Source: Calliopum simillimum
Lineage: Eukaryota > Arthropoda > Insecta > Diptera > Lauxaniidae
Assembly (NCBI GenBank): GCA_951812925.1
Contig: OX638369.1
Coordinates: 47,487,061 to 47,551,060, forward strand
DNA length: 64,000 nucleotides
Reading direction: 5' to 3'
Shown: positions 1 through 64,000 of the stretch, piece after piece
Layout: each line of letters begins with the position of its first letter
Position numbering within the stretch: the first letter of the stretch is position 1
The notes under the pieces: model-generated
The model's input: only the letters and a program-made list of their open reading frames with translations
What the model was told of the DNA's origin: nothing
Databases searched by the model: none
Translations under genes and position numbers: made by a program

Positions 1-1189
1 AGCTGAATAAACTTTCAATTATATTTTTTTCTTTTTAAAATCTTATGCCTAACTATATAAATATCCACAAAATTTTAATATCAAATACTATTTTCACTTA
101 AGTTCAATGCACAAGCATCGATTAAATTTTCAAGGAAAAAAAAAAAAAAAATTTAGCTAAATCGATACCATCAATACTCGTGTATCTACCAGATGATCAT
201 GATAATGACTACAATTGAAACTTGTTATTAGTTGTCATTTACAACTTTGTGTATCCTCTACCGCTTAAATAATCGAACGCACAAAACATTAATTTAATCG
301 ATAATGACAACAACAAAAACAACTAAAATACTTGTTTATTAATATTTTTCTTTTAAATTACATATAACATTTTAAAGCATGTGCGAGTACATACAGCGTT
401 AAAACATAAAGATTTTAACTTTTGAACAGCAATGGTGCATTGTACTGACCGCAAAAAAAAAAAAAAAAAAAAATGTTTTCAAATGTTGCAGCGCTACTTT
501 CGCAAATTCAAGAAAAACTAAATGAATGAATTTTCTCGAGTAAGCAAGCAATAGTAGATTTACAGGTTTTGTTTTTGTTATTTTTTATTTTTTTTTCAAT
601 TTAGTAGATAAATTACAGCTATGTATCCATTCGAAGTGACAAAGATTACTTAAAATTATATTACATCGACGAGATGATGATGATGATCGTGATGATGACG
701 GTGCTACATTTGAATTTTTTTTTTGTAGACATTTACGATGTTTTTACATACTCGTATGTGTTACTGCTTTTGTCAGTTAAATTTCTAACTGTGTTAAAAT
801 TGTTGATTGAAACATTTCTTTCTAAAGTTTTTTTTCCTCTCCTGTAGTTACTGTGAATTAAACGAAAAACCGGAAGTGCATTTTCTTTGAAAAATGTTTA
901 TTGTTGACTTCCGCTCATTTTTAATCGTTGAAGTAGTGTGTTGAAAAAAGTTGGCTATGTACGTCATAACAAATTAAGTAAACTCTGTATGTGGTACCTT
1001 AGAAAGAGTAGAAAAAAGATAAAATTATTCACTTTGTTTCTTGTCTATGATTTTAAAATTTTTTTTTTATCTAGAGCTTTTTTTAAATGCTCATAGCTTC
1101 GCCAATAATCGGCCAAAAAGCATAATTTTTAAAGTTTTTGTTTTTAAACGAAATATTTGCAAAAAATATGCAAAAAGTTGGCAGGGGTG
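1..1189. other. AT-rich non-coding stretch
   Basis: No credible coding region. Poly-A runs lie near 137-151 and 453-472, and a short GAT-type trinucleotide run lies near 671-701. It is consistent with intronic DNA. Confidence 0.6.
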
Positions 1190-1800
1190 TCTCCAACACC
1201 TTTAAAGAGTTTTATTCCTATTAAAAAAAAAAAAAAAATTTATTGGAACAGTCGATAGGAAGAGCTTGAAGCAAAATGTTTTAAACTCTCAGGGGTTTCC
1301 CCGACCCTTTAGAGCTTTGGTCCCTACCTCTCCCTATCGAATGGTGCAATAAACCTTTTTTAAAAATGGGACCAAAACCGCTGAGACACCACTGACAGTT
1401 TAAAAAATTTTCTTCAACCTCTCCGACTCGTGCAACAAAATTTTTTTAAAAATGAAACAAAATCTCCTAAGAGCGGTTGTGGACAATTTTGTCAGTTTCC
1501 AAAATTTTTCTTTAACCTTTCCCTATCGGTTGGTGAAATAAAATTTAGTAACAAAATCAGCTCAAAACTCCTCCGAGAGGTCAGGGACGCCCGTATTAGT
1601 TTCCAAATTTTATTTATGACTTTTCATTGTATTCAGCTTTTGCTACGATCGTTTTCAGTAACAGTATCTTCCAACACGACAACAATATAAAGCAAAAGTC
1701 CAAAATTATAAAGGAATTGTGACAACACCACACTCCTAAGACCCTTGGTTACCCCCTCAGTCCCAAGATCGTAACCCTTCAGAGAAAGGACCATTTCTAT
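1190..1800. repeat. degenerate tandem repeat, unit roughly 100 bp
   Basis: A phrase like ACCTCTCCCTATCG followed by GGTGCAATAAA recurs in diverged form near 1326, 1415 and 1516, with a weaker trace near 1745. Between the phrases are repeated TTTTTTAAAAATG stretches. The units are too diverged to fix an exact period. A short open frame at 1430-1690 falls in the array and looks like chance. Confidence 0.4.
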
Positions 1801-3082
1801 TAAGAAGAATCTTAAACAGGTGTTTAGGGAATAATAGTGCGAAATATCCCCTGATATTACGAAAAAGCTGGTCGATTCAAGTTAATCCTAGAAGACTGAA
1901 TGTGGTATTTAAGACTGAAGGGAAACAAATCAAAAATTAATCTGTAATATAAAGCTAGTTTTTGTTACTATATTAATATCTGCTTTCTTTTTTTTTGACG
2001 CGTAAAATCTGGTAATTTTTTAATTTTGGTGAATTATTTCTGGTTGTGTTTCGGTTTTAGTTTATCTTTATGTTTAGTTCAACTCTCCATAAATGACTAC
2101 TGAGTTATGCATTATTACTTTTTATTTATAGTGAATTGCTTTGTTGCAATTAGATTTTAAAAATTTAAAAGCAAAGTGTTTACTTACTGTACGTAATCTG
2201 CAAATTTTAGTTTTTGATTTAACGATTTCAAAATGCCACAATAGTAAATGTATTTTGTTACGAAATGCAAAGGAAACAGTTTTGGATCTCATAAAGTCCC
2301 TTTTCTTGTTGAAGTCAAGTTTAAGGTGTTAATTTTTTTATAAATTTAGAATCATTTTGTTTGCTGAAATTTTCGAGGTCTCTTTGACATTTTGTAGTCG
2401 TTGCCAGCTCTATTTGGCTAATGAAATTTTTAATTAAAAGTTGAAAAAAGACGCTTTTGCTAAAATTAAAAGTTTATCTCCAAATGCGCCACTTTGTCAT
2501 ATTTTTTTCTCGATATTCTGTTTCCTTTTCGAGATAATATATTTTTCTTATTCTTTGTTGTTGATGTTGAAATAGAACACCTCGCATAAACGTGCGATGA
2601 TTTCTCTTTATTTAATGAGTCACCAAAAAAACAGCAAAGTTGTGTGTGATTACTCATTTTAAATTTTGCATGGGTACTTGGTGTAGGTTTATATGATATT
2701 TTTATGGATTTCGTCGCTAAGAATAATACAAATTACATATAAAATGAAAGTTATAATGAAATTGATGAAACTTTTATTTTTCTTGGCAACGTTAAATTAC
2801 TGTTACTTCGGTCTTGCTAAATTTTTTATAATCTACACCGATGATACCTCCTGATAGAATGAAGTATACAGGGACTGTCTATTAAGTTCGCGGAGTACCA
2901 TCCGTTCGATAGCAAAACTAAAACTTCGATTCTATTTTAATATTTCATTTTTCATAAGAACATAACCAACATTTAATTTTGAACTGTCAGTCTAATCTTT
3001 GTTTACAAGTCATTTAGAGTTGACATGTTAGTAGAAAGACCAGAATATCGATTGCTGCATAGTCAAAAATACATAAAAGTAT
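1801..3082. other. AT-rich non-coding stretch
   Basis: No recognisable gene or paired repeat. A GC-richer phrase near 2872 (GGGACTGTCTATTAAGTTCG) resembles one end of a DNA transposon, but no partner end was found. Confidence 0.45.
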
Positions 3083-3968
3083 GTAGAGTAGAACGGGGTA
3101 ATGTCGTGCACTGGCTGTTTTAGCCCAAAGAATTGAATGATTTACCAACTGCTCGTAAGGTAGGGACCTGCTGACCTACTGAGCTTATGCATATAATACT
3201 AGCAATTTTCACCAGTTCGTCTCTACAGAGTAACCTTTTTTGCAAAAAGTACGCTTTCGGGACGATAAAAGTGTTTTTTCATCGGTTCAGAAAAATAATT
3301 TTCCTTGCGGGAAAATATACCAGGTAAGTGTTTTCTGAAACGAAATATCCTGCCAAAGAAAAGAAGTATTTGATTTCCAAAAAAATTTTGGGCTTCACCG
3401 TGTTATCGAAGTTGACCTTTAAAACGACCATTGGGGTAATGTCGTGCACATTCACTTACACAAGCACAATTTCTCGCTACACAAATGTTGTTACACACGG
3501 ATGTAACCAATGAAATTATCTTTCGATCGGATGTTTACTCTTTGCATTCGCTTGAGATGTACGGCTTTACGAGCATGTCAAAGTTGAGTGCACGACATTG
3601 CCCCGTTCTACTCTACACAACATATTATGTACTTCACACTTGTATAATAATGAATAAATACATGATAATGCTAAATCTTCTCTAATAGAATCACTACCTA
3701 TCATTTCTTACACATTTTGGTACCTTTACAATGCTCGGAAAACAATGCACGACATTACCCCACAAATTTTGAGGGGGGTAATGTCGTGCACATTTTTTTT
3801 TCTTCACTTACACCAACACAATTTCTCGCTACACAAATGTTGTTACACATGGATGTAACCAACGAAATTATCTTTCGATCGGATGCTTACTCGTCGCATT
3901 CGCTTGAGATGTACGGTTTTACGAGCATGTCAAAGTTGAGTTCACGACATTGCCCCGTTCTACTCTAC
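3083..3968. mobile_element. TA-type TIR element, compound, tag GGGGTAATGTCGTGCAC
   Basis: The left end GTAGAGTAGAACGGGG at 3083 is mirrored by CCCCGTTCTACTCTAC at both 3601-3616 and 3953-3968, so the element has one left and two right ends. About 185-193 bp are duplicated directly (3433-3616 and 3776-3968). The tag GGGGTAATGTCGTGCAC lies beside each end and also at 3433, 3746 (inverted) and 3776, giving six copies. The two inner copies form a 45 bp palindrome (3746-3790). The outer ends can be read with TA target duplications. No transposase is recognisable, so it is non-autonomous, and a partial tandem duplication explains the compound layout. Confidence 0.75.
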
Positions 3969-5661
3969 TATAAATAATTCCCTAAAATAGAAACACATAA
4001 AAAGTATTAAAATGTCCTATATGTTATTTTGCATTTCTACAACGGTTTTCAAATTAAAACCCAAGTTTCAACTTGTACAGAAAAAAACTAACGAAGTCTA
4101 AGGAGAAAAATCGGTGTTTTAATCTTCAGGAACAAAGCAGCATGAGTCATATAATAAATATTTCGCTTGTTATCTTTCTGTAAATTTTGTCTTTTTGCCG
4201 GTGTATTTACGAAATTTTACCGCTTGTAAGCATTACTCTTGTATGGCTTGACTTACATATATTCGAGTTTGCTTTTCTTTTGTTTTTTATTGCAATTGCT
4301 ACCTCCTGCTTGCTTCATTTCAAAGCAAAAGCACTTAAAGGCTATAAACCCTGAATTCTCTTAAAACCCATGAGGTACACGCTTAAATATTTCACTTTGG
4401 AATTTTTCACAACGTAAGCTCAGCAACGGCAGATCACCAACCGACATCAACAAACTCCTTAACCAGTATGCCGTGCAGAACGTACGTTATTCATTCAAAG
4501 ACTCTGGCAACATAAAACCGAAAAGGTGACTAAGCCAACCAGGCAAACAGCTTGCAAGAAGTGTACGCCACCAGACAGACAGTAGATGAGTGAGCGAGTT
4601 AATTCAGCTAACGTTGCAGTATTGCTGCAACCCAAAAAGATTGCACGTCAACGAACACAGAAAAATAAAAGAAATCACAATAAATACAAAGAACAAAAGT
4701 CTTGAGCTCAACAACACTACCAAAAATGAATAAAGCCAGTGTAAGACGACTAAGAAGGAAACAACTACTAAAGCCATTATAACACTAAAAAGTTATTTTC
4801 TTTCAATTTTTATATTTGTCAGTTTATTAGGTAACAAAACATATTGAAAATGGATATGTTATCGGAGAAGTTAACATTTGCTTAAGTCCTTAAGACAATA
4901 GATTAATAAAACAATTTCAGAACGCCCCCACAATTCCTTGCAATATTTTAGATCTACAATGGCGGAATAATTGCCAACTGTAGTGGTTGTTTTATTCTCT
5001 ACTTCTATTCATTTACCAGTATAACACACTTGCTTAATTTAAAAACAATTTCCATACAATCATGAAAATTCAATCAGAGAACTAAAAAATTGTAATAACT
5101 TTTCATTTAAAAATAAAAAATACAAAATTAAAATAAACGAATTTAAATTTTAATAGTAAATAAAGAGATTTATTCTTTACATTTAGCGCCCAACATGTTT
5201 TAAATTGAAATTACTTTTATTTTATTTTAAAATGAAAATTCGTTAAAACAATTTTTGTAGTTTTCAGTTTAAGATTTTAAGTTCGAATGAAATAATATAA
5301 TTTTATTTTCTATATTTCTAAAATTAAATGTAAAAACATATTTGATAAATTTGTACAACTATTGTTGAGTTTAAATTAAACATGTGCTTTAAATTGGAAA
5401 TTTAGATTTTATTAAATCCAATTATGTTATAGTAATGTTCATTTTGCCAGAAAACATCTTCCCAATTACTTAACTAGAGTGATTTGGCATCAACAATCAC
5501 CTGATCTGTTAAACAAAGGATCGTTATTTCGCATTTTCTGTTGGTATTAGCATCTTTGTCATATAAAATATTATTTTTGTCAAATCTTTTAGTTTTGTTT
5601 TCAAGGCAGCGAGTAATTTTTCAATCCTTTTTTGTTATCACATTTCGTTATATCCCATTAC
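3969..5661. other. non-coding stretch
   Basis: Mostly very AT-rich and without recognised repeats, apart from a compositionally distinct block at 4400-4760 listed separately. Confidence 0.5.
4400..4760 (+). other. compositionally distinct block, possible UTR exon or conserved element
   Basis: This block is much richer in C and in CA/CAA words on the + strand than its surroundings, for example CAGCAACGGCAGATCACCAA near 4421. It has no long reading frame and no match to other repeats here. Fly 5' untranslated exons often have such CA-rich composition, but no convincing TATA box, initiator/DPE pair or 5' splice site was seen. The call is weak. It may be an unrecognised transposon fragment. Confidence 0.2.
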
Positions 5662-6383
5662 GTAGGGCACTGTTTATATTTCCAGAACTGGCAACACTAA
5701 TGTCAATAGCTAAAATCTTACAACACCATAATAAAGTTTGACATTTTTTAGCATAAACGTACTCACAACGTTTTTATGTACAAGTGCTATTTGTTTTGTT
5801 TACAGTGAGTTAAGAAAATTAATTTGGCCAAAAAATGGAAATTTTAAGAGAAGGTTTTCGTTGGATTATTTTTCACAAATTTCGACGTGAATTATCTCAA
5901 CAAGAATGTGTCGATGAACTCAGTTCTTTGTATGGCGATAAAGCACCATCAAAAACTACAGTATATGGCTGGTATAGTGAATTCAATCTTGGTCGCCGAC
6001 AAATGCCGTTAAGGTCGTCCAAAATTGTTTGTTGTGCCACAAAACATCGATACAGTGCATGAACTGATAATGCAAGATCGTCATGTGACATATTGTGAGA
6101 TAGAGGCATCCTTGCACATTAGTTCCACTTCAATACATTCGATTTTGCATGAACACTTAGTTGCAAAAAACGTTTGTTCTTGCTGGAAACCCCATAATTT
6201 ATCAATCTCTTAAATTATCAATTTCTTTAACTCACTATAAACAAAACAAATAGCACTTGTAGGTTAAAACGTTGTGAGTACGTTTATGCTAAAAAATTTC
6301 AAACTTTATTATGGTGTTCCCAGATTTTAGCTATTGACATTAGTGTTGTCAGTTCCCGAAATATAAATAGTGCCCCTCTAGGG
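5662..6383 (+). mobile_element. mariner deletion derivative with long inverted repeats, copy 1
   Basis: Inverted repeats of about 165 bp flank a short coding remnant: left 5662-5828, right 6218-6383 in reverse complement. Shared words include ATGTCAATAGCTAAAATCT near the outer end and ACGTACTCACAACGTTTT in the middle. Between them is only the DNA-binding half of a mariner-type transposase. The second copy at 9398-10100 has the same layout and the same internal junction, so the deletion arose before the two copies spread. The outermost bases are degraded and the TA duplication is not clean. Confidence 0.8.
5835..6213 (+). pseudogene. mariner transposase, N-terminal DNA-binding half only
   Basis: The start ATG at 5835 follows the left inverted repeat. 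The first frame gives about 54 residues of a mariner N-terminal helix-turn-helix domain, including SQQECVDELSSLYGD and KTTVYGWYSEFN. After a frameshift near 6010, the homology resumes in another frame as VPQNIDTVHELIMQDRHVTY and SSTSIHSILHEHL, the second helix-turn-helix, ending at a WKPHNL-like motif. A full mariner transposase is about 340-350 residues with a DD34D catalytic core. That core is wholly missing here because the sequence runs straight into the right inverted repeat. The fragment cannot be catalytic. Confidence 0.8.
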
Positions 6384-7508
6384 AAAAACATGAATACTAT
6401 ACATTCATCGAAAAGTTAGCTTGGTCCAATAAGTGCCACGCTTACACTTCATGATTAACACTTTAATAGAAATATAAGTTTCAAGTAAAGGACGTTTTTT
6501 TTTTTTAAATTACAGTACATGCACTAATTCTCCAATAGATGATCTTTTCTACCCATAATTTTCGTTGTAACTTAAATTTTTTTTATATGAAGTTAATCCA
6601 ATTAACTATTTATTTTTTTATTCTTTTCAGGTAAGTGTATAGAAAAAAAATCTTGAAAATATTTATTCATATCCGTAAGTACTTACTGTTATATATTAAA
6701 CATAAAACTACCCAACTGCTACGAAATCAAATTTAAGTATTGAAATTATGGGTTTGTCGAATAATTTATGAAGAAAACTATAATTTACTCGAAATCTTTA
6801 TTGATTCGAAAACTATACGTTTGGTGTACTTAAAGCGCCCATCTAATAAATAATAAATTTATTCAACAAAAAATTTGGAATTTTCGAAAACGTCGTCTTC
6901 GTAATCGTTTTTATAAATGTTTTCTATCTCCTTATCTTCTTTTAATATGTAATAGAAACTATCGAAAACCACTCAAATGGATGTCACAATCCCATTGTTA
7001 TTGGCGAAAACAACCTGGATTTTGCTTTGTTAATTACAATATTGGTGATACCTTAACCTTTTCTTAATTCAAATAAGCCCTTTTGCGAGTCAAAATAAAC
7101 CTTTTCCAAATTAAATTAAACATTTTCCAAGTTAAATTAACATGTAATTTTTCCAAACCTAAGTAAATATGTATTTTTTGAATCAAATTAAACTTTTTCC
7201 AAATCAAATTATACCTTTTCCAAATCGAAATGAAACTTTTCACGGCGGTCAAACACGATTTCTCGATATTTCAGCTTACAATATTTCTGAGAAAAATGAA
7301 GATATCGATACATATTCTATAGATGGATTCAAATTCAGCATCGCAAAATACTCCGATAATTACAATTTTTGTGAAACCTCTGACTCGGACTTAAAAGTTT
7401 AATGAAAAAAGAAAGAGAAAACTTTAAAAAGTGTTAGAAAGGCTTAAAAAAAACAAAAACCAAGTGCAAAATGTCAATACAAAAATATTCTCGAACCAAA
7501 AGTAAGTA
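6384..7508. other. non-coding stretch containing a recursive splice motif
   Basis: AT-rich, with no gene recognised. Between about 7050 and 7250 there is a loose run of CTTTTCCAAATCAAATTA-like phrases, a degenerate short repeat that produces chance open frames on both strands. The ratchet motif at 6602-6638 is listed separately. Confidence 0.5.
6602..6638 (+). promoter_or_regulatory. recursive splice site (ratchet point) 1
   Basis: A pyrimidine tract ending in TTCTTTTCAG is joined directly to GTAAGTGT, with the junction at 6630/6631. A branch-like TTAAC lies about 24 bases upstream of the AG. The 3' splice site and a consensus 5' splice site therefore share one junction with no exon between them, which is the form of the recursive sites known in long Drosophila introns. 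It points to a + strand transcript. The motif shares GTAAGTGT with the two other sites in the window. Confidence 0.75.
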
Positions 7509-8458
7509 CAGTCGACGTCCAATAATACGAATTATATAATGTCAGCCCTATTCGTAAAATCGAAAAATTCGTATTATCGCAACGAAATTTTGGTCCTTTT
7601 TTCTTCTATATTGAGACATATCGTCGGTTTAGAGACAAAATCCACTAACCCGAATATTTGTTTTGAGAGAAAAACATCAGTTTACGAAAAAATTTTATGA
7701 AAAATAAGAAATTTATGAATTTTTTTTCTGAGTAATATGATATGGAAACGGAAAACACAATAAGGGTGTATCTTAAAACGTGTTAAAGCCTCGAAAGCTC
7801 GTAAAACTGACAAAGTTCGTATAAATTTTGGCAACTATTGCAAGTTTACGTGATTTTCGAGGCATTTGCACATTTTAAAGAATGTTTTGATGAAAACAAA
7901 AAAATATTTGATGGACAAAGTATGGAAATTGAGCTAAACATACTACACTGTTAATCTCAATTTCCAAAAAAATATTTAATGAGTTTTGCCACTAAAAGAA
8001 GAAATTTAAAGTAAAACACGCCAATTGTACCAGCTAAAAAAGCATGATTAGACCGATTTGGCAAAAATGTGGTATTGTTGTATTACCGATGCGCGAGGAT
8101 TTTGCTCTGGTTTTTCTTGTCAATAAAAAGGGTCGCGAAATTGATTTTGGTGGTTTTTGTAAATTTGTAAGAAAGACTACTTTTCAAAAACTCGAACTTT
8201 TTTTTTCAAATTTAACGAAAAAAAGCATTTTAAAACGTTCTAAAAATTCTGAAAAATTTCCCACGTATTCTTTCATGCATTCTAAGCATTTAATCCTTAG
8301 CAAAAGAGCAAAGCCTACTAAGAAAAAATTCTCATTCGTATTATCGAACCGTAAAATTTACCGCTGTTCGTATTATAGAATCACGTGTGGAAGAAATATT
8401 GCATTCGTATCATTGGACATTCGTAATACGGAGCATTCGTATTACTGGACGTCGACTG
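7509..8458. mobile_element. pogo-like TA-flanked DNA element, 950 bp
   Basis: Terminal inverted repeats of at least 24 bp differ at one position. They start CAGTCGACGTCCAATAAT at 7509 and end in its complement at 8458. Both sides carry TA (7507-7508 and 8459-8460), as expected for Tc1/mariner/pogo insertion. Subterminal copies of ATTCGTATTA occur on both sides. An open frame at 8044-8490 (148 residues) crosses the right end and shows no transposase motif, so I treat it as chance. Pogo/Tigger placement rests on the CAGT...ACTG termini and is tentative. Confidence 0.8.
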
Positions 8459-9397
8459 TAAAAGGAAAAAATTTGCTAACGCCTTTGTAGTGCGCCCACA
8501 TTTGGGACAAGAAGGCGTTATTTGAATGCATAAGAAACCACTGCTCGTAAATAAATACTAAAGTTCATTGAATTTATATTAAATGAAGAATAAGCGGGTA
8601 TGTCGAGACCTACAAAATATTTCTTGTTATGTCTTGGCTGCCATTCACTTTCTTTACTTTACTGCTGCTGCTGCAGCACTGCATTCTACAACTTTGACAG
8701 CGTTTACTAAGCTGCTGTTGTGTGGCTGTTGCTCTCAAAAAGTCAGGAGCCAAACCACACAGAAGAAGATAAGATTAAGAAAAAGGGCAACTTTTCTACT
8801 TCAACCGACAAGCCGACAGACACCTCTTTCGTTGGTGTTTCTTCTTTCTTACTTAGTGCTCCCATTATTAGACTTTTGGTTTGAAGTGATTTTTCTGTTA
8901 TTTTCGTAGTTTTTCTTTGATTTTTTCTTTTTCTTTTGTTGTGTTGATTTTATTGTTGTTGCTATGGTTGTTACAGTTTACTATGTAACGTACAATGTAC
9001 GTATGTACATACAAAGAAGCCATGAGCTTCCTTAGCACAATTAAATCACCACTCCCCTTTGAAAAAGCCTCAGGGCAACATATTTAGTGCTTAAAGTTTA
9101 TGAGATACAAGATAGTTGATCTTAGTTGTTTTTTACGAGTACATCATGGATTCTATCTTCAATTTCGTTGTTTTTTTAGTTTTTAATTTTTATCTCGATA
9201 CTATGCTTTACTGCTATCTAAGGGTATAAGTTTGAACAGAGAACAGTGGAGCAATTACATTGATAGAAATTCGTATTCGTATTTTAAATTTCAATATTTC
9301 CTGTTGAGTGTCGAGGTATAAAAAATTCATTCCTGAGATAAACAGAACTGTAGCAATACCTTGAAGAATTATACTTTTTCCAAGAAAAATTATACGA
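8459..9397. other. non-coding stretch with a CTG-rich block
   Basis: At 8620-8900 the DNA is less AT-rich and has a short CTG/CAG run near 8662-8679. It holds a 108-residue open frame (8583-8909, + strand) with hydrophobic ends and no family I recognise. There is no support for translation. The block could be conserved non-coding DNA. The rest is AT-rich. Confidence 0.4.
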
Positions 9398-10100
9398 TAG
9401 GTACTATTTATATTTCGGGAAATGGCAACACTAATGTCAATAGCTAAAATCTGGCAACACCATAATATTTTTAGCATAAACGTACGCACAACGTTTTGAT
9501 GTACAAGTGTTATTTGTTCTGTTTACAGTGAGTTAAGAAAATCAATTTGGCCGAAAAAAGAAAATTTCAAGAGAAGGTTTTCGTTGGATTATTTTTTACA
9601 ACTTTCGAAACAAGAATGTTTCATCGAAACATTGTATGGCGATAAAGCACCATCAAAAACCACAGTATATCGCTGGTATAGTGAATTCAATCGTGGTCAT
9701 AGTTCGGTCGTCGACGAATTCCGTGAAGGTAGTCCAAAATCGGTTGTTGTGCCACAAAACATCGATGCAGTGCATGAACTGATAATGCAAGATGTGACAT
9801 ATTGTGAGATAGAGGCATCCTTTCTCATTAGTTCCACTTCAATACATTTGATTTTGCATGAGCACTTAGTTGTAAAAAAATTTGTTTTCGTTGGATACCC
9901 CATAATTTATCAATCGCTCAAAAAAAGACTCTCCAAATTGATTTTCTTAACTCACTGTAAACAAAACAAATAGCACTTGCACATCAAAACGTTGTGAGTA
10001 CGCTTATGCTAAAAAATGTCAAACTTTATTATGGTATTGCCAGATTTTAGCTATTGACATTAGCGTTGCCAGTTCCCGAAATATAAATCGTACTCTACGT
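9398..10100 (+). mobile_element. mariner deletion derivative with long inverted repeats, copy 2
   Basis: Same structure as the element at 5662-6383. The left repeat is about 9398-9560 and the right about 9939-10100 in reverse complement, with shared words such as ATGTCAATAGCTAAAATCTGG. The internal segment again ends shortly after the second helix-turn-helix, at the same point as copy 1. The two copies are about 3.7 kb apart in the same orientation. Confidence 0.8.
9551..9950 (+). pseudogene. mariner transposase, N-terminal half, copy 2
   Basis: This is the homologue of the coding remnant in copy 1. The expected ATG is changed near 9556, and a frameshift follows the first few codons. The frame from 9584 then reads through KTTVYRWYSEFNRG, VVPQNIDAVHELIMQD and SSTSIHLILHEHL, covering both helix-turn-helix units in one frame. 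The catalytic domain is absent, as in copy 1. There are small deletions relative to copy 1. It has no plausible activity. Confidence 0.75.
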
Positions 10101-11649
10101 ACCTACTTTTTCATAGAAAAATCAATCAAGTACTACATTTGTATCCTAGGAATCATGAAAACAAACAGTTGCTTGAATTTCGAACGTAACCTAGCCTTCT
10201 TAAATAAATATTTTCTATCATATTTTCTAAATGATGTAATAAATTAATTGACGAAAGAACATCGATGATGAATCTGAACCAGCACAAGGGTCGAAAAAAT
10301 TTAAGGACCCACCCTATGGGTACCTTTGACTCCGTTAATATTAAAAAAAAAATATGCATTTTAAAGTTATAGAAATCGACTGGAAATAAACGAAGATGAA
10401 TCTTTTGTTATTGTATACAATTACTGATTATAAATTATTAAATTCAGCCATTCGGTCTGATTATGGTTATGATAATGACTATCGTTATCACTTAATGATG
10501 ATTTCTTATTAAAAGTCAAGTAATTTATTTTACTTTTTTTATTTTTGTACTAAGCAAAACAAATGTTTTTTATTTCTGTTTCGAGGGAGTTTTAATTGCT
10601 TTAAAGCTTAAAATTGATTAGTTATAACTAAAGATTTGTCAAATTCTATAGTAAAATGTCCCTTGAGTCACAAGGGAATGCCCCATATATCAATTTAAAG
10701 TTCAAAAGTTCTTATAAAAACCCCAAATAGAATTATTTCTTCCGCTTCTAAAACATTTCGCTCCATTGTGTTGGCATGGGACGAAAAAAGACCACAACTA
10801 ACGACCCGTTAAACAGAGGTTAAGTCATAAAAGTTTCGCTTTGTGTGGTGTTAAATACATACATACATACAAATACAAATATATTTAATTTTTAATGTGC
10901 ATACATACATACACACTCTGTATTTTCTATATGTTTGTGTGCCTTATTTTCTAAACTACTAACTTATCTTAACGGGAATATAACTATAGCTTTTTGTTTC
11001 TATCTCCTTTTGTTTTGGTTGTCTTTTTCTTTTGTGTGCCATTAAAACTTAGGCAAAATGTTACTCTGACTGACCTTTATAGTATGTACTCGTACTATAA
11101 AAGCACATTTTAAAATTAGGACATAATTTGTTGTTTTTTTCTTTCTCTTTTACCTACAGAGGTTATGGCTTCAAAGTAATAAAAACATTTTTTTAACTGC
11201 ACCATGTAGTGTAATAATTTTTGTTTATGTGTGGCACTTTATGTATATCACTTCAATCTGAGCAATATTGTTAAAGTCATATTTAAATTATAACAGCATA
11301 TTTAAAAGTCCATAAAAAACCCTGAAAAAATTAAACTTCTGACATGACATAGAAGTATGAAAATAACACAGTGCAAGAAATTGAGGGGAAACCAATATGA
11401 TTACGAATCTGGCAACCGTCACGTCTTAGATCCGAGTTATTTTTGATTTAAAGTGCAGAAAACGCTATTTCAGACAATGGCTTACATCTAGGAAATAGTG
11501 TAGTTCACTCTTGTCAGTGCCATTGAAAGCCTTCCTTTTTAAACAATAATTTTAACTTTTCTAATTGGATAATGAATTTCCGAGATATCATACGTTGAAG
11601 TAATGGTATCACAAAGCTCTGTAATGGACTACATTAAATTTGCATACCT
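10101..11649. other. non-coding stretch
   Basis: AT-rich. It has ACAT/ACATACAT microsatellite runs near 10856-10915 and a poor duplicate of another repeat at 11370-11560 (listed). No gene was recognised. Confidence 0.5.
11370..11560 (+). repeat. dispersed repeat, partner at 55030-55200
   Basis: The segment around 11480-11530, with GAAATAGTGTAGTTCACTCT, matches the segment near 55105-55140 with scattered differences in the same orientation. The flanking phrase ending in CCGAGTTATT is also shared. No end structure was identified. Confidence 0.5.
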
Positions 11650-11653
11650 TTAA

Positions 11654-11985
11654 CCCTTTCGACCCGGAAGAAAACTATGGCGTACACAATATTTGTGATA
11701 GGTAAAACTTAGAAACTAAATTTAAGTAAAATGTTTGACCGTCTCCAAATTCAAATTTTCACCGCCAAAGGCGCTTCCGGTCTATACTCCTAACAGATGT
11801 TTTTAATTTGAATTTTCGAGATACAATTTCCTTGGAGAGGTTATAAGAAAAAAAAGTGGTTACTAAAAATTGCATTAATTTTATTAATTCATTCAATTTA
11901 AGTGTCGTTAATAACTGAGTTATATTATTCAAAAGTATTTGTTGAAAAATTTTTGGGATATATTGTCCCAGTCGGTTCGAAAGGG
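11654..11985. mobile_element. piggyBac-like MITE, 332 bp
   Basis: It is flanked by TTAA at 11650-11653 and 11986-11989. The ends are CCCTTTCGACCCGG and, in complement, CCCTTTCGAACCGACTGG. TTAA duplications with CCC...GGG termini are characteristic of piggyBac-type elements. It has no coding capacity. A shorter relative lies at 19116-19265, with the same TTAA flanks and the same GGGACAATATAYCCC subterminal word. Confidence 0.75.
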
Positions 11986-11989
11986 TTAA

Positions 11990-14385
11990 TTCAATGGATG
12001 ATATCTCGAAAAATAATGATTCAGATGAAAATGGTTAAAGGCATGGCTTAAGGAGGAAGCTTAAGGCTATTCGATGGCGCCATGTGTTACTACATATAAT
12101 TAAGCAGAAATATTTTTAAAGTGAATTGAAGTCGCTTTTTAAATTAAACACAAAATATATTTGCTTTACGAACTATTTAATTCTATATTTTCATGTTTCA
12201 CTTTTTAAAAATTTGGCACATTTTTGAGACACATGAAGTTGATTTTAACCTTGAGATTTTGATTTCCAAAAACTTTAACGATTAAATAATACCAATTTAT
12301 TTTTATTTAATTGATTGAACAATTAATGCAAGTCATTACAATTTCCTTAACTGATTAATGACCGTAAGCAATAGTTATGTACGTATAGTTACACAAGAAG
12401 AAAAATTTCTAGCGCTTCTGATCCAAGCACTTCAGAAGTGCTTGTACCCATAGAAATTAAGAAGCACTTCACAATAATTTTTTATAAAGCTGCAGTAAGA
12501 ACAACATGGGTTCGAACCTAGGGTGATTTTTTTTTTATTTTTTTTTTGCTTTATTTCTTTTTTTATTAAAATATTTTTTATTCAACCTTGTTTTATTTCA
12601 CTTTTCTATTTGAATTGAAACTGATTACACTTCAGAAGGGTTTTTGAAGCACTTCTTTTTCCCCTTGGGTATGTATGTATGTATTAAAGCAACAACAATA
12701 ATAACAATAACAATAACAATACGTGTGTATACCACCGGATATGCCATAACAGTAGAGCAAACGTACATAAAGCAATATTTTAAATCATTTCCACTATAAA
12801 TTGAAAATGTACGTACAGGATATGCTTACTGATTAAAAAAAAAAAGAAACAAGAATATACAATTTCCTGAAGCATTATTAATATTAGTGAAAATAAGGAA
12901 ACAATATAAAACCAACCGGTACATACTATATTTATTTGTATGAAACAACTTTTGCACAAAAGTAGTAACAACAACATTGACAGCGTTCGAAAAGTGCAGC
13001 ATAACAAAACATGTGCAATTCTAAATGTCAAAAATATTTACTCTCTCTGTTAAAATTCGACAAACTTCCAAATAAATGAACGCTATAGTATACAGCTCAA
13101 ATCAGATGAAATCTATTAATGAATGAAATAATAATGAAACTTTTTTTTCCGTAAAAATTTCGCCAAATAGTGCCACAACTTTTTCAAACTGGGCGAATTC
13201 ATTATGATTTATTTTAAAATAGTACGTTATTGTTGTTTCGCGTTATGATTTGATAGGCCAAAGTATTAAAAATGGTATTTTTTGAAGAGGGAGAAGCAAT
13301 TTGTGTTTTCAACGATACTACTAACAGTTTGACTTGTGGTTTTTTATATTAAAATCTCATTACTTGGTAACGGAACTTTAAGTTATAGATTTCAAATGGC
13401 ATGACTTTTTCAAACACGTACGATATATTTCAAATATTCTAAAAGTTCTGTTTCCGCTTTTTTGGTTACCGAAGAAGAATTAAACAAGAAAATTTAGCTA
13501 ATTGATACATATTCAAAACAATATTTGTGACCCACATTGCCCTAATTCTCAATCAAAAACTTCAAAAACTGAAATTAAACTTAAAACAAAATAAATCGAC
13601 CAAGGACGTAATACTAAACCGTAAAGTGTTTAAGACATATGGGTACATACATATGTACGAACGAGTATGTATGTATGTTGTTTAATGTCATGATAGTTTG
13701 AAACCAAATGCAAACATTGCAAACTTATTATCCAGATTGTTGTTGTTTTTGTTATTTTTGTAATAATAGAGCTTGTTATGGTGGCAATCGTTCCATTCAT
13801 ACCTACACTCACGGTATATTATTTAATCACATCGTTGAGCAACAACGTCAACAATATGGTGGCCGTCGTTCTCATATTGCGGTAGGAACTTAAATGGATT
13901 TCCCATTAAATCATTTTTATCGCACATGGCTAGAAGCGCGTCAACAGCAAAAAAGTAAGACAACAGCAGAAATTAGAATAAATAAATAAAGAAATATAGA
14001 AACTAAATATATAAATTATTGTTAAAAAAAAACACACAATAAGTTACCTAAGCTGAATTTGAGGTGCTAGACTTTTGTATTTGTTGTAACCTAAGGTGCC
14101 TAATTAGCATGAAATATAATAATTAATTATGAGGAATTGAATTAAATATCTACAAAAAAAATAGAAGTAAGAATTGCGGCATATCATATGATACCATTTA
14201 TAGAAAAAGGAGATATGTGTTGATTTACAAAAAAAATAAAAAAAAAAATCTTAAGACTTTTTAGGTTATTCGTTCAAGGAGAATATGAAAATTTGTGGGA
14301 AATATTTAATACAATAGATATAAACTATATATGTTCTTCACTTAAACCTTTTCCAAATCATATTGACCTTTTCACAACACTTCTG
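11990..14385. other. non-coding stretch
   Basis: AT-rich with no gene. It has TATG/GTAT microsatellite near 12667-12682, an AACAAT run near 12690-12720, and an inverted-repeat element at 12395-12670 (listed). A block at 13740-13990 is somewhat GC-richer with CAACAACGTCAACAATATGG-like words and could be conserved non-coding DNA, but nothing decides this. Confidence 0.45.
12395..12670. repeat. small inverted-repeat element with a tRNA B-box-like word
   Basis: The words AGCACTTCAGAAGTGCTT near 12425 and CACTTCAGAAGG with GAAGCACTTCTT near 12629-12655 form inverted repeats around a T-rich core. Near 12505 the core holds ATGGGTTCGAACCTAGG, a close match to a pol III B box. No A box is clear. It resembles a reduced version of the tRNA-module elements elsewhere in the window, but the relation is not proven. 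Confidence 0.4.
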
Positions 14386-15024
14386 CACGGGTAAAAAAAA
14401 AAAAAAAAATAATAATAAAAAAATAGTTTTTACTACTTTCTTTCCAGTTAATTTTATTAGAATTTCAGGACAATTTCCCCAATAAAACAAATTTTGCTTT
14501 ACTGTTTTAGTAAACTCTAAAATTTCGAATAATAATAATAAATTAATAAAAAAAAAAAAAAAATCTGATCACACTAGCATTCGAACCGGGGTCCGTCCAT
14601 GTGATACATAGAAAACTATTATTTTTTGTTGCAATTACAAACTTGTCAGTCCTCTACACCACTGACCTATATGATGAAGAGGTATAAAATTTGTATACTA
14701 ACTAAGCAAATGTATGTCCAAACATAAATATTTTTACTAGAATCATAAAGTAAAAATGGCAGATAATTTATTTTTCTAGCGGAAAGTTTAATTTACTCTA
14801 CGTATAGGAAAATGTAGGCAATTTAGAGTAAATATTACTTTATTTTTATTATTTCACAATATTTTATTTGTAATTATTAGTCATACGTATGTTTATTTAT
14901 GTTTAAAATTTAGTGTTAATTACTTTAATTTACTACTTCATTAATTTACTACTACTTTAATTTACTCCTACTTTAATTTACTACTGTAGTGAAGTTAAAA
15001 TTAATACATTCGTTTTTCTCCGTG
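14386..15024. mobile_element. CACGG-type TIR element with tRNA-like core, copy 1
   Basis: It begins CACGGGTAAAAA at 14386 and ends TTTTTCTCCGTG at 15024. The right half aligns with the elements at 29208-29916 and 56788-58210 through phrases such as TTTTTACTAGAATCATAAAG and ATTTAGTGTTAATTACTTTAA. The middle carries a tRNA-like segment (14570-14668) that differs from the one in the other two copies. It is flanked by TG on the left and TA on the right. Confidence 0.65.
14570..14668 (-). other. tRNA-like sequence inside TIR element
   Basis: Reading the - strand, GGTCAGTGGTGTAGAGGAC resembles a tRNA D-arm and A box. CCCCGGTTCGAATGC resembles a T-arm and B box. The spacing is about 25 bases longer than in a normal tRNA, so it is a relic or a diverged pol III-type promoter rather than a functional tRNA. 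Confidence 0.5.
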
Positions 15025-16170
15025 TACAATTTAAATTCGCCTTTTTGTATAAAATAAACTTTTTAATAGATCATTTTGATCTTTTTCATATCAAATTAAG
15101 CTTTTTACAGGTCCTATTAAACTTCGTAAAAACATTCACTTAAAATGATATATCTATGCAGCAGCCATCCTTATGAAACTGTGTTCAGAATTTAGAGTAA
15201 CCGAGTTCACTTTAACCTGTTGCTCCAGATCGTGAATAACCCTAAAGTTTAATTTCATAGTTTTTTTTATCACTAAACAATTCTATAAACTTTAGTAACT
15301 CTATTAAAAAACAAAAAAATATCAATGTAAAAGAGTACAAGTCAATGACATGAGGCCTGTCAGAAAACATGTTACCACAGTTGGTATGTATGAAATGGAA
15401 AATAGCGCAAGGACGATTTAAAGGGTAGCAACAGTCGTTCAAAAATGAAAAAAGCATTAAACTAAAGTTGTTGTATGCTAAGTAGCAATTGATGTTAATA
15501 TTTTTTTGTGCACCTGCTACAATTTGCAACACGCTACCCGACAAGTTGGCATACTTGTCGGAATAAAGGAAGGAATAAAAAACTACCCTCGATTTTTTTA
15601 TTTTTTTTTTTTTTTTACTGCACATTTTTACTGTGCCGTGTATTTTGTTTTTACTGCTATCAATAATTAATTGACAATAACAATGAAATTATGTTTATTA
15701 TTTGTGTAATAATTACAATAAATGTCATTAGAAAAAGGTTTCATTATGTGAAATCAGTCATTTTAATCAGTTGAATAATTGTAAAAGTACAAGCACGTAC
15801 CACATAATGCTAAAGTAACAGAGTTTCTATATAAAATAATACTTAAATTGATAGCAAAGTTTGATAAGAAAACTTTTCGCTAATTACGCATTCACATAGT
15901 TTTACTTTATTAAATTTTTTTATTTTTGTTTATTAACTGCAAAATACTGCAAAATTTTCCATGTAAATATTTACTTCCTTTGAAAATACTTAGTTCTTGG
16001 AATATAAAATAATCTTTTCCAACTATTTTAAATTATAATCATTTTCTGGTTTCGTTTAATTTTGTCAAAATAAAATGTTTGCAGAGTTATAAGCTCGCTT
16101 TCTTGAATAACATTGGCTGTGCGAAATTAGCTAACATTTTTTTTGCTTCATATTTTCGGTTTTTGAGATA
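15025..16170. other. AT-rich non-coding stretch
   Basis: No recognised gene or element. The 127-residue open frame on the - strand at 15242-15625 is low-complexity with no family signature and is probably chance. Confidence 0.5.
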
Positions 16171-17043
16171 TGGGAGATGTGTGTACCTTGGTCCGAGTGT
16201 ACCTTGGTCCGAGTGTCGGTTGCCACTCAACAGTTGCACGTATACGATAATGTTCTTCTATGGAATTTTCCACTCATACCGGTGACTCATATTAGTAGAC
16301 TTCAGACCGTCATGCGTGTATAAAAAGCGACGGAAAAAGTGTTTTTTGTGTGTAAAAATTTGTTTTTGGAGTAAACTACGAAACGTTTGGTGAGAAACTT
16401 ACTTGAAATATTACAGTTTTACAACACCAGGAAGGAAGTTAAGTTATTGTGTAAAGCTTTTAGTGTGTTTTAGATGTATTTTCATTAATATATGTTATGG
16501 GTGTTGACAGTTTTTAAAACATGCTGGCTGTGTGTACCTTGGACCTATGCTTATTGACCAGCGAGCCTTTTTCGACGGGCAACCAGGAAGCCATAATCGT
16601 CTCTCAATATAATATTATTATTATTATTTACGTGATTAATGTACTTATGTGCAACCATTTTTCTTTAATTAATTGTTTTTTACTAAATGCACTTTTTTGT
16701 GTTATATTTTTTGCATGATTATTTTTTTTTTTATTGAAAAAAAATTTACTTTTGATTACATAATAAATGGTTCTTTCATAATTTATTACCTTAATACAAT
16801 GTATTCTTTTTTATTTTTAATAGTCCAAGGTACACTTGCATGGTGTACCTTGGACCGTTTGAGATTGCAACGGAAATAGTAATATTTATACTAAATGGTG
16901 AGACATAGAAATATCATTGTCACGTCCTTTGATGCTGCAAGCATTGTAGAAATATAGCTTAAACAAAAAACTAAAGAAACCTTTCTGGAAAATCATTCAC
17001 ATTGAAAAAACTGAAAAGCGGACCAAGGTACACACATCTCCCC
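16171..17043. mobile_element. TA-type TIR element, tag GTACCTTGGTCC
   Basis: The ends GGGAGATGTGTGTACCTTGG (from 16172) and its complement (to 17043) match over about 24 bases. The tag GTACCTTGG(A/T)CC is repeated at 16186, 16199, 16534, 16829 (inverted), 16841 and 17022 (inverted). TA is present on the left and degraded on the right. It has no transposase motif. The architecture matches the other TA-type families here. Confidence 0.7.
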
Positions 17044-17150
17044 TGCCTCTAAATTTACCAGATACAAAATATATCTCAGGATTTGAAATTTTTACCGAAA
17101 TCATATAAGAAGCTTAAGCTAGGGTTGTGTTAAATCAATTAATATTTTAA

Positions 17151-17838
17151 GGGTGGCTTCTCATGTAAAATTTTCAAAAAATCGATTTTTTTTTTCATAG
17201 GTTGATAGAATAACGTCTTGGGAGTATATTCCCAAAGTTTCATGACTCAACTCTAAATATTATGGAAAATATGATTGATTGAACCAGCGCGCTCGGGCGC
17301 GCTTTGTGTGCGATTTTTTTTTTTTTTCAAACTTTGAATCGTTTTTTCTCAAAACTATGGTTTTAAAATCGCGGTACACGATTGCGAAAAAACTACTTAA
17401 CCGATTTTTGATTTCTAAAAAGTGTTTTGCAGATTATAAATTGAACTAGTGCATGAATGTCTGAAATTGTGGAAAAAAGTTATTTTATACACTTTTTAGC
17501 CCCATTTAGCGACAAAAAATGACGAAAAAATAGTACTTTTTTTTCAAGACGTGATTTCAATATTGTAGAATCGAATTTTTTGGAATTGCAGACATTCATG
17601 CACTCAGGGGAACCCTGCTGAATAACAAGAAATTTTGTTTTATGTTTCAGATAAAAACTTTGCGACATTTAATAAGTCCGCCATTTTGTGATTTTAGTTT
17701 TTGAAAAAATGCTTTTTTTATAGTTCGAACATGTTCTTAAATATATGCAAAAAATTATTTGTGTGTGTTTTTATTTTCCGAGTGAAAAAAAATCCCGAAA
17801 AACAAATACTTTTTGACGTGTTACATGTGAAGCCCCCC
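17151..17838. mobile_element. TTAA-flanked element with GC-rich hairpin, copy 1 (688 bp)
   Basis: It starts GGGTGGCTTCTCATGTAA, ends TTACATGTGAAGCCCCCC, and is flanked by TTAA at 17147-17150 and 17839-17842. This suggests a second piggyBac-type family, although its sequence is unrelated to 11654-11985. A GC-rich near-palindrome, GCGCGCTCGGGCGCGC, sits at about 17287-17302. Copy 2 at 35324-36048 is about 95% alike where compared by eye. Compared with copy 2 it lacks about 49 bases near 17655 and has 12 extra bases near 17590. Confidence 0.75.
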
Positions 17839-17949
17839 TTAAAAAAGTTTTTTATTTTAAAACTTTTTTGAATTTTATACAAAAAAGCTTTGTTGGCACT
17901 TCTGCCCAACCAGGGACATTTTCACCCTTTTTTTGAACTTTCGACTCTA

Positions 17950-18740
17950 CATGAAATGAATTCCTCATCCTAGCCCCATAAAATGTTGTGTTTATTTTTG
18001 TTTACTTATTTTCAATCTTCATCCTTTTCTATCTTCTCTACATAATCGGCATTCATTATATAACATTTTTCTGCCCATAAATTTACTTATTAAAACAGTC
18101 CTCAAAACGTTGTATCTTTTACGGTTTTGAAGTTATTTAGTGTTGAGTTTATAATGAGTCGTTGTTGGTGCACGTGCCTACCATATAGGTTTGCCATCGT
18201 CCAGTTGGAATTTTTTTTCCGTAACCCTTGTGAAATTTTTCGTAGAATATTTTATCCCATTTTAACCAAGTTTTTGGTTTAAAATAACTTATAAAAATGG
18301 GATATAATGGGTTAAGCTGTTTTAGTAGGCTAACATGAAATCAAGCAAGGAACAATTTTCTAGAACATCTTAACACATTATATCCCATTTTTTTTCATGG
18401 GTTTTTTTGGCCCACTTTTTCAAAAACTTTGTTATAATGGGTTAAAATATTCTTCAAAAACATTCTACGAAAAATTTCTTTAGGAGTCACCAAAAAAATA
18501 AAAATACCGTGCGGACAGTGGCAACTCTTTATGGTAGCGCATGTGCACCAACGACTCATGATAAACACAACACAAAATAACTTCAAAAACTCATAATTTG
18601 ATAACAGTAAAAGATTCCAAGATTTTGAGGAATGGAAAACAATTATAATAAAATTTACTTTTAAATAAAATGGTCTCCAAGCCCCAGAATGGTGTTAAAA
18701 TAGAAAATAGCTTTTTTTCCACATAAAATAAAAATTTTTT
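17950..18740. repeat. foldback element with nested palindromes, copy 1
   Basis: The arms around 18085-18200 and 18530-18625 are inverted copies, for example GAGTCGTTGTTGGTGCACGT against GTGCACCAACGACTC. Weaker similarity extends outward to about 17950 and 18740. Inside, a second palindrome contains ATTTTATCCCATTTTAACC and AATGGGTTAAAATATTC. A related core with AACCCATT-type words occurs at 28755-29135. Confidence 0.6.
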
Positions 18741-18805
18741 TTCGGTGTAAATTTTTTTCATAATTATGCCTTTCTGCATTAATGACGAAAAATTCATTAA
18801 AATAA

Positions 18806-18987
18806 GATAAAAAGCCGAGGAGCTATGAATTTTCAAATATGTGAGTATCCATAAGTTCCGTCGAACTTCCTATGGCCGCCATCTTGCACATTTTCGGAAT
18901 TTCGGAAAATAATTTTACCACAGTTATATGTGTGTCAAATACTAACCTTTCACCAATTTTCATAAAAATCGGAGATCTCAACCCAAA
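18806..18987 (+). repeat. dispersed repeat B, copy 1
   Basis: The phrase GATAAAAAGCCGAGGAG and the following 180 bases, with TTTTACCACAGTTATATG, recur at 36118-36268 and continue at 37318-37360, where the second copy is split by an insertion. The ends are not defined. The right side here abuts a TA-type element fragment. Confidence 0.65.
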
Positions 18988-19528
18988 AAGTATGTTCGGT
19001 AGAATTCTGTTCTGCCGAATGGCTACATCGGAGTCTTTATTTCACTTTTTTAGTTAATTTTTCTAATTTCAAGTTTGTGTTTTTAGTTTTCAAACATTTT
19101 TTTCATTATTTTTAACCTTTTCGACCCGGCTGGGACAATATACCCCAAAAAAATTTTTAAAAGCCAAATTGTTTAAAATGAGTTTATATACATTTATTTA
19201 CATTTTAAATAATTTTGCTTATTAATATTTTTTTGGGGTATATTGTAACAGCCGTTTCGAAAGAGTTAATGTTCTGTTATACTTTTTTTTTGTTTTTACT
19301 AAAATATTTACAGTAAAATTTTTTAAATGCTGGATTCGAAAAATTACACCAGCAAGCGTGAAAACACAAAAACTCGTTAACTTTTTCAGATGTGGAGATA
19401 CAGATGACAAAGTATGAGAGATGAGAGTATTTCTTTTTCGTAATGGATAATTTCCCATTAATAAATATTTTTGTTTGATAGCTATTTCATGCTAAAACCG
19501 TCATTGCTGAAGCCACCCCAGTCTCCCC
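18988..19528 (+). mobile_element. fragment of TA-type TIR element (family of 33280-34114)
   Basis: It aligns with the right half of 33280-34114: GGTAGAATTCTGTTCTGCCG, then CATGCT-like phrases, ending CCCCAGTCTCCCC with TA at 19529-19530. The left half is missing. A piggyBac-like MITE (19116-19265) interrupts the alignment, so that MITE inserted after this fragment. Confidence 0.65.
19116..19265. mobile_element. piggyBac-like MITE, 150 bp, nested
   Basis: It is flanked by TTAA at 19112-19115 and 19266-19269, with ends CCTTTTCGACCCGGCTGGG and complementary CTCTTTCGAAACGGCTG. GGGACAATATACCCC next to the end is shared with the larger element at 11654-11985. It lies inside the TA-type fragment 18988-19528. 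Confidence 0.7.
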
Positions 19529-19530
19529 TA

Positions 19531-21780
19531 CAGCAATATCTCGTATTGAAATGTTGGAATTCTGCTTAAAGAGTTGATTCACCTTTTTTACAAGCTTCGC
19601 GCCTAAGCCATGATTTCTACTCAAGATATTTTTCGTACGATAGAAGACCACTTCTGAATTCAAAATAACCCTTTGGACATTGCTTTTTGATGCACCTGTT
19701 TTTTGGTGCTATAGCTAAATATTTTAATTCTAGTTTTTGCAGAAAAATGGTCAAAATCATTTTTTGAACTTTTTATTGATTCTTATTGATCTTTATCGTT
19801 TGAAGTATGTTCACCATAGTTTTTTTATCATCATGTTATATAAAAAAAATCACCCATATTTCGAGCAATACGATGATCAGGTAAATCATAATCTTAAGAA
19901 ACAAAAGTGTTAATTTTTTCTGGGACAGCCCTTTGCAACCATATTCTGAGTAATAACAGATGTAATTCTTGTTTAGGGTCAAGTATGTAATATCTCTGGA
20001 GAAATCATTTGGTTAGCTTTCGCAGTATGCAATACAAACTACATACCAACTTAATTTAAAAATGTAAAGTCATTTCGTTTCTTATTATCGAATTTCAACA
20101 AACGAAATATATCCCATTACCATTTTAAGCACATGATGAAGGGTATAAAATTTTATATATGAACAAAGCTACCAAAGCTTTTAAAGCCATTTTCAACCCC
20201 ATGCATTTAGCACTTTTTTGTGTTTAAGCCAATTCGTTGAACGTCATAAAAATGAATTCGATAGCTAATGCGGCAGTACGACAGACGAGTGCGAACTTTA
20301 AATCCCTGTAAATAGATAAAATGTTATGAGTTGGAAAAAAGCAAAAGCTTATATGGTTTCAAAGTCTCTAAATGCATATCTTTTCCACACGTTCACCGTT
20401 ATCTGTGATTTTTTGTTTTCTTCTCTGTTATGGATATTTAATACCCATCGCATATTTCTATGCACACTTTTTTTAAACTGAAAATAAATAAAAAATAAAT
20501 AAAAAATAAACAAAAATCTAAAGGAAGGAAATAAAATATTGACATTATAATTGAGTTGAATGTGTGTAAACACATTAAAAATTTATTTAACCAACTTTGG
20601 ATGTCGGGCTATTTAGGGTGGCTTAAAGTGACTAGACAAAGCGTTTTTATTTTTTATAGCAGCTCTGCTTATTTTGTTTTGCTAATAAAAGAGAAAAATC
20701 AAATTTTGCGAAAGTATTACAATCAACATTATAGTTTTTTATTTTTTAATATACACGTAAGTACTATACGCAATGCGTGCAGTTTTTTTTGATATGGAGT
20801 GAGACCCTTAAACTTTGTATGTATATTGGGCGCGTTATAAAACTAACAACAAACAGTCTGGTGAAAGTTGGTAGATATTTTCGAATTTCATAATATCTAT
20901 GTAATTACAAATGAACAAATAGATGGAATCTATTTTAATGTATAAACATTGTACGCTTTAAAAATGCGTCGTTTAGTCATTTGTACAAAATATAAAGTTT
21001 CATCCGAAGAATTATTTTTTTTTTGCCTTCTTCATACTTGTAATACAGTCATTAGTTTATTTTTAATGAGAAAAAACTTTAGTAATTTGCTTGACCTTTG
21101 GGGCGAAATAAAATAAAAAAAATAACAAAATTACTATGAAATTTTAACGATCAATGTTTACGTATAAGAAATCATTTACTTAAGAGTGTAATGGGTGTTA
21201 TTAGCTGAAGTGTAAAAATCAAAGTTGAAGAGCAACTGTGAAACAGAAACTTGATATCAGTTAAAAGCAATTGCAGTTAATAACAGGGCAAGCTTTCACG
21301 TCAAAAGGAAAATAAAAATATACCCTTAGAATTTTTTTTTCTTTCTTTTTATCTTGCTCGTTCGCCTTATAATCAATAATACTAATCGTACGTTTTGTGT
21401 TTGTTATAAAGTTTATTTTTTTTTTTTTTGTTATTTAAGTTCGGAAAATTAAGCAATTCTAATATTTTGAGTAAAAATCATCCTATTTTGTTTGAGTAAA
21501 AAGAACTTCGGGTGAAGAATTCCTATAATTAGTTTTCAAGGTCCCAACTTAAAGTTAGCACAAAATCATTTGACAGGGCCTTGAAAGCAGCCTAGTCTGT
21601 GACATAGTGCTTATTGAATATGCTTAAACTCGAACAGAACTTGCATATCTTAATAGTTTGTCAATTAACCCGAAAAGTAGAATACAGTTGGCTTGGGTTT
21701 AATAAGGACGACAAAATTGAGCTTGCGGGATGTTTTTTTATTATTTAAGGATTATGTAACTTTTGGTTTAAATCTTTGTT
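19531..21780. other. AT-rich non-coding stretch
   Basis: I see no gene or paired repeat. AAATAAATAAAAA runs lie near 20485-20515 and poly-T near 21415-21430. Confidence 0.5.
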
Positions 21781-24700
21781 ATACCCTACACCCAGGGTAT
21801 ATTCACTTTATCCTTCCGTTTGTAACGCCGAGAAGGAGGCGTGGCAGGACTGGAAAAGTATATATATTCACGGTGGTTTTTAAAAAATTTTAACTTTTTG
21901 AAATACCACCCGCGATTTTTTTCAGGGATAATGTTGGGGGACCCTTCTAGTATCTAAATCCGCAATCCGCGAAATCGGACGTCCAGCCGTTTTTTTTTTT
22001 TCGACCTTTTAGTTTTTTTAACGGTTTTTGAGTATATCTCGGTGTGTATATACATGTTATGTACACATATATATGTATATACGTACATATATATAATTGT
22101 ATATGTATATATGTGTAATATATATATATGGATATATATATACATACATACATACATACATATAAAAGGTATCATTTCCGCACCATTTATTTTTTAAAAA
22201 ATCGGTTTTTTCGTATTTAAGAAAAACACAAACAAAAACCGGAAACGAAAGTAATCACTTCAAATGTGATTTTTGATGCTTAATCCGATTCCGGTATTAG
22301 AATTGCTCTATTACGTCTGGACTTTGAGATATCCTTACATATATGTTTAAAGGACACCATTTTTTTTCCTATTTTTGAAGTTATATAACAAGATAAGGTA
22401 ATATTATGCCGTAAAATCTGGTATGACAGTTAATAGCCCTAGTTTTTTCCTTAAAATTCAATCAAACCGATAACGATATCTTTTTTTTTGTCGGAGATAT
22501 CTTTGCCTAAAAAGTTGAAAAAGTGCAAAAACACGATTTTTGGCTATATTGGATGTTATATGCAGGACACACAAAATTTTTTTGGGAATTTCTATTACCA
22601 GAAACATTTGGTACTTTCTTTTGGCTTTAAATTGAGCTATCAAATGTTCATCTGCAATATTTTTCTGCGAAGTTATGTTAACTTTAAAATCACACTATGA
22701 AACTTAAAGCGAAAAATCTCGATTTTCGGCTATATTTGAGGTTGTATACAGTACGGACGAAATTCGTCTGCTCTTTTTTACTAACCGAAGCATTTAAAAC
22801 CATTCTTTATCTTCAAAATGAGCTATTAAGTGGTCTCTTGTAATTGTTTTGTAAAAAGTTATGACTATTTTAAGACGACATTTTGCAGCAATATAAGGAA
22901 TACTCGTACACTGTGAGTTTGCACTCCATAATGTAATTTTTAAATGGTCAGAACTTTGTGGAAAACAATCACAAGAGAACTCTTGATAGCTTATTTTGAA
23001 GATAAAGAATGGTTTTAAATGCTTCGGTTAGTAAAAAAGAGCAGACGAATTTCGTCCGTACTGTATACAACCTCAAATATAGCCGAAAATCGAGATTTTT
23101 CGCTTTAAGTTTCATAGTGTGATTTTAAAGTTAACATAACTTCGCAGAAAAATATTGCAGATGAACATTTGATAGCTCAATTTAAAGCCAAAAGAAAGTA
23201 CCAAATGTTTCTGGTAATAGAAATTCCCAAAAAAATTTTGTGTGTCCTGCATATAACATCCAATATAGCCAAAAATCGTGTTTTTGCACTTTTTTAACTT
23301 TTTAGGCAAAGATATCTCCGACAAAAAAAAAGATATCGTTATCGGTTTGATTGAATTTTAAGGAAAAAACTAGGGCTATTAACTGTCATACCAGATTTTA
23401 CGGCATAATATTACCTTATCTTGTTATATAACTTCAAAAATAGGAAAAAAAATGGTGTCCTTTAAACATATATGTAAGGATATCTCAAAGTCCAGACGTA
23501 ATAGAGCAATTCTAATACCGGATTCGGATTAAGCATCAAAAATCACATTTGAAGTGATTACTTTCGTTTCCGGTTTTTGTTTGTGTTTTTCTTAAATACG
23601 AAAAAACCGATTTTTTTTAAAAATAAATGGTGCGGAAATGATACCTTTTATATGTATGTATGTATGTATGTATGTATATATATATCCATATATATATATT
23701 ACACATATATACATATACAATTATATATATGTACGTATATACATATATATGTGTACATAACATGTATATACACACCGAGATATACTCAAAAACCGTTAAA
23801 AAAACTAAAAGGTCGAAAAAAAAAAAACGGCTGGACGTCCGATTTCGCGGATTGCGGATTTAGATACTAGAAAGGTCCCCCAACATTATCCCTGAAAAAA
23901 ATCGCGGGTGGTATTTCAAAAAGTTAAAATTTTTTAAAAACCACCGTGTATTCTCAATCCAAATGACATAGGTAAAATTAATCCCACGGCAGTGACACGA
24001 TTTATAGATAGTCTAGAACTGTTCTGATAGGGATCTGATAAGATCTTTCAAGTCGCAGTGCAGTCCAGACCCTTTTAGTAATAATAAAATATATATTCCT
24101 GATCAACGTCACCTCGTGAGTCGATATTGCTTTTTCCGTCTGTCTGGCTGGCTGGTTGGCTGTCTGTCTGTGGAAATATTTTTTACGGGAAAACTTAGAA
24201 AGATAATTCGATGTAATTTAGTACAATGCCTCCGTCGTCAAAGTTAGTTCGCGGGATTGAAAATGAGAAAAACCGGTCAACGGACACGCCTACCACCCAT
24301 TTAAAATATATATTCAAAGCGCAATTTTATGAGCATTATTCACGATAACGCAACCAAAATAAACATAAATGCTAGGGACTATCCATGAAAGCTTTAGGCA
24401 AAAACTAGGTGAATACGGACAAAAAGACGTGCCACTTCCCATATAAGTAAAAGCTTCAAAATCCAATAGTAAGAGTTTTTGAGATAACCCAACCAATTTT
24501 TATGCAGATACTAAGGATATTAAATGCAAACTCTTATCAGAAACTTTGTTGATTCGGACAACAGGGCGTGGCACCGCCGACACACTCAAAGTTTTCATAA
24601 TGCTGTAATGCAAGCTTTATTTGAGATAGTGTGACAAAATTTCTCACAGTTACTAGGGATAGTTAGTGGAAGCTCTGAGCAAAAACAAGGTGAACGCAGA

Positions 24701-24954
24701 CAAGAAGGTGTGGCACTTCCCATACAAGCAACATTTTTAAAATGCTGTAGTGCAAGCGTCATTGAGGAAATGCAAACACATTTCGCATATATACTTGAAA
24801 TAGTCAACGTAAGCTCTGAGGAAAAACTAAACTAGTTTGAATGAAGGCGTGGCAACGCTATTCAAGCAAAATTTTCAAAATATTTCAGTGTAATTTTAAT
24901 TTTAATTTTTTAAATTTTAATTTTTTTAAATTTAATTTTTGGCCAGGCCAAACG
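21781..24954 (+). mobile_element. Helentron/DINE-like repeat D1, split by a giant palindrome
   Basis: The 5' part (21781-21868) has a short hairpin ATACCCTACACCCAGGGTAT and then CCTTCCGTTTGTAACGC, as in fly DINE-1/INE-1 relatives. The palindrome at 21869-23948 interrupts it. About 140 unrelated bases follow before the homology resumes near 24090 with ATATTCCTGATCAACGTCAC and CTGTCTGGCTGGCTGG. It then runs through several GGCGTGGCAC-type internal repeats to a terminal TTGGCCAGGCCAA hairpin near 24939-24952. Uninterrupted relatives are at 59157-59745 and 55984-58960. There are no coding remains. The Helentron assignment rests on resemblance to DINE-1 and is tentative. Confidence 0.6.
21869..23948. 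repeat. giant palindrome, 2,080 bp foldback
   Basis: The left arm 21869-22819 and right arm 22993-23948 are inverted copies. By eye they differ at only a handful of positions in about 950 bases. A 213-base stretch at 22488-22700 encodes the same 70 residues as its mirror at 23112-23324. The ends are CACGGTGGTTTTTAAAAA and its complement, with TATT on both sides. The central 173 bases also form a palindrome but are clearly diverged. The arms contain TATATA/GTATAC-rich tracts. A single-armed relative is part of 30722-32025. No protein similarity was seen. Confidence 0.9.
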
Positions 24955-25496
24955 TTAAAAGCACATTGTTTTTGATTTCAAAACACTTGTTTTTGATATG
25001 AAAATGTTGTTGGGTTTTTGATTTTAAAACTCTTATTTTTGATTCAAATACAAATCTCTGTATTTTCATTTAATTTTGGAACTTTATTTTTTATGTGTAG
25101 CTGCTCAAGTTCGGAATTTATAGCCACTTATTAATTTTGAGTCCCATTTCTTTTTTCCTATAAAAAGGTAAACATGTTTTTTTTATCAAAAAACCTTCTG
25201 TCCAAAACTTTTGTTTGCTAAAACTTGGAATTGTAAAGCTTGAATGACCCCTGAACATCGACTTTTGGTCTTCCACGTTCTCACCTTGACAGCAAATGGC
25301 GTTGGTACTCCTATTTGTGTATCTTGATATTGTTTGCAGTTTTTTATATAATCCGACTAGAGATGGAAATGTGCCCAACTTTTGACTCCCTTTTCCGACA
25401 CGAACACGAAACAAGTATTTGTGAAAAAGCCCGAAACAGCAAGAATATTTTTTTTTTTTTTTTTCAAAATCCGGCACGGCCTGATTCTATCATATA
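24955..25496. other. non-coding stretch
   Basis: Short TTTTTGATTTCAAAA-type direct repeats lie near 24970-25060. The open frame at 25118-25477 on the - strand (119 residues) has no recognisable family and a lysine-rich low-complexity start, so it is probably chance. Confidence 0.4.
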
Positions 25497-26382
25497 GGGT
25501 AAGGGAGGGAAATATGGACCACCCATCTTTCTTTTTTAAATAAAACCCAAAATACATAAAACAAAACAATTAATTTTATGTCATTCAGTAAAGGAAACAA
25601 TTCACTTTTATTCTGATTAACTTGAAGATAAATATCTCATCAGGATAAAGAAAAAAAATGAAAAAACTGAAAATACTCAAAATGAAGAGAAAAAAAAAGT
25701 GTAGTGTAATATGGACCATAAAGTCTATTTGGTACAGAAGTTGCATAAAAAATGTCACTTCCACATTCGGCACATTTTTCATGACTCCAAGAACGTCAGA
25801 TTACACATTCAACCCAAAATTCGCCACGTCGATCTTCTGACTAAAGGGTATTACATTATATGCATTTTTTATAATTTTTTTCCTTTGTAGTTAACGAATT
25901 ACATATAATGACCATCAGACTCGTCATGAAAACTGAAACTAGATTCCCCATCTGAAAAAGATGATAAATGCATTTGTTTTTGAGGCATTTTTCTTTGGTG
26001 GTCCATATTACCCAAAGCACGTGTTGGGAAATAAATGGTTTTTTTATCAAAAACTCTTTTGGTTAATGAACTTATTTGTGTTAATAAATTATAAATGGTA
26101 TTCACTGACTTTATATAATTAACCATTTATTTAAAAACGCGATGTCTTTAAAGTAAAATAATGAAATATACTCACTAGAAAAAAAATGATCACTGATCTT
26201 TTTTTTAGAAAAATCAACTTTACAGAAACATACGACTTCACCGAACGCTAAAATCGCCCAATTATAAGCTTTAGGTATTAGCGCTAAGTTTGAACATGAA
26301 TAACGGTAAATCCTATGTATGCAGTGGGAAATAACCGTGTGGTCCATATTACCCGCGTAGTCCATATTTCCCTCCCTTACCC
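25497..26382. mobile_element. TA-type TIR element, tag TGGTCCATATTACCC
   Basis: The ends GGGTAAGGGAGGGAAATATG (from 25497) and its complement (to 26382) are flanked by TA at 25495-25496 and 26383-26384. The tag GGTCCATATT(A/T)CCC is repeated at about 25510, 25711 (inverted), 26000, 26341 and 26358. A - strand frame at 25899-26126 ends in the acidic, serine-rich SSFSFHDESDGHYM, reminiscent of pogo-type transposase tails. That is only a hint, and no catalytic motif is visible. Confidence 0.8.
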
Positions 26383-26455
26383 TAGTAATAAACTATACAT
26401 ACACATTTTTTTCATGGTTTTATTTTATTAAAAGTGCGTAAATTCCCGGTTGCGA

Positions 26456-26478
26456 TTGTCATCGATGAATCATCATGA
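26456..26478 (+). promoter_or_regulatory. candidate regulatory word, copy 1 of 2
   Basis: The word TTGTCATCGATGAATCATC followed by ATGA is repeated at 26889-26911 with a single difference (GTGA). Neither copy lies in a transposon I recognise. Spaced repeats of one long word fit an enhancer, but the factor is unknown. Confidence 0.25.
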
Positions 26479-26888
26479 TAATAACACAAACATAAATCTA
26501 AATAAAAACCAAAGAACAAATACAAAACCAAAAAAAAAAAAAAAGAATTTAATCTTCATTTATGCTAACGTGTTTGTGACAAAATCATTAATGATAAGAA
26601 CATTTTCCCCAAGCAGTCACTCGATTTAATCATGAGTGAACATACTGGTACTACGAGTCTGTATCACACTGACGAATCAATGACATTATTAGCATAAGTC
26701 ATTAGTGATTTTTGGGACATTTGTTCGTGTTAGCTTTAAGTACTCCATTGTCCCTATATTATTGTATACTGATTGTGCATCAAAAGTCTTATAGCACTAA
26801 TGTGTAAACTCAATGAATTGCAATTGAAATTAAAATGAAACCGTACAAATGTCTCCGTTTGCCACTTATGCTTTAACATTATCACTAT

Positions 26889-26911
26889 TTGTCATCGATG
26901 AATCATCGTGA
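26889..26911 (+). promoter_or_regulatory. candidate regulatory word, copy 2 of 2
   Basis: One-mismatch copy of 26456-26478, 433 bases downstream in the same orientation. GACATTAGCC follows and resembles neighbouring GACATTA words. Confidence 0.25.
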
Positions 26912-28173
26912 CATTAGCCACCGTGTTAATGATTAAGGTAAATCAGTGCTTTTCACTAGAGGAAAATCAAACAATGCTTCAAAAACTTTCTAAACTCGTA
27001 AGAGATGTTAAAATCAAACTGAATTTGCAATCTCACTAGGTTTTCGAGGAATTTACGTAGTTTTTTTTGAATTAGTCAAAAAAAGTTATCGAGATCAAAT
27101 TCAGATTTTTATGTTGCACAGTATTATTGCTTAAACTATCGCCTTGTTTCCAATTTAACGAAATTAAAGGCTAAGCAAAATAAATTGAACCAAACTTGCT
27201 TTTGTTTTTAGTATAACTCTAGAAATGCAAAAAATTTACATAAAATACATACGATTTATTCGCATTGGGATACCACTTACATTCGTAACCTATAAAAAAG
27301 AAGAAAAAAAAAAAAAAAAAAAAAAAATACGTAAAATATTTCTTGTTTTTATTACAAATAAACTTTAAAAACGTTTGCCTTAATTTTATTTTGCTTTCAT
27401 TTTGTCAAGGTGTCCAATATTGTGTAATATCATCATGACATTAAGTAATAAAATTCATGTGACTTTCTTTTATTTATTTAAAGATCGTTAAATAGAATTT
27501 CTAATAAAAATAGCCTTACAACCTATAAAAAAAAACAAATCAAATGAACCCCTAAATGAAACAAATCTAAATAAATGCGAACAACCAACCTCTACCTCTA
27601 CGAGTGAAGAGCAATGTGTCAATGTGTACAAATGAACGAGACTCGTGTATTTGATAAAAAAAAAACACAAATTAAATTCCAGCACCAGAAGCGACGCATC
27701 GAGTAGAACACAATTTTAAAATTGGGTCAAACATTGATTGCATTCAGTGGGTCGGTATGTCGTGGAGTTGGTAACCAATGTGTTGTATACACTTAACGCA
27801 TCGGTATATGTTAATATGTATTACCTTTGTATACATTTCGTGGAGAATTTAAAAGTATGAAAAATCATTTTGATTTTAAACATTGCAAACTTTTTAATAA
27901 AGAAAAGGAACAAATCGCCAAATTACGTTAGATTCTTTCCATTAAAATTTTTTCGAAATTTGCAGTTGGTTTCTCAGATTTTTATAAAAACTTACAGAGC
28001 TGTCCTAAGTGGTCAGTAGATAGTATCACAAACAAAAAGTTCGAATGACCGCCCCCAGTTTGAAAGCTAGCATTGGAAGAATTTTAAGGAAAAATAACAT
28101 TTTTTTTTTCGGCCTCTAAATTCGATGCGGTTTTGTTTTTTTCTTATATCTCCGCCTTTTGACGTCCGATCAT

Positions 28174-28325
28174 TCCCAACTTTTTTCAGATAAATCTATG
28201 GCCAAATTTAAAGACATCATGAACATAATCATTTTATTTTAGCGTTACTTGAGTTATTCTAAAGAATTTTGGTATCAAATTTTCATTATATTTATTATTA
28301 TTACTTGAGGGACTTATGGTTGAAA
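28174..28325 (+). repeat. dispersed repeat, inverted partner at 30722-30856
   Basis: The segment with CAACTTTTTTCAGATAAATC to CTTGAGGGACTTATG matches the reverse complement of 30722-30856 closely. It is probably part of the same family as 30722-32025. Confidence 0.65.
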
Positions 28326-28754
28326 AGAAAATTCTTTATTGTCAAAAAATTATTTTGCGCACAAAATAACAAATTTGTTTTTTATTTTTATTATTTTAGT
28401 TGGAAATAGAAATTACTCATGGGAGTTTAACTGTGTCTGATTTGTAAAGAATACTTCCATTAAAATTTAAAATCAAATTAATATTTATTTGAAACTGAAT
28501 TTTATTGTCCAAATACTAAGCTTGACATTAAAACACTTTATTTGTTGGTAGGGTTCATTGTATAACAAATTATAAAAATAAATTAATGTTTTTCTTCTTA
28601 GTAATAACAATACGTATCAGACTGCTTCGAAAAAAAAAAAAAAACGATTTTTGGAAATTCCTGAAATTTTGAATGATGGCGTCAAAAGAGCTGAGAATTT
28701 ATTTCATCTTTTTTGAAGGTCCCTACTGTAAAATTCTGAAGCTCCATTTTGAAA

Positions 28755-29135
28755 AAATCTTATCGTCCGACTCATAACGAAATCACAAAGGGAACATTCT
28801 TTAAGAATATTTTGACCCATCAGCACTTTTTTTATTGGTCTGTTTTAATGGGATAAATTGTTCTACAAAAATAGATTTATACGCAGAAAATACAATAAAT
28901 AAAGAACAACATATGTATGAAATTAAAAAACCAAGGTATTTACTTGGTTCTCGTTTGTGGTGACCAGTATTAAAATTTTCTCTAAAATAGTTATGTAGAA
29001 CAGTTTAACCCAATTAAAACCAGTTTCTTTTGGAAAATGGGGTTAAAGAGCCCATAAAAAGAGGAACTAATGGGTTAAAGTGTTCTACAAAAATGTTCCT
29101 TGTGTAATTTCATTATGGGCTTGAGACGACAAAAT
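28755..29135. repeat. foldback element with nested palindromes, copy 2
   Basis: The arms at 28765-28805 (GACTCATAACGAAATCACAA) and 29085-29125 are inverted. The inner TTCTACAAAAAT, TTTAACCCAATT and AATGGGTTAAAGTGTTCTAC words resemble the core of 17950-18740. Confidence 0.55.
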
Positions 29136-29207
29136 TTGTACAAATTTCGAAAAATTTTAAAAAATTCTCTGTTCACTTTTGTATCACTATATTTCAGACT
29201 TTAGTGC

Positions 29208-29916
29208 ACGGAGAAAAAAAATAGTACTCGCTACTTTATTTCTCATAAATTTTACCAGAATTTCAAGTCAGAATAGTGACGACTTTACACCGAAATAAAT
29301 TTCACCTTACTTTTTTAGTCAATTCAGAATGTATGTTTGCTAGTAATTTTTTGGAAAAAATTGACGTAATATTTACCTTACTGTAAAGATCAAAAAAAAA
29401 AAAAAAAAAATAGCTGACCGACGCCGGGGTACGAACCCTGGCCCTTCCGTATGATAGTCAGATACAGATCCTCTGCGCTACGCATGTGATGTAGAAGCAA
29501 AAAAATTTGTATATAAAGAAAATGTCTGTCCCAAAATAGAAATTTTTACTAAAATTATAAAAGTCAAAATGACTCTATATTTTCGTGGTACTTACCTTAC
29601 TCGCGTAAGGTGACAATTATGATACTCATTTTTGTGCGTGAAAAAAATTGAAGTTATTTTGACTAGAATCATAAATTCAAAATGACCACACATTTTTTTT
29701 CTGAAAGTGCAAATTACCTTACATATAGTCAAATGTAGGAAATTTGTAGTAAAGATTCATTTATTATTTAACTACACTTTATTTGTAAATATGACGTTAG
29801 GGATCCATCAAATAGTTCTTACGTAAGGTAAATTATACTTGAAATTTAGTGTTGATTACTTTAATTTTTCGACTAGCCAAGTGGGGTAAAAATTATAATG
29901 CGTATTTTTCTCCGTG
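29208..29916. mobile_element. CACGG-type TIR element with tRNA-like core, copy 2 (709 bp)
   Basis: The ends are CACGGAGAAAAA (29208) and TTTTTCTCCGTG (29916), with TG on both sides. It aligns along its full length with the reverse complement of 56788-58210 once that copy's LINE insertion is removed. Runs of CTTACTCGCGTAAGG and similar AAGGTAA words occur inside. A tRNA-like module of about 73 bases sits near the left third on the - strand. It has no coding capacity. Confidence 0.85.
29413..29485 (-). other. tRNA-like sequence (pol III A and B boxes)
   Basis: On the - strand, TAGCGCAGAGGATCTG matches a tRNA A box and D-arm region. CAGGGTTCGTACCCCGG forms a T-arm with a B box. The two boxes have nearly normal tRNA spacing and the segment is tRNA-sized. 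Five of seven acceptor positions can pair. The anticodon arm is imperfect, so I do not call a functional tRNA. The copy at 57218-57294 is nearly identical. Confidence 0.65.
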
Positions 29917-30721
29917 TGCTAATATTGCGATCTGTTTTATTTTTTATTGTATCTGTCTAATATATATATTACATATATAACTATGTATAATCACAACATC
30001 AAAGCAAACAATTTTTTTTTCCGGTTTCTCGCAACGTGACGTGATACTTTAAACAAAACAATAACACAAAAGTTAGTGCCTATGTTAATTAGTTTGTAAA
30101 TTGCATTTCTTGTTTTGCGGTGGGAATTCCGATTTTCAGCCAACTTAGCAAATAAATTAGCGATAGAGCTTTGGCTAAAGTCATACAAAAGTCAACTGAT
30201 TAGGGGTTCGTTCTATAGTGATTTTATAGCGCAATAAAATATCGCGTCATTAAAATAAATAAAATATCGCGTTATAAAGTTGGCAGACACTCAGCCAGGC
30301 GATAATTCATACGCGACGAAACAAAGAAGCACCTACTGCTAATTATATCAGTTCCCTAAGAGCGCTGAACTTGTTATGCCGCTAGCACAATCTTATCTCA
30401 GACGCTTGGTTGTTGGTAAGCAATGTGTTGGTGTGTTTTGACGGTAGCGCGATATGAAAATCAATAGCACTTTAATTTGTTCATATGTTTTAATTCCCCA
30501 AATGGCTCTGTTTAGACATTTTCTATTTGAAATGGTATTTAGTAGATTATAAAATTGATTAGACATAACAAAAATCAGCTGTTCGATTTAGTGTTTTCGT
30601 TTTGTTTTGTCTTATGAATTCAAAATAAAAGTCCAATGAGATCATGCTCAATATGTATTGTATTGTGAAAAAACACAGTATGTACTTATATGAAAATTAA
30701 TCTTTTAAAACTTGTAAACAT
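29917..30721. other. non-coding stretch
   Basis: At 30190-30470 there is a block rich in AAAATATCGCGTTATAA-like words and GC-richer sequence that could be another transposon remnant. No inverted ends were established. Confidence 0.4.
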
Positions 30722-32025
30722 AAGTCCCTCAAGAAATAATAATAAATATAATGAAAATTTGATACTAAAATTCTTTAAAATAACTCAAGTAACTCTAAAA
30801 TAAAATGATAAAGTTCATGAGTCTTTAAGATTTATCTGAAAAAAGTTGGGAATGTTATTTCAAACAGTTTTTATTTTTATCCAACATTTATCCAAAACTA
30901 AAAATTTATTGTATTTGCACAGTGGGCTCCTACGTGTTTTGAGTTTGACTTCGTTGACGACAAAATCGGGGTATGGGGATGTGTTCGCACACATTTCAGG
31001 ATTATAAAACTGCTTTAAGTAAAATCGGAGCTGATCGGTTTCGTTAGTTACAACCAATTACATGTTTTTTTCTATTATACTGTGCAGTAAATAATAAATA
31101 AGTTCCCTATGAAGGAAAACCTAATAAACAACTCCTTACATTTTCCTCTCCTCAACATTTGTTTCTAAAATGTCCGTCCCTTATCTCAACCTCCTAGGGG
31201 GCTCTCATACAAATTAACCTGAAAATGTAAATGTAATGTCTTTTTAAAATGATCATAGCTTTGTAATGGAAAATAATATGAGCTCATTTTGTAACTCATT
31301 GTGAAGACTAAGAATAGTACTAAATAATGCAATTAATACAAAATAGCATAACAACTTCATTCGTCCTATATTTAACCCTAAATATAGCCAAAAACCGATT
31401 TTTAGCCCTTTTTCAACTTCTAAGGTTAAGATATTTTGGAAAAAACGAAAGAAATTGATGTAATTCAAATTGAATTTTAAAGAAAAAGATTGGATCTTTC
31501 ATCTTCTGTATCAGGTTTTATGAATTACAATTATCTGGTCTTATTATATAACATCAAAAATTACGAAAAATCGTCATTAGTTTTTTTATTACGTAAGAAT
31601 ATCTCAAAAACTATATGTGATAGAGCAATTCTGCTGCCGGATTCAGATTTAGATTTTGTCTTAATTTCTTGTTATTTTTAAAGGTTTTGGATCAATTTGC
31701 AAAAAAAACCCGTTTCTTTACAAAATTGCAAAGAACTACCAACGGTTTGATTTCAGAACCCTGTTTTTTAGATTCCATTAGTCCTCACGAATAATTTTAC
31801 GTGATTTCGTGTTGAATCTATGACATTTTGATTTAAATTTTTTTGTTACTGTACAGTAGAAAATAAAAACCCATGTAATTGGGTGTAACTTTCGAAACCG
31901 ATCAGCTCCGATTTTACTTGAAGCAGTTTTATAATCCTGAAATGAGTACAAAGACATCCCCATACCCAGATTTTGTCGTCAATAAAGTCAAACTCAAAAC
32001 ACGTAGGAGCCCACTTTGTTTGAAA
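30722..32025. mobile_element. long-inverted-repeat element related to the giant palindrome
   Basis: The segments 30923-31085 and 31845-32023 are inverted copies that start AGTGGGCTCCTACGTGTTTT. About 750 bases lie between them. That interior (31200-31700) aligns at moderate identity with the right arm of the palindrome at 21869-23948, for example ATCTCAAAAACTATATGTGA followed by TAGAGCAATTC. The left flank (30722-30856) is shared with 28174-28325. No transposase was found. The exact boundaries are uncertain. Confidence 0.6.
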
Positions 32026-32177
32026 ATGGTTATAACAAAAATTTTTTTTTTTTATTTCAAATAGTTGAAAAAGGTTACTATTATTCTTCAGTAAATGATA
32101 ACTAAAAGTCATTTCAATTCGAAAGAACGATTCATACCAAATATTCAACTTTAGAATCGTAATGAATTAGGTACTTA

Positions 32178-32842
32178 CACAGAGCGAAAAAATAAAGCAT
32201 AACTGGTGTTGTTAAATGAGTTTCTACCACGTTCGTGAGTATTTTAACTACGTTCCGTTGCTGATTTGGGTTGAACAACGCTCCAAGCTCATATTTGTAT
32301 GATGCGTTGCTAAATCACTCACGAACGTGGTTGAAACTTATTCAGCAACGCTGGTTGTCAGGCGTTATTAAATTCAAATCAGCAACAAAACGTAGTTAAA
32401 ACACTCACGAACCGTGGTTAAATCCAAATCAGCTCATTTCAAAACAAATAGACTTTCAGTCAACTTCACAATAATGATGGCCGTGGCTGAGTTGCTAACG
32501 TCCGCATCTATCACACGACAGGCTCCAGGTTCAAATCTCTCTAATATCAAAACAGAAAAAATTTTATTTAAAGCATAAAATTGAAAATAAAAAAAAATAA
32601 TGTCAGTTTTCATTGTCGTTGACAGGAAAAAATTAAAATTAAAAATTAATTGAAAAAAATTTGTTTTTTCTTTAGTATTTTAAGCAACTCGCGTTGTTAA
32701 ATCACTCACAAACGTAGTTGAAACCCATCTAGCAACGCGCGTTGACAAAACTACCACAAACGAGCCATGTTCAAAACTTGGGTCGCCACGTGGTTAATAT
32801 GACCACGTTTCTGTAATTTTTGACAATGTTGTTTTCTCTGTG
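32178..32842. mobile_element. CACAG-type TIR element with tRNA-like core (665 bp)
   Basis: The ends CACAGAGCGAAAA and TTTTCTCTGTG are flanked by TA on both sides (32176-32177 and 32843-32844). The interior has several direct and inverted copies of ACTCACGAACGTGGTT. A tRNA-like module lies at 32476-32548. The terminal form CACRGAG...CTCYGTG is shared with the CACGG elements, but the interior and the tRNA-like module are different, so this is a separate family with the same plan. Confidence 0.75.
32476..32548 (+). other. tRNA-like sequence inside TIR element
   Basis: CCGTGGCTGAGTTGCTAACG resembles a tRNA A box and D-arm. CTCCAGGTTCAAATCTC resembles a B box. The spacing is close to that of a leucine- or serine-like tRNA, but the stems are degraded. 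Confidence 0.55.
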
Positions 32843-33279
32843 TAGAAAAAATAAAAATAAAAATCAATAAAAAAAAAAGTTTTTTCCTAAAATTCACATA
32901 TTTTTACATCTAAATAAATCTATTCATTTTAAGATATCTAAATATAGCCCACTTTAATTGTTGGCCACCATCACCAACAACCACATCACATACTTACATT
33001 TGCCAATAAAAATTTATTTATTTTGGCAAATTTTATGCGGGAAGTTTTTATGCCACCCAATAACAATAACAAATAAATATTTCAATAGGGGAACGAATGA
33101 ATGGATGAAGAACATAAGGGTTTTCTTAGAACGAGAGACAAACAACCAACCACAAAAATAAACTCGTTCGTACAAACAAACAAACAATCTTCGGAATTGG
33201 CAACATGACAAATTAAGAAAAATGTTTTATTGTTTATTTATTTTTTTTTTACAAGGATCCTTTATACATTGTACGAGTA
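32843..33279. other. AT-rich non-coding stretch
   Basis: No gene or repeat was recognised. CAAACAAACAAAC-like simple sequence lies near 33170-33186. Confidence 0.5.
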
Positions 33280-34114
33280 GGGGAGACTGTGGAGGCTTCA
33301 GCACTTTTTTTGGAGCCCAATATCTCAGAACCTGTTCGACATATGAGAACATGTATTAGCTTGTCTCAAACTTTTATTATTAAATAATAAAATGCTGTTC
33401 AACATTTTGTGAAGGTATTGCTGGTAGTTGTTTTTTTGTAATGAATGAACAAAGTCATTTTCGCCGAATGTGCCCCATGCTGGGGTAGCTTCGGCAATTG
33501 GTATTAAGAACCATAAAATGATAAAAAATACTTTTGCTTTTAATTGTATTTAATATAAGAAAACATTTCACGTTGTTGTAATTTAAAAGAACAAGAAGTC
33601 AATAATTATATTATTGAAATAACTGAGATCGACGCTTCCACGCCATGCAAAACATCTGCGATTGCTTCTTGATCAATTGAAAATCTATGGGTCTTATTTT
33701 CATACATAAGTATAATGCCAAAAAGAGGTAGAAAAGTGCACTCGGTAGTATATCTGCCGAAGCTACACCGAAGCATCTCTTACACTTTTTTATTATTTTT
33801 TTTTCTAATGTCATGCATTTTTATTTAGTTTTCATACATTTTTTTAAAACATAACACTATTTTTTTTTAAATAAACCGTTTAGAGTAAAAAACACTTAAA
33901 AACTAGAATCGAAAAATTACATCGGCAAGCATGAAAACGCAAAAACAGGTGTAACTTTTTCAGTTTTCAAGAAACAGATGGCAAACTTTGTCAGGGTATT
34001 TCATATTCGTAATGGGCAACTTCTAATCCATAAATATTTTTGTTCAATGGCTACTTCATGCAAGAAACGTCTTTGCCTAATGTACCTCAACGCCGAAGCT
34101 ATCCCAGTCTCCCC
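33280..34114. mobile_element. TA-type TIR element, tag GGGGTAGCTTCGGCA
   Basis: The ends GGGGAGACTGTGGAGGCTTC (from 33280) and, in complement, GGGGAGACTGGGATAGCTTC (to 34114) are flanked by TA at 33278-33279 and 34115-34116. The tag recurs inside near 33482 and, inverted, near 33758. A truncated relative is at 18988-19528. No transposase motif was found. Confidence 0.8.
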
Positions 34115-34116
34115 TA

Positions 34117-35323
34117 TGTATACTGTTTATAGACAGACGCTTACCCAAAGAGCAAAGAAAAATCAAATCAGAAAAAAAAACAACACTTAATACGAAAAAA
34201 TAAAGGCACTTTTTTTAGCCTAAAGTCAAGGTTTTTTTTTTTTACTTTTTTCAACGAATTTATTGCGAAATTGATACAAATTTTGATATTGCTGCTCTTT
34301 TGTGTCAACATAGAAGACCATTTAAAGAAAATTATTTACACTAAAATACATGGATGGTTGAACTATTCAAACTGAACTTTCAAATAAACGTAAAAATTTC
34401 TTAACATTTCCAAAAACCTGAGTAAATGACTTCTTCCTTGGAATATCTGCTTTTAAGGTTAAAATTTTTAAAGTACATTCAAATAATATATTGTGTGCCG
34501 TATATTGATAACACAGTGATTTACACAAAAAAAAAAAAAAAATGATCCGCAAAAAACGAAAGTAAAATATACGGTTTAAACTTCAAAAGTAGAGAAACAA
34601 ACTGTTAACAATATTAAAACTAAAAGTTAATTTCAATATTAAAACTGAAAGAAAATTTGGAACAGTAAAAAATACTAGTTAGTTCTGCGATTTTTGCCTA
34701 AGATACCCTTCAATTGCTACGGAGTGGCATTGTAAAAAATTTTATTGAAAAAAATGTTTAGTTAAATCAATAAAAGAAAGGCTCAGTGGTAATAACGTCG
34801 CCTACAAACACAAAGGCCTTAAGTTTGATACTAGGCCGTGAAAGGAATTTTTTTTCTTACATTTAATAAATTTTACTGTTCGTAAACCGTAAAATTTTCG
34901 TTTTTCCTTTACGGGCGCACGGTTAGTGAAAAAAACTGTAAAAATTGCTGAGATTTTCAGTGAATTTATAGGGTTTAGTTTTTTCGGTGTATTGTCGATG
35001 TGGATTTATAAGTTTTTTTGGTATGTTTAAAGATTTTTGAGAATAATATTCTTAAAAACTTTTACTTTGAGTTTTGGGATGTATTTCACAAGCGTTGTGC
35101 CGGTGTTAGTCTAAAAAAGTAATGTCATAATGTAAATATGCTATAATATGTGCAAGTGGCGTAAAATTTTATTGTGCTTTGACATTTATGTTGTAGATAG
35201 ATAGAGAATAAGTAAGCCACCAAGTTGGAGCCAGATGTTATGTTATCGAGCACAAATGTGCAAATACTCAGGAGGTGGTCATTTGATCGATATTACATAT
35301 TTGTGTCATACATTTTTACCCCC
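34117..35323. other. non-coding stretch with a tRNA-like segment
   Basis: AT-rich. A tRNA-like segment at 34776-34844 is bracketed by A-rich tracts. Possible ends like TACAC near 34512 and CGGTGTA near 34993 are too weak to call an element. Confidence 0.4.
34776..34844 (+). other. tRNA-like sequence
   Basis: GGCTCAGTGGTAATAACG resembles a D-arm, and AAGTTTGATACTAGGCC a degenerate B box, about 30 bases apart. It fits the pattern of the other tRNA-like modules but is more diverged. Confidence 0.4.
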
Positions 35324-36048
35324 CTCTCATGTAAAATTTTCAAAAAATCGATTTTTTTTTTTTTTTCATAGGTTGATAGAATAACGTCTTGGGAGTATAT
35401 TCCCAAAGTTTCATGACTCAACTCTAAATATTATAGAAAATATGATTGATTGAACTAGCGCGCTCGGGCGCGCTTTGTGTGTGAACTCAAACTTTAAATC
35501 GTTTTTTCTCAAAACTATGGTTTTAAAATAGGGGTACACGATTGCGAAAAAACTACGTAACCGATTTTTGATTTCTAAAAAGTGTTTTGCAGATTATAAA
35601 TTGAACGAGTGCATGAATGTCTGAAATTGTGGAAAAAAAGTTATTTTATACACTTTTTAGCCCCATTTAGCGACAAAAAATGACGAAAAAATAGCACTTT
35701 TTTTCAAGACATGATTTTAATATTGCAGAATCGAATTTTTTGGAGTTGCACTCAGGGGAACCCTGCTGAATAATAAAAAAATTTTATTTTATGTTTCAGA
35801 TAAAAACTTTGGGCTCCACAATGTACCGCGATAAATCCGTCAGCCGCGTTACGCCACACGCGACATTTAATAAGTCCGCCATTTTGTCATTTTAGTTTTT
35901 GAAAAAATGCTTTTTTTATTCCATTATTTATAGTTCAAACATGTTCTTAAATATATGCAAAAAATTATTTGTGTGTGTTTTTATTTTCCGAGTGAAAACA
36001 CATCCCGAAAAACAACTACTTTTTGACGTGTTACATGAGAAGCCCCCC
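35324..36048. mobile_element. TTAA-flanked element with GC-rich hairpin, copy 2
   Basis: It is homologous to 17151-17838 from CTCATGTAAAATTTTC to AGAAGCCCCCC, with TTAA at 36049-36052. The left terminal bases are lost (ACCCCCCTCTCATG replaces the expected end). It has about 49 bases near 35815-35863 that are absent from copy 1. Confidence 0.75.
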
Positions 36049-36269
36049 TTAAATAAACTTTTCGTGAAAACTGAGCCCATTTTATCATTTCTAACAAAAT
36101 GACAGCCAATCTTATATCGGATAAAAAGCCGAGGAGATATGAATTTTCAAATATGTGAGTATCCTAAAGTTGCACCGAACTTCTTATCGTCGGCATTTTC
36201 AAAATTTTCGGAAAATCATTTTACCACAGTTATATGTACATATGTCAAATACTAACTTTTAATCTATAT

Positions 36270-37321
36270 ATTAATACGCAAGGCAAAAACTTGTCCATCT
36301 TTTTTTACTATGTTAGAAATGGAGTACAACTTTAAATTATACACCATTAGAAAGGTATTTGTGTGTAGAAGTTAGGGGTCTGCACAAGACATCTTGAAAT
36401 AAAGTGTACTTTTTTTTACACCAACATTTTTCACTGAACTGATGCATTTGATCCAAAAAATTCAAGATTCAAATCATCGTGTACACTGATTTCATTTTGA
36501 CACTATTTACATTGTCTTTTTTTATCAGTGTGAAAAATAAACTTGGTTCTAAAAAATACATCAGTGTACTCTATTTTATAAAAACAAATACTTCAGGTCA
36601 ATGTAAAACGTGCGTGTAGAGAAACTACAATAAAATGTATGATATGGTAACACTTGCAGAATTGTAGTAGCTTTCATACATTTTTGCGACAGAGAGAGAG
36701 AGCGTAAACAAAAAAGAGGCACAAGAAGAGAGCGATAAACTACTCTTATCACACCATTAGCATTTAGTAGTGTACACTACTACTACAGTATGCAACTAAA
36801 ATAACTGAAACAAATCAAACAAGACAAATTAGCACAGTATTTGTTTATTTTCTTTCAAATTCTAGTTCTGTCAAGACATTTACTCACGACACTGAAGTAG
36901 AGCATTTGATAAATAAAAAACAGGTACAAAATATAGCGTATCTTGAAACGAAATGTCTTAAAACGCAAACAAGACGTCTTGTGCAGACCCCTAGTAGAAG
37001 TGCACAAAGTTAAAATTGTGTTAATGTTTTGATTTAAAGCCAGGTAAAATTAAATGCAAATTTTTTATTGTTAAAAACAACAAAATACACGGTCACACAG
37101 AGGTAAAGATAAAGCACAAAGAGAAAAATATAAAGCATAGCACTGACTTCGTGTTTTTTGTTTTGTTTATATTTCGCTTGAATGATACCAAGGATGATAA
37201 ATAAGTTTTTCTATTTCGTACCAAATAGCAACAAAAAAAAAGTACTAAACGTGTCCAAAGTAAAAGTACCAAAATTATTAAATACATTTGTGGTCGAATT
37301 TTGAACACTGGGCGATTCTAG
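36270..37321 (+). repeat. dispersed repeat N, copy 1, split by hAT MITE
   Basis: 36270-36372 plus 37002-37321 match the reverse complement of 48663-49073. The left end reads CTATATATTAATACGCAAGG and the right end CACTGGGCG near 37306-37314. Its class is unknown. The uninterrupted copy shows the empty site of the hAT insertion. Confidence 0.7.
36373..36993. mobile_element. hAT MITE, 621 bp, 8 bp target duplication
   Basis: The ends are TAGGGGTCTGCACAAGAC and its complement, with GTAGAAGT duplicated on both sides (36365-36372 and 36994-37001). Eight-base duplications and ends of this form are typical of hAT elements. The empty site can be seen in repeat N copy 2. It contains a short GA-rich run near 36691-36704 and no transposase. 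Confidence 0.85.
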
Positions 37322-37360
37322 TTTTCATAAAAATAGGAGATGTCAATTAAAATCTTGATC

Positions 37361-38634
37361 GATTACGCAAAAGTTGACCCTGCTGCCTTATTAGTCTTTG
37401 CTGAAGAGTAAACCTTTTAAAAATACCCTAGAGAAATAAGAATAAAATCCTACTAAATGAAAGATTTAAAGATTGTTCTAGCTATAAATTTCCGATTAAA
37501 AATTATATATTAACAATTCGTGTCAATATCTTCCTATCGCAGCCAATCGTTTTCCAATAAAAATATTAATTTAAATAAATGGGCTTTTAATAGCGCATCA
37601 TTGAGTTTGACTATTAATAACCCAACTGATAAAGAATTCATGCTTATTCTTTTTAATCAAATTAATGCAAATATAATACACTATAAAGCGTACCTACTCA
37701 ATTATATGTATACATATGTATTTTCTTGAAGAAAATGAGTGGAAAATTACAATAATTAATCTTAATTGTTATTCAAGTAATTTGAAATAAAAAAAGTATT
37801 CATAAATAATACTTTGTTTTTAAACAAAACATTAAGATAATTTTTAAATTCAACTTCAAAAAGAGCTGTCCCACCATAAAATGATGATGACTCCTGCAAT
37901 CTTTAAAAACCACAAATCGTGATTTCTACGAAATGCGCAAAAAAACTTTACAAGGTGGTATAAAATTGCTTATTTATCAGCTTAAATACTTACTCATGCA
38001 TATATGGATGTGTACATGTGGATAAATAAATAAATAAATACTCACTTTAATGCTCATATACGAGTACAATACAAGTATCTTAACCCGTAATTCATTTTAC
38101 AAATTATACCCGTAGTTAGTTAGGTTCAAATTGGTTTCAGCTGTGTTTTGTTTTTTAGTAAATTATTGCATTTTTTATTTACTATTTACCTACATGTCAG
38201 ACAAATATTCATTAGTGTTTCTATTGTTGACAGTTATTTATATTTTATTTGATTTTTATTTGATTAATCGATGAGAAGTTAACACGCTTATGTCTCCCTG
38301 TCTTATAACCCTGAAAAGTGGTATCACTTTGATCAACTTGTGATAATAAAGTTATAGTTGAGTTTCATTAAGGAGTCTATAAACACATACGACTTCCGAG
38401 AAAAAGTTATTTCTACATAGTTTTTGGATATTTTTTAGTTCATATGGGATTAATTTTGTCTAAAGCAAGTTGAGATGGTTATAAAATCTATAAAATATTT
38501 AAAAAATTTTTAGAGTCTAACTGGAGAACATTAAAATATAAAATCTATCTCAAGCAGAGACCTATATTATTGTCCTAAATATGTAAGATTTACTTTTTTG
38601 TGATTAAACTTTTTAAATATTTAAGGGTCTGTTT
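37361..38634. other. AT-rich non-coding stretch
   Basis: No gene or repeat pair was found. An AAAT microsatellite lies near 38021-38040. Confidence 0.5.
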
Positions 38635-40224
38635 CACCGGTCTCAGATAAAGTTCCTGATAGCGCTATCTAGCAAATATGTGGCAGGTTGGCAAAAAATT
38701 CTGTTTCACAATTTACAGATAGAGATATCTGTAAGATAAAGTCCCTGATAAATTAACTGCCACATCATGTTGTTGATAAAATTTTATCTGCCAGATATTT
38801 TAAAATTTTTTGAAATTACAAATTTTATTTTCGTTTATTGACAAGCTAATTTCTTGAATATGAAAAAAGGAGGTCCATAGAGTACAATTGGGATTTCAGA
38901 CTATGCCTAATTAAATTTGACAGTGAAAACGGAATGTATCGCTTAAAAACCTCAATCTCCGTAAAAAAAAGAATCATATGAAAATGTCCAAGCTGGTTCC
39001 GTTTTTGACTTGCATATTCATATTGAGTCATTTCCAATATGAATCCCACAAATATTTCCCCTTCTGAGAACAGACCCTATAAACTGAAACTAAAAACGAA
39101 GAAAAGCAAATTCCTGCTTTCATGAATTCTAAACATTCCTTCGTGAAGGTAAGCGAGTATTGCACCAACAATTCAAGTACGATGTAAAATTACAATATAC
39201 AGTGGCTCATGTTTTTCATGTAAAAAACCGATTGAGTAGCAACAATTCGGGTCTAAGGTTTTTTGATGCAGTTGCTCCTTTCTCCTTTGGGTCCAGCATT
39301 TCATGCTATCTAATACGACTTTCTTTTTTTATGTTCTCTGTGAAATTCGCAACCACCTACAGCCAATTTTTAGCGTCATCTTGTGTAAACAAGTGCATTG
39401 TGAAAAAATTGGTCGTCGAGCAGCGAGAATCGGTGAAAAGTAGTTTTAATTACGTTCAATCCCATCGAAAACTTACTCAATTTGTTAATTTGAGTTCCGC
39501 TAACAGTGCAGAGTACCATTGAGCGTTCCGTTTATGTAAATCGGGTTGAAAATTAGGGCACAAGTGCGTCAAAGGCAAGAAGGCTCCGCTGGTTTTTTGC
39601 TTATGAAGAAGAGCTTCTTGAGCATTAAATTTGTGGTCTCCATAACGCAGAAGTTTCCCCACTGCACGACTTTTTTAGTTCATGCTGGATCTCCGCGACT
39701 ACTTTTTTTTCGGAGCCGGCAATTTGGATTTGTCGTACTTAAAACAACTTTTTACCAAATCTCGCTGCTCGACGACCCATTTTTTCACAATCCACATTCG
39801 CGAGATCACACCATAAATTGGCTGCAGCTGGTTGCGAATTCGACACAATATAGAAAAGGAAGTCCTGTTGGATAACGCGAAACGCTGGTCCCTAGGGAGA
39901 AATAAGCATCTGTATAAAATAACATGTGATCTGAATTTCTGCATCTTGATTTTGGTGCCTTGCATTTTCAGCGCATATGTAATTAAAATTATTTAAATTT
40001 GAATTTTTAAAAAATTCTATTTTTTGTTTGTTTATATTTTGTTTTGAATTATGACATACATTTACGTTTCTTACGTTTAAAATATCAGAAGGAAATCTGA
40101 CAGAAATTTTATTCGTCATTTCGAGTGTGAAACAGAAAAAATTTATCAGGCAGATTTATCTATCAGATTATTTATCTGCTAGATTACTATCAGGAACTTT
40201 ATCTGAAACCGGTGAAACAGACCC
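38635..40224. mobile_element. Harbinger-like TIR element, 1,590 bp, TAA flanks
   Basis: The ends GGGTCTGTTTCACCGGTCTC and, in complement, GGGTCTGTTTCACCGGTTTC match over about 38 bases. TAA flanks both sides (38632-38634 and 40225-40227). A three-base TWA duplication with GGG ends suggests PIF/Harbinger. Inside, 39356-39450 and 39737-39835 are inverted copies around GTCGTCGAGCAGCGAGA. Open frames of up to 120 residues show no transposase or Myb motif that I recognise. Confidence 0.7.
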
Positions 40225-40771
40225 TAAATAATCTCTCCGCTTTTGTATTTAACAGAAAATATTCCCACTCAAGCAGTATGTTTTAAAGTTTTTTTTTTTT
40301 AAGATACCTACTTGTAACCTTATACAAAACTGTAATTATATACCAAAAGTACAACATACATATCTACTGAATATGCTTCTAAGAATTTGGGGTGCTGTAC
40401 AGTTGCATGCAACGAACATGTATACGTGAATCAATGTGCCCCATGCTTTGCATTCTTTTGAATTTACTTGGATTTTGAAGGGCTTCTTTTAATTAAAATT
40501 AAGAGCTGATTTTAAAATAAGTCACCAAATATACTAAGAACCACCCTTCTTAAATTTAAAATAATTTATGCTAGAATTCTTACATAATTAAATACATTAT
40601 TTATATGTAACTAACTTGTTTTTCTTTTTTCTTTCAGGTAAGTGTTTCCACTGCAATTTAAAATAGAAGTAAGAAAAGTCAAAATTTGATACGGCACAAA
40701 CCCTTTTTGGTCAAGTGTAACATGTGTTTGTGTTAATATGAAGTATAGAGTATAAAATAATGGAGCAATAT
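40225..40771. other. non-coding stretch containing a recursive splice motif
   Basis: AT-rich. Apart from the ratchet motif at 40611-40645, nothing was recognised. Confidence 0.5.
40611..40645 (+). promoter_or_regulatory. recursive splice site (ratchet point) 2
   Basis: The branch consensus CTAAC at 40611-40615 is followed by an almost pure pyrimidine tract, TTTTTCTTTTTTCTTTCAG, joined directly to GTAAGTGT at 40637/40638. This is the most complete of the three sites, and the branch-to-AG distance of about 22 bases is typical of flies. It lies on the + strand like the others. Confidence 0.85.
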
Positions 40772-42154
40772 TTGAATGGGTTTTTTTTTGAAAGTGGAAT
40801 AAGTCCACTTTTTCATAAACTGAGATATTAAAGGGTTTGCGTACGACTCAATTTAAAAATATTGGCAAGCGATATTAGACCAGTGTTAATTGTTTACCAC
40901 TATAAATTAATCAAATTAATGCATAGTTTTAGTAACATATTTTAAAAGCCCAATTTATTACCTTTCATTTGACATGTAATTTGTGCCTGATTTCTTGCAT
41001 TATCATATTTTTTAAGGGAAAACAAAAAAGTGAACCAAAGAAATTTTCATGAAATTTAGGAAAACATTACAAGAAGAACCATAATACCAACAACAAAAAT
41101 AACATGACAGCAATAAAAAAAAAAAACGATGTTTTTAGATAGTTTTCGATTAATTCCGATTCCTGTAGACTCTTCCGATGTTTCCCAATAACTTACTTTT
41201 TTGTTTTCCTATAAAAAAAATACGTAATGTAAGAAATCAAGTACAAGTTACATGTCAAATGAGAGGTAATAAATTGGGCTTTTATAATATGTTACTAAAA
41301 CTATGCATTAATGATACAAATTTTGGAAAAATAGTGCTTTAAAAAAAAAAAATGTTCAAAATTTCTGAAAATTTGCAATATCTCTAAAACCACGACTCGG
41401 ATTAAAATTTTTGTAGATCGATTTTGTAACAAATTAAGATATCTTTTGTATGACTTCAATATTATTAAAATCCTTTCAGGGGTTCCCAACTTATAATAAT
41501 TTTTATAAAAAATATATCTCGATCTTCCGATGGCTATATCTCCGAAAGAAGGTCCGACAAGAACTTTATGTTTTTATTGTTGTTGTAACTAATTTTCAAA
41601 GCCCTTCTTGAGCAAAAAGAAAAGAAAAGAAACAACAACAGTTTTTAAGGTAAAATTTTTCTAAGTTTTAATTTTTCTTTGCTTTAATTTACAAAATATT
41701 TTGTGAGTAAAAATGGAATAAGTCATACAAAAGTATAACAAATTTTTGAATTTATTTTAAATGAAAGTGGAATAAGTTCATTCAGACCAAAAAATCTCAA
41801 CTATTTCCTATTACACTTGTAAAAATGTTTACAGCATAACAAAATTTGATTAATTTACAGTGGTAAACACTTAACACGGGTTTAATAACGCTTGCTTATA
41901 TTTTTAAATTGATTTAAAAGCAAAATCTTCTGCATAGCAGTAGATGAAGAAATGGACTTATTCCACTTTCAAAAAAATCATTTTTGTAAAAATGTTTTTC
42001 ATGAAAAGTTCTTCTGAGTAATTTTTGATGAAATCGTGGTCTAACGAGTCTGTAATTTTCAATATCAAAAGAGGACATATATAGCTAGCAATAACTACCA
42101 TAAACTCAATTTTTCCGGAATTGGACTTATTCCACTTTCAAATAAACCCATTCA
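40772..42154. mobile_element. TIR element, tag GTGGAATAAGTCCA
   Basis: The ends TGAATGGGTTT and GAAAGTGGAATAAGTCCAC (from 40773) are mirrored at 42121-42154. The tag recurs near 41715, 41766 and 41953. The interior carries inverted arms of about 118 bases (40918-41035 and 41193-41312). A segment at 41340-41590 matches the reverse complement of 63590-63835. It was not assigned to a superfamily. Confidence 0.65.
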
Positions 42155-42497
42155 TTTATAAAAAAAAAAACAATAAATATGTAAAATATTCAAAAAAGAA
42201 AATAATGTTGGACAAGGACGAAAGAGTCGAAAACTATATAAATTGATAGAATAATGTGGAATTGTATAAAGTTTTAAATAATATGAGCCAGTTAAAATAT
42301 ATTGATTATTTAGTACTGAAGAGTATAAAAATATAGTAGAAAATGTCATCTGTATCGACGAAAAGTATTGGAAAGTCGATAAATTATCAAATATGTCAAT
42401 ATCATTCCCAAAAATTTCAAAAGCATCAAAAAAATTAAATATTCTTGTCGAAAATGTCGATAAAATTTTTGAAATGTTGAAAAATATTAAAACCAAT
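42155..42497. other. AT-rich non-coding stretch
   Basis: Degenerate AAATGTCGATAAA-type words near 42340-42480 create a chance 114-residue frame on the - strand. No gene was recognised. Confidence 0.4.
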
Positions 42498-42758
42498 TGT
42501 TTGCGCCAAGACTGAACATACTTCAGTCTTCGTCAAGTTTGACCGGCAACGGCAACACTGACGGTTTGGCGCTCTCACCTTGACTTCGTTTTAAAATTTA
42601 AGTTATAACTGAATTGTACTCGCCACAATAAAGAATACAAGTGATTTTGAAACCGCCGTCGTTTTCTTTATTCGATCCCCAAGTTTTAATTTAAATTCGT
42701 TAAAATAAAGATTCCCTATTTCTCTCGCGAAATATCTTGTAAGTTTCCCAAAGAAACA
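42498..42758 (+). mobile_element. solo LTR, 261 bp
   Basis: It starts TGTTTGCGCCAAGACTG and ends AAAGAAACA, giving TG...CA termini. The 5-base sequence CCAAT is duplicated on both sides (42493-42497 and 42759-42763). An AATAAAG polyadenylation-like word lies near 42628. The composition is GC-richer than its surroundings. No internal retroelement genes adjoin it, as expected after LTR-LTR recombination. The TGTTYGCGCC start resembles BEL/Pao LTRs, which is a tentative placement. Confidence 0.7.
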
Positions 42759-42763
42759 CCAAT

Positions 42764-43337
42764 CAAGACAGTTCATATAATTCGAAAAGTATTGAATAAA
42801 ATCTAAAGTATGAGCATTTAAAAATCCAAAAAAAATATTAAAAGTTAGAAATATTCTTCTCTGAAAAATTTAAATATTCAGCTTCTGATTTTTTACCGTC
42901 GACATAACGACCATAATTTGCAGCGAGTTAACTTTTAAACTTAATTGATTATTCATTAGCAGTTAATGCATCTTTACGATTTTTATTAAGAGATGCGTTG
43001 GCGTATTGCATTAGCTTTACATAAATCAGCAAAATTACTCCTACTCGATAGAGGAATGTCCAAACATTAATATTTTCTTTAATACTTAAGTACGTTTAGA
43101 CTTACCGACAGATAATTTGAAATCAATGCCATATGTTCCAATATTATTTAGATTCTGTACATATTTTTATAATAAAAACTTTCTGATAAAATAGTTTTAT
43201 CTAATCTTATCTATATTTAGGCATTTTTTTGTATCGATGTCATTCATAATTTGCTATAGTCTTATGAATAACTTTGTTCTTCCACGTTTGCCCTTAAATG
43301 TCACAAAAACAGTTAGATGTATTAGTATAATATAATA
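42764..43337. other. AT-rich non-coding stretch
   Basis: No gene or repeat was recognised. Confidence 0.5.
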
Positions 43338-43634
43338 ACACAGGCCCACAAAAAAAAAAAAAAAAATGTACCATGCGCGAAAGATCAGACCACCTGAACT
43401 TTATGTTTTCGGGGTCGCTGAATCCGAATATGGTACCAGATTAGCGAAGTTGCTTCGGGTTTTTTCAGAAATCAACAATAATGCGGAAAATTACTGATTT
43501 TTGCTGGTTTCTGAAAAAACGCGAACCAACTTCGCTAATCTGGCACCATATTCGGATTCAGCGACCCCGAAAACATAAAGTTCAGGTGGCTTGATCTTTC
43601 GCGCAGGGCACTTGTTTTTTTTTTTTGGTCTGTG
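43338..43634. mobile_element. hairpin MITE, unit 1 of a head-to-tail pair
   Basis: Almost the whole unit is an inverted repeat. The left arm ACACAGGCCCAC, poly-A, then TTATGTTTTCGGGGTCGCTG is mirrored on the right. A central loop near 43480-43500 separates arms of about 140 bases. It joins unit 2 at the palindromic TGTGCACA (43631-43638). Confidence 0.85.
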
Positions 43635-43932
43635 CACAGAACCAAAAAAAAAAATTCGCTGGGCGAACGATCTGACAACCTGAACTTTATGTTTTCGGGG
43701 TAGCTGAATCCGAATATGCTGCCAGAACAGCTGAGTTGGTTCGCGTTTTTTCAGAAATCAGAAATAATGCTGAAAAAAATCTTAAATTTTCAGCGTAATT
43801 GCTGATTTCTGAAAAAACGCGAACCAACTTCGCTATTCTGACACCATATTCGGATTCAGCGACCCCGAAAACATAAAGTTCAGGTGGTCTGATCTTTCGC
43901 GCATGGTACTTTTTTTTTTTGTGGGCCTGTGT
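43635..43932. mobile_element. hairpin MITE, unit 2 of the pair
   Basis: Second unit of the same family, with the same arms and GGGCCTGTGT at the right end. The two units share one junction, so the whole 595 bp block may have moved as a dimer. Confidence 0.85.
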
Positions 43933-46112
43933 AATTAATATACATATATTTACTATGGTAATACAGAAAAATGTATGGATATAGTTCAAAAATTTAGAAT
44001 CGAAAAGAATTTATTGTTGTAAGGTTAAAAACGTCGAAATAAAACATTTCAACGAATTATTTTGCCGAAAAGACTATGAAAATTTAAAAAATTTCCAAAA
44101 TACATTTTTACGGCTAAGAGTTGTACTTTTGTACTGCGCTACTAGTCTTGTGGAAACAAATTAGTTTCGAATGTTGTGTCTGTAGCACTTTTTGGTTAGA
44201 AACATGCTTAAGTAGAAATTTCGAGGTCAGAATTAGATACAATGTACTAAAAAACATTCAGGGGAAATAAAAAAACAGGAGTTTCCTTGAAATTTGTGGA
44301 GGCTGTTATAAAATAATTAACTGTTTTGCAATAAAGTGAATTTTTAAAGTGTTAACGTATTTAATTGACGTAACGTCATGTACGTTAGGTGTCAATATCT
44401 GGCTTAAAAAGAAAAACCCCACTGTGAAAAACTACTTGACCAAGTTTTGAGCAGTTTCTTTTGTCTTATTTCAATTGTTGCATTTATTGTCATGGTTATT
44501 AAATACATAATATGTATATGTAATGCTGTTAAGTACACTAAGTGACAGTTGTAGTCATTTTACATATGAATAATATAAATGCTGTCATAAGCCACAATTA
44601 TTCGCAAACAAAAACTTGTAAGACTTGTTTTGTTCACTCTGCATTTGCAGTCTTTGTTTAGACCATTATTTTTTTGGTATTTAAATAAAACAAACAAAAA
44701 TTTTACTTTCTACAACTAAACTTTTAGATAAGATTGCTAAACAGTTTTTTTTTTTTGTTTTGTTTAAAACGGTCAGTGACATAAGCATTGCTAAATACAG
44801 ATTTAAGGGGAAAGAACACAGTGACACCACTTTGAACAGGTTTTTATTATTTTATTTTTTCTAACAATAGAATAAGATTCGAAGTTTTTTCTTATGTAAA
44901 AAAAGAAGATATATTAGATCAGTTATGATGAATCTATTTTTTTGTAGGACAATAAGGGTATTTCAATGTAAATGTGGACAAGGTATTGAAAAATTTCTCG
45001 TTTCTTTTCAACCTTAACTATATCCAAACTTATGTTTAATTGAAGAAACATTATCATATAGTGTTAAAATTAAGATTGGACACTGCAATTCGTTATTATC
45101 GCGTTTTTTAGTTAATGTCTGCACATCAGAAAAAGTAAAAACGAGCATATAAATAAAACGGTACTTCTGCGAGGAAAGTTATGACTCTGGTGGTGACAGT
45201 AATAGTTGTCATGATTATATACCATCTGTATTTAAACCATAAATAATTTCAATCGCGATATAATAGACTTAGATAAACAATTATTAAATTTTGATCTAGT
45301 TTTGGTTCCTGTGCATAAAAGCCAGAAGTAGTTCTTTATTATTCTTGTATTTTGACCCAATTTTAATTTGTATACCTATGAACTGGAAAAAGCCCTCTGT
45401 ATTGGTCTAAAAATCGATAGTAACGCGAGTTACCAATTTTTTTGTAACGCGAGTTACCACATAATTTTTGCATTATTTTAAAAAATACCACATAATATAG
45501 TTGTTTTTAATAAAGAAATACTTATTGATATCCTGTTGCCTTTATTTATGTCTAATGTAAAGAAATTTACCCACAAATTTCGCAGAAACTGGCGAAAGAA
45601 ATTTACGCTCTGAACATGTTGTCCAAAAATGGTAACGCGAGTTACCAGCACTATTCACTATTTTACTGGTTAAATAATAAGTTATCACTGAAAATTTCAA
45701 CTAATATGCAACAAGAACAAAGTATTTTGTTTATAAAGAATCCAATTTCATTAGTTAATCCAAAGGCTGAGCCTCAAAAGCTCCATTAAACTCTTAAAAA
45801 ATGTTCTAATTGTAACGCGAGTTACCATGGAATTACCTATAAGTATTAGATAATGATATGAAGGTATTCCCGCAGATAAGCCGACTTTGACCTAGAGCGT
45901 GGGTTGCCCAAGTGGTCGATATAATATTAGTGGAGTCAATAAAGCCATAAAACAGGCGAAATGAGGAAGACCTCAAGAACATTTTCCAAAATTTCACTTA
46001 AGTCGCTACTATTTTAGGTCGTAAAAGGAGAGAAGATATATCAAAAACCATACGAGATATAAAGATTTTGATGGTAGATTCGAATTTATTATTACAAAAT
46101 GCATCAAAAATT
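43933..46112. other. AT-rich non-coding stretch
   Basis: No gene. An element with repeated GTAACGCGAGTTACC words (45419-45838) is listed. A near-palindrome TGACGTAACGTCA lies near 44373 (CRE-like, of unknown significance). Confidence 0.5.
45419..45838. repeat. repeat with four copies of GTAACGCGAGTTACC
   Basis: The word GTAACGCGAGTTACCA occurs near 45420, 45444, 45632 and 45812, all in the same orientation. The right edge reads, in complement, TAGGTAATTCCATGG, like the ends of the TA-type elements. A matching left end is not clear, so it may be a truncated member of that class. Confidence 0.45.
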
Positions 46113-46406
46113 ACACAGGTCCACAAAAAAAAAAAAAGTACCATGCGCGAAAGATCAGATCACCTGGACTTTATGTTTTCGGGGTCGCTGAATCCGAATA
46201 TGGTGCCAGAATAGCGAAGTTGGTTCGCGTTTTTTCAGAAATCCACAATAATGCTGAAAATTACTGATTTTTGCTGGTTTCTGAAAAAACGCGAACCAAC
46301 TTCGCTAATCTGGCACCATATTCGGATTCAGCGACCCCGAAAACATAAAGTTCAGGTGGTCTGATCTTTCGCGCATAGTACTTTTTTTTTTTTTGTGGGC
46401 CTGTGT
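46113..46406. mobile_element. hairpin MITE, single unit
   Basis: It is a 294 bp monomer of the family at 43338-43932 with the same arms. It begins ACACAGGTCCAC and ends GTGGGCCTGTGT. TTA-like bases flank both sides. Confidence 0.85.
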
Positions 46407-48662
46407 TATTATTTTTGTTTTTGTACCTATGTTGTATAATTTTTTTTTTATTTTCAGAGAAATTTTTAAAAAATATAAATAGTTCCGTCCCAGATTCATA
46501 ATGTTTCTGATTTTAAATAAAAAAAATATAAAAAAAAAAATCATCAAATCGGAGCTGTTCTTGAGGACTTCCGACGAATGGGCTTTATTGACTCCACTAT
46601 ATAATCAGTGGTCAATCCGATTTGGGATCGACTAGGGGTTGATGAATAAAAACTAAAGCCAGTTTTTCGTGACCATTCTTTAATTTGATAATGAAAAATG
46701 AATAGTTTGAAATATTGAGAGCAAACCTTCTGGTTGGGTTTTCTGGCAAACTCTGAAACACTTTGTTCAGATACCAAAATCCTTCATATTTAGCTTAATT
46801 TTCTCCACATTTATTTTACGAGAAACTAAAGCACATATAAAATCAATGATACCATATCCATGCATTTATTTTAGTATGTACTTTTTTTCAGTTTTCAAAA
46901 AATACTCCAATTTTTTGTACAATTCTTTGGCTGTCAATAGTAACATTGCTCTCTTCAAAGATGTCTTTGGCTATTGAGCATTAATGTGCTCAAAGTCAGC
47001 GTCGTTGTGCCATAACATATTTCTATAAAACTATCTAAATATACTAAGTATATTTTGCATGTGACGCTTTTGTGCAGCATTCTTGCCTTGAACTTTTTTT
47101 CGATCCTAAAATTTTTTTTTTTAATTTATTTGCACATTTTGTTGCCGCGGCAACAAATTCATTGCCAAAAATAGCCAAAAAAGAATTTGTTGGCAAACAG
47201 TATGGCGCCAATTAAAAATAAAATATTATCTTGAATCTAACAGAAATCCATAGGAGTATCATTCGAGTAAATGAGAAGAGTAGCAAATAAACGTATTGTT
47301 GTCTCAACAACTTGTCGTACTAAAAAGATAATCTTTTTTTATTCATTATTTTCCAACAATTAAAAAAATCAATTTATCTAATTTCATTGGATTTTATTTT
47401 TTTTAAGCACACTTTTTTAATTGGATTCGTATAAATTACATTACAATTATCGTGTAATATTAACCTTTAGTAAAACAATCTTAAATAGACATTAATTAAT
47501 TTTCCGTAAAACTTTTACCTATGAAAATTCTGTTATCGAAATTTACGTATGCAAATACATTCTTTAAATCCACAACATTGTATGCATTAACTTCTTCATG
47601 TTTGTTTTTAAGGTGTATCTTAAGAATTTAATAATTCCGACCTGCTACGAAATCCGTGTGGTTTCATTTCAATTACTTTTCGCTTCGAAAGTATTTTAAT
47701 GAAAACGGTGAGACAGACGCACGAAAAAAAATATTAGGGTCGCAGGCTGGACAAATACTATTGATTTTCATTTACTTTACATTTTTTAGTGAATTACCGA
47801 CTTGGAAATACATGTTCTTAAAAAATCAAAAAACGTAAGAATATTCGATTTTACCAAAAAACTGTTACTGTAACTGTTACTTTTTCGTATAGAAACATAA
47901 ATCAATAGTGTGTCTTGGCATAACTTTTGATTTAATTGATATTAATTGTACTGTTAATGTACTTTATGAGATTTTAAGTCTTATGTAACAAAATCTATGT
48001 TAATAAATTCAAATTGAATCCCTCCCCACAAGATCGTCACACTTTTTATTTGGCGACTCACAATTTTCATTAAAAAGCTATCGAAATGAAAAGTAATTAC
48101 AGAGGAGGTCTTGTTAAATTTCCCGAAAAATGTTTTTGGCCCATAAGCGAAACATAAAACAAACGGCGATTGTAAATAGCCTCAGAAAGGTAATCGATTA
48201 ACCCATCTTCAGCTTCGAAAATTTGTTTAGTACTACTTACTATAAAGTTGTCATTCCAAATCGGATTTAGTGTTTCAAATTTCTAAGTCTGCGACAACCG
48301 GAAAAATACAATATTCTGTCAATTATTACAATATTGTATACTCATATTCATACAAAATGAAATAATGCATTATGTATACTAGCTTAATCGGTTTCCCATT
48401 GTATTTTGTATAAATGAATATTATATGCACAACTTTCACACCAATCTATCAATCATAATTGATGGTAAATGGAAACTCAATTTATTACTTTTTAGTGCTC
48501 TCTATATATTTACATGTGCAGATGAAATCAAAATAAATTGAGCTTTTAGAAAAACTTAAACTATGTAGGTCAATTTATAAAATTTCGTTGTTTAATTTTT
48601 TTTTCTGTGCCATGTTTGGAAGACAATAAGGAAATTGTTTTGACATTCAATGAATTATTAAT
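46407..48662. other. AT-rich non-coding stretch
   Basis: No gene or element was recognised. A small GC-richer word, TTGCCGCGGCAA, near 47141 is palindromic. Confidence 0.5.
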
Positions 48663-49073
48663 ACTAGAAACGCCCAGTGATCAAAATTCGACCACAAATT
48701 TTGATACTTTTTGGACACTTTTAGTACTTTTTCTTTTGCTATTTGGTACGAATAGAAAAGCTCATTTATCTTTTGATATAATTCGAGCGAAATAAAAACA
48801 AAACAAAAAACATGCAGTCAGTGCTCTGCTTTTTGTCTTTCTCTTTGTGCTTTATCATTTTTCCAGCACTGTGTGACCTTGTATTTTGTTGTTGTTAATA
48901 TTGAAAAATTTGTATTTCGGCTTAAAGTAAAATAAATATTTACATAATTTTAACTTTGTGCACATCTACACACTAATACCTTTCTAATGATGTATAATTT
49001 AAAGTCATACTCCATTTCTAACATTGTAAAAAAAGATGGACAAGTTTTTGTCTTGCGTATTAATATATAGATT
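48663..49073 (-). repeat. dispersed repeat N, copy 2
   Basis: Reverse complement of repeat N copy 1 without the hAT insertion. It therefore shows the pre-insertion site (GTGTGTAGATGTGCAC in complement). The short open frame 48607-48795 overlaps the edge and is not credible as a gene. Confidence 0.7.
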
Positions 49074-49327
49074 CAAGTTTGTCGGTCATTTGTTTTCATA
49101 TACATAATTATTTAATCTTAACTATCATAACATAAAATCAGTCGAAAACACAACTGAAAAAATCTAATATATTTTGAAAATATGGCTTAAAATAAGTTAT
49201 ATGTCTACCTGATTTTATATGGATCAGGTGGAACTACTTATTATAACCGATTTTTTTAGTTTTGTATTACAATGTACAATTAATCTGTAGACCGAATTTA
49301 ATAAATAAATAAATAATGATTGACATA

Positions 49328-49725
49328 GGGGAAACTGGAGTACATTTGACATTTAATTTTGAACGACCTGTATCTTCGAAAATTATTGCACGATCTTTAT
49401 AGTCTTAACTGTTTTTGGAAAATTGATCATTCAAAACGAAAAAAAAAAAAAAAAATTTTTTTTAAACTGCATTTAAATTTTTTCAAAAAAAGTCACAAAG
49501 ATTACAGAAAAACATTAGGCTCTATCAAAAATCTCATCAACCTATGTTTTTATAAAACCTCTTAGTCTGGCTAAGCTTATTTTTCGGGCTTTCGTATTGC
49601 TTTCACATTGCTTTCAATCTATTTAAGTATGTTTCTGCATTTCAGGTTTTTAGTTCGAAAGGCGTGTTAACACCGAAAATACCAATTTCAAATGTGCCCC
49701 GGTATCAAATGTACCCAGCTTACCC
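49328..49725. mobile_element. TA-type TIR element, tag GTACATTTGA, 398 bp
   Basis: The left end GGGGAAACTGGAGTACATTT (49328) and right end, in complement, GGGTAAGCTGGGTACATTTG (49725) are flanked by TA at 49326-49327 and 49726-49727. A second related word, GGGGCACATTTG (in complement), lies just inside the right end. It has no coding capacity. Confidence 0.75.
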
Positions 49726-49727
49726 TA

Positions 49728-52450
49728 CTTAATTTTACGATCCTTACATCTTAGGTATATCATATTTTCTGAAAACTTATGCAGGATATTACGAGAAATA
49801 TTTTTGTGCAAAACTTTAATTCTCTACATCCCCCACAAATGGGTCATTTATAATCTTTTCTAAAAAAGGTACAAAAATTACCCTTTAAACATGTGTTAGT
49901 TTGTTCCACAGAAATATTTGCTATATTTGGTCGTCTTCGGTGACCCATAGTGAATTTAGTGTGTCGATTATTATTATTTATGCAAAGTAGTTAATAGGAA
50001 ATTTTAAATATCGATAAAAATAAAAAAGCCAAATACAACAATATTATTATTATCTTTAAACTAACATATACTCGCATTTTTCGAAACTCTTTTGATGTTC
50101 TGAGCAGTACTTAACTAAAAACTTCTTCACTACTTTGTTCTAAAAACCTGAAAATAGTACAATTTTATCATTTCAATATTGCTAATAACAAGACACTTCA
50201 ATTTCACTGTTGCATAATTTCTGTGTAGGAATTGCTTGCTTCAAAGTTATTTACACAATATTTAAGAAAAATTTTATTTTATATGGCGAGAAGTTAAAAA
50301 TGTTACAAAAAATGTTCGTACTTAAACTTCTAAAGTTTTCTTAAAAAATTAATCCCTTAAAAATATATATTTTGAACTCAATGTTATTAATAATAAATAT
50401 TAATCGTGTACATGTGTATATGTATTTTTTATATAAAAACATTACTAGCCATATTCTCTTTATGTGTATCATTAACACATTTTGTACAAATATTATTAAC
50501 ATATTTTTGCAATAAACAAAAATAAATTATCTCATCACAAAAGTTACGATGAGAAAAAGCTTTATTTTAGTAATGCCGTAAAGAAAGTGATTAAAAAAAA
50601 TGAATTTAATTAAATGATGTAGAAGATAAATGCGCTCATAAATCATACTTCAATGTTTTCCTTATATGACGCAATCGGATATACGTAATTTTGGTGCATT
50701 TGCTTTATTCATATCTATAGCTAAACCGTGTTAATTAATATCTTTGCACGAAAAAACAAACTTCCTTAATAGATAGATTTATCCCATTCATTACGATTTT
50801 CTAAGAAAATAACGCAAGAAATTGCTTCGTTTAATATATTAATAAGCGTAAAAGGTTATTTTTACTGGGATATGAAATGGACAAAGGCATCAATCTATGG
50901 AACGATTGTTGACAAATTTATCCAAAATCTAGCAGAATTTGAAAATGTTTAAGAAATAAATGAGTTCATAGCGAATTGCGGAGACACTTAAATGCAAAAG
51001 TAATGTCATAATAGGAATTGGCTAACAAGTTGTTAGAAATGAATAAGATTTAGATTTGATTTCACAGAAGTTTACTTGATGGTGTAGAGTAGAAAATATT
51101 TTTAGAATTTTTTATTAATGAATCATAAAGCTTTGTCGACATTTCAATTTGTTAAAACTCGAATACTATGTTTTCACCCCAAAAAAGTTCTTAAAAACTC
51201 GTTTTTGTTTGTTTTTGTGAATGAAACAGTTTTTATTGGTTCCTTCAAAATTCTAATTAAGTATGTGACTTATGAAGTTTTTGAAATGACAATTCTAAAA
51301 ATTTAAGTTTTATGTTTTAACTTCATCTGGACTTTGTACACTTATTTCATAAAAGTGTACTATAAACTGTAATTTACACTTTTATTTAAAAAATTCAATA
51401 AAAATGTAATTTTATACTTTCAAATGAATCAGTTAAGTTTCTGAAAATTTCATCGAACAATAAAATGATGCATCAAGCAAAACAACCACATACTACCATT
51501 ATTCTATAACCAAACAACAACACAACTACTTATATGTACATTGCATTGAACAAACATACATATATATATATAAATCCATATCCGTATGATATATGAGTAC
51601 ATAAGTTGTATCTCGAATGCATGGTGGTGTTAGTTTTATCCTTTTATTGTACTTATTTTCTTTGCTGCAACTGCAAAGTTTTTCGACTTTTTTTTTTTCT
51701 ATTGCCATGATTTAGCGGCTAAAATGAATTATGTTGCTGTCGCTTGCAATAGACATCCAGAATATTTTAAATTCCTTGTGGGAGTGTTTGAAATAAAATC
51801 GCAGTGTCAGCTAGCGGGCGCCTTGCCCAGTAGGAAATTTCGCCGAAAATTACGTTTATGCAAAGTCTTTAAAAATTTGTGCATGCATTGAATAATAAGC
51901 AAATGAAAGTTAACTCACAATTTATTTAAAATACTAACCAACGTTTAGAAAGTATTACTGCCTTGTCACCAATTACCAATTTCTAATTGGGTTCTTACAA
52001 TGAGTTCTTCCCACATGACTTTTTCTTTTGGCAGCGTTTGTTTTTATTCTTTTTAGCTGTGTTTCATTGCATTTATTGAACCAGTTAAGGCGTGAATAGC
52101 CAAAGTGGGTTAAAAACAGAATTCCTATTATTATATGTGTAGGTTTCTTAAAAATTTCATTTTTTTTTTTTTCAGAGAAAATGAATAATGGTTTTATGTA
52201 GGCAGATGAAAGTTTAATTGTTTTTCTGATCAGAACTTGATAATGTTTTCATACTTTATTTTAATCTGGTTTGTATTAAATATTTTAAACGGATTAATGT
52301 TGAAATTGTCCCGTATTCTTACCGTTTTTTATTCCTTTCTGTTAGTCCCCATTTTCCTGTCTCAAATAATCCTTTAAAACTTATTCGATTTCTTCCTTTT
52401 CGTTGTTTTCGTACATTTTTCCACATCAGAAATTTTCTTTATTTTGTAAT
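49728..52450. other. AT-rich non-coding stretch
   Basis: No gene or paired repeat was recognised in about 2.7 kb. Short TATATA/ACATAC runs lie near 51553-51572. Confidence 0.5.
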
Positions 52451-52452
52451 TA

Positions 52453-53901
52453 ACGGGTGATCCAATAAGAGCTTCCAAAGAGCTTGATGCAAATCTTTAT
52501 TTGGAATGATAGTTCGGTTCCTACAATTCAATGTTAAAAAATGAATTCGTTCAAATGGTGCCCATGACTAGCTCTTAAATGGTTCATTCTGTGTGTCCAA
52601 TTCTCGACAGCTCTTTCGAGCTATCGGCCAGTATTCCTTGAATAACACGAGTTATGTTAGTTTCCAAAGCGTCAATGGTTTCGGGTTTGTCGACAAAAAC
52701 AAGTGATTTAACATATCGATACGTCAAACGTAAAAGTTGGTAACTCGAAAATCTTAGTTTTAGTTATGATCATTTTTGAATTGTTTTCGTTAAAACAAAA
52801 AAACTAAAAACATAAACTGAATTAATACTTTTGAAATCTTTTAACCATATGAAGGTTTTTCGACTATTAATTCGTTGTCACTGTTCCAAATGGATTTTCA
52901 GAGATATTAACAATGGCGTCAAATCACATGATCTTGGTGGCCAATTAAAAGCAGCAATTCTTGAGATGATGTTTTCATCGAACGTTTCCCTCAATAAAGC
53001 GATTGTTTTTCCAGCTGTATGGCATGTTGCGCCATCCTGTTGAAACCAGAGGTCGGCTACACTAATATCCTGAATTTTTGGCAACAAAAATTCATTGATC
53101 ATTGCTCTGTAGCGAGCACCATTGACCGTAACACGGGCTCCATCCGCATTTTTGAAGAAATACGGTCCGATGATGCCTCCTGCCTATAAACCATACCAAA
53201 CAGTACATTTTTCGGGATACATTGGAAGCTCTTGGATTGCTTCTGGTTGCTCATCGGCCCAAATACGGCAATTTTGCTTGTTAACGTAGCCGTTCAACCA
53301 GAGATGAGCTTCGTCGCTAAACACAATTTTTCGATAAAATAATGGATCAATTTGAAGATGTTATAAGGCTCATAAACCGAAATTTAAACGTACACCAAGA
53401 TCAGCTGATTTTAATTCTTGTACGAGCTGTATTTTATAGGCCTTCGGACCAAGATCAGCCCTCAAGATACGCCACAATGATCCATAAGAGATGCCCGAAG
53501 CCTGAGATCGGCGACAAATGGATTGTTTACGGTTTTCATGAGCACTCTCTGCTACTGCAGCAATATTCTCTAAATTATGGGCTCTATGCACTCTGGTTGT
53601 ATGATGAATGTCCAATAGTGTAAAATTGCTTCGAAATCTGGTGATGGTGTTACGAATAGTCCGTTCAGTTGGACGCTCATAACGACCAAAATGATGTTGA
53701 AGAACTCTTTAACATTCTCCAACTGATGACTGATTTTGGTAGTAAGTTTCCACAATTAATAAGCGTTATTCAGGAGTAAGTGTATTCATGATTGAGTCGT
53801 ATTGAATACTGAATACAAACGTCATATGGACAAGCCATTTGACACATAACAGCTGTAAAAACAAGCCAGTTGAAAAAGGGATCTCGTATTGGATCACCTT
53901 T
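52453..53901 (-). mobile_element. Tc1/mariner element, DD41D (rosa)-like, 1,449 bp
   Basis: The termini GGTGATCCAATAAGAGCTT and, in complement, GGTGATCCAATACGAGATC are flanked by TA at 52451-52452 and 53902-53903. The interior is a degraded transposase on the - strand. Its length is close to that of a complete mariner element, so this is a nearly full-length but mutated copy. Confidence 0.85.
52580..53789 (-). pseudogene. DD41D-like mariner transposase, degraded
   Basis: Translation of the - strand from the ATG at 53789 reads ETYYQNQSSVGEC and ERTIRNTITRF, then VHRAHNLENIAAVAES, SYGSLWRILRADLG, KIVFSDEAHLWLNGYVN, INEFLLPKIQDI, WFQQDGATCHTA, WPPRSCDLTPL and VDKPETIDALETNI. These run in the order of a complete Tc1/mariner transposase. 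The first two catalytic aspartates (FSDE, QQDG) are visible. The third would lie about 41 residues after the second, in the LTPLD(Y/F) position, but reads LTPLLI here. Stop codons occur at codon 8 and elsewhere, with frameshifts. A non-homologous insertion of about 130 bases interrupts it near 52740-52870. It is not functional. The spacing suggests the rosa/DD41D group known from fruit flies. Confidence 0.75.
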
Positions 53902-54024
53902 TAGAAAGTGATAAGCTTTCCTATGAAGTTGAATTTGATAAAATTAAAAGTTTTGGTAAAAAAAAAAATCTTTAAAAAGTTCATTATGATAATTTTTTTT
54001 TTAAGTTTTAAATTTTTAATTTTA

Positions 54025-54985
54025 GCGTAAACCCAGAGAAATGGCACCCTTTAAAAGAAGTAAACACAAATTTATTCTTTAGTTAATTTCAAAGAAAAAG
54101 AAAGAATACAACCAAAATAAAAATTAATGTAAATGTCCAAATGCACCATATCATGGGTGATTTGGCACCCTAAGTAGCTTTTAAGTTTTTTTTTTGCCAA
54201 ACTTGATGCATGTTTTCGAATATGATGTACATGTTTCATGTGACAACATACGGAACATTACAACCATAAGTTGCATTGGTTGTGTTTTCCTCTTCAAGTT
54301 TTTCTTTTCTGCAGGACCACGTTATCAGCAGACCTTAGAATTTGTTGTTTATTTTCTTGTGTTCGGCTTTGAGTTTTTCAGGCGATATTTCACTATACAT
54401 AATTTTTGGCGTGTTGTCACTTATATGCAAAGTTTCCACAGAGTTTTTTTAAATATATGACAAAACCTCAAGTTAATCAAGTAAAAATAAAAAAGGAATC
54501 ATTGATGGTCCTACCCGACTAAAATTCTGTGATTCTGAAGTGACTGTTTGTTCAAGTGCCTCAAATTTGTTCTCCCAAATATCGTACAACATGCGAAGTA
54601 AGAAATGGCACCCGAACCATATCACCCTCAGTAATTGGGTGCCATTTTTTCTTATTGGTATATACCAAATAAAAATGCCACGAAACAAATAAACCTGTTC
54701 ACTCACGCTCGTATTCATCTGAAAACTTAATCACATTCAATTCTGTTTGTTTTGATATGTATATGCTCTACTTCCTCTCAAAAAAAAAGTCAGCCTACAA
54801 TCCTAATTTTTTTAAATCCCATACACAAAATTATAGCAACAACAGCTAAACGACTATTCATCACGAAGTCTTTCGCGCAATAGAACTAAATTTTTGTCCA
54901 TATTTGAATGCTAGGAAAGCTGCAAGTATTGAAATTGAAAAGGGTGCCTTATCATCTAGGGGTGCCATAAATCCCGGACTTACCC
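54025..54985. mobile_element. TA-type TIR element, tag ATGGCACCC
   Basis: The left end GCGTAAACCCAGAGAAATGG (from 54025) and right end, in complement, GGGTAAGTCCGGGATTTATG (to 54985) are flanked by TA at 54023-54024 and 54986-54987. The tag GGCACCC is repeated at about 54044, 54164, 54608, 54638 (inverted) and near the right end (inverted). Open frames of up to 88 residues have no recognised motif. Confidence 0.7.
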
Positions 54986-54987
54986 TA

Positions 54988-55983
54988 CATGCATTATAAA
55001 GTTGGTGCTGTTAATGCAAATGTGTTAAAAATTGTTTTTCTGGTATCCGAGTTATTGCTTTAAAATGTAGAAAATGATTTTTTCGGCATATGGGGCACAT
55101 CCAGAAAATAGTGCAATTCACTTGTGTCAACTGCATCTCATTCAAAAATATTTCCTCTCAATTTGTTGCTCTGTGTAATTAGTACTTGACGATTGTGAGT
55201 TGTCGGAAAGATTGTGAAATTGACCCTTGTCCTTTTGCTGTAATCAAAAACTTTTTTTTATTTAAATAAAAAAATAATTTATTTAATGAATAGAACTTGA
55301 CTTAAAAGTATTTAGGTGTATTCACTCAAAAGCCACTTAATTCACCTTTTTAACACAATGTAAAGCTCTCTATACAGTAGAGTCAAAACTTTTATGCGGC
55401 ATTCAACATAACCAACCCTTTCAAATGATTTTTTTTTCATTTTTAATAAGCATAAGTTTTTGCTTTTTTAAATATATATTTTTTAAGCCACATTCTTTTA
55501 ACCTTTTTTATATTCATACTAAGGGATTACCTTGCCATGGGGCGGCCACAAAGAAACAGCAGCAGCTGTTCACTGCGGTGTTGTTCCGCTGCATAGATAG
55601 ATAGATATACGAAACATGAAAAGATACCACAACGTGCTAACAGACAAATTCACTATAACTACTGACTTTATTTTGTATTTTTTTTTTATCTACAACCTGC
55701 AACAGCTGTAGTTTTCACTTTTTTCTCCTTTTTATTTTTGCTGAATTTTTTATCTTTTATTACTTTTTGCTATTGTTTGGCTAAAAACACGCATTCATTT
55801 ATGATTATGGTTTTTAAAAATGAGAAAACTTTATTATGTTGTAGCTCTCTGTAGTGGCCGGCTAAGCACTAGGCAAAAACAAAACATTTCCAAACAATGA
55901 AAATATCTTTTGTTTTCAAGTTTTTTAATGACTTTATTTGCATAAAATTACTATGATCAATAAACTGTTAACTTTTTACACTC
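54988..55983. other. non-coding stretch
   Basis: Contains the dispersed repeat at 55030-55200 (partner 11370-11560). A GC-richer block with CAGCAGCAGCTG lies near 55555-55570. No gene was recognised. Confidence 0.45.
55030..55200 (+). repeat. dispersed repeat, partner at 11370-11560
   Basis: GAAAATAGTGCAATTCACTT and its surroundings align with 11480-11530, as does the upstream CCGAGTTATT. The class is unknown. Confidence 0.5.
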
Positions 55984-57217
55984 AACAACCAGGGTAAATT
56001 CATTTCGTCCTTCCGTTTGTAACGCAGAAAAGAGGCGTGGATGCATTTAATCAAAGGTGTATTAGTCGTCAACTTGGATATCCGTTTTCCTCAAAAATAC
56101 TATGATTTAAGGTATCAAAATAATCATGCACGATTTGTCAAAAAAAAAAAAAATCCGCAGGTCTCAGAACCTGTTTGACGCATAAGAATGAAATTTAGCA
56201 CATATTTAATGGGCACTTAGCCCCATAGGAGCGCTGCCACGCCCTTAAAAACAAAATATGGGTGTACATCTTAAAAACCGGATTTTTTTAGCGAAATTTG
56301 ATGCTTTATTGTGGAAAAATGTTACAATATATTTTATTCAAAGTATTGTCCATTGGAAGCTACAACATTTCCCCATCTTTCAGGCAATTTATGAATTCCA
56401 TGCCAAAAAAATTGCGCCGGCTTGGCGGCCAAAAATGAATCGAGCCAATTTTCGATATCTTGAACTTAAGTGAACCGCATTCCTGATAGGGCATTCTGCA
56501 TTGATCGGAACAAATGGTAGTCTGATGGTGCAAGGTTTGGGCTATAAGGCGGGTGAGACAAAATTGATTTAGATTTCCCATCCGTTGTTTTCCAGGTAAT
56601 TTTTGACTGGGGCAGCAATATGTGGCCGAGCGTTATCGTGGTGGAAAATGATTGACTCGTGTCTGGTCGCATACGTTGGCCGCTCTGCCTGGATTTTCTG
56701 CTTCAATCGGATCAATTGTTGACGATAGAGTTGAGCATTCATGGTTTGGCCACCTGTCAACAGCTCACAATGGATCACACCTAGCTGCACGGAGAAAAAT
56801 ACGCATCATAATTTTTACTCCACTCGGCTAGTCGAAAAATTAAAGTAATCAACACTAAATTTCAAGTATAATTTACCTTACGTCTGAACTATTTGATGGA
56901 TCCCTAACGTCATATTTACAAATAAAATGTAGTTAAATAATAAGGGAATATTTACTACAAATTTCCTACATTTGACTTTATGTAAAGTAATTTATACTTT
57001 CAGAAAAAAAATGTATGACCATTTTGAATTTATAATTCTAGTCAAAATAACTTTATTTTTTTCACGTACAAAAATGAGTGTCATAATTGTCACCTTACTC
57101 GAGTAAGGTAAATATCATAAAAATATAAAATCATTTTGACTTTTATAATTCTAGTAACAATTTTTATTTTTGGACAGACATTTTCTTTATATACAAATTT
57201 TTTTGCTTCTACATCAC

Positions 57218-57294
57218 ATGCGTAAGCAGCGCAGAGGATATGTATCTGACTATCATACGGAAGGGCCAGGGTTCGTACCCCGGCGCCGGTCAGC
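57218..57294 (+). other. tRNA-like sequence (pol III A and B boxes)
   Basis: Near-identical to 29413-29485 in reverse orientation, with GCAGCGCAGAGGATATG and CAGGGTTCGTACCCCGG. It has a few extra bases upstream of the A box (GTAAGCAGCGCAG). The conservation of this segment between copies is higher than in the flanking AT-rich parts, as judged by eye. Confidence 0.65.
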
Positions 57295-57473
57295 AAATTT
57301 ATTTTTTTTTTGTTTGAACTATACAGTAAGGTAAATATCACGCCAATTTTTTCATAAAAATTACTTGCAAACATACATTCTGAATTGACTAAAAAAGTAA
57401 GGTGAAATTTATGTCGGTGTAAAGTTGTCACTATTCTGACTTGAAATTCTGGTAAAATTTATGAGAAATAGAG

Positions 57474-58172
57474 TGTATGTATGTATGTATTCTCCTTTAA
57501 CTCCTAGGAGGAGCATAGGGCCAATATGAAATCTCTCCATTTGTCACGATCCCTTGCGATGACTTTGATCTCTTGCCACGATTTTCCCGATTCTTGGATT
57601 TCCTTTTCCAACGACCTTTTCCAGTTGGTTTTGGGTCTACCACGTCCTCTACTGCCTTGTGGATTCCACTCAAGGGCCTGGCGACAAACTTCGCTGTGTG
57701 GTTTCCGGAGAGTGTGACCAATCCATCCCCATTTGCGCAGCTTGATCTCGTTTGCTATAGCCTTCTGTTTGCATTTTTGATGTAGCTCGGCATTTGATAT
57801 AGTGCGAGGCCACCAAACCTTTAATATACGCCTTAAGCATTTGTTGACGAATACTTGCAGCTTGTTTGTTAGTTGTTCAGTAACAAGCCATGTTTCGCAC
57901 CCATATAACAAAACCGATTTCACATTCGAATCAAAAATGCGCACTCTCGTTTTGGTGGATATAACGGATGAAGACCATATTTTGTTCAGTTGAGCAAACG
58001 CGCCTTTTGCTTTTGCTATTCTTAAGTTGATATCCTCTTTTGCTCCACCATCCATGGAGATAATGCTGCCTAGATACGTGAAGCTATCGACGTTTCCGAT
58101 GTCATCACTGCCAGCTTTAAACGTCATGTCATTGCTTGCGTTTAGCTTCATGCTTTTAGTCTTGGATACGTT
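57474..58172 (-). mobile_element. 5'-truncated non-LTR retrotransposon (RTE-like)
   Basis: The 11-base word GAGAAATAGAG is duplicated exactly at 57463-57473 and 58173-58183, marking the target site inside a TIR element. The element reads on the - strand and ends with a TACA-type microsatellite tail (57474-57490), as in RTE-type LINEs that end in short repeats instead of poly-A. Only the 3' part of the reverse transcriptase region is present, the usual result of truncated reverse transcription. Confidence 0.85.
57504..58172 (-). pseudogene. LINE reverse-transcriptase, C-terminal part
   Basis: The uninterrupted frame runs to a stop at 57504. The real LINE-derived protein begins near NVSKTKSMKLN, at the 5' truncation point. 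The longer frame upstream to 58313 is a chance fusion reading through TIR and mariner DNA. Recognisable blocks are FTYLGSIISMDGG, RIFDSNVKSVLLYGCETW, FVNKCLRRILKVWWPRTISN, IKLRKWGWIGHTLRKP and GRGRPKTNWKRSLEKEI, followed by DRDKWRDFILALC. These are the thumb and C-terminal conserved region of non-LTR reverse transcriptases found widely in invertebrate LINEs. The catalytic YADD region and endonuclease are absent. The frame has no stops, so the insertion is fairly recent. Confidence 0.85.
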
Positions 58173-58736
58173 GAGAAATAGAGTAGCAAGTACTATTTTT
58201 TTTCTCCGTGTGGTCCTGACCAGGACGTTCTTTGTCTTCGACATCAAAATCACCACTTTTAAACCGTCGAAACCACTCACGACAGCTTGATTCAGCTGGA
58301 GCATAGTCCCCATAAACTTCTACAAGCAAACTATGACTTTCCGCAGCAGTTTTCTTTGCAAAAAAATGACCCAACAGAACCTCCCGCAAATGCTGTCTTT
58401 TTCTCCAATTTTCGAAGTTATTCATCGTGAAAAATAATAATGATGCACACAAGATAAAATTGTTTTGTTGACTGATTTTGACAGCTGTCAAATGTACCTT
58501 CAATATATAAAGTTCGAGCTTTCACGATATTTGTTAGTACGGACATCCACCGTCAAATTCCGGTTTTTAAGTTGTACACCCAATATATCTCAGAAACTGT
58601 TTAACACATCGAAATGAAATTTGTCACATAAAGGGCACTAAGCCAAATAACATGCTTTAGAAAAATGGGCGGTTCCACGCCCCTAAAAATCAAAATTTGA
58701 CATATCTCAGAAACTGTTTGACGCATTGGAGCGAAG

Positions 58737-58890
58737 CAGTGGCGGTTCCAGCATTGTCAAGAGGGGCCGATTGACTACATTTCTAGATAATAGCAGAATG
58801 TTTTTAAAATCTTTACATATAATTTAAAAAAAACTGTAATCAATTGGTTTGAGAGGGGGGACCGATCGCCCCCCCTTGGATCCGCCACTG
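58737..58890. mobile_element. hAT-like MITE, 154 bp
   Basis: The ends CAGTGGCGGTTCCAGC and, in complement, CAGTGGCGGATCCAAGG are flanked by the 8-base words GAGCGAAG (58729-58736) and GAATGAAG (58891-58898), matching at 6 of 8 positions. It is inserted in repeat D3. Ends like CAGTGGCGG are common in insect hAT MITEs. Confidence 0.7.
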
Positions 58891-58984
58891 GAATGAAGTT
58901 TGGTATATTGTATGTTAAAGGCATCGGGATAAAAGTGAGTCAACGCTAACCGGGTAAAATTAAAACAAAAAGTAATTAATTTCA

Positions 58985-59115
58985 TTAATGGGTAATAATT
59001 TTAATAAATAAAAAATATGTTCATGAGAGTAGATATCCCAGCAGTTGTTGGACTGGGATATATGTCCCAAGACCTGCAGCGCCTCTGGCGGCGAAAATTA
59101 AATTAAGTTTCTAAG
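58985..59115 (-). repeat. fragment related to the piggyBac-like MITE
   Basis: In reverse complement, TTAGAAACTTAATTTAA, TTTTCGCCGCCAGAGGCGCT and a GGGACATATATCCC word align loosely with the first half of 11654-11985. No TTAA-bounded ends were found. Confidence 0.35.
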
Positions 59116-59156
59116 GATAACCTCTCACATATATTGTATATTCAATAGTTTTTTTA

Positions 59157-59745
59157 TTCCCTACACCCAGGGTATATTCACTTTGTCTTTCCGTTTGTAA
59201 CACAGAGAAGGAGGCGTGGCAGATATAGAAAAGTATATATATTCTTGATCAGCGTCACCTCCTGATATAGCCATGACTGGGTTAGCATGGAAATACATTT
59301 TCTAGGAAAACTGAGCAAGATAATTCAATGAAATTTGGTACACTGCCTCTGTCGTCAAAGCTAGCTCGTGGGATTGAAAATGAGGGAAATCGGTCAACGG
59401 ACACGCCTACCATCCATACAAAAAATACATTCAAAATGCAACTTTAGGAGTATTTTTCAAGACAATGCAACCGACATACACATAAATACTACGAATTGTA
59501 AGCGCAAGCTCTGAAAAAAAAAAATAAAACTGGAGGAATTCGGATAAGAGGGCGTGGCACGGCCCATATAAGCAAAAGCTTCAAAATGCTATAGTGAAAA
59601 CGTTTTTTGAGATAATCCAACCAATTTTCACTCAAATACTAAGGACTATAAATACAAACCCTGAGAAAAAACTGGTTAAATTCGTACAAGAGGGCGCGGA
59701 AACTCCCATATAAGCGAAATTTTCCAAATAGTTTTTGGTTCGAAA
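59157..59745 (+). mobile_element. Helentron/DINE-like repeat D2
   Basis: CCCTACACCCAGGGTAT hairpin, CTTTCCGTTTGTAACACAG, GTATATATATTCTTGATCAG and repeated GGCGTGGCAC words make this the most continuous copy here. It shows the uninterrupted form of the site that the giant palindrome occupies in D1. The 3' hairpin was not found. No coding remains. Confidence 0.6.
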
Positions 59746-59759
59746 GGGGTAATCGACAG

Positions 59760-60604
59760 ACAGAAAGAAATAAATCACAAAAAAAAAAAAAAAATAAACA
59801 AATTAATAAAAAATGGATATTTTTTTCTAATTAAGAAAAAATATTTTTTATGTAATTATTTAAGGCAACTTAAATGGACATAATGATGTTTTGTTATTTT
59901 GAAGCTATTTACACAGGCGCCTTGATTCCACTTGTTCTGATTGAGTTTTATACGCACAAACGCCTACATTGAAAAACACATAAAGCAAATAAATGGTTGA
60001 CGCCAGAGACCACCCGCAATTTTACGTCAACAGAATAAATCCGGCACTGTTCTGTATGATTAGGATCTATAGCGCCTGAATATATGCTATGTCTTTTGCT
60101 TTAGCAAACAATTTTACAACAATTGTTATAATAAAATTATTTATGAAATGACTTAGTTTTTGTTAAAAATTAACTGAGCAATATTTTCATATTTAGTAGA
60201 AAAGGGTATACAATAAATGAAAATCTCTGGCCTAATTTTTAATATCTCTCCCATTTTTTCTTTTTATAACTCAATCGTATAAATGTTGTTTAATGCACTA
60301 ATAACTCGAGGGCTCTTTTTTTTGTTTTGTTTCAACATTTTGCTAAAATTAATTAATAAAAATTAATGACTTTTGTCGCGCTTGTATAATGAATATTGTT
60401 TTTGTAATGGTTACATAACTGCAATTATGATTTATTATACTTGTAATTATAGTTTTGGCGTCGCTACATTTAAGTGATGGACTTAATGCGATACGAAATT
60501 TTTAGATTTTAATGAAGTTTTTTTTTTTGGCTTGCAATTTATTTTTTTTTTGTTTAATTAACTATTGTATATTTTGGTTGAGTGTTAATTGCCAGTTTAT
60601 AAGA
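59760..60604. other. AT-rich non-coding stretch
   Basis: No gene or repeat pair was recognised. Confidence 0.5.
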
Positions 60605-60709
60605 AATAAAATAATAAATTTTTGTCAAGATTTTTAAACGGTCAAGTTGGCTAAATTTGAATTGTATACGTTTTTATAATAATAGAATTTAGAAAATCAA
60701 TTTTCAACA

Positions 60710-60781
60710 TAGCGCTTAGCTCAGATAGTAGGATCGTCAACTAGCAACGCAGGGGTCGTAGGTTCAATTCCGCAGCGAGCT
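60710..60781 (+). other. tRNA-like sequence in left terminus
   Basis: TAGCTCAGATAGTAGGATCG is an excellent A-box/D-arm match, and GTCGTAGGTTCAATTCCGC contains a perfect B box (GGTTCAATTCC). The length is tRNA-like. The anticodon and acceptor stems pair poorly, so it is probably a pol III promoter-bearing relic. Confidence 0.65.
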
Positions 60782-60869
60782 TGTTGACAAATATTCAATA
60801 CGGCTTTTGCCTTTGACAAATTATTTTATTTTTATATTTTTATCTTTTTATTTGATGGAAGAACTGTAG

Positions 60870-61194
60870 ATGTTTGCAATTTTGATATACGACGAAGAAG
60901 AAAACCCTGAAAACAAAATAGCAAGATATCAAATGCGATTCCTTCGCGATCTACATATGTTCCTTTCCACAAAGGAGTTTACACAAAATTTTAGAGTTCC
61001 TGCAACCTTGTGTCGTAGTCTTGTGGATGATTTAAAGCCGCATGATATTCAGAAATGTCGCTACCTTTGTCCGCTCGTATTTTGGGAACGTTAAATTGGA
61101 CATGGGTCTTGTCAAAAATGTTTCGGAAATAAATGCAACCTTCCTATGAGCCAGTCGTCTCTATCACGTTCCGTGCATGTGGCAGAACAGCATT
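60870..61194 (+). pseudogene. PIF/Harbinger transposase fragment
   Basis: From the ATG at 60870, the frame reads RYQMRFLRDLHMFLSTKEFT then QNFRVPATLCRSLVDDLKPH, like the N-terminal part of HARBI1-type transposases. After an in-frame stop (61092-61094) the same frame continues GHGSCQKCFGNK and MSQSSLSRSVH, matching the family's GSYQ...SQSSVSR DNA-binding motif. A frameshift then leads into INEVKFAGIKFPSW, where the family normally has a helix followed by a FP motif. A full protein is about 350 residues with a DDE catalytic core, and that core is absent. The assignment rests on motif order, not on a search. Confidence 0.6.
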
Positions 61195-61317
61195 AATGAG
61201 GTGAAATTTGCTGGAATAAAGTTTCCGAGCTGGAAAAAATTTCAAAAAAAAAGAAACCAAGGAAAAAACAAACAAGAAAAAAGAAATAACATGAAAAACA
61301 ATAAAAAAAATTTTCAA

Positions 61318-61387
61318 GTTCGCTGGAGAATTGAACCTACGACCTCTGCGTTGATTGTTGACGATCCTACTATCTGATCTAAGCGCT
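61318..61387 (-). other. tRNA-like sequence in right terminus
   Basis: Inverted partner of 60710-60781. It reads AGATCAGATAGTAGGATCG and GTCGTAGGTTCAATTCTCC on the - strand. Both boxes are kept, with the same spacing as the left copy. Confidence 0.65.
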
Positions 61388-61520
61388 CTGTTGAAAATTG
61401 ATTTTCTTGACCGTTTAAAAATCTTGATAAAATTTCTTGACATAAATTTTATCCAGAAATCACAGAATCAGGCTGTAACTCTCTTGACACATATTATCTT
61501 AAAATTGATTTTAATTTATT

Positions 61521-61557
61521 TACTAATTTATTTTTTCTTTTCTTTTTAGGTAAGTGT
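61521..61557 (+). promoter_or_regulatory. recursive splice site (ratchet point) 3
   Basis: Branch-like CTAAT at 61523-61527 is followed by TTTTTTCTTTTCTTTTTAG joined to GTAAGTGT at 61549/61550. It has the same structure, strand and downstream GTAAGTGT as the other two sites. It lies about 20.9 kb after site 2. Confidence 0.85.
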
Positions 61558-62044
61558 AAACAGTTTTTGAAATTATTTATTATGATGAGTAAGTAGTAAC
61601 ATAAATGTAATAAATCATTTAAAAGATTTTTATTAGCTTGGTACCAATTTACGGAAATTAAAAAATGGCAGACATTGAAAATCTCTCAATGTTAAGATGA
61701 TTTAGAACATGTGAAACTGCGATGAATCCAATGAATTCTGAAAGCTGAAAATTTCATAAACAAATTTTTAATTTTAAGAAACAAAAAAATGATTTTACCA
61801 GTGCGTAGCACCAATAGCTGTGATTAAATGAGTACTGTAAACCGGAGTGACTTTGATAAAAAAGGAAAATATATTACTATATATATTTATCTTGCAAAAT
61901 GACCCCTCAAAGTTTCTCTTCTCCTTTTCAATGATTTTTGTAGTTCCGAAAAATTTGCAAAATGTTTAAATATTGTGGTTGTTGTACGCTAGCCAAAATT
62001 GTCTCACTTTTGTTCTACGCTGACACTCTTACTAAGTATAGTGC
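61558..62044. other. AT-rich non-coding stretch
   Basis: No gene or repeat was recognised. Confidence 0.5.
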
Positions 62045-62195
62045 CTGCGTTATTTGCAACAAAATTGTGCATAAAAACTAAGAATATTAGTGCAAGGTCT
62101 GATGAAAAACTGAGAGAGGTCACACAAGAAGGCGTGGCACTTCCCACATAAGCAAAATTTTGAAAATGCTGCAGTGTAGGGTATTTAATTTTTGG
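62045..62195 (+). mobile_element. Helentron-like repeat, 3' fragment
   Basis: AAGAAGGCGTGGCACTTCCC and ATGCTGCAGTGTAGGGTATT match the internal repeats and 3' end of the D family. The final TTTGG replaces the full terminal hairpin, where the next element begins. Confidence 0.5.
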
Positions 62196-62214
62196 AAAAG
62201 CCAAAAAACCCTTA

Positions 62215-62771
62215 GAGGAGAGTCACCGGGTATGGGACAGGTTTTGTTGAACCATAACTTATTACTGGCTAAACCGTTCGGGTATTTTATATATTGTACG
62301 AAATGTAAGAAACATGCGCAACATTTAACCAAAGGACGGATTTTTATTTCGTCACACTCAAAAGTATGGTAAATTTTCAAAAGTCATATTTTTCGCTCTT
62401 TAAAAATTTGTGTTGGGGAAACCTACAAAAATGCAATGAAAATTAGAAAATATGAAGTAAAATCCCCATGACTGTGCTTAAACGGAAACTTTTATTAATC
62501 TTTCGTTACATTAATGTCGATATTTGACAGTTGCACTAGATTTCGGTTCGAAAAAAGTGTCCCATACCCGGATACATGATGATTAAAATTTGTATCCGTA
62601 TAAGAGACACCTATAAAAATGCAATGGAAATTAGAAAATACGAAATAAGTAGTTACCCTATAACCTTCATCCATTTAACGTTGCATACATGTCGATATTT
62701 GACAAAGGCACTCGATTTGGCTTCGAAAAAAGAGTGTCCCGTACCCGGATCATGATGTGTTCCATACCCGG
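62215..62771. mobile_element. TA-type element, tag CCGGGTATGGGACA
   Basis: The left end GAGGAGAGTCACCGGGTATG (TA at 62213-62214) fits the TA-type consensus. CCGGGTATGGGACA at 62226 is repeated in inverted form near 62560, 62736 and 62760. About 190 bases are tandemly duplicated inside (phrases around AAAAATGCAATG at 62428 and 62618, each ending GTCCCRTACCCGGAT). The right end is less well defined than the left. Confidence 0.6.
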
Positions 62772-63449
62772 AACATGGCACTTTTTCAGCGATGCCAAAC
62801 AATAATGTTTTAACCATATATATTTTCACAAACTCATATTGTAGCATAAAGAAGACATACAACACTAAATGGTAACGCATGACATTTTTCTTTTTCAATT
62901 AGCTAAATCAAAAAAAAAAAAATAGCACTTTGAAACGGATCATAAAAAACTATTCACAGTCGAATTACGACATGAGGTGTGAAACTATAATAAGTAAGCA
63001 ATAGATCTTTTCACTTCGGTGTTAGTTTAAAAACTTGGTCATATAAAGACGACAATTCAACAGTAATCAGATTGACAATATTAATTTAGTATGATAGAAA
63101 AAATCGACTGTACCGAGGTGTACCACCGGTGCCCCTTCCCTACTAGTTTTAATTATAACAGTCTTGTGGCAAACGAGCGATATGTTAACGAACTTACAGC
63201 TTTTCGGCGTTGGGGCATCAAAAATTTTAGAGATTTTTTAATTTTGTCAAAAATAAAAGCACAAAAAAATTTCGTCACTCCCCTTACACGGTGCTCTTGA
63301 ACAGTCGATAGGTTTTTTGAATATGTGGGGAAAATCTGTGAATGGGGTTTCATTTGTATTAGTTTAGTGGTCTGAAAAATGTAAACTCCGAAATCGTAGC
63401 TGATCATCCTCGCGAAATATCGCCAAAAATACATATCCCATATAAAATA
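62772..63449. other. AT-rich non-coding stretch
   Basis: No recognised gene. Open frames near 63091-63300 (+) and 63153-63524 (-) have no known motifs. Confidence 0.45.
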
Positions 63450-63525
63450 AAAACTAGTAAGGGTGTAAAATTTGGCCTGGCCAAACATTAAATACCCTAC
63501 ACTGCAATATTTGGCTAAAGTCAAG
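63450..63525 (-). mobile_element. Helentron-like repeat, 3' end with hairpin
   Basis: On the - strand it reads TGCAGTGTAGGGTATTTAAT and then TTTGGCCAGGCCAAA, the best-preserved 3' terminus of the D family in the window. The GGCCAGGCC hairpin near the end is in the position expected for Helitron-class elements. Confidence 0.55.
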
Positions 63526-63589
63526 CGTTGCTCCCAGAACCCAATTTGGTTTAAACCAAGCTTTTCTTGTTAAAAGTATAATTTTTACA

Positions 63590-63835
63590 AAAAATGTTTA
63601 ATCAAAAAGTGTCGCTCGGACTTGGTTTTGGAGATATGGTCATCGGAAGATCGGGATATAGCTTTTATAAAAACCGATATAAGTTCTGAATCCCTTGATG
63701 GATTTCAAAAATATTGATGTTATATGAAAGATATTTTAATTGGCTACAAAACTATTCTGAAAATGTTTTAAATCCAAGCTATGGTTTTCAAGATATGGTG
63801 ATTTTGTGAAAATTTTGACCAGTTTTTTTTTAAAA
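63590..63835 (-). repeat. dispersed repeat shared with 41340-41590
   Basis: The reverse complement aligns with the middle of the element 40772-42154 through phrases such as CGATCTTCCGATG and ATATCTTTCATATAACATCA. It may be part of a second, more diverged copy that runs off the right edge. Confidence 0.55.
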
Positions 63836-64000
63836 AACTATTATAAATTAAAAAAAATACCTTAATAACCTATAGCTGTGGTAACAAAATATGGTAGCCT
63901 TATCTATTTTCCTTCATAAGGTATTCCATTTAAAGCTGAATTTGCATCATTAGGGCATTTTTTATAGAAAAACAAAAATTAAACTAAAGGAATTTTTATG

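Follow-up and report, generated by a model that had tools for sequence, protein, structure and literature searches.

Candidate zero-nucleotide recursive splice sites in a 190-kb drongo/AGFG intron of the fly Calliopum simillimum

Zero-nucleotide recursive splicing at intronic ratchet points has been described in Drosophila (Pai 2018, PMC6110457; Joseph 2021, PMC8605326; Burnette 2005 and Duff 2015, as quoted in PMC6110457, PMC8605326 or PMC5126111), where the published ratchet-point consensus reads (Y)nNCAG|GTAAGT, the anatomy of the site includes a cryptic exon of ~50 nt (RS-exon) and recursive segments are typically 9-15 kb long. The mechanism itself is already known in flies. For vertebrates, few cases are on record in long introns (nine are noted in PMC8605326), and a search of titles and abstract openings returned nothing on recursive splicing in other insects; a bee study (PMC8553928), in the portion of its text available, cites it only to state that one exon is no substrate. 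The locus presented here (from the lauxaniid fly Calliopum simillimum) resembles the Drosophila ratchet points in its fused (Y)nNCAG|GTAAGT motifs, which lie on the gene's strand, several to a very long intron, each with a short cryptic exon and a downstream donor. It differs from them in the length of its intron (190 kb) and of the intron segments (18.7-50.5 kb), the latter being a departure that counts against the explanation favored below. Expressed RS-exons such as Ubx m1 and m2, too, have a donor rebuilt where a short exon of a giant intron begins, although the Ubx microexons are 51 nt long, coding and retained in some mRNAs, whereas the drongo RS-exons measure 31-45 nt and bring an immediate stop; with vertebrate RS-exons the proposed common logic is exon definition and then use of the rebuilt donor. 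Among the papers searched on recursive splicing in Drosophila we found no mention of drongo, and the main text of PMC6110457 (tables aside) does not name it.

The window (i.e. the whole stretch of 64,000 nt that was analysed) carries three such sites, and the fusion of branch-like word, pyrimidine tract, AG and donor that the earlier note had described at 6630/6631, 40637/40638 and 61549/61550, all on the + strand, is borne out by the sequences:

6602..6630, + strand: acceptor side of candidate ratchet point 1 (branch-like word TTAAC with its A at 6605, pyrimidine tract, CAG)
40611..40637, + strand: acceptor side of candidate ratchet point 2 (branch-like word CTAAC with its A at 40614, pyrimidine tract, CAG)
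61523..61549, + strand: acceptor side of candidate ratchet point 3 (branch-like word CTAAT with its A at 61526, pyrimidine tract, TAG)

The junctions read ...TTTTCAG|GTAAGTGT (site 1), ...CTTTCAG|GTAAGTGT (site 2) and ...TTTTTAG|GTAAGTGT (site 3), with the branch-like words at -24 in sites 2 and 3 and the weaker one of site 1 at -26. Ranked by a combined acceptor and donor score (with weights that were not trained on the present genome), sites 1-3 occupy the first three places on the + strand (16.5, 15.0 and 14.2, the next being 7.8), and the top score on the - strand is 4.8. Sites scoring at least 12 number three on the + strand and none on the - strand, as compared to a mean of 0.03 in 100 third-order Markov simulations of one strand each (maximum score 12.8). 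The absence of the motif from the - strand, as asserted beforehand, is mirrored by the distribution of AGGTAAGTGT in the window (four copies on +, none on -). The fourth copy of AGGTAAGTGT, at 3322, had gone unmentioned in the earlier note; being devoid of a pyrimidine tract and scoring 1.4, it was dropped as a ratchet point. Neither ARAGORN (bacterial code) nor Rfam (at gathering thresholds) yielded a match on the window.

The whole window was found to fall inside a single phase-2 intron, 189,838 nt long, in the fly Arf-GAP gene drongo/AGFG on the + strand:

C2:47474836-47475002, + strand: drongo coding exon 1, outside the window
C2:47475003-47664840 (window -12057 to 177780), + strand: drongo/AGFG giant intron (189,838 nt, phase 2)
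C2:47573959, + strand: candidate ratchet point 4, outside the window (RS-exon of 39 or 43 nt)
C2:47614387, + strand: candidate ratchet point 5, outside the window (RS-exon of 45 nt)
C2:47664841, + strand: start of drongo exon 2, outside the window

Between the end of the 5' exon and the window there are 12.1 kb, and between the window and the start of the 3' exon 113.8 kb; both exons are on the + strand, and their direct joining produces an open, in-frame ArfGAP reading frame, in agreement with the strand, the direction and the hidden gene that the series of sites had been taken to predict. The ArfGAP domain, N-terminal as in drongo/AGFG genes, is split by the intron, its complementary halves being recognized by Pfam on the + strand at the two intron ends (ArfGap profile 3-42 in exon 1, 46.4 bits; 49-114 in exon 2, 28.5 bits against a cut-off of 28.7). 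Exon 1 ends in ...GGAGTTCT, and the exon 1-exon 2 join is identical across SGVLRGLTPPHRVKSISMATFTQ to proteins of Stomoxys, D. elegans and Bactrocera; the homologues in flies bear the names AGFG1 or drongo. Among the 22 window ORFs of at least 100 aa (both strands, low-complexity filtered), none showed a host domain above the Pfam cut-off, and no host exon was found on the - strand, in a test that is blind to short exons; the two ORFs that exceeded the cut-off correspond to DUF6451 and to a Mos1-type HTH_48. Five of the eight public fly models of the drongo/AGFG gene that we fetched take an internal Met of exon 2 as their first residue (these five were picked because the listing gave them no ArfGAP domain), and therefore giant introns may be truncating annotations, unless the short models are genuine alternative-start isoforms.

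Five candidate ratchet points were found in the drongo intron, all on the + strand, dividing it into segments of 18.7, 34.0, 20.9, 25.4, 40.4 and 50.5 kb. The spacing of about 34 and 21 kb given in the earlier note is thereby recovered between sites 1-2 and 2-3, and its count of three applies to the window, two further sites lying beyond it. The proposal that a ratchet series marks a giant intron gains support from the 190-kb drongo intron, on the inferred premise that the sites are used in RNA. The base preceding AG (position -3) is C in three of the five sites and T in two, the latter being a point against the recursive splicing explanation.

A GTAAG donor is present 31-45 nt downstream of all five intron sites, and delimits, in the window, the following predicted elements:

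6631..6674, + strand: predicted cryptic RS-exon 1 (44 nt), starting with the ratchet donor GTAAGTGT
6675..6680, + strand: predicted RS-exon 1 donor, GTAAGT (GTAAGTAC from 6675)
40638..40668, + strand: predicted cryptic RS-exon 2 (31 nt), starting with GTAAGTGT
40669..40674, + strand: predicted RS-exon 2 donor, GTAAGA (GTAAGAAA from 40669)
61550..61588, + strand: predicted cryptic RS-exon 3 (39 nt), starting with GTAAGTGT
61589..61594, + strand: predicted RS-exon 3 donor, GTAAGT (GTAAGTAG from 61589)

Within +20..+60, GTAAG occurs at 5/5 sites as compared to 25/1261 for the remaining AGGT sites in the region (P 3e-9), so that the downstream donor, with the short cryptic RS-exon that it would close, sets the five apart from the controls; at +60..+100 and at +100..+140 it occurs at none of the five. 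Because the intron is phase 2, a retained RS-exon reads CTG TAA and stops translation at once, which holds true (stop at the second codon) for all five. Such an architecture could also be expected if each site were the start of an alternative microexon (or of a regulated poison exon) that drongo expresses and retains in some mRNAs: a downstream donor is available to every site, the scores of the RS-exon donors are close to that of the rebuilt one, and Ubx has expressed RS-exons. The universal stop, so that none of the five is coding in the drongo frame, is nevertheless compatible with a poison-exon role, yet ratchets seem likelier than a single intron with five poison exons independent of each other, and we regard this alternative as improbable. 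Donor scores (computed with a weight matrix) favor the ratchet donors over the RS-exon donors within the intron (14.0 or 11.3 versus 5.4-7.0), but the donor rebuilt on exon 1 (TCT|GTAAGT) scores 5.6, no better than its RS-exon competitors. Donor strength, as measured by this matrix, therefore fails to explain why the RS-exons would be omitted, and simple donor competition is not supported as the cause.

At the scale of the genome, the tract-AGGTAAGT pattern recurs at 146 sites (as compared to 71 for the reversed pattern, and therefore many of the 146 may be due to chance), and an exact GTAAGT follows after a 20-50-nt spacer in 44 rows (43 sites) of the 146, as opposed to 0 for the reversed pattern. 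After a 51-81-nt spacer, GTAAGT was encountered 7 times. From composition, ~1.5 occurrences are expected. The 103/146 sites that have no exact GTAAGT at RS-exon distance count against the recursive splicing explanation. Pairs of sites within 100 kb of each other are on the same strand in 8 instances and on opposite strands in 1 (drongo intron excluded; 100 of the 146 places). The 43 full-architecture sites of the present genome (strict pattern) stand against the nine vertebrate long-intron cases mentioned above. GT at +7/+8 characterizes 4/5 drongo-intron sites but only 3/43 comparable genome sites (two of the three in the drongo intron itself), and GTAAGTGT was consequently rejected as a general extended consensus: the eight bases which the earlier note saw as common to the sites are shared by all three in the window, and are not general.

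These data bear on two further readings. That the sites are unused chance or decoy motifs of a long AT-rich intron would fit with the wealth of tract-AG words in AT-rich DNA and with the 71 reversed matches; it is rendered highly improbable by the simulations (0.03 sites per strand versus three real ones, on a single strand), by the RS-exon donors at all five sites and by the recurrence of the same architecture at 43 sites versus 0. Alternatively, the sites could have been spread by duplication or transposons and mark copied DNA (instead of selected splice sites), as hinted by the alignment of sites 1/3 and 3/4 (76-77% over 83-104 nt spanning the junction), by the likeness of RS-exons 1 and 3 (z 4.5) and by near-identical site families elsewhere in the genome. 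The likeness of the aligned sites, however, is centred on the common tract and donor, 3/30 pairwise comparisons outside the core motif exceed z 2.5, and in those three the best of 200 shuffles outscored the real alignment; the case for an origin of the sites from one another was weak and was not kept, and we hold this reading to be extremely unlikely.

Taken together, the above observations make it very probable that the three window sites are zero-nucleotide recursive splice sites, belonging to a set of five in the 190-kb drongo/AGFG intron and working along the following lines. As the polymerase passes a site, the strong tract-YAG acceptor and the weaker GTAAG donor 31-45 nt further on would be recognized jointly, in the manner of exon definition, the two being read as the limits of a short cryptic exon. 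Splicing of exon 1 to the AG of the ratchet point would follow, and ligation would rebuild a donor (exon|GTAAGT) to be used for the next segment in place of the RS-exon donor, so that the mRNA would gain no base. We infer that the sites are taken in order, and that faulty products would be subject to decay. Why the rebuilt donor would win is not explained by the donor scores.

Moreover, we observed that A at +7 is absent from the ratchet donors (0/43) and frequent in the RS-exon donors of the same sites (21/43; Fisher 4e-8), an asymmetry noticed post hoc in a single genome, which persists when near-identical copies are dropped (0/37 versus 19/37, P 2e-7); other GTAAGT words in the fetched region have it in 39/120 instances. 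With A at +7, a donor would pair over a longer stretch with the 5' terminus of U1 snRNA. Missing from the ratchet donor and present at the RS-exon donor, such an A would thus indicate a ratchet donor tuned against early U1, and we tentatively suggest, with somewhat less confidence than doubt, that intron position +7 may hold a further signal of ratchet points, their second. Under this proposal, U1 would be kept off the ratchet donor until U2AF/U2 have used the overlapping acceptor, while nothing would prevent the RS-exon donor from binding U1 and defining the exon. The missing +7 A sets these sites apart from the Drosophila descriptions that were consulted, and seems to be new; no account of the +7 base at ratchet donors was found among titles and abstract openings.

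Should the +7 asymmetry be general, it becomes possible to test directly in which order U2AF/U2 and U1 bind at ratchet points. Furthermore, it could be told from raw sequence alone on which strand a gene lies and how far it extends, its nearest known exons being 12 and 114 kb away from the stretch in view. The recipe (tract-AG|GTAAGT with a GTAAGT 26-56 nt further on) returned 0 reversed-control matches in 690 Mb, so that giant introns may be located with it even where RNA is lacking, and a further fly genome, with a 190-kb intron, now shows the sequence signature of fly-type recursive splicing.

The earlier note had placed three fusions of pyrimidine tract, AG and donor (predicted ratchet points 1-3) at 6630/6631, 40637/40638 and 61549/61550, and all were recovered there on the + strand, together with the claimed absence of their motif from the - strand (AGGTAAGTGT occurs four times on + and zero times on - in the window). 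The fourth occurrence (3322, +) was rejected, as it lacks a pyrimidine tract. A simple acceptor+donor weight matrix (untrained weights) ranked these three points highest on the window's + strand (16.5, 15.0 and 14.2; next 7.8), the best - score being 4.8. Furthermore, 100 third-order Markov simulations of one strand each yielded a mean of 0.03 sites scoring at least 12 (top 12.8), as compared to three on the real + strand and none on the - strand. Widening the search by 100 kb on either side (gap-free, 264 kb in all) revealed two more candidates (the prefix C2 marks coordinates on the contig holding the window, which spans C2:47487061-47551060):

C2:47573959, +, ratchet point 4
C2:47614387, +, ratchet point 5

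The best - site of the 264 kb (score 10.2) lies 51.9 kb upstream of the window, outside the host intron, and no sixth site was seen in a further 30 kb scanned (best + score 1.2).

The host gene is drongo/AGFG (Arf-GAP), with exons on the + strand at both sides of the window:

C2:47475002 (end), +, coding exon 1, encoding MAVVRKKQDDKFLKVLRELVTTGGGNRQCFDCGQKGPTYVNMTIGSFVCTRCSGVL, with a GTAAGT donor at its end
C2:47664841 (start), +, exon 2, preceded by TTACAG, encoding RGLTPPHRVKSISMATFTQEEIDFLKSHGNDLCAKTWLGL...

Exon 1 (55 full codons) matches Pfam ArfGap (profile 3-42, E 4.9e-12) and, among solved structures, best matches 2olm ('Nucleoporin-like protein RIP'), which we take to be AGFG1; exon 2 covers profile positions 49-114 (28.5 bits, just under the 28.7 cut-off). 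Of two AGs tried as exon 2 acceptor, only the one giving the C2:47664841 start kept the joined frame open, the other leading to a stop. The resulting junction (SGVLRGLTPPHRVKSISMATFTQ) matches that of P0121, P0124 and P0149, all full-length fly proteins. These exon ends therefore delimit a phase 2 intron of 189,838 nt, which the five ratchet points split into segments of 18,688, 34,007, 20,912, 25,350, 40,428 and 50,453 nt. One D. busckii model of the gene carries the name drongo. Five of eight fly AGFG1/drongo proteins compared (P0130, P0136, P0146, P0151 and P0154, from Musca vetustissima, Lucilia cuprina, D. rhopaloa, Rhagoletis pomonella and D. busckii, the last 'partial'; a selected sample, picked for showing no ArfGAP domain) begin within exon 2, at the Met of an internal MATFTQ, and are devoid of the first ArfGAP half; they may be annotations truncated through the giant intron, or genuine alternative-start isoforms.

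The stretch upstream of the intron and window (C2:47422355-47475002) is gene-dense, and includes ebi/TBL1 and genes resembling (judged by eye) RNA polymerase I subunit 2, AP-2 alpha and ribonuclease H2 A; the best named matches of ebi and the host gene are from Ceratitis, Eurosta, Bactrocera, Rhagoletis, Zeugodacus, Haematobia, Stomoxys and Drosophila, which identifies the DNA as that of a fly and suggests a schizophoran one. Approximately 32% of the intron sequence is repeated elsewhere within it, which is consistent with growth by repeats. A long simple repeat with several open frames (C2:47663710-47664570, L024) lies ~0.3 kb 5' of the intron's 3' splice site, and a 298-nt unit is duplicated in tandem (84% matches) at 43356-43931. 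Among 22 window frames of at least 100 aa listed after low-complexity filtering, two exceeded Pfam cut-offs and adjoin each other on the - strand: a DUF6451 frame (57504-58313), judged LINE-like, and a Mos1-type transposase N-terminal HTH_48 relic (58159-58521). Three others had weak sub-cut-off matches (HTH_48, DUF4817 and an odorant-receptor domain, E 0.0045), and the remaining frames had no Pfam match.

The drongo-intron sites share their anatomy with Drosophila recursive splicing, whose consensus is (Y)nNCAG|GTAAGT (PMC5126111) and whose ratchet points have, directly downstream, a ~50-nt cryptic RS-exon with a donor of its own (PMC8605326); the predicted sites display the Drosophila-type features of both sequence and place. 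Within the sources reached by a narrow literature search, drongo was not found named in connection with recursive splicing. A second donor follows at all five sites (+44, +31, +39, +39/+43 and +45 for points 1-5, with an extra candidate at +72 in point 4). GTAAG at +20 to +60 is present in 5/5 sites vs 25/1261 of the region's remaining AGGT sites (P 3e-9), and exact GTAAGT in 4/5 vs 7/1261; at +60 to +100 and at +100 to +140, GTAAG was found in 0/5 sites each. Any of the five predicted RS-exons, if retained, would read CTG TAA.

In the unspliced intron, scores by the same untrained matrix are 14.0 or 11.3 for the ratchet donors (directly after the AG), as compared to 5.4-7.0 for those of the RS-exons. 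After the first step, the donor rebuilt from the exon 1 end and GTAAGT (TCT|GTAAGT) scores 5.6, which equals exon 1's own donor and is not above the RS-exon donors. Donor strength by this matrix thus fails to explain RS-exon omission: the cause must lie in nearness to the joined exon, in the sequence of steps or elsewhere, unless the matrix is simply too crude.

Across the 690-Mb assembly, Y9-AGGTAAGT had 146 matches vs 71 when the pattern was reversed. Adding the condition of a GTAAGT beyond a spacer of 20-50 nt left 44 matches (43 sites, one matched twice; points 1 and 2 are omitted owing to an A in the tract and a GTAAGA second donor, respectively) vs 0 for the reversed pattern, 7 with a 51-81-nt spacer, and ~1.5 expected from composition. 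Many of the 103 matches of 146 without exact GTAAGT at that distance may be due to chance. The RS-exons of the 43 sites measure 27-56 nt (median 45), with no multiple-of-three excess worth claiming (17, 15, 11).

An asymmetry at donor base +7, spotted post hoc in this one genome, sets the two donors of the 43 sites apart: ratchet donors have T 21, G 16, C 6 and A 0, and RS-exon donors have A in 21/43 (P 4e-8; 2e-7 without six near-identical copies). The RS-exon donors are not significantly above background for +7A (39/120 other GTAAGT of the fetched region; P 0.07). Over all tract-AGGTAAGT sites, +7A occurs in 14/146 (four of the 14 having one tract sequence in common) vs 26/71 in the reversed control (P 4e-6). 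In the drongo intron, +7 is G, G, G, G and T in the five ratchet donors, and A in all five RS-exon donors and in exon 1's own donor. An A at +7 would lengthen U1 pairing. Pai and colleagues argue that, at a recursive site not yet used, U2AF/U2 have to outcompete U1 (PMC6110457). Avoidance of +7A at ratchet donors would favour U2AF/U2 over U1 at that stage.

Some ratchet-like sites form near-identical families, perhaps carried by duplications or transposons.

Near-identical ratchet-like families, each with its RS-exon in common
C4:17223093, C4:17346876, C4:17575061, C2:9043520
C4:38116045, C4:38736061
C5:91645691, C5:92155870
C5:89678444, C5:93362042

Among the 100 listed places of the 146, pairs at most 100 kb apart numbered 14 same-strand and 1 opposite, or 8 and 1 with the drongo intron excluded (random mean 1.06 same-strand). 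With the same exclusion the excess shrinks at 1 Mb (21 same-strand, 12 opposite), and some pairs 100-300 kb apart are near-identical copies. Taken together, the genome-wide counts and the same-strand pairing suggest, at the level of sequence, that ratchet sites seem to be used widely in Calliopum simillimum.
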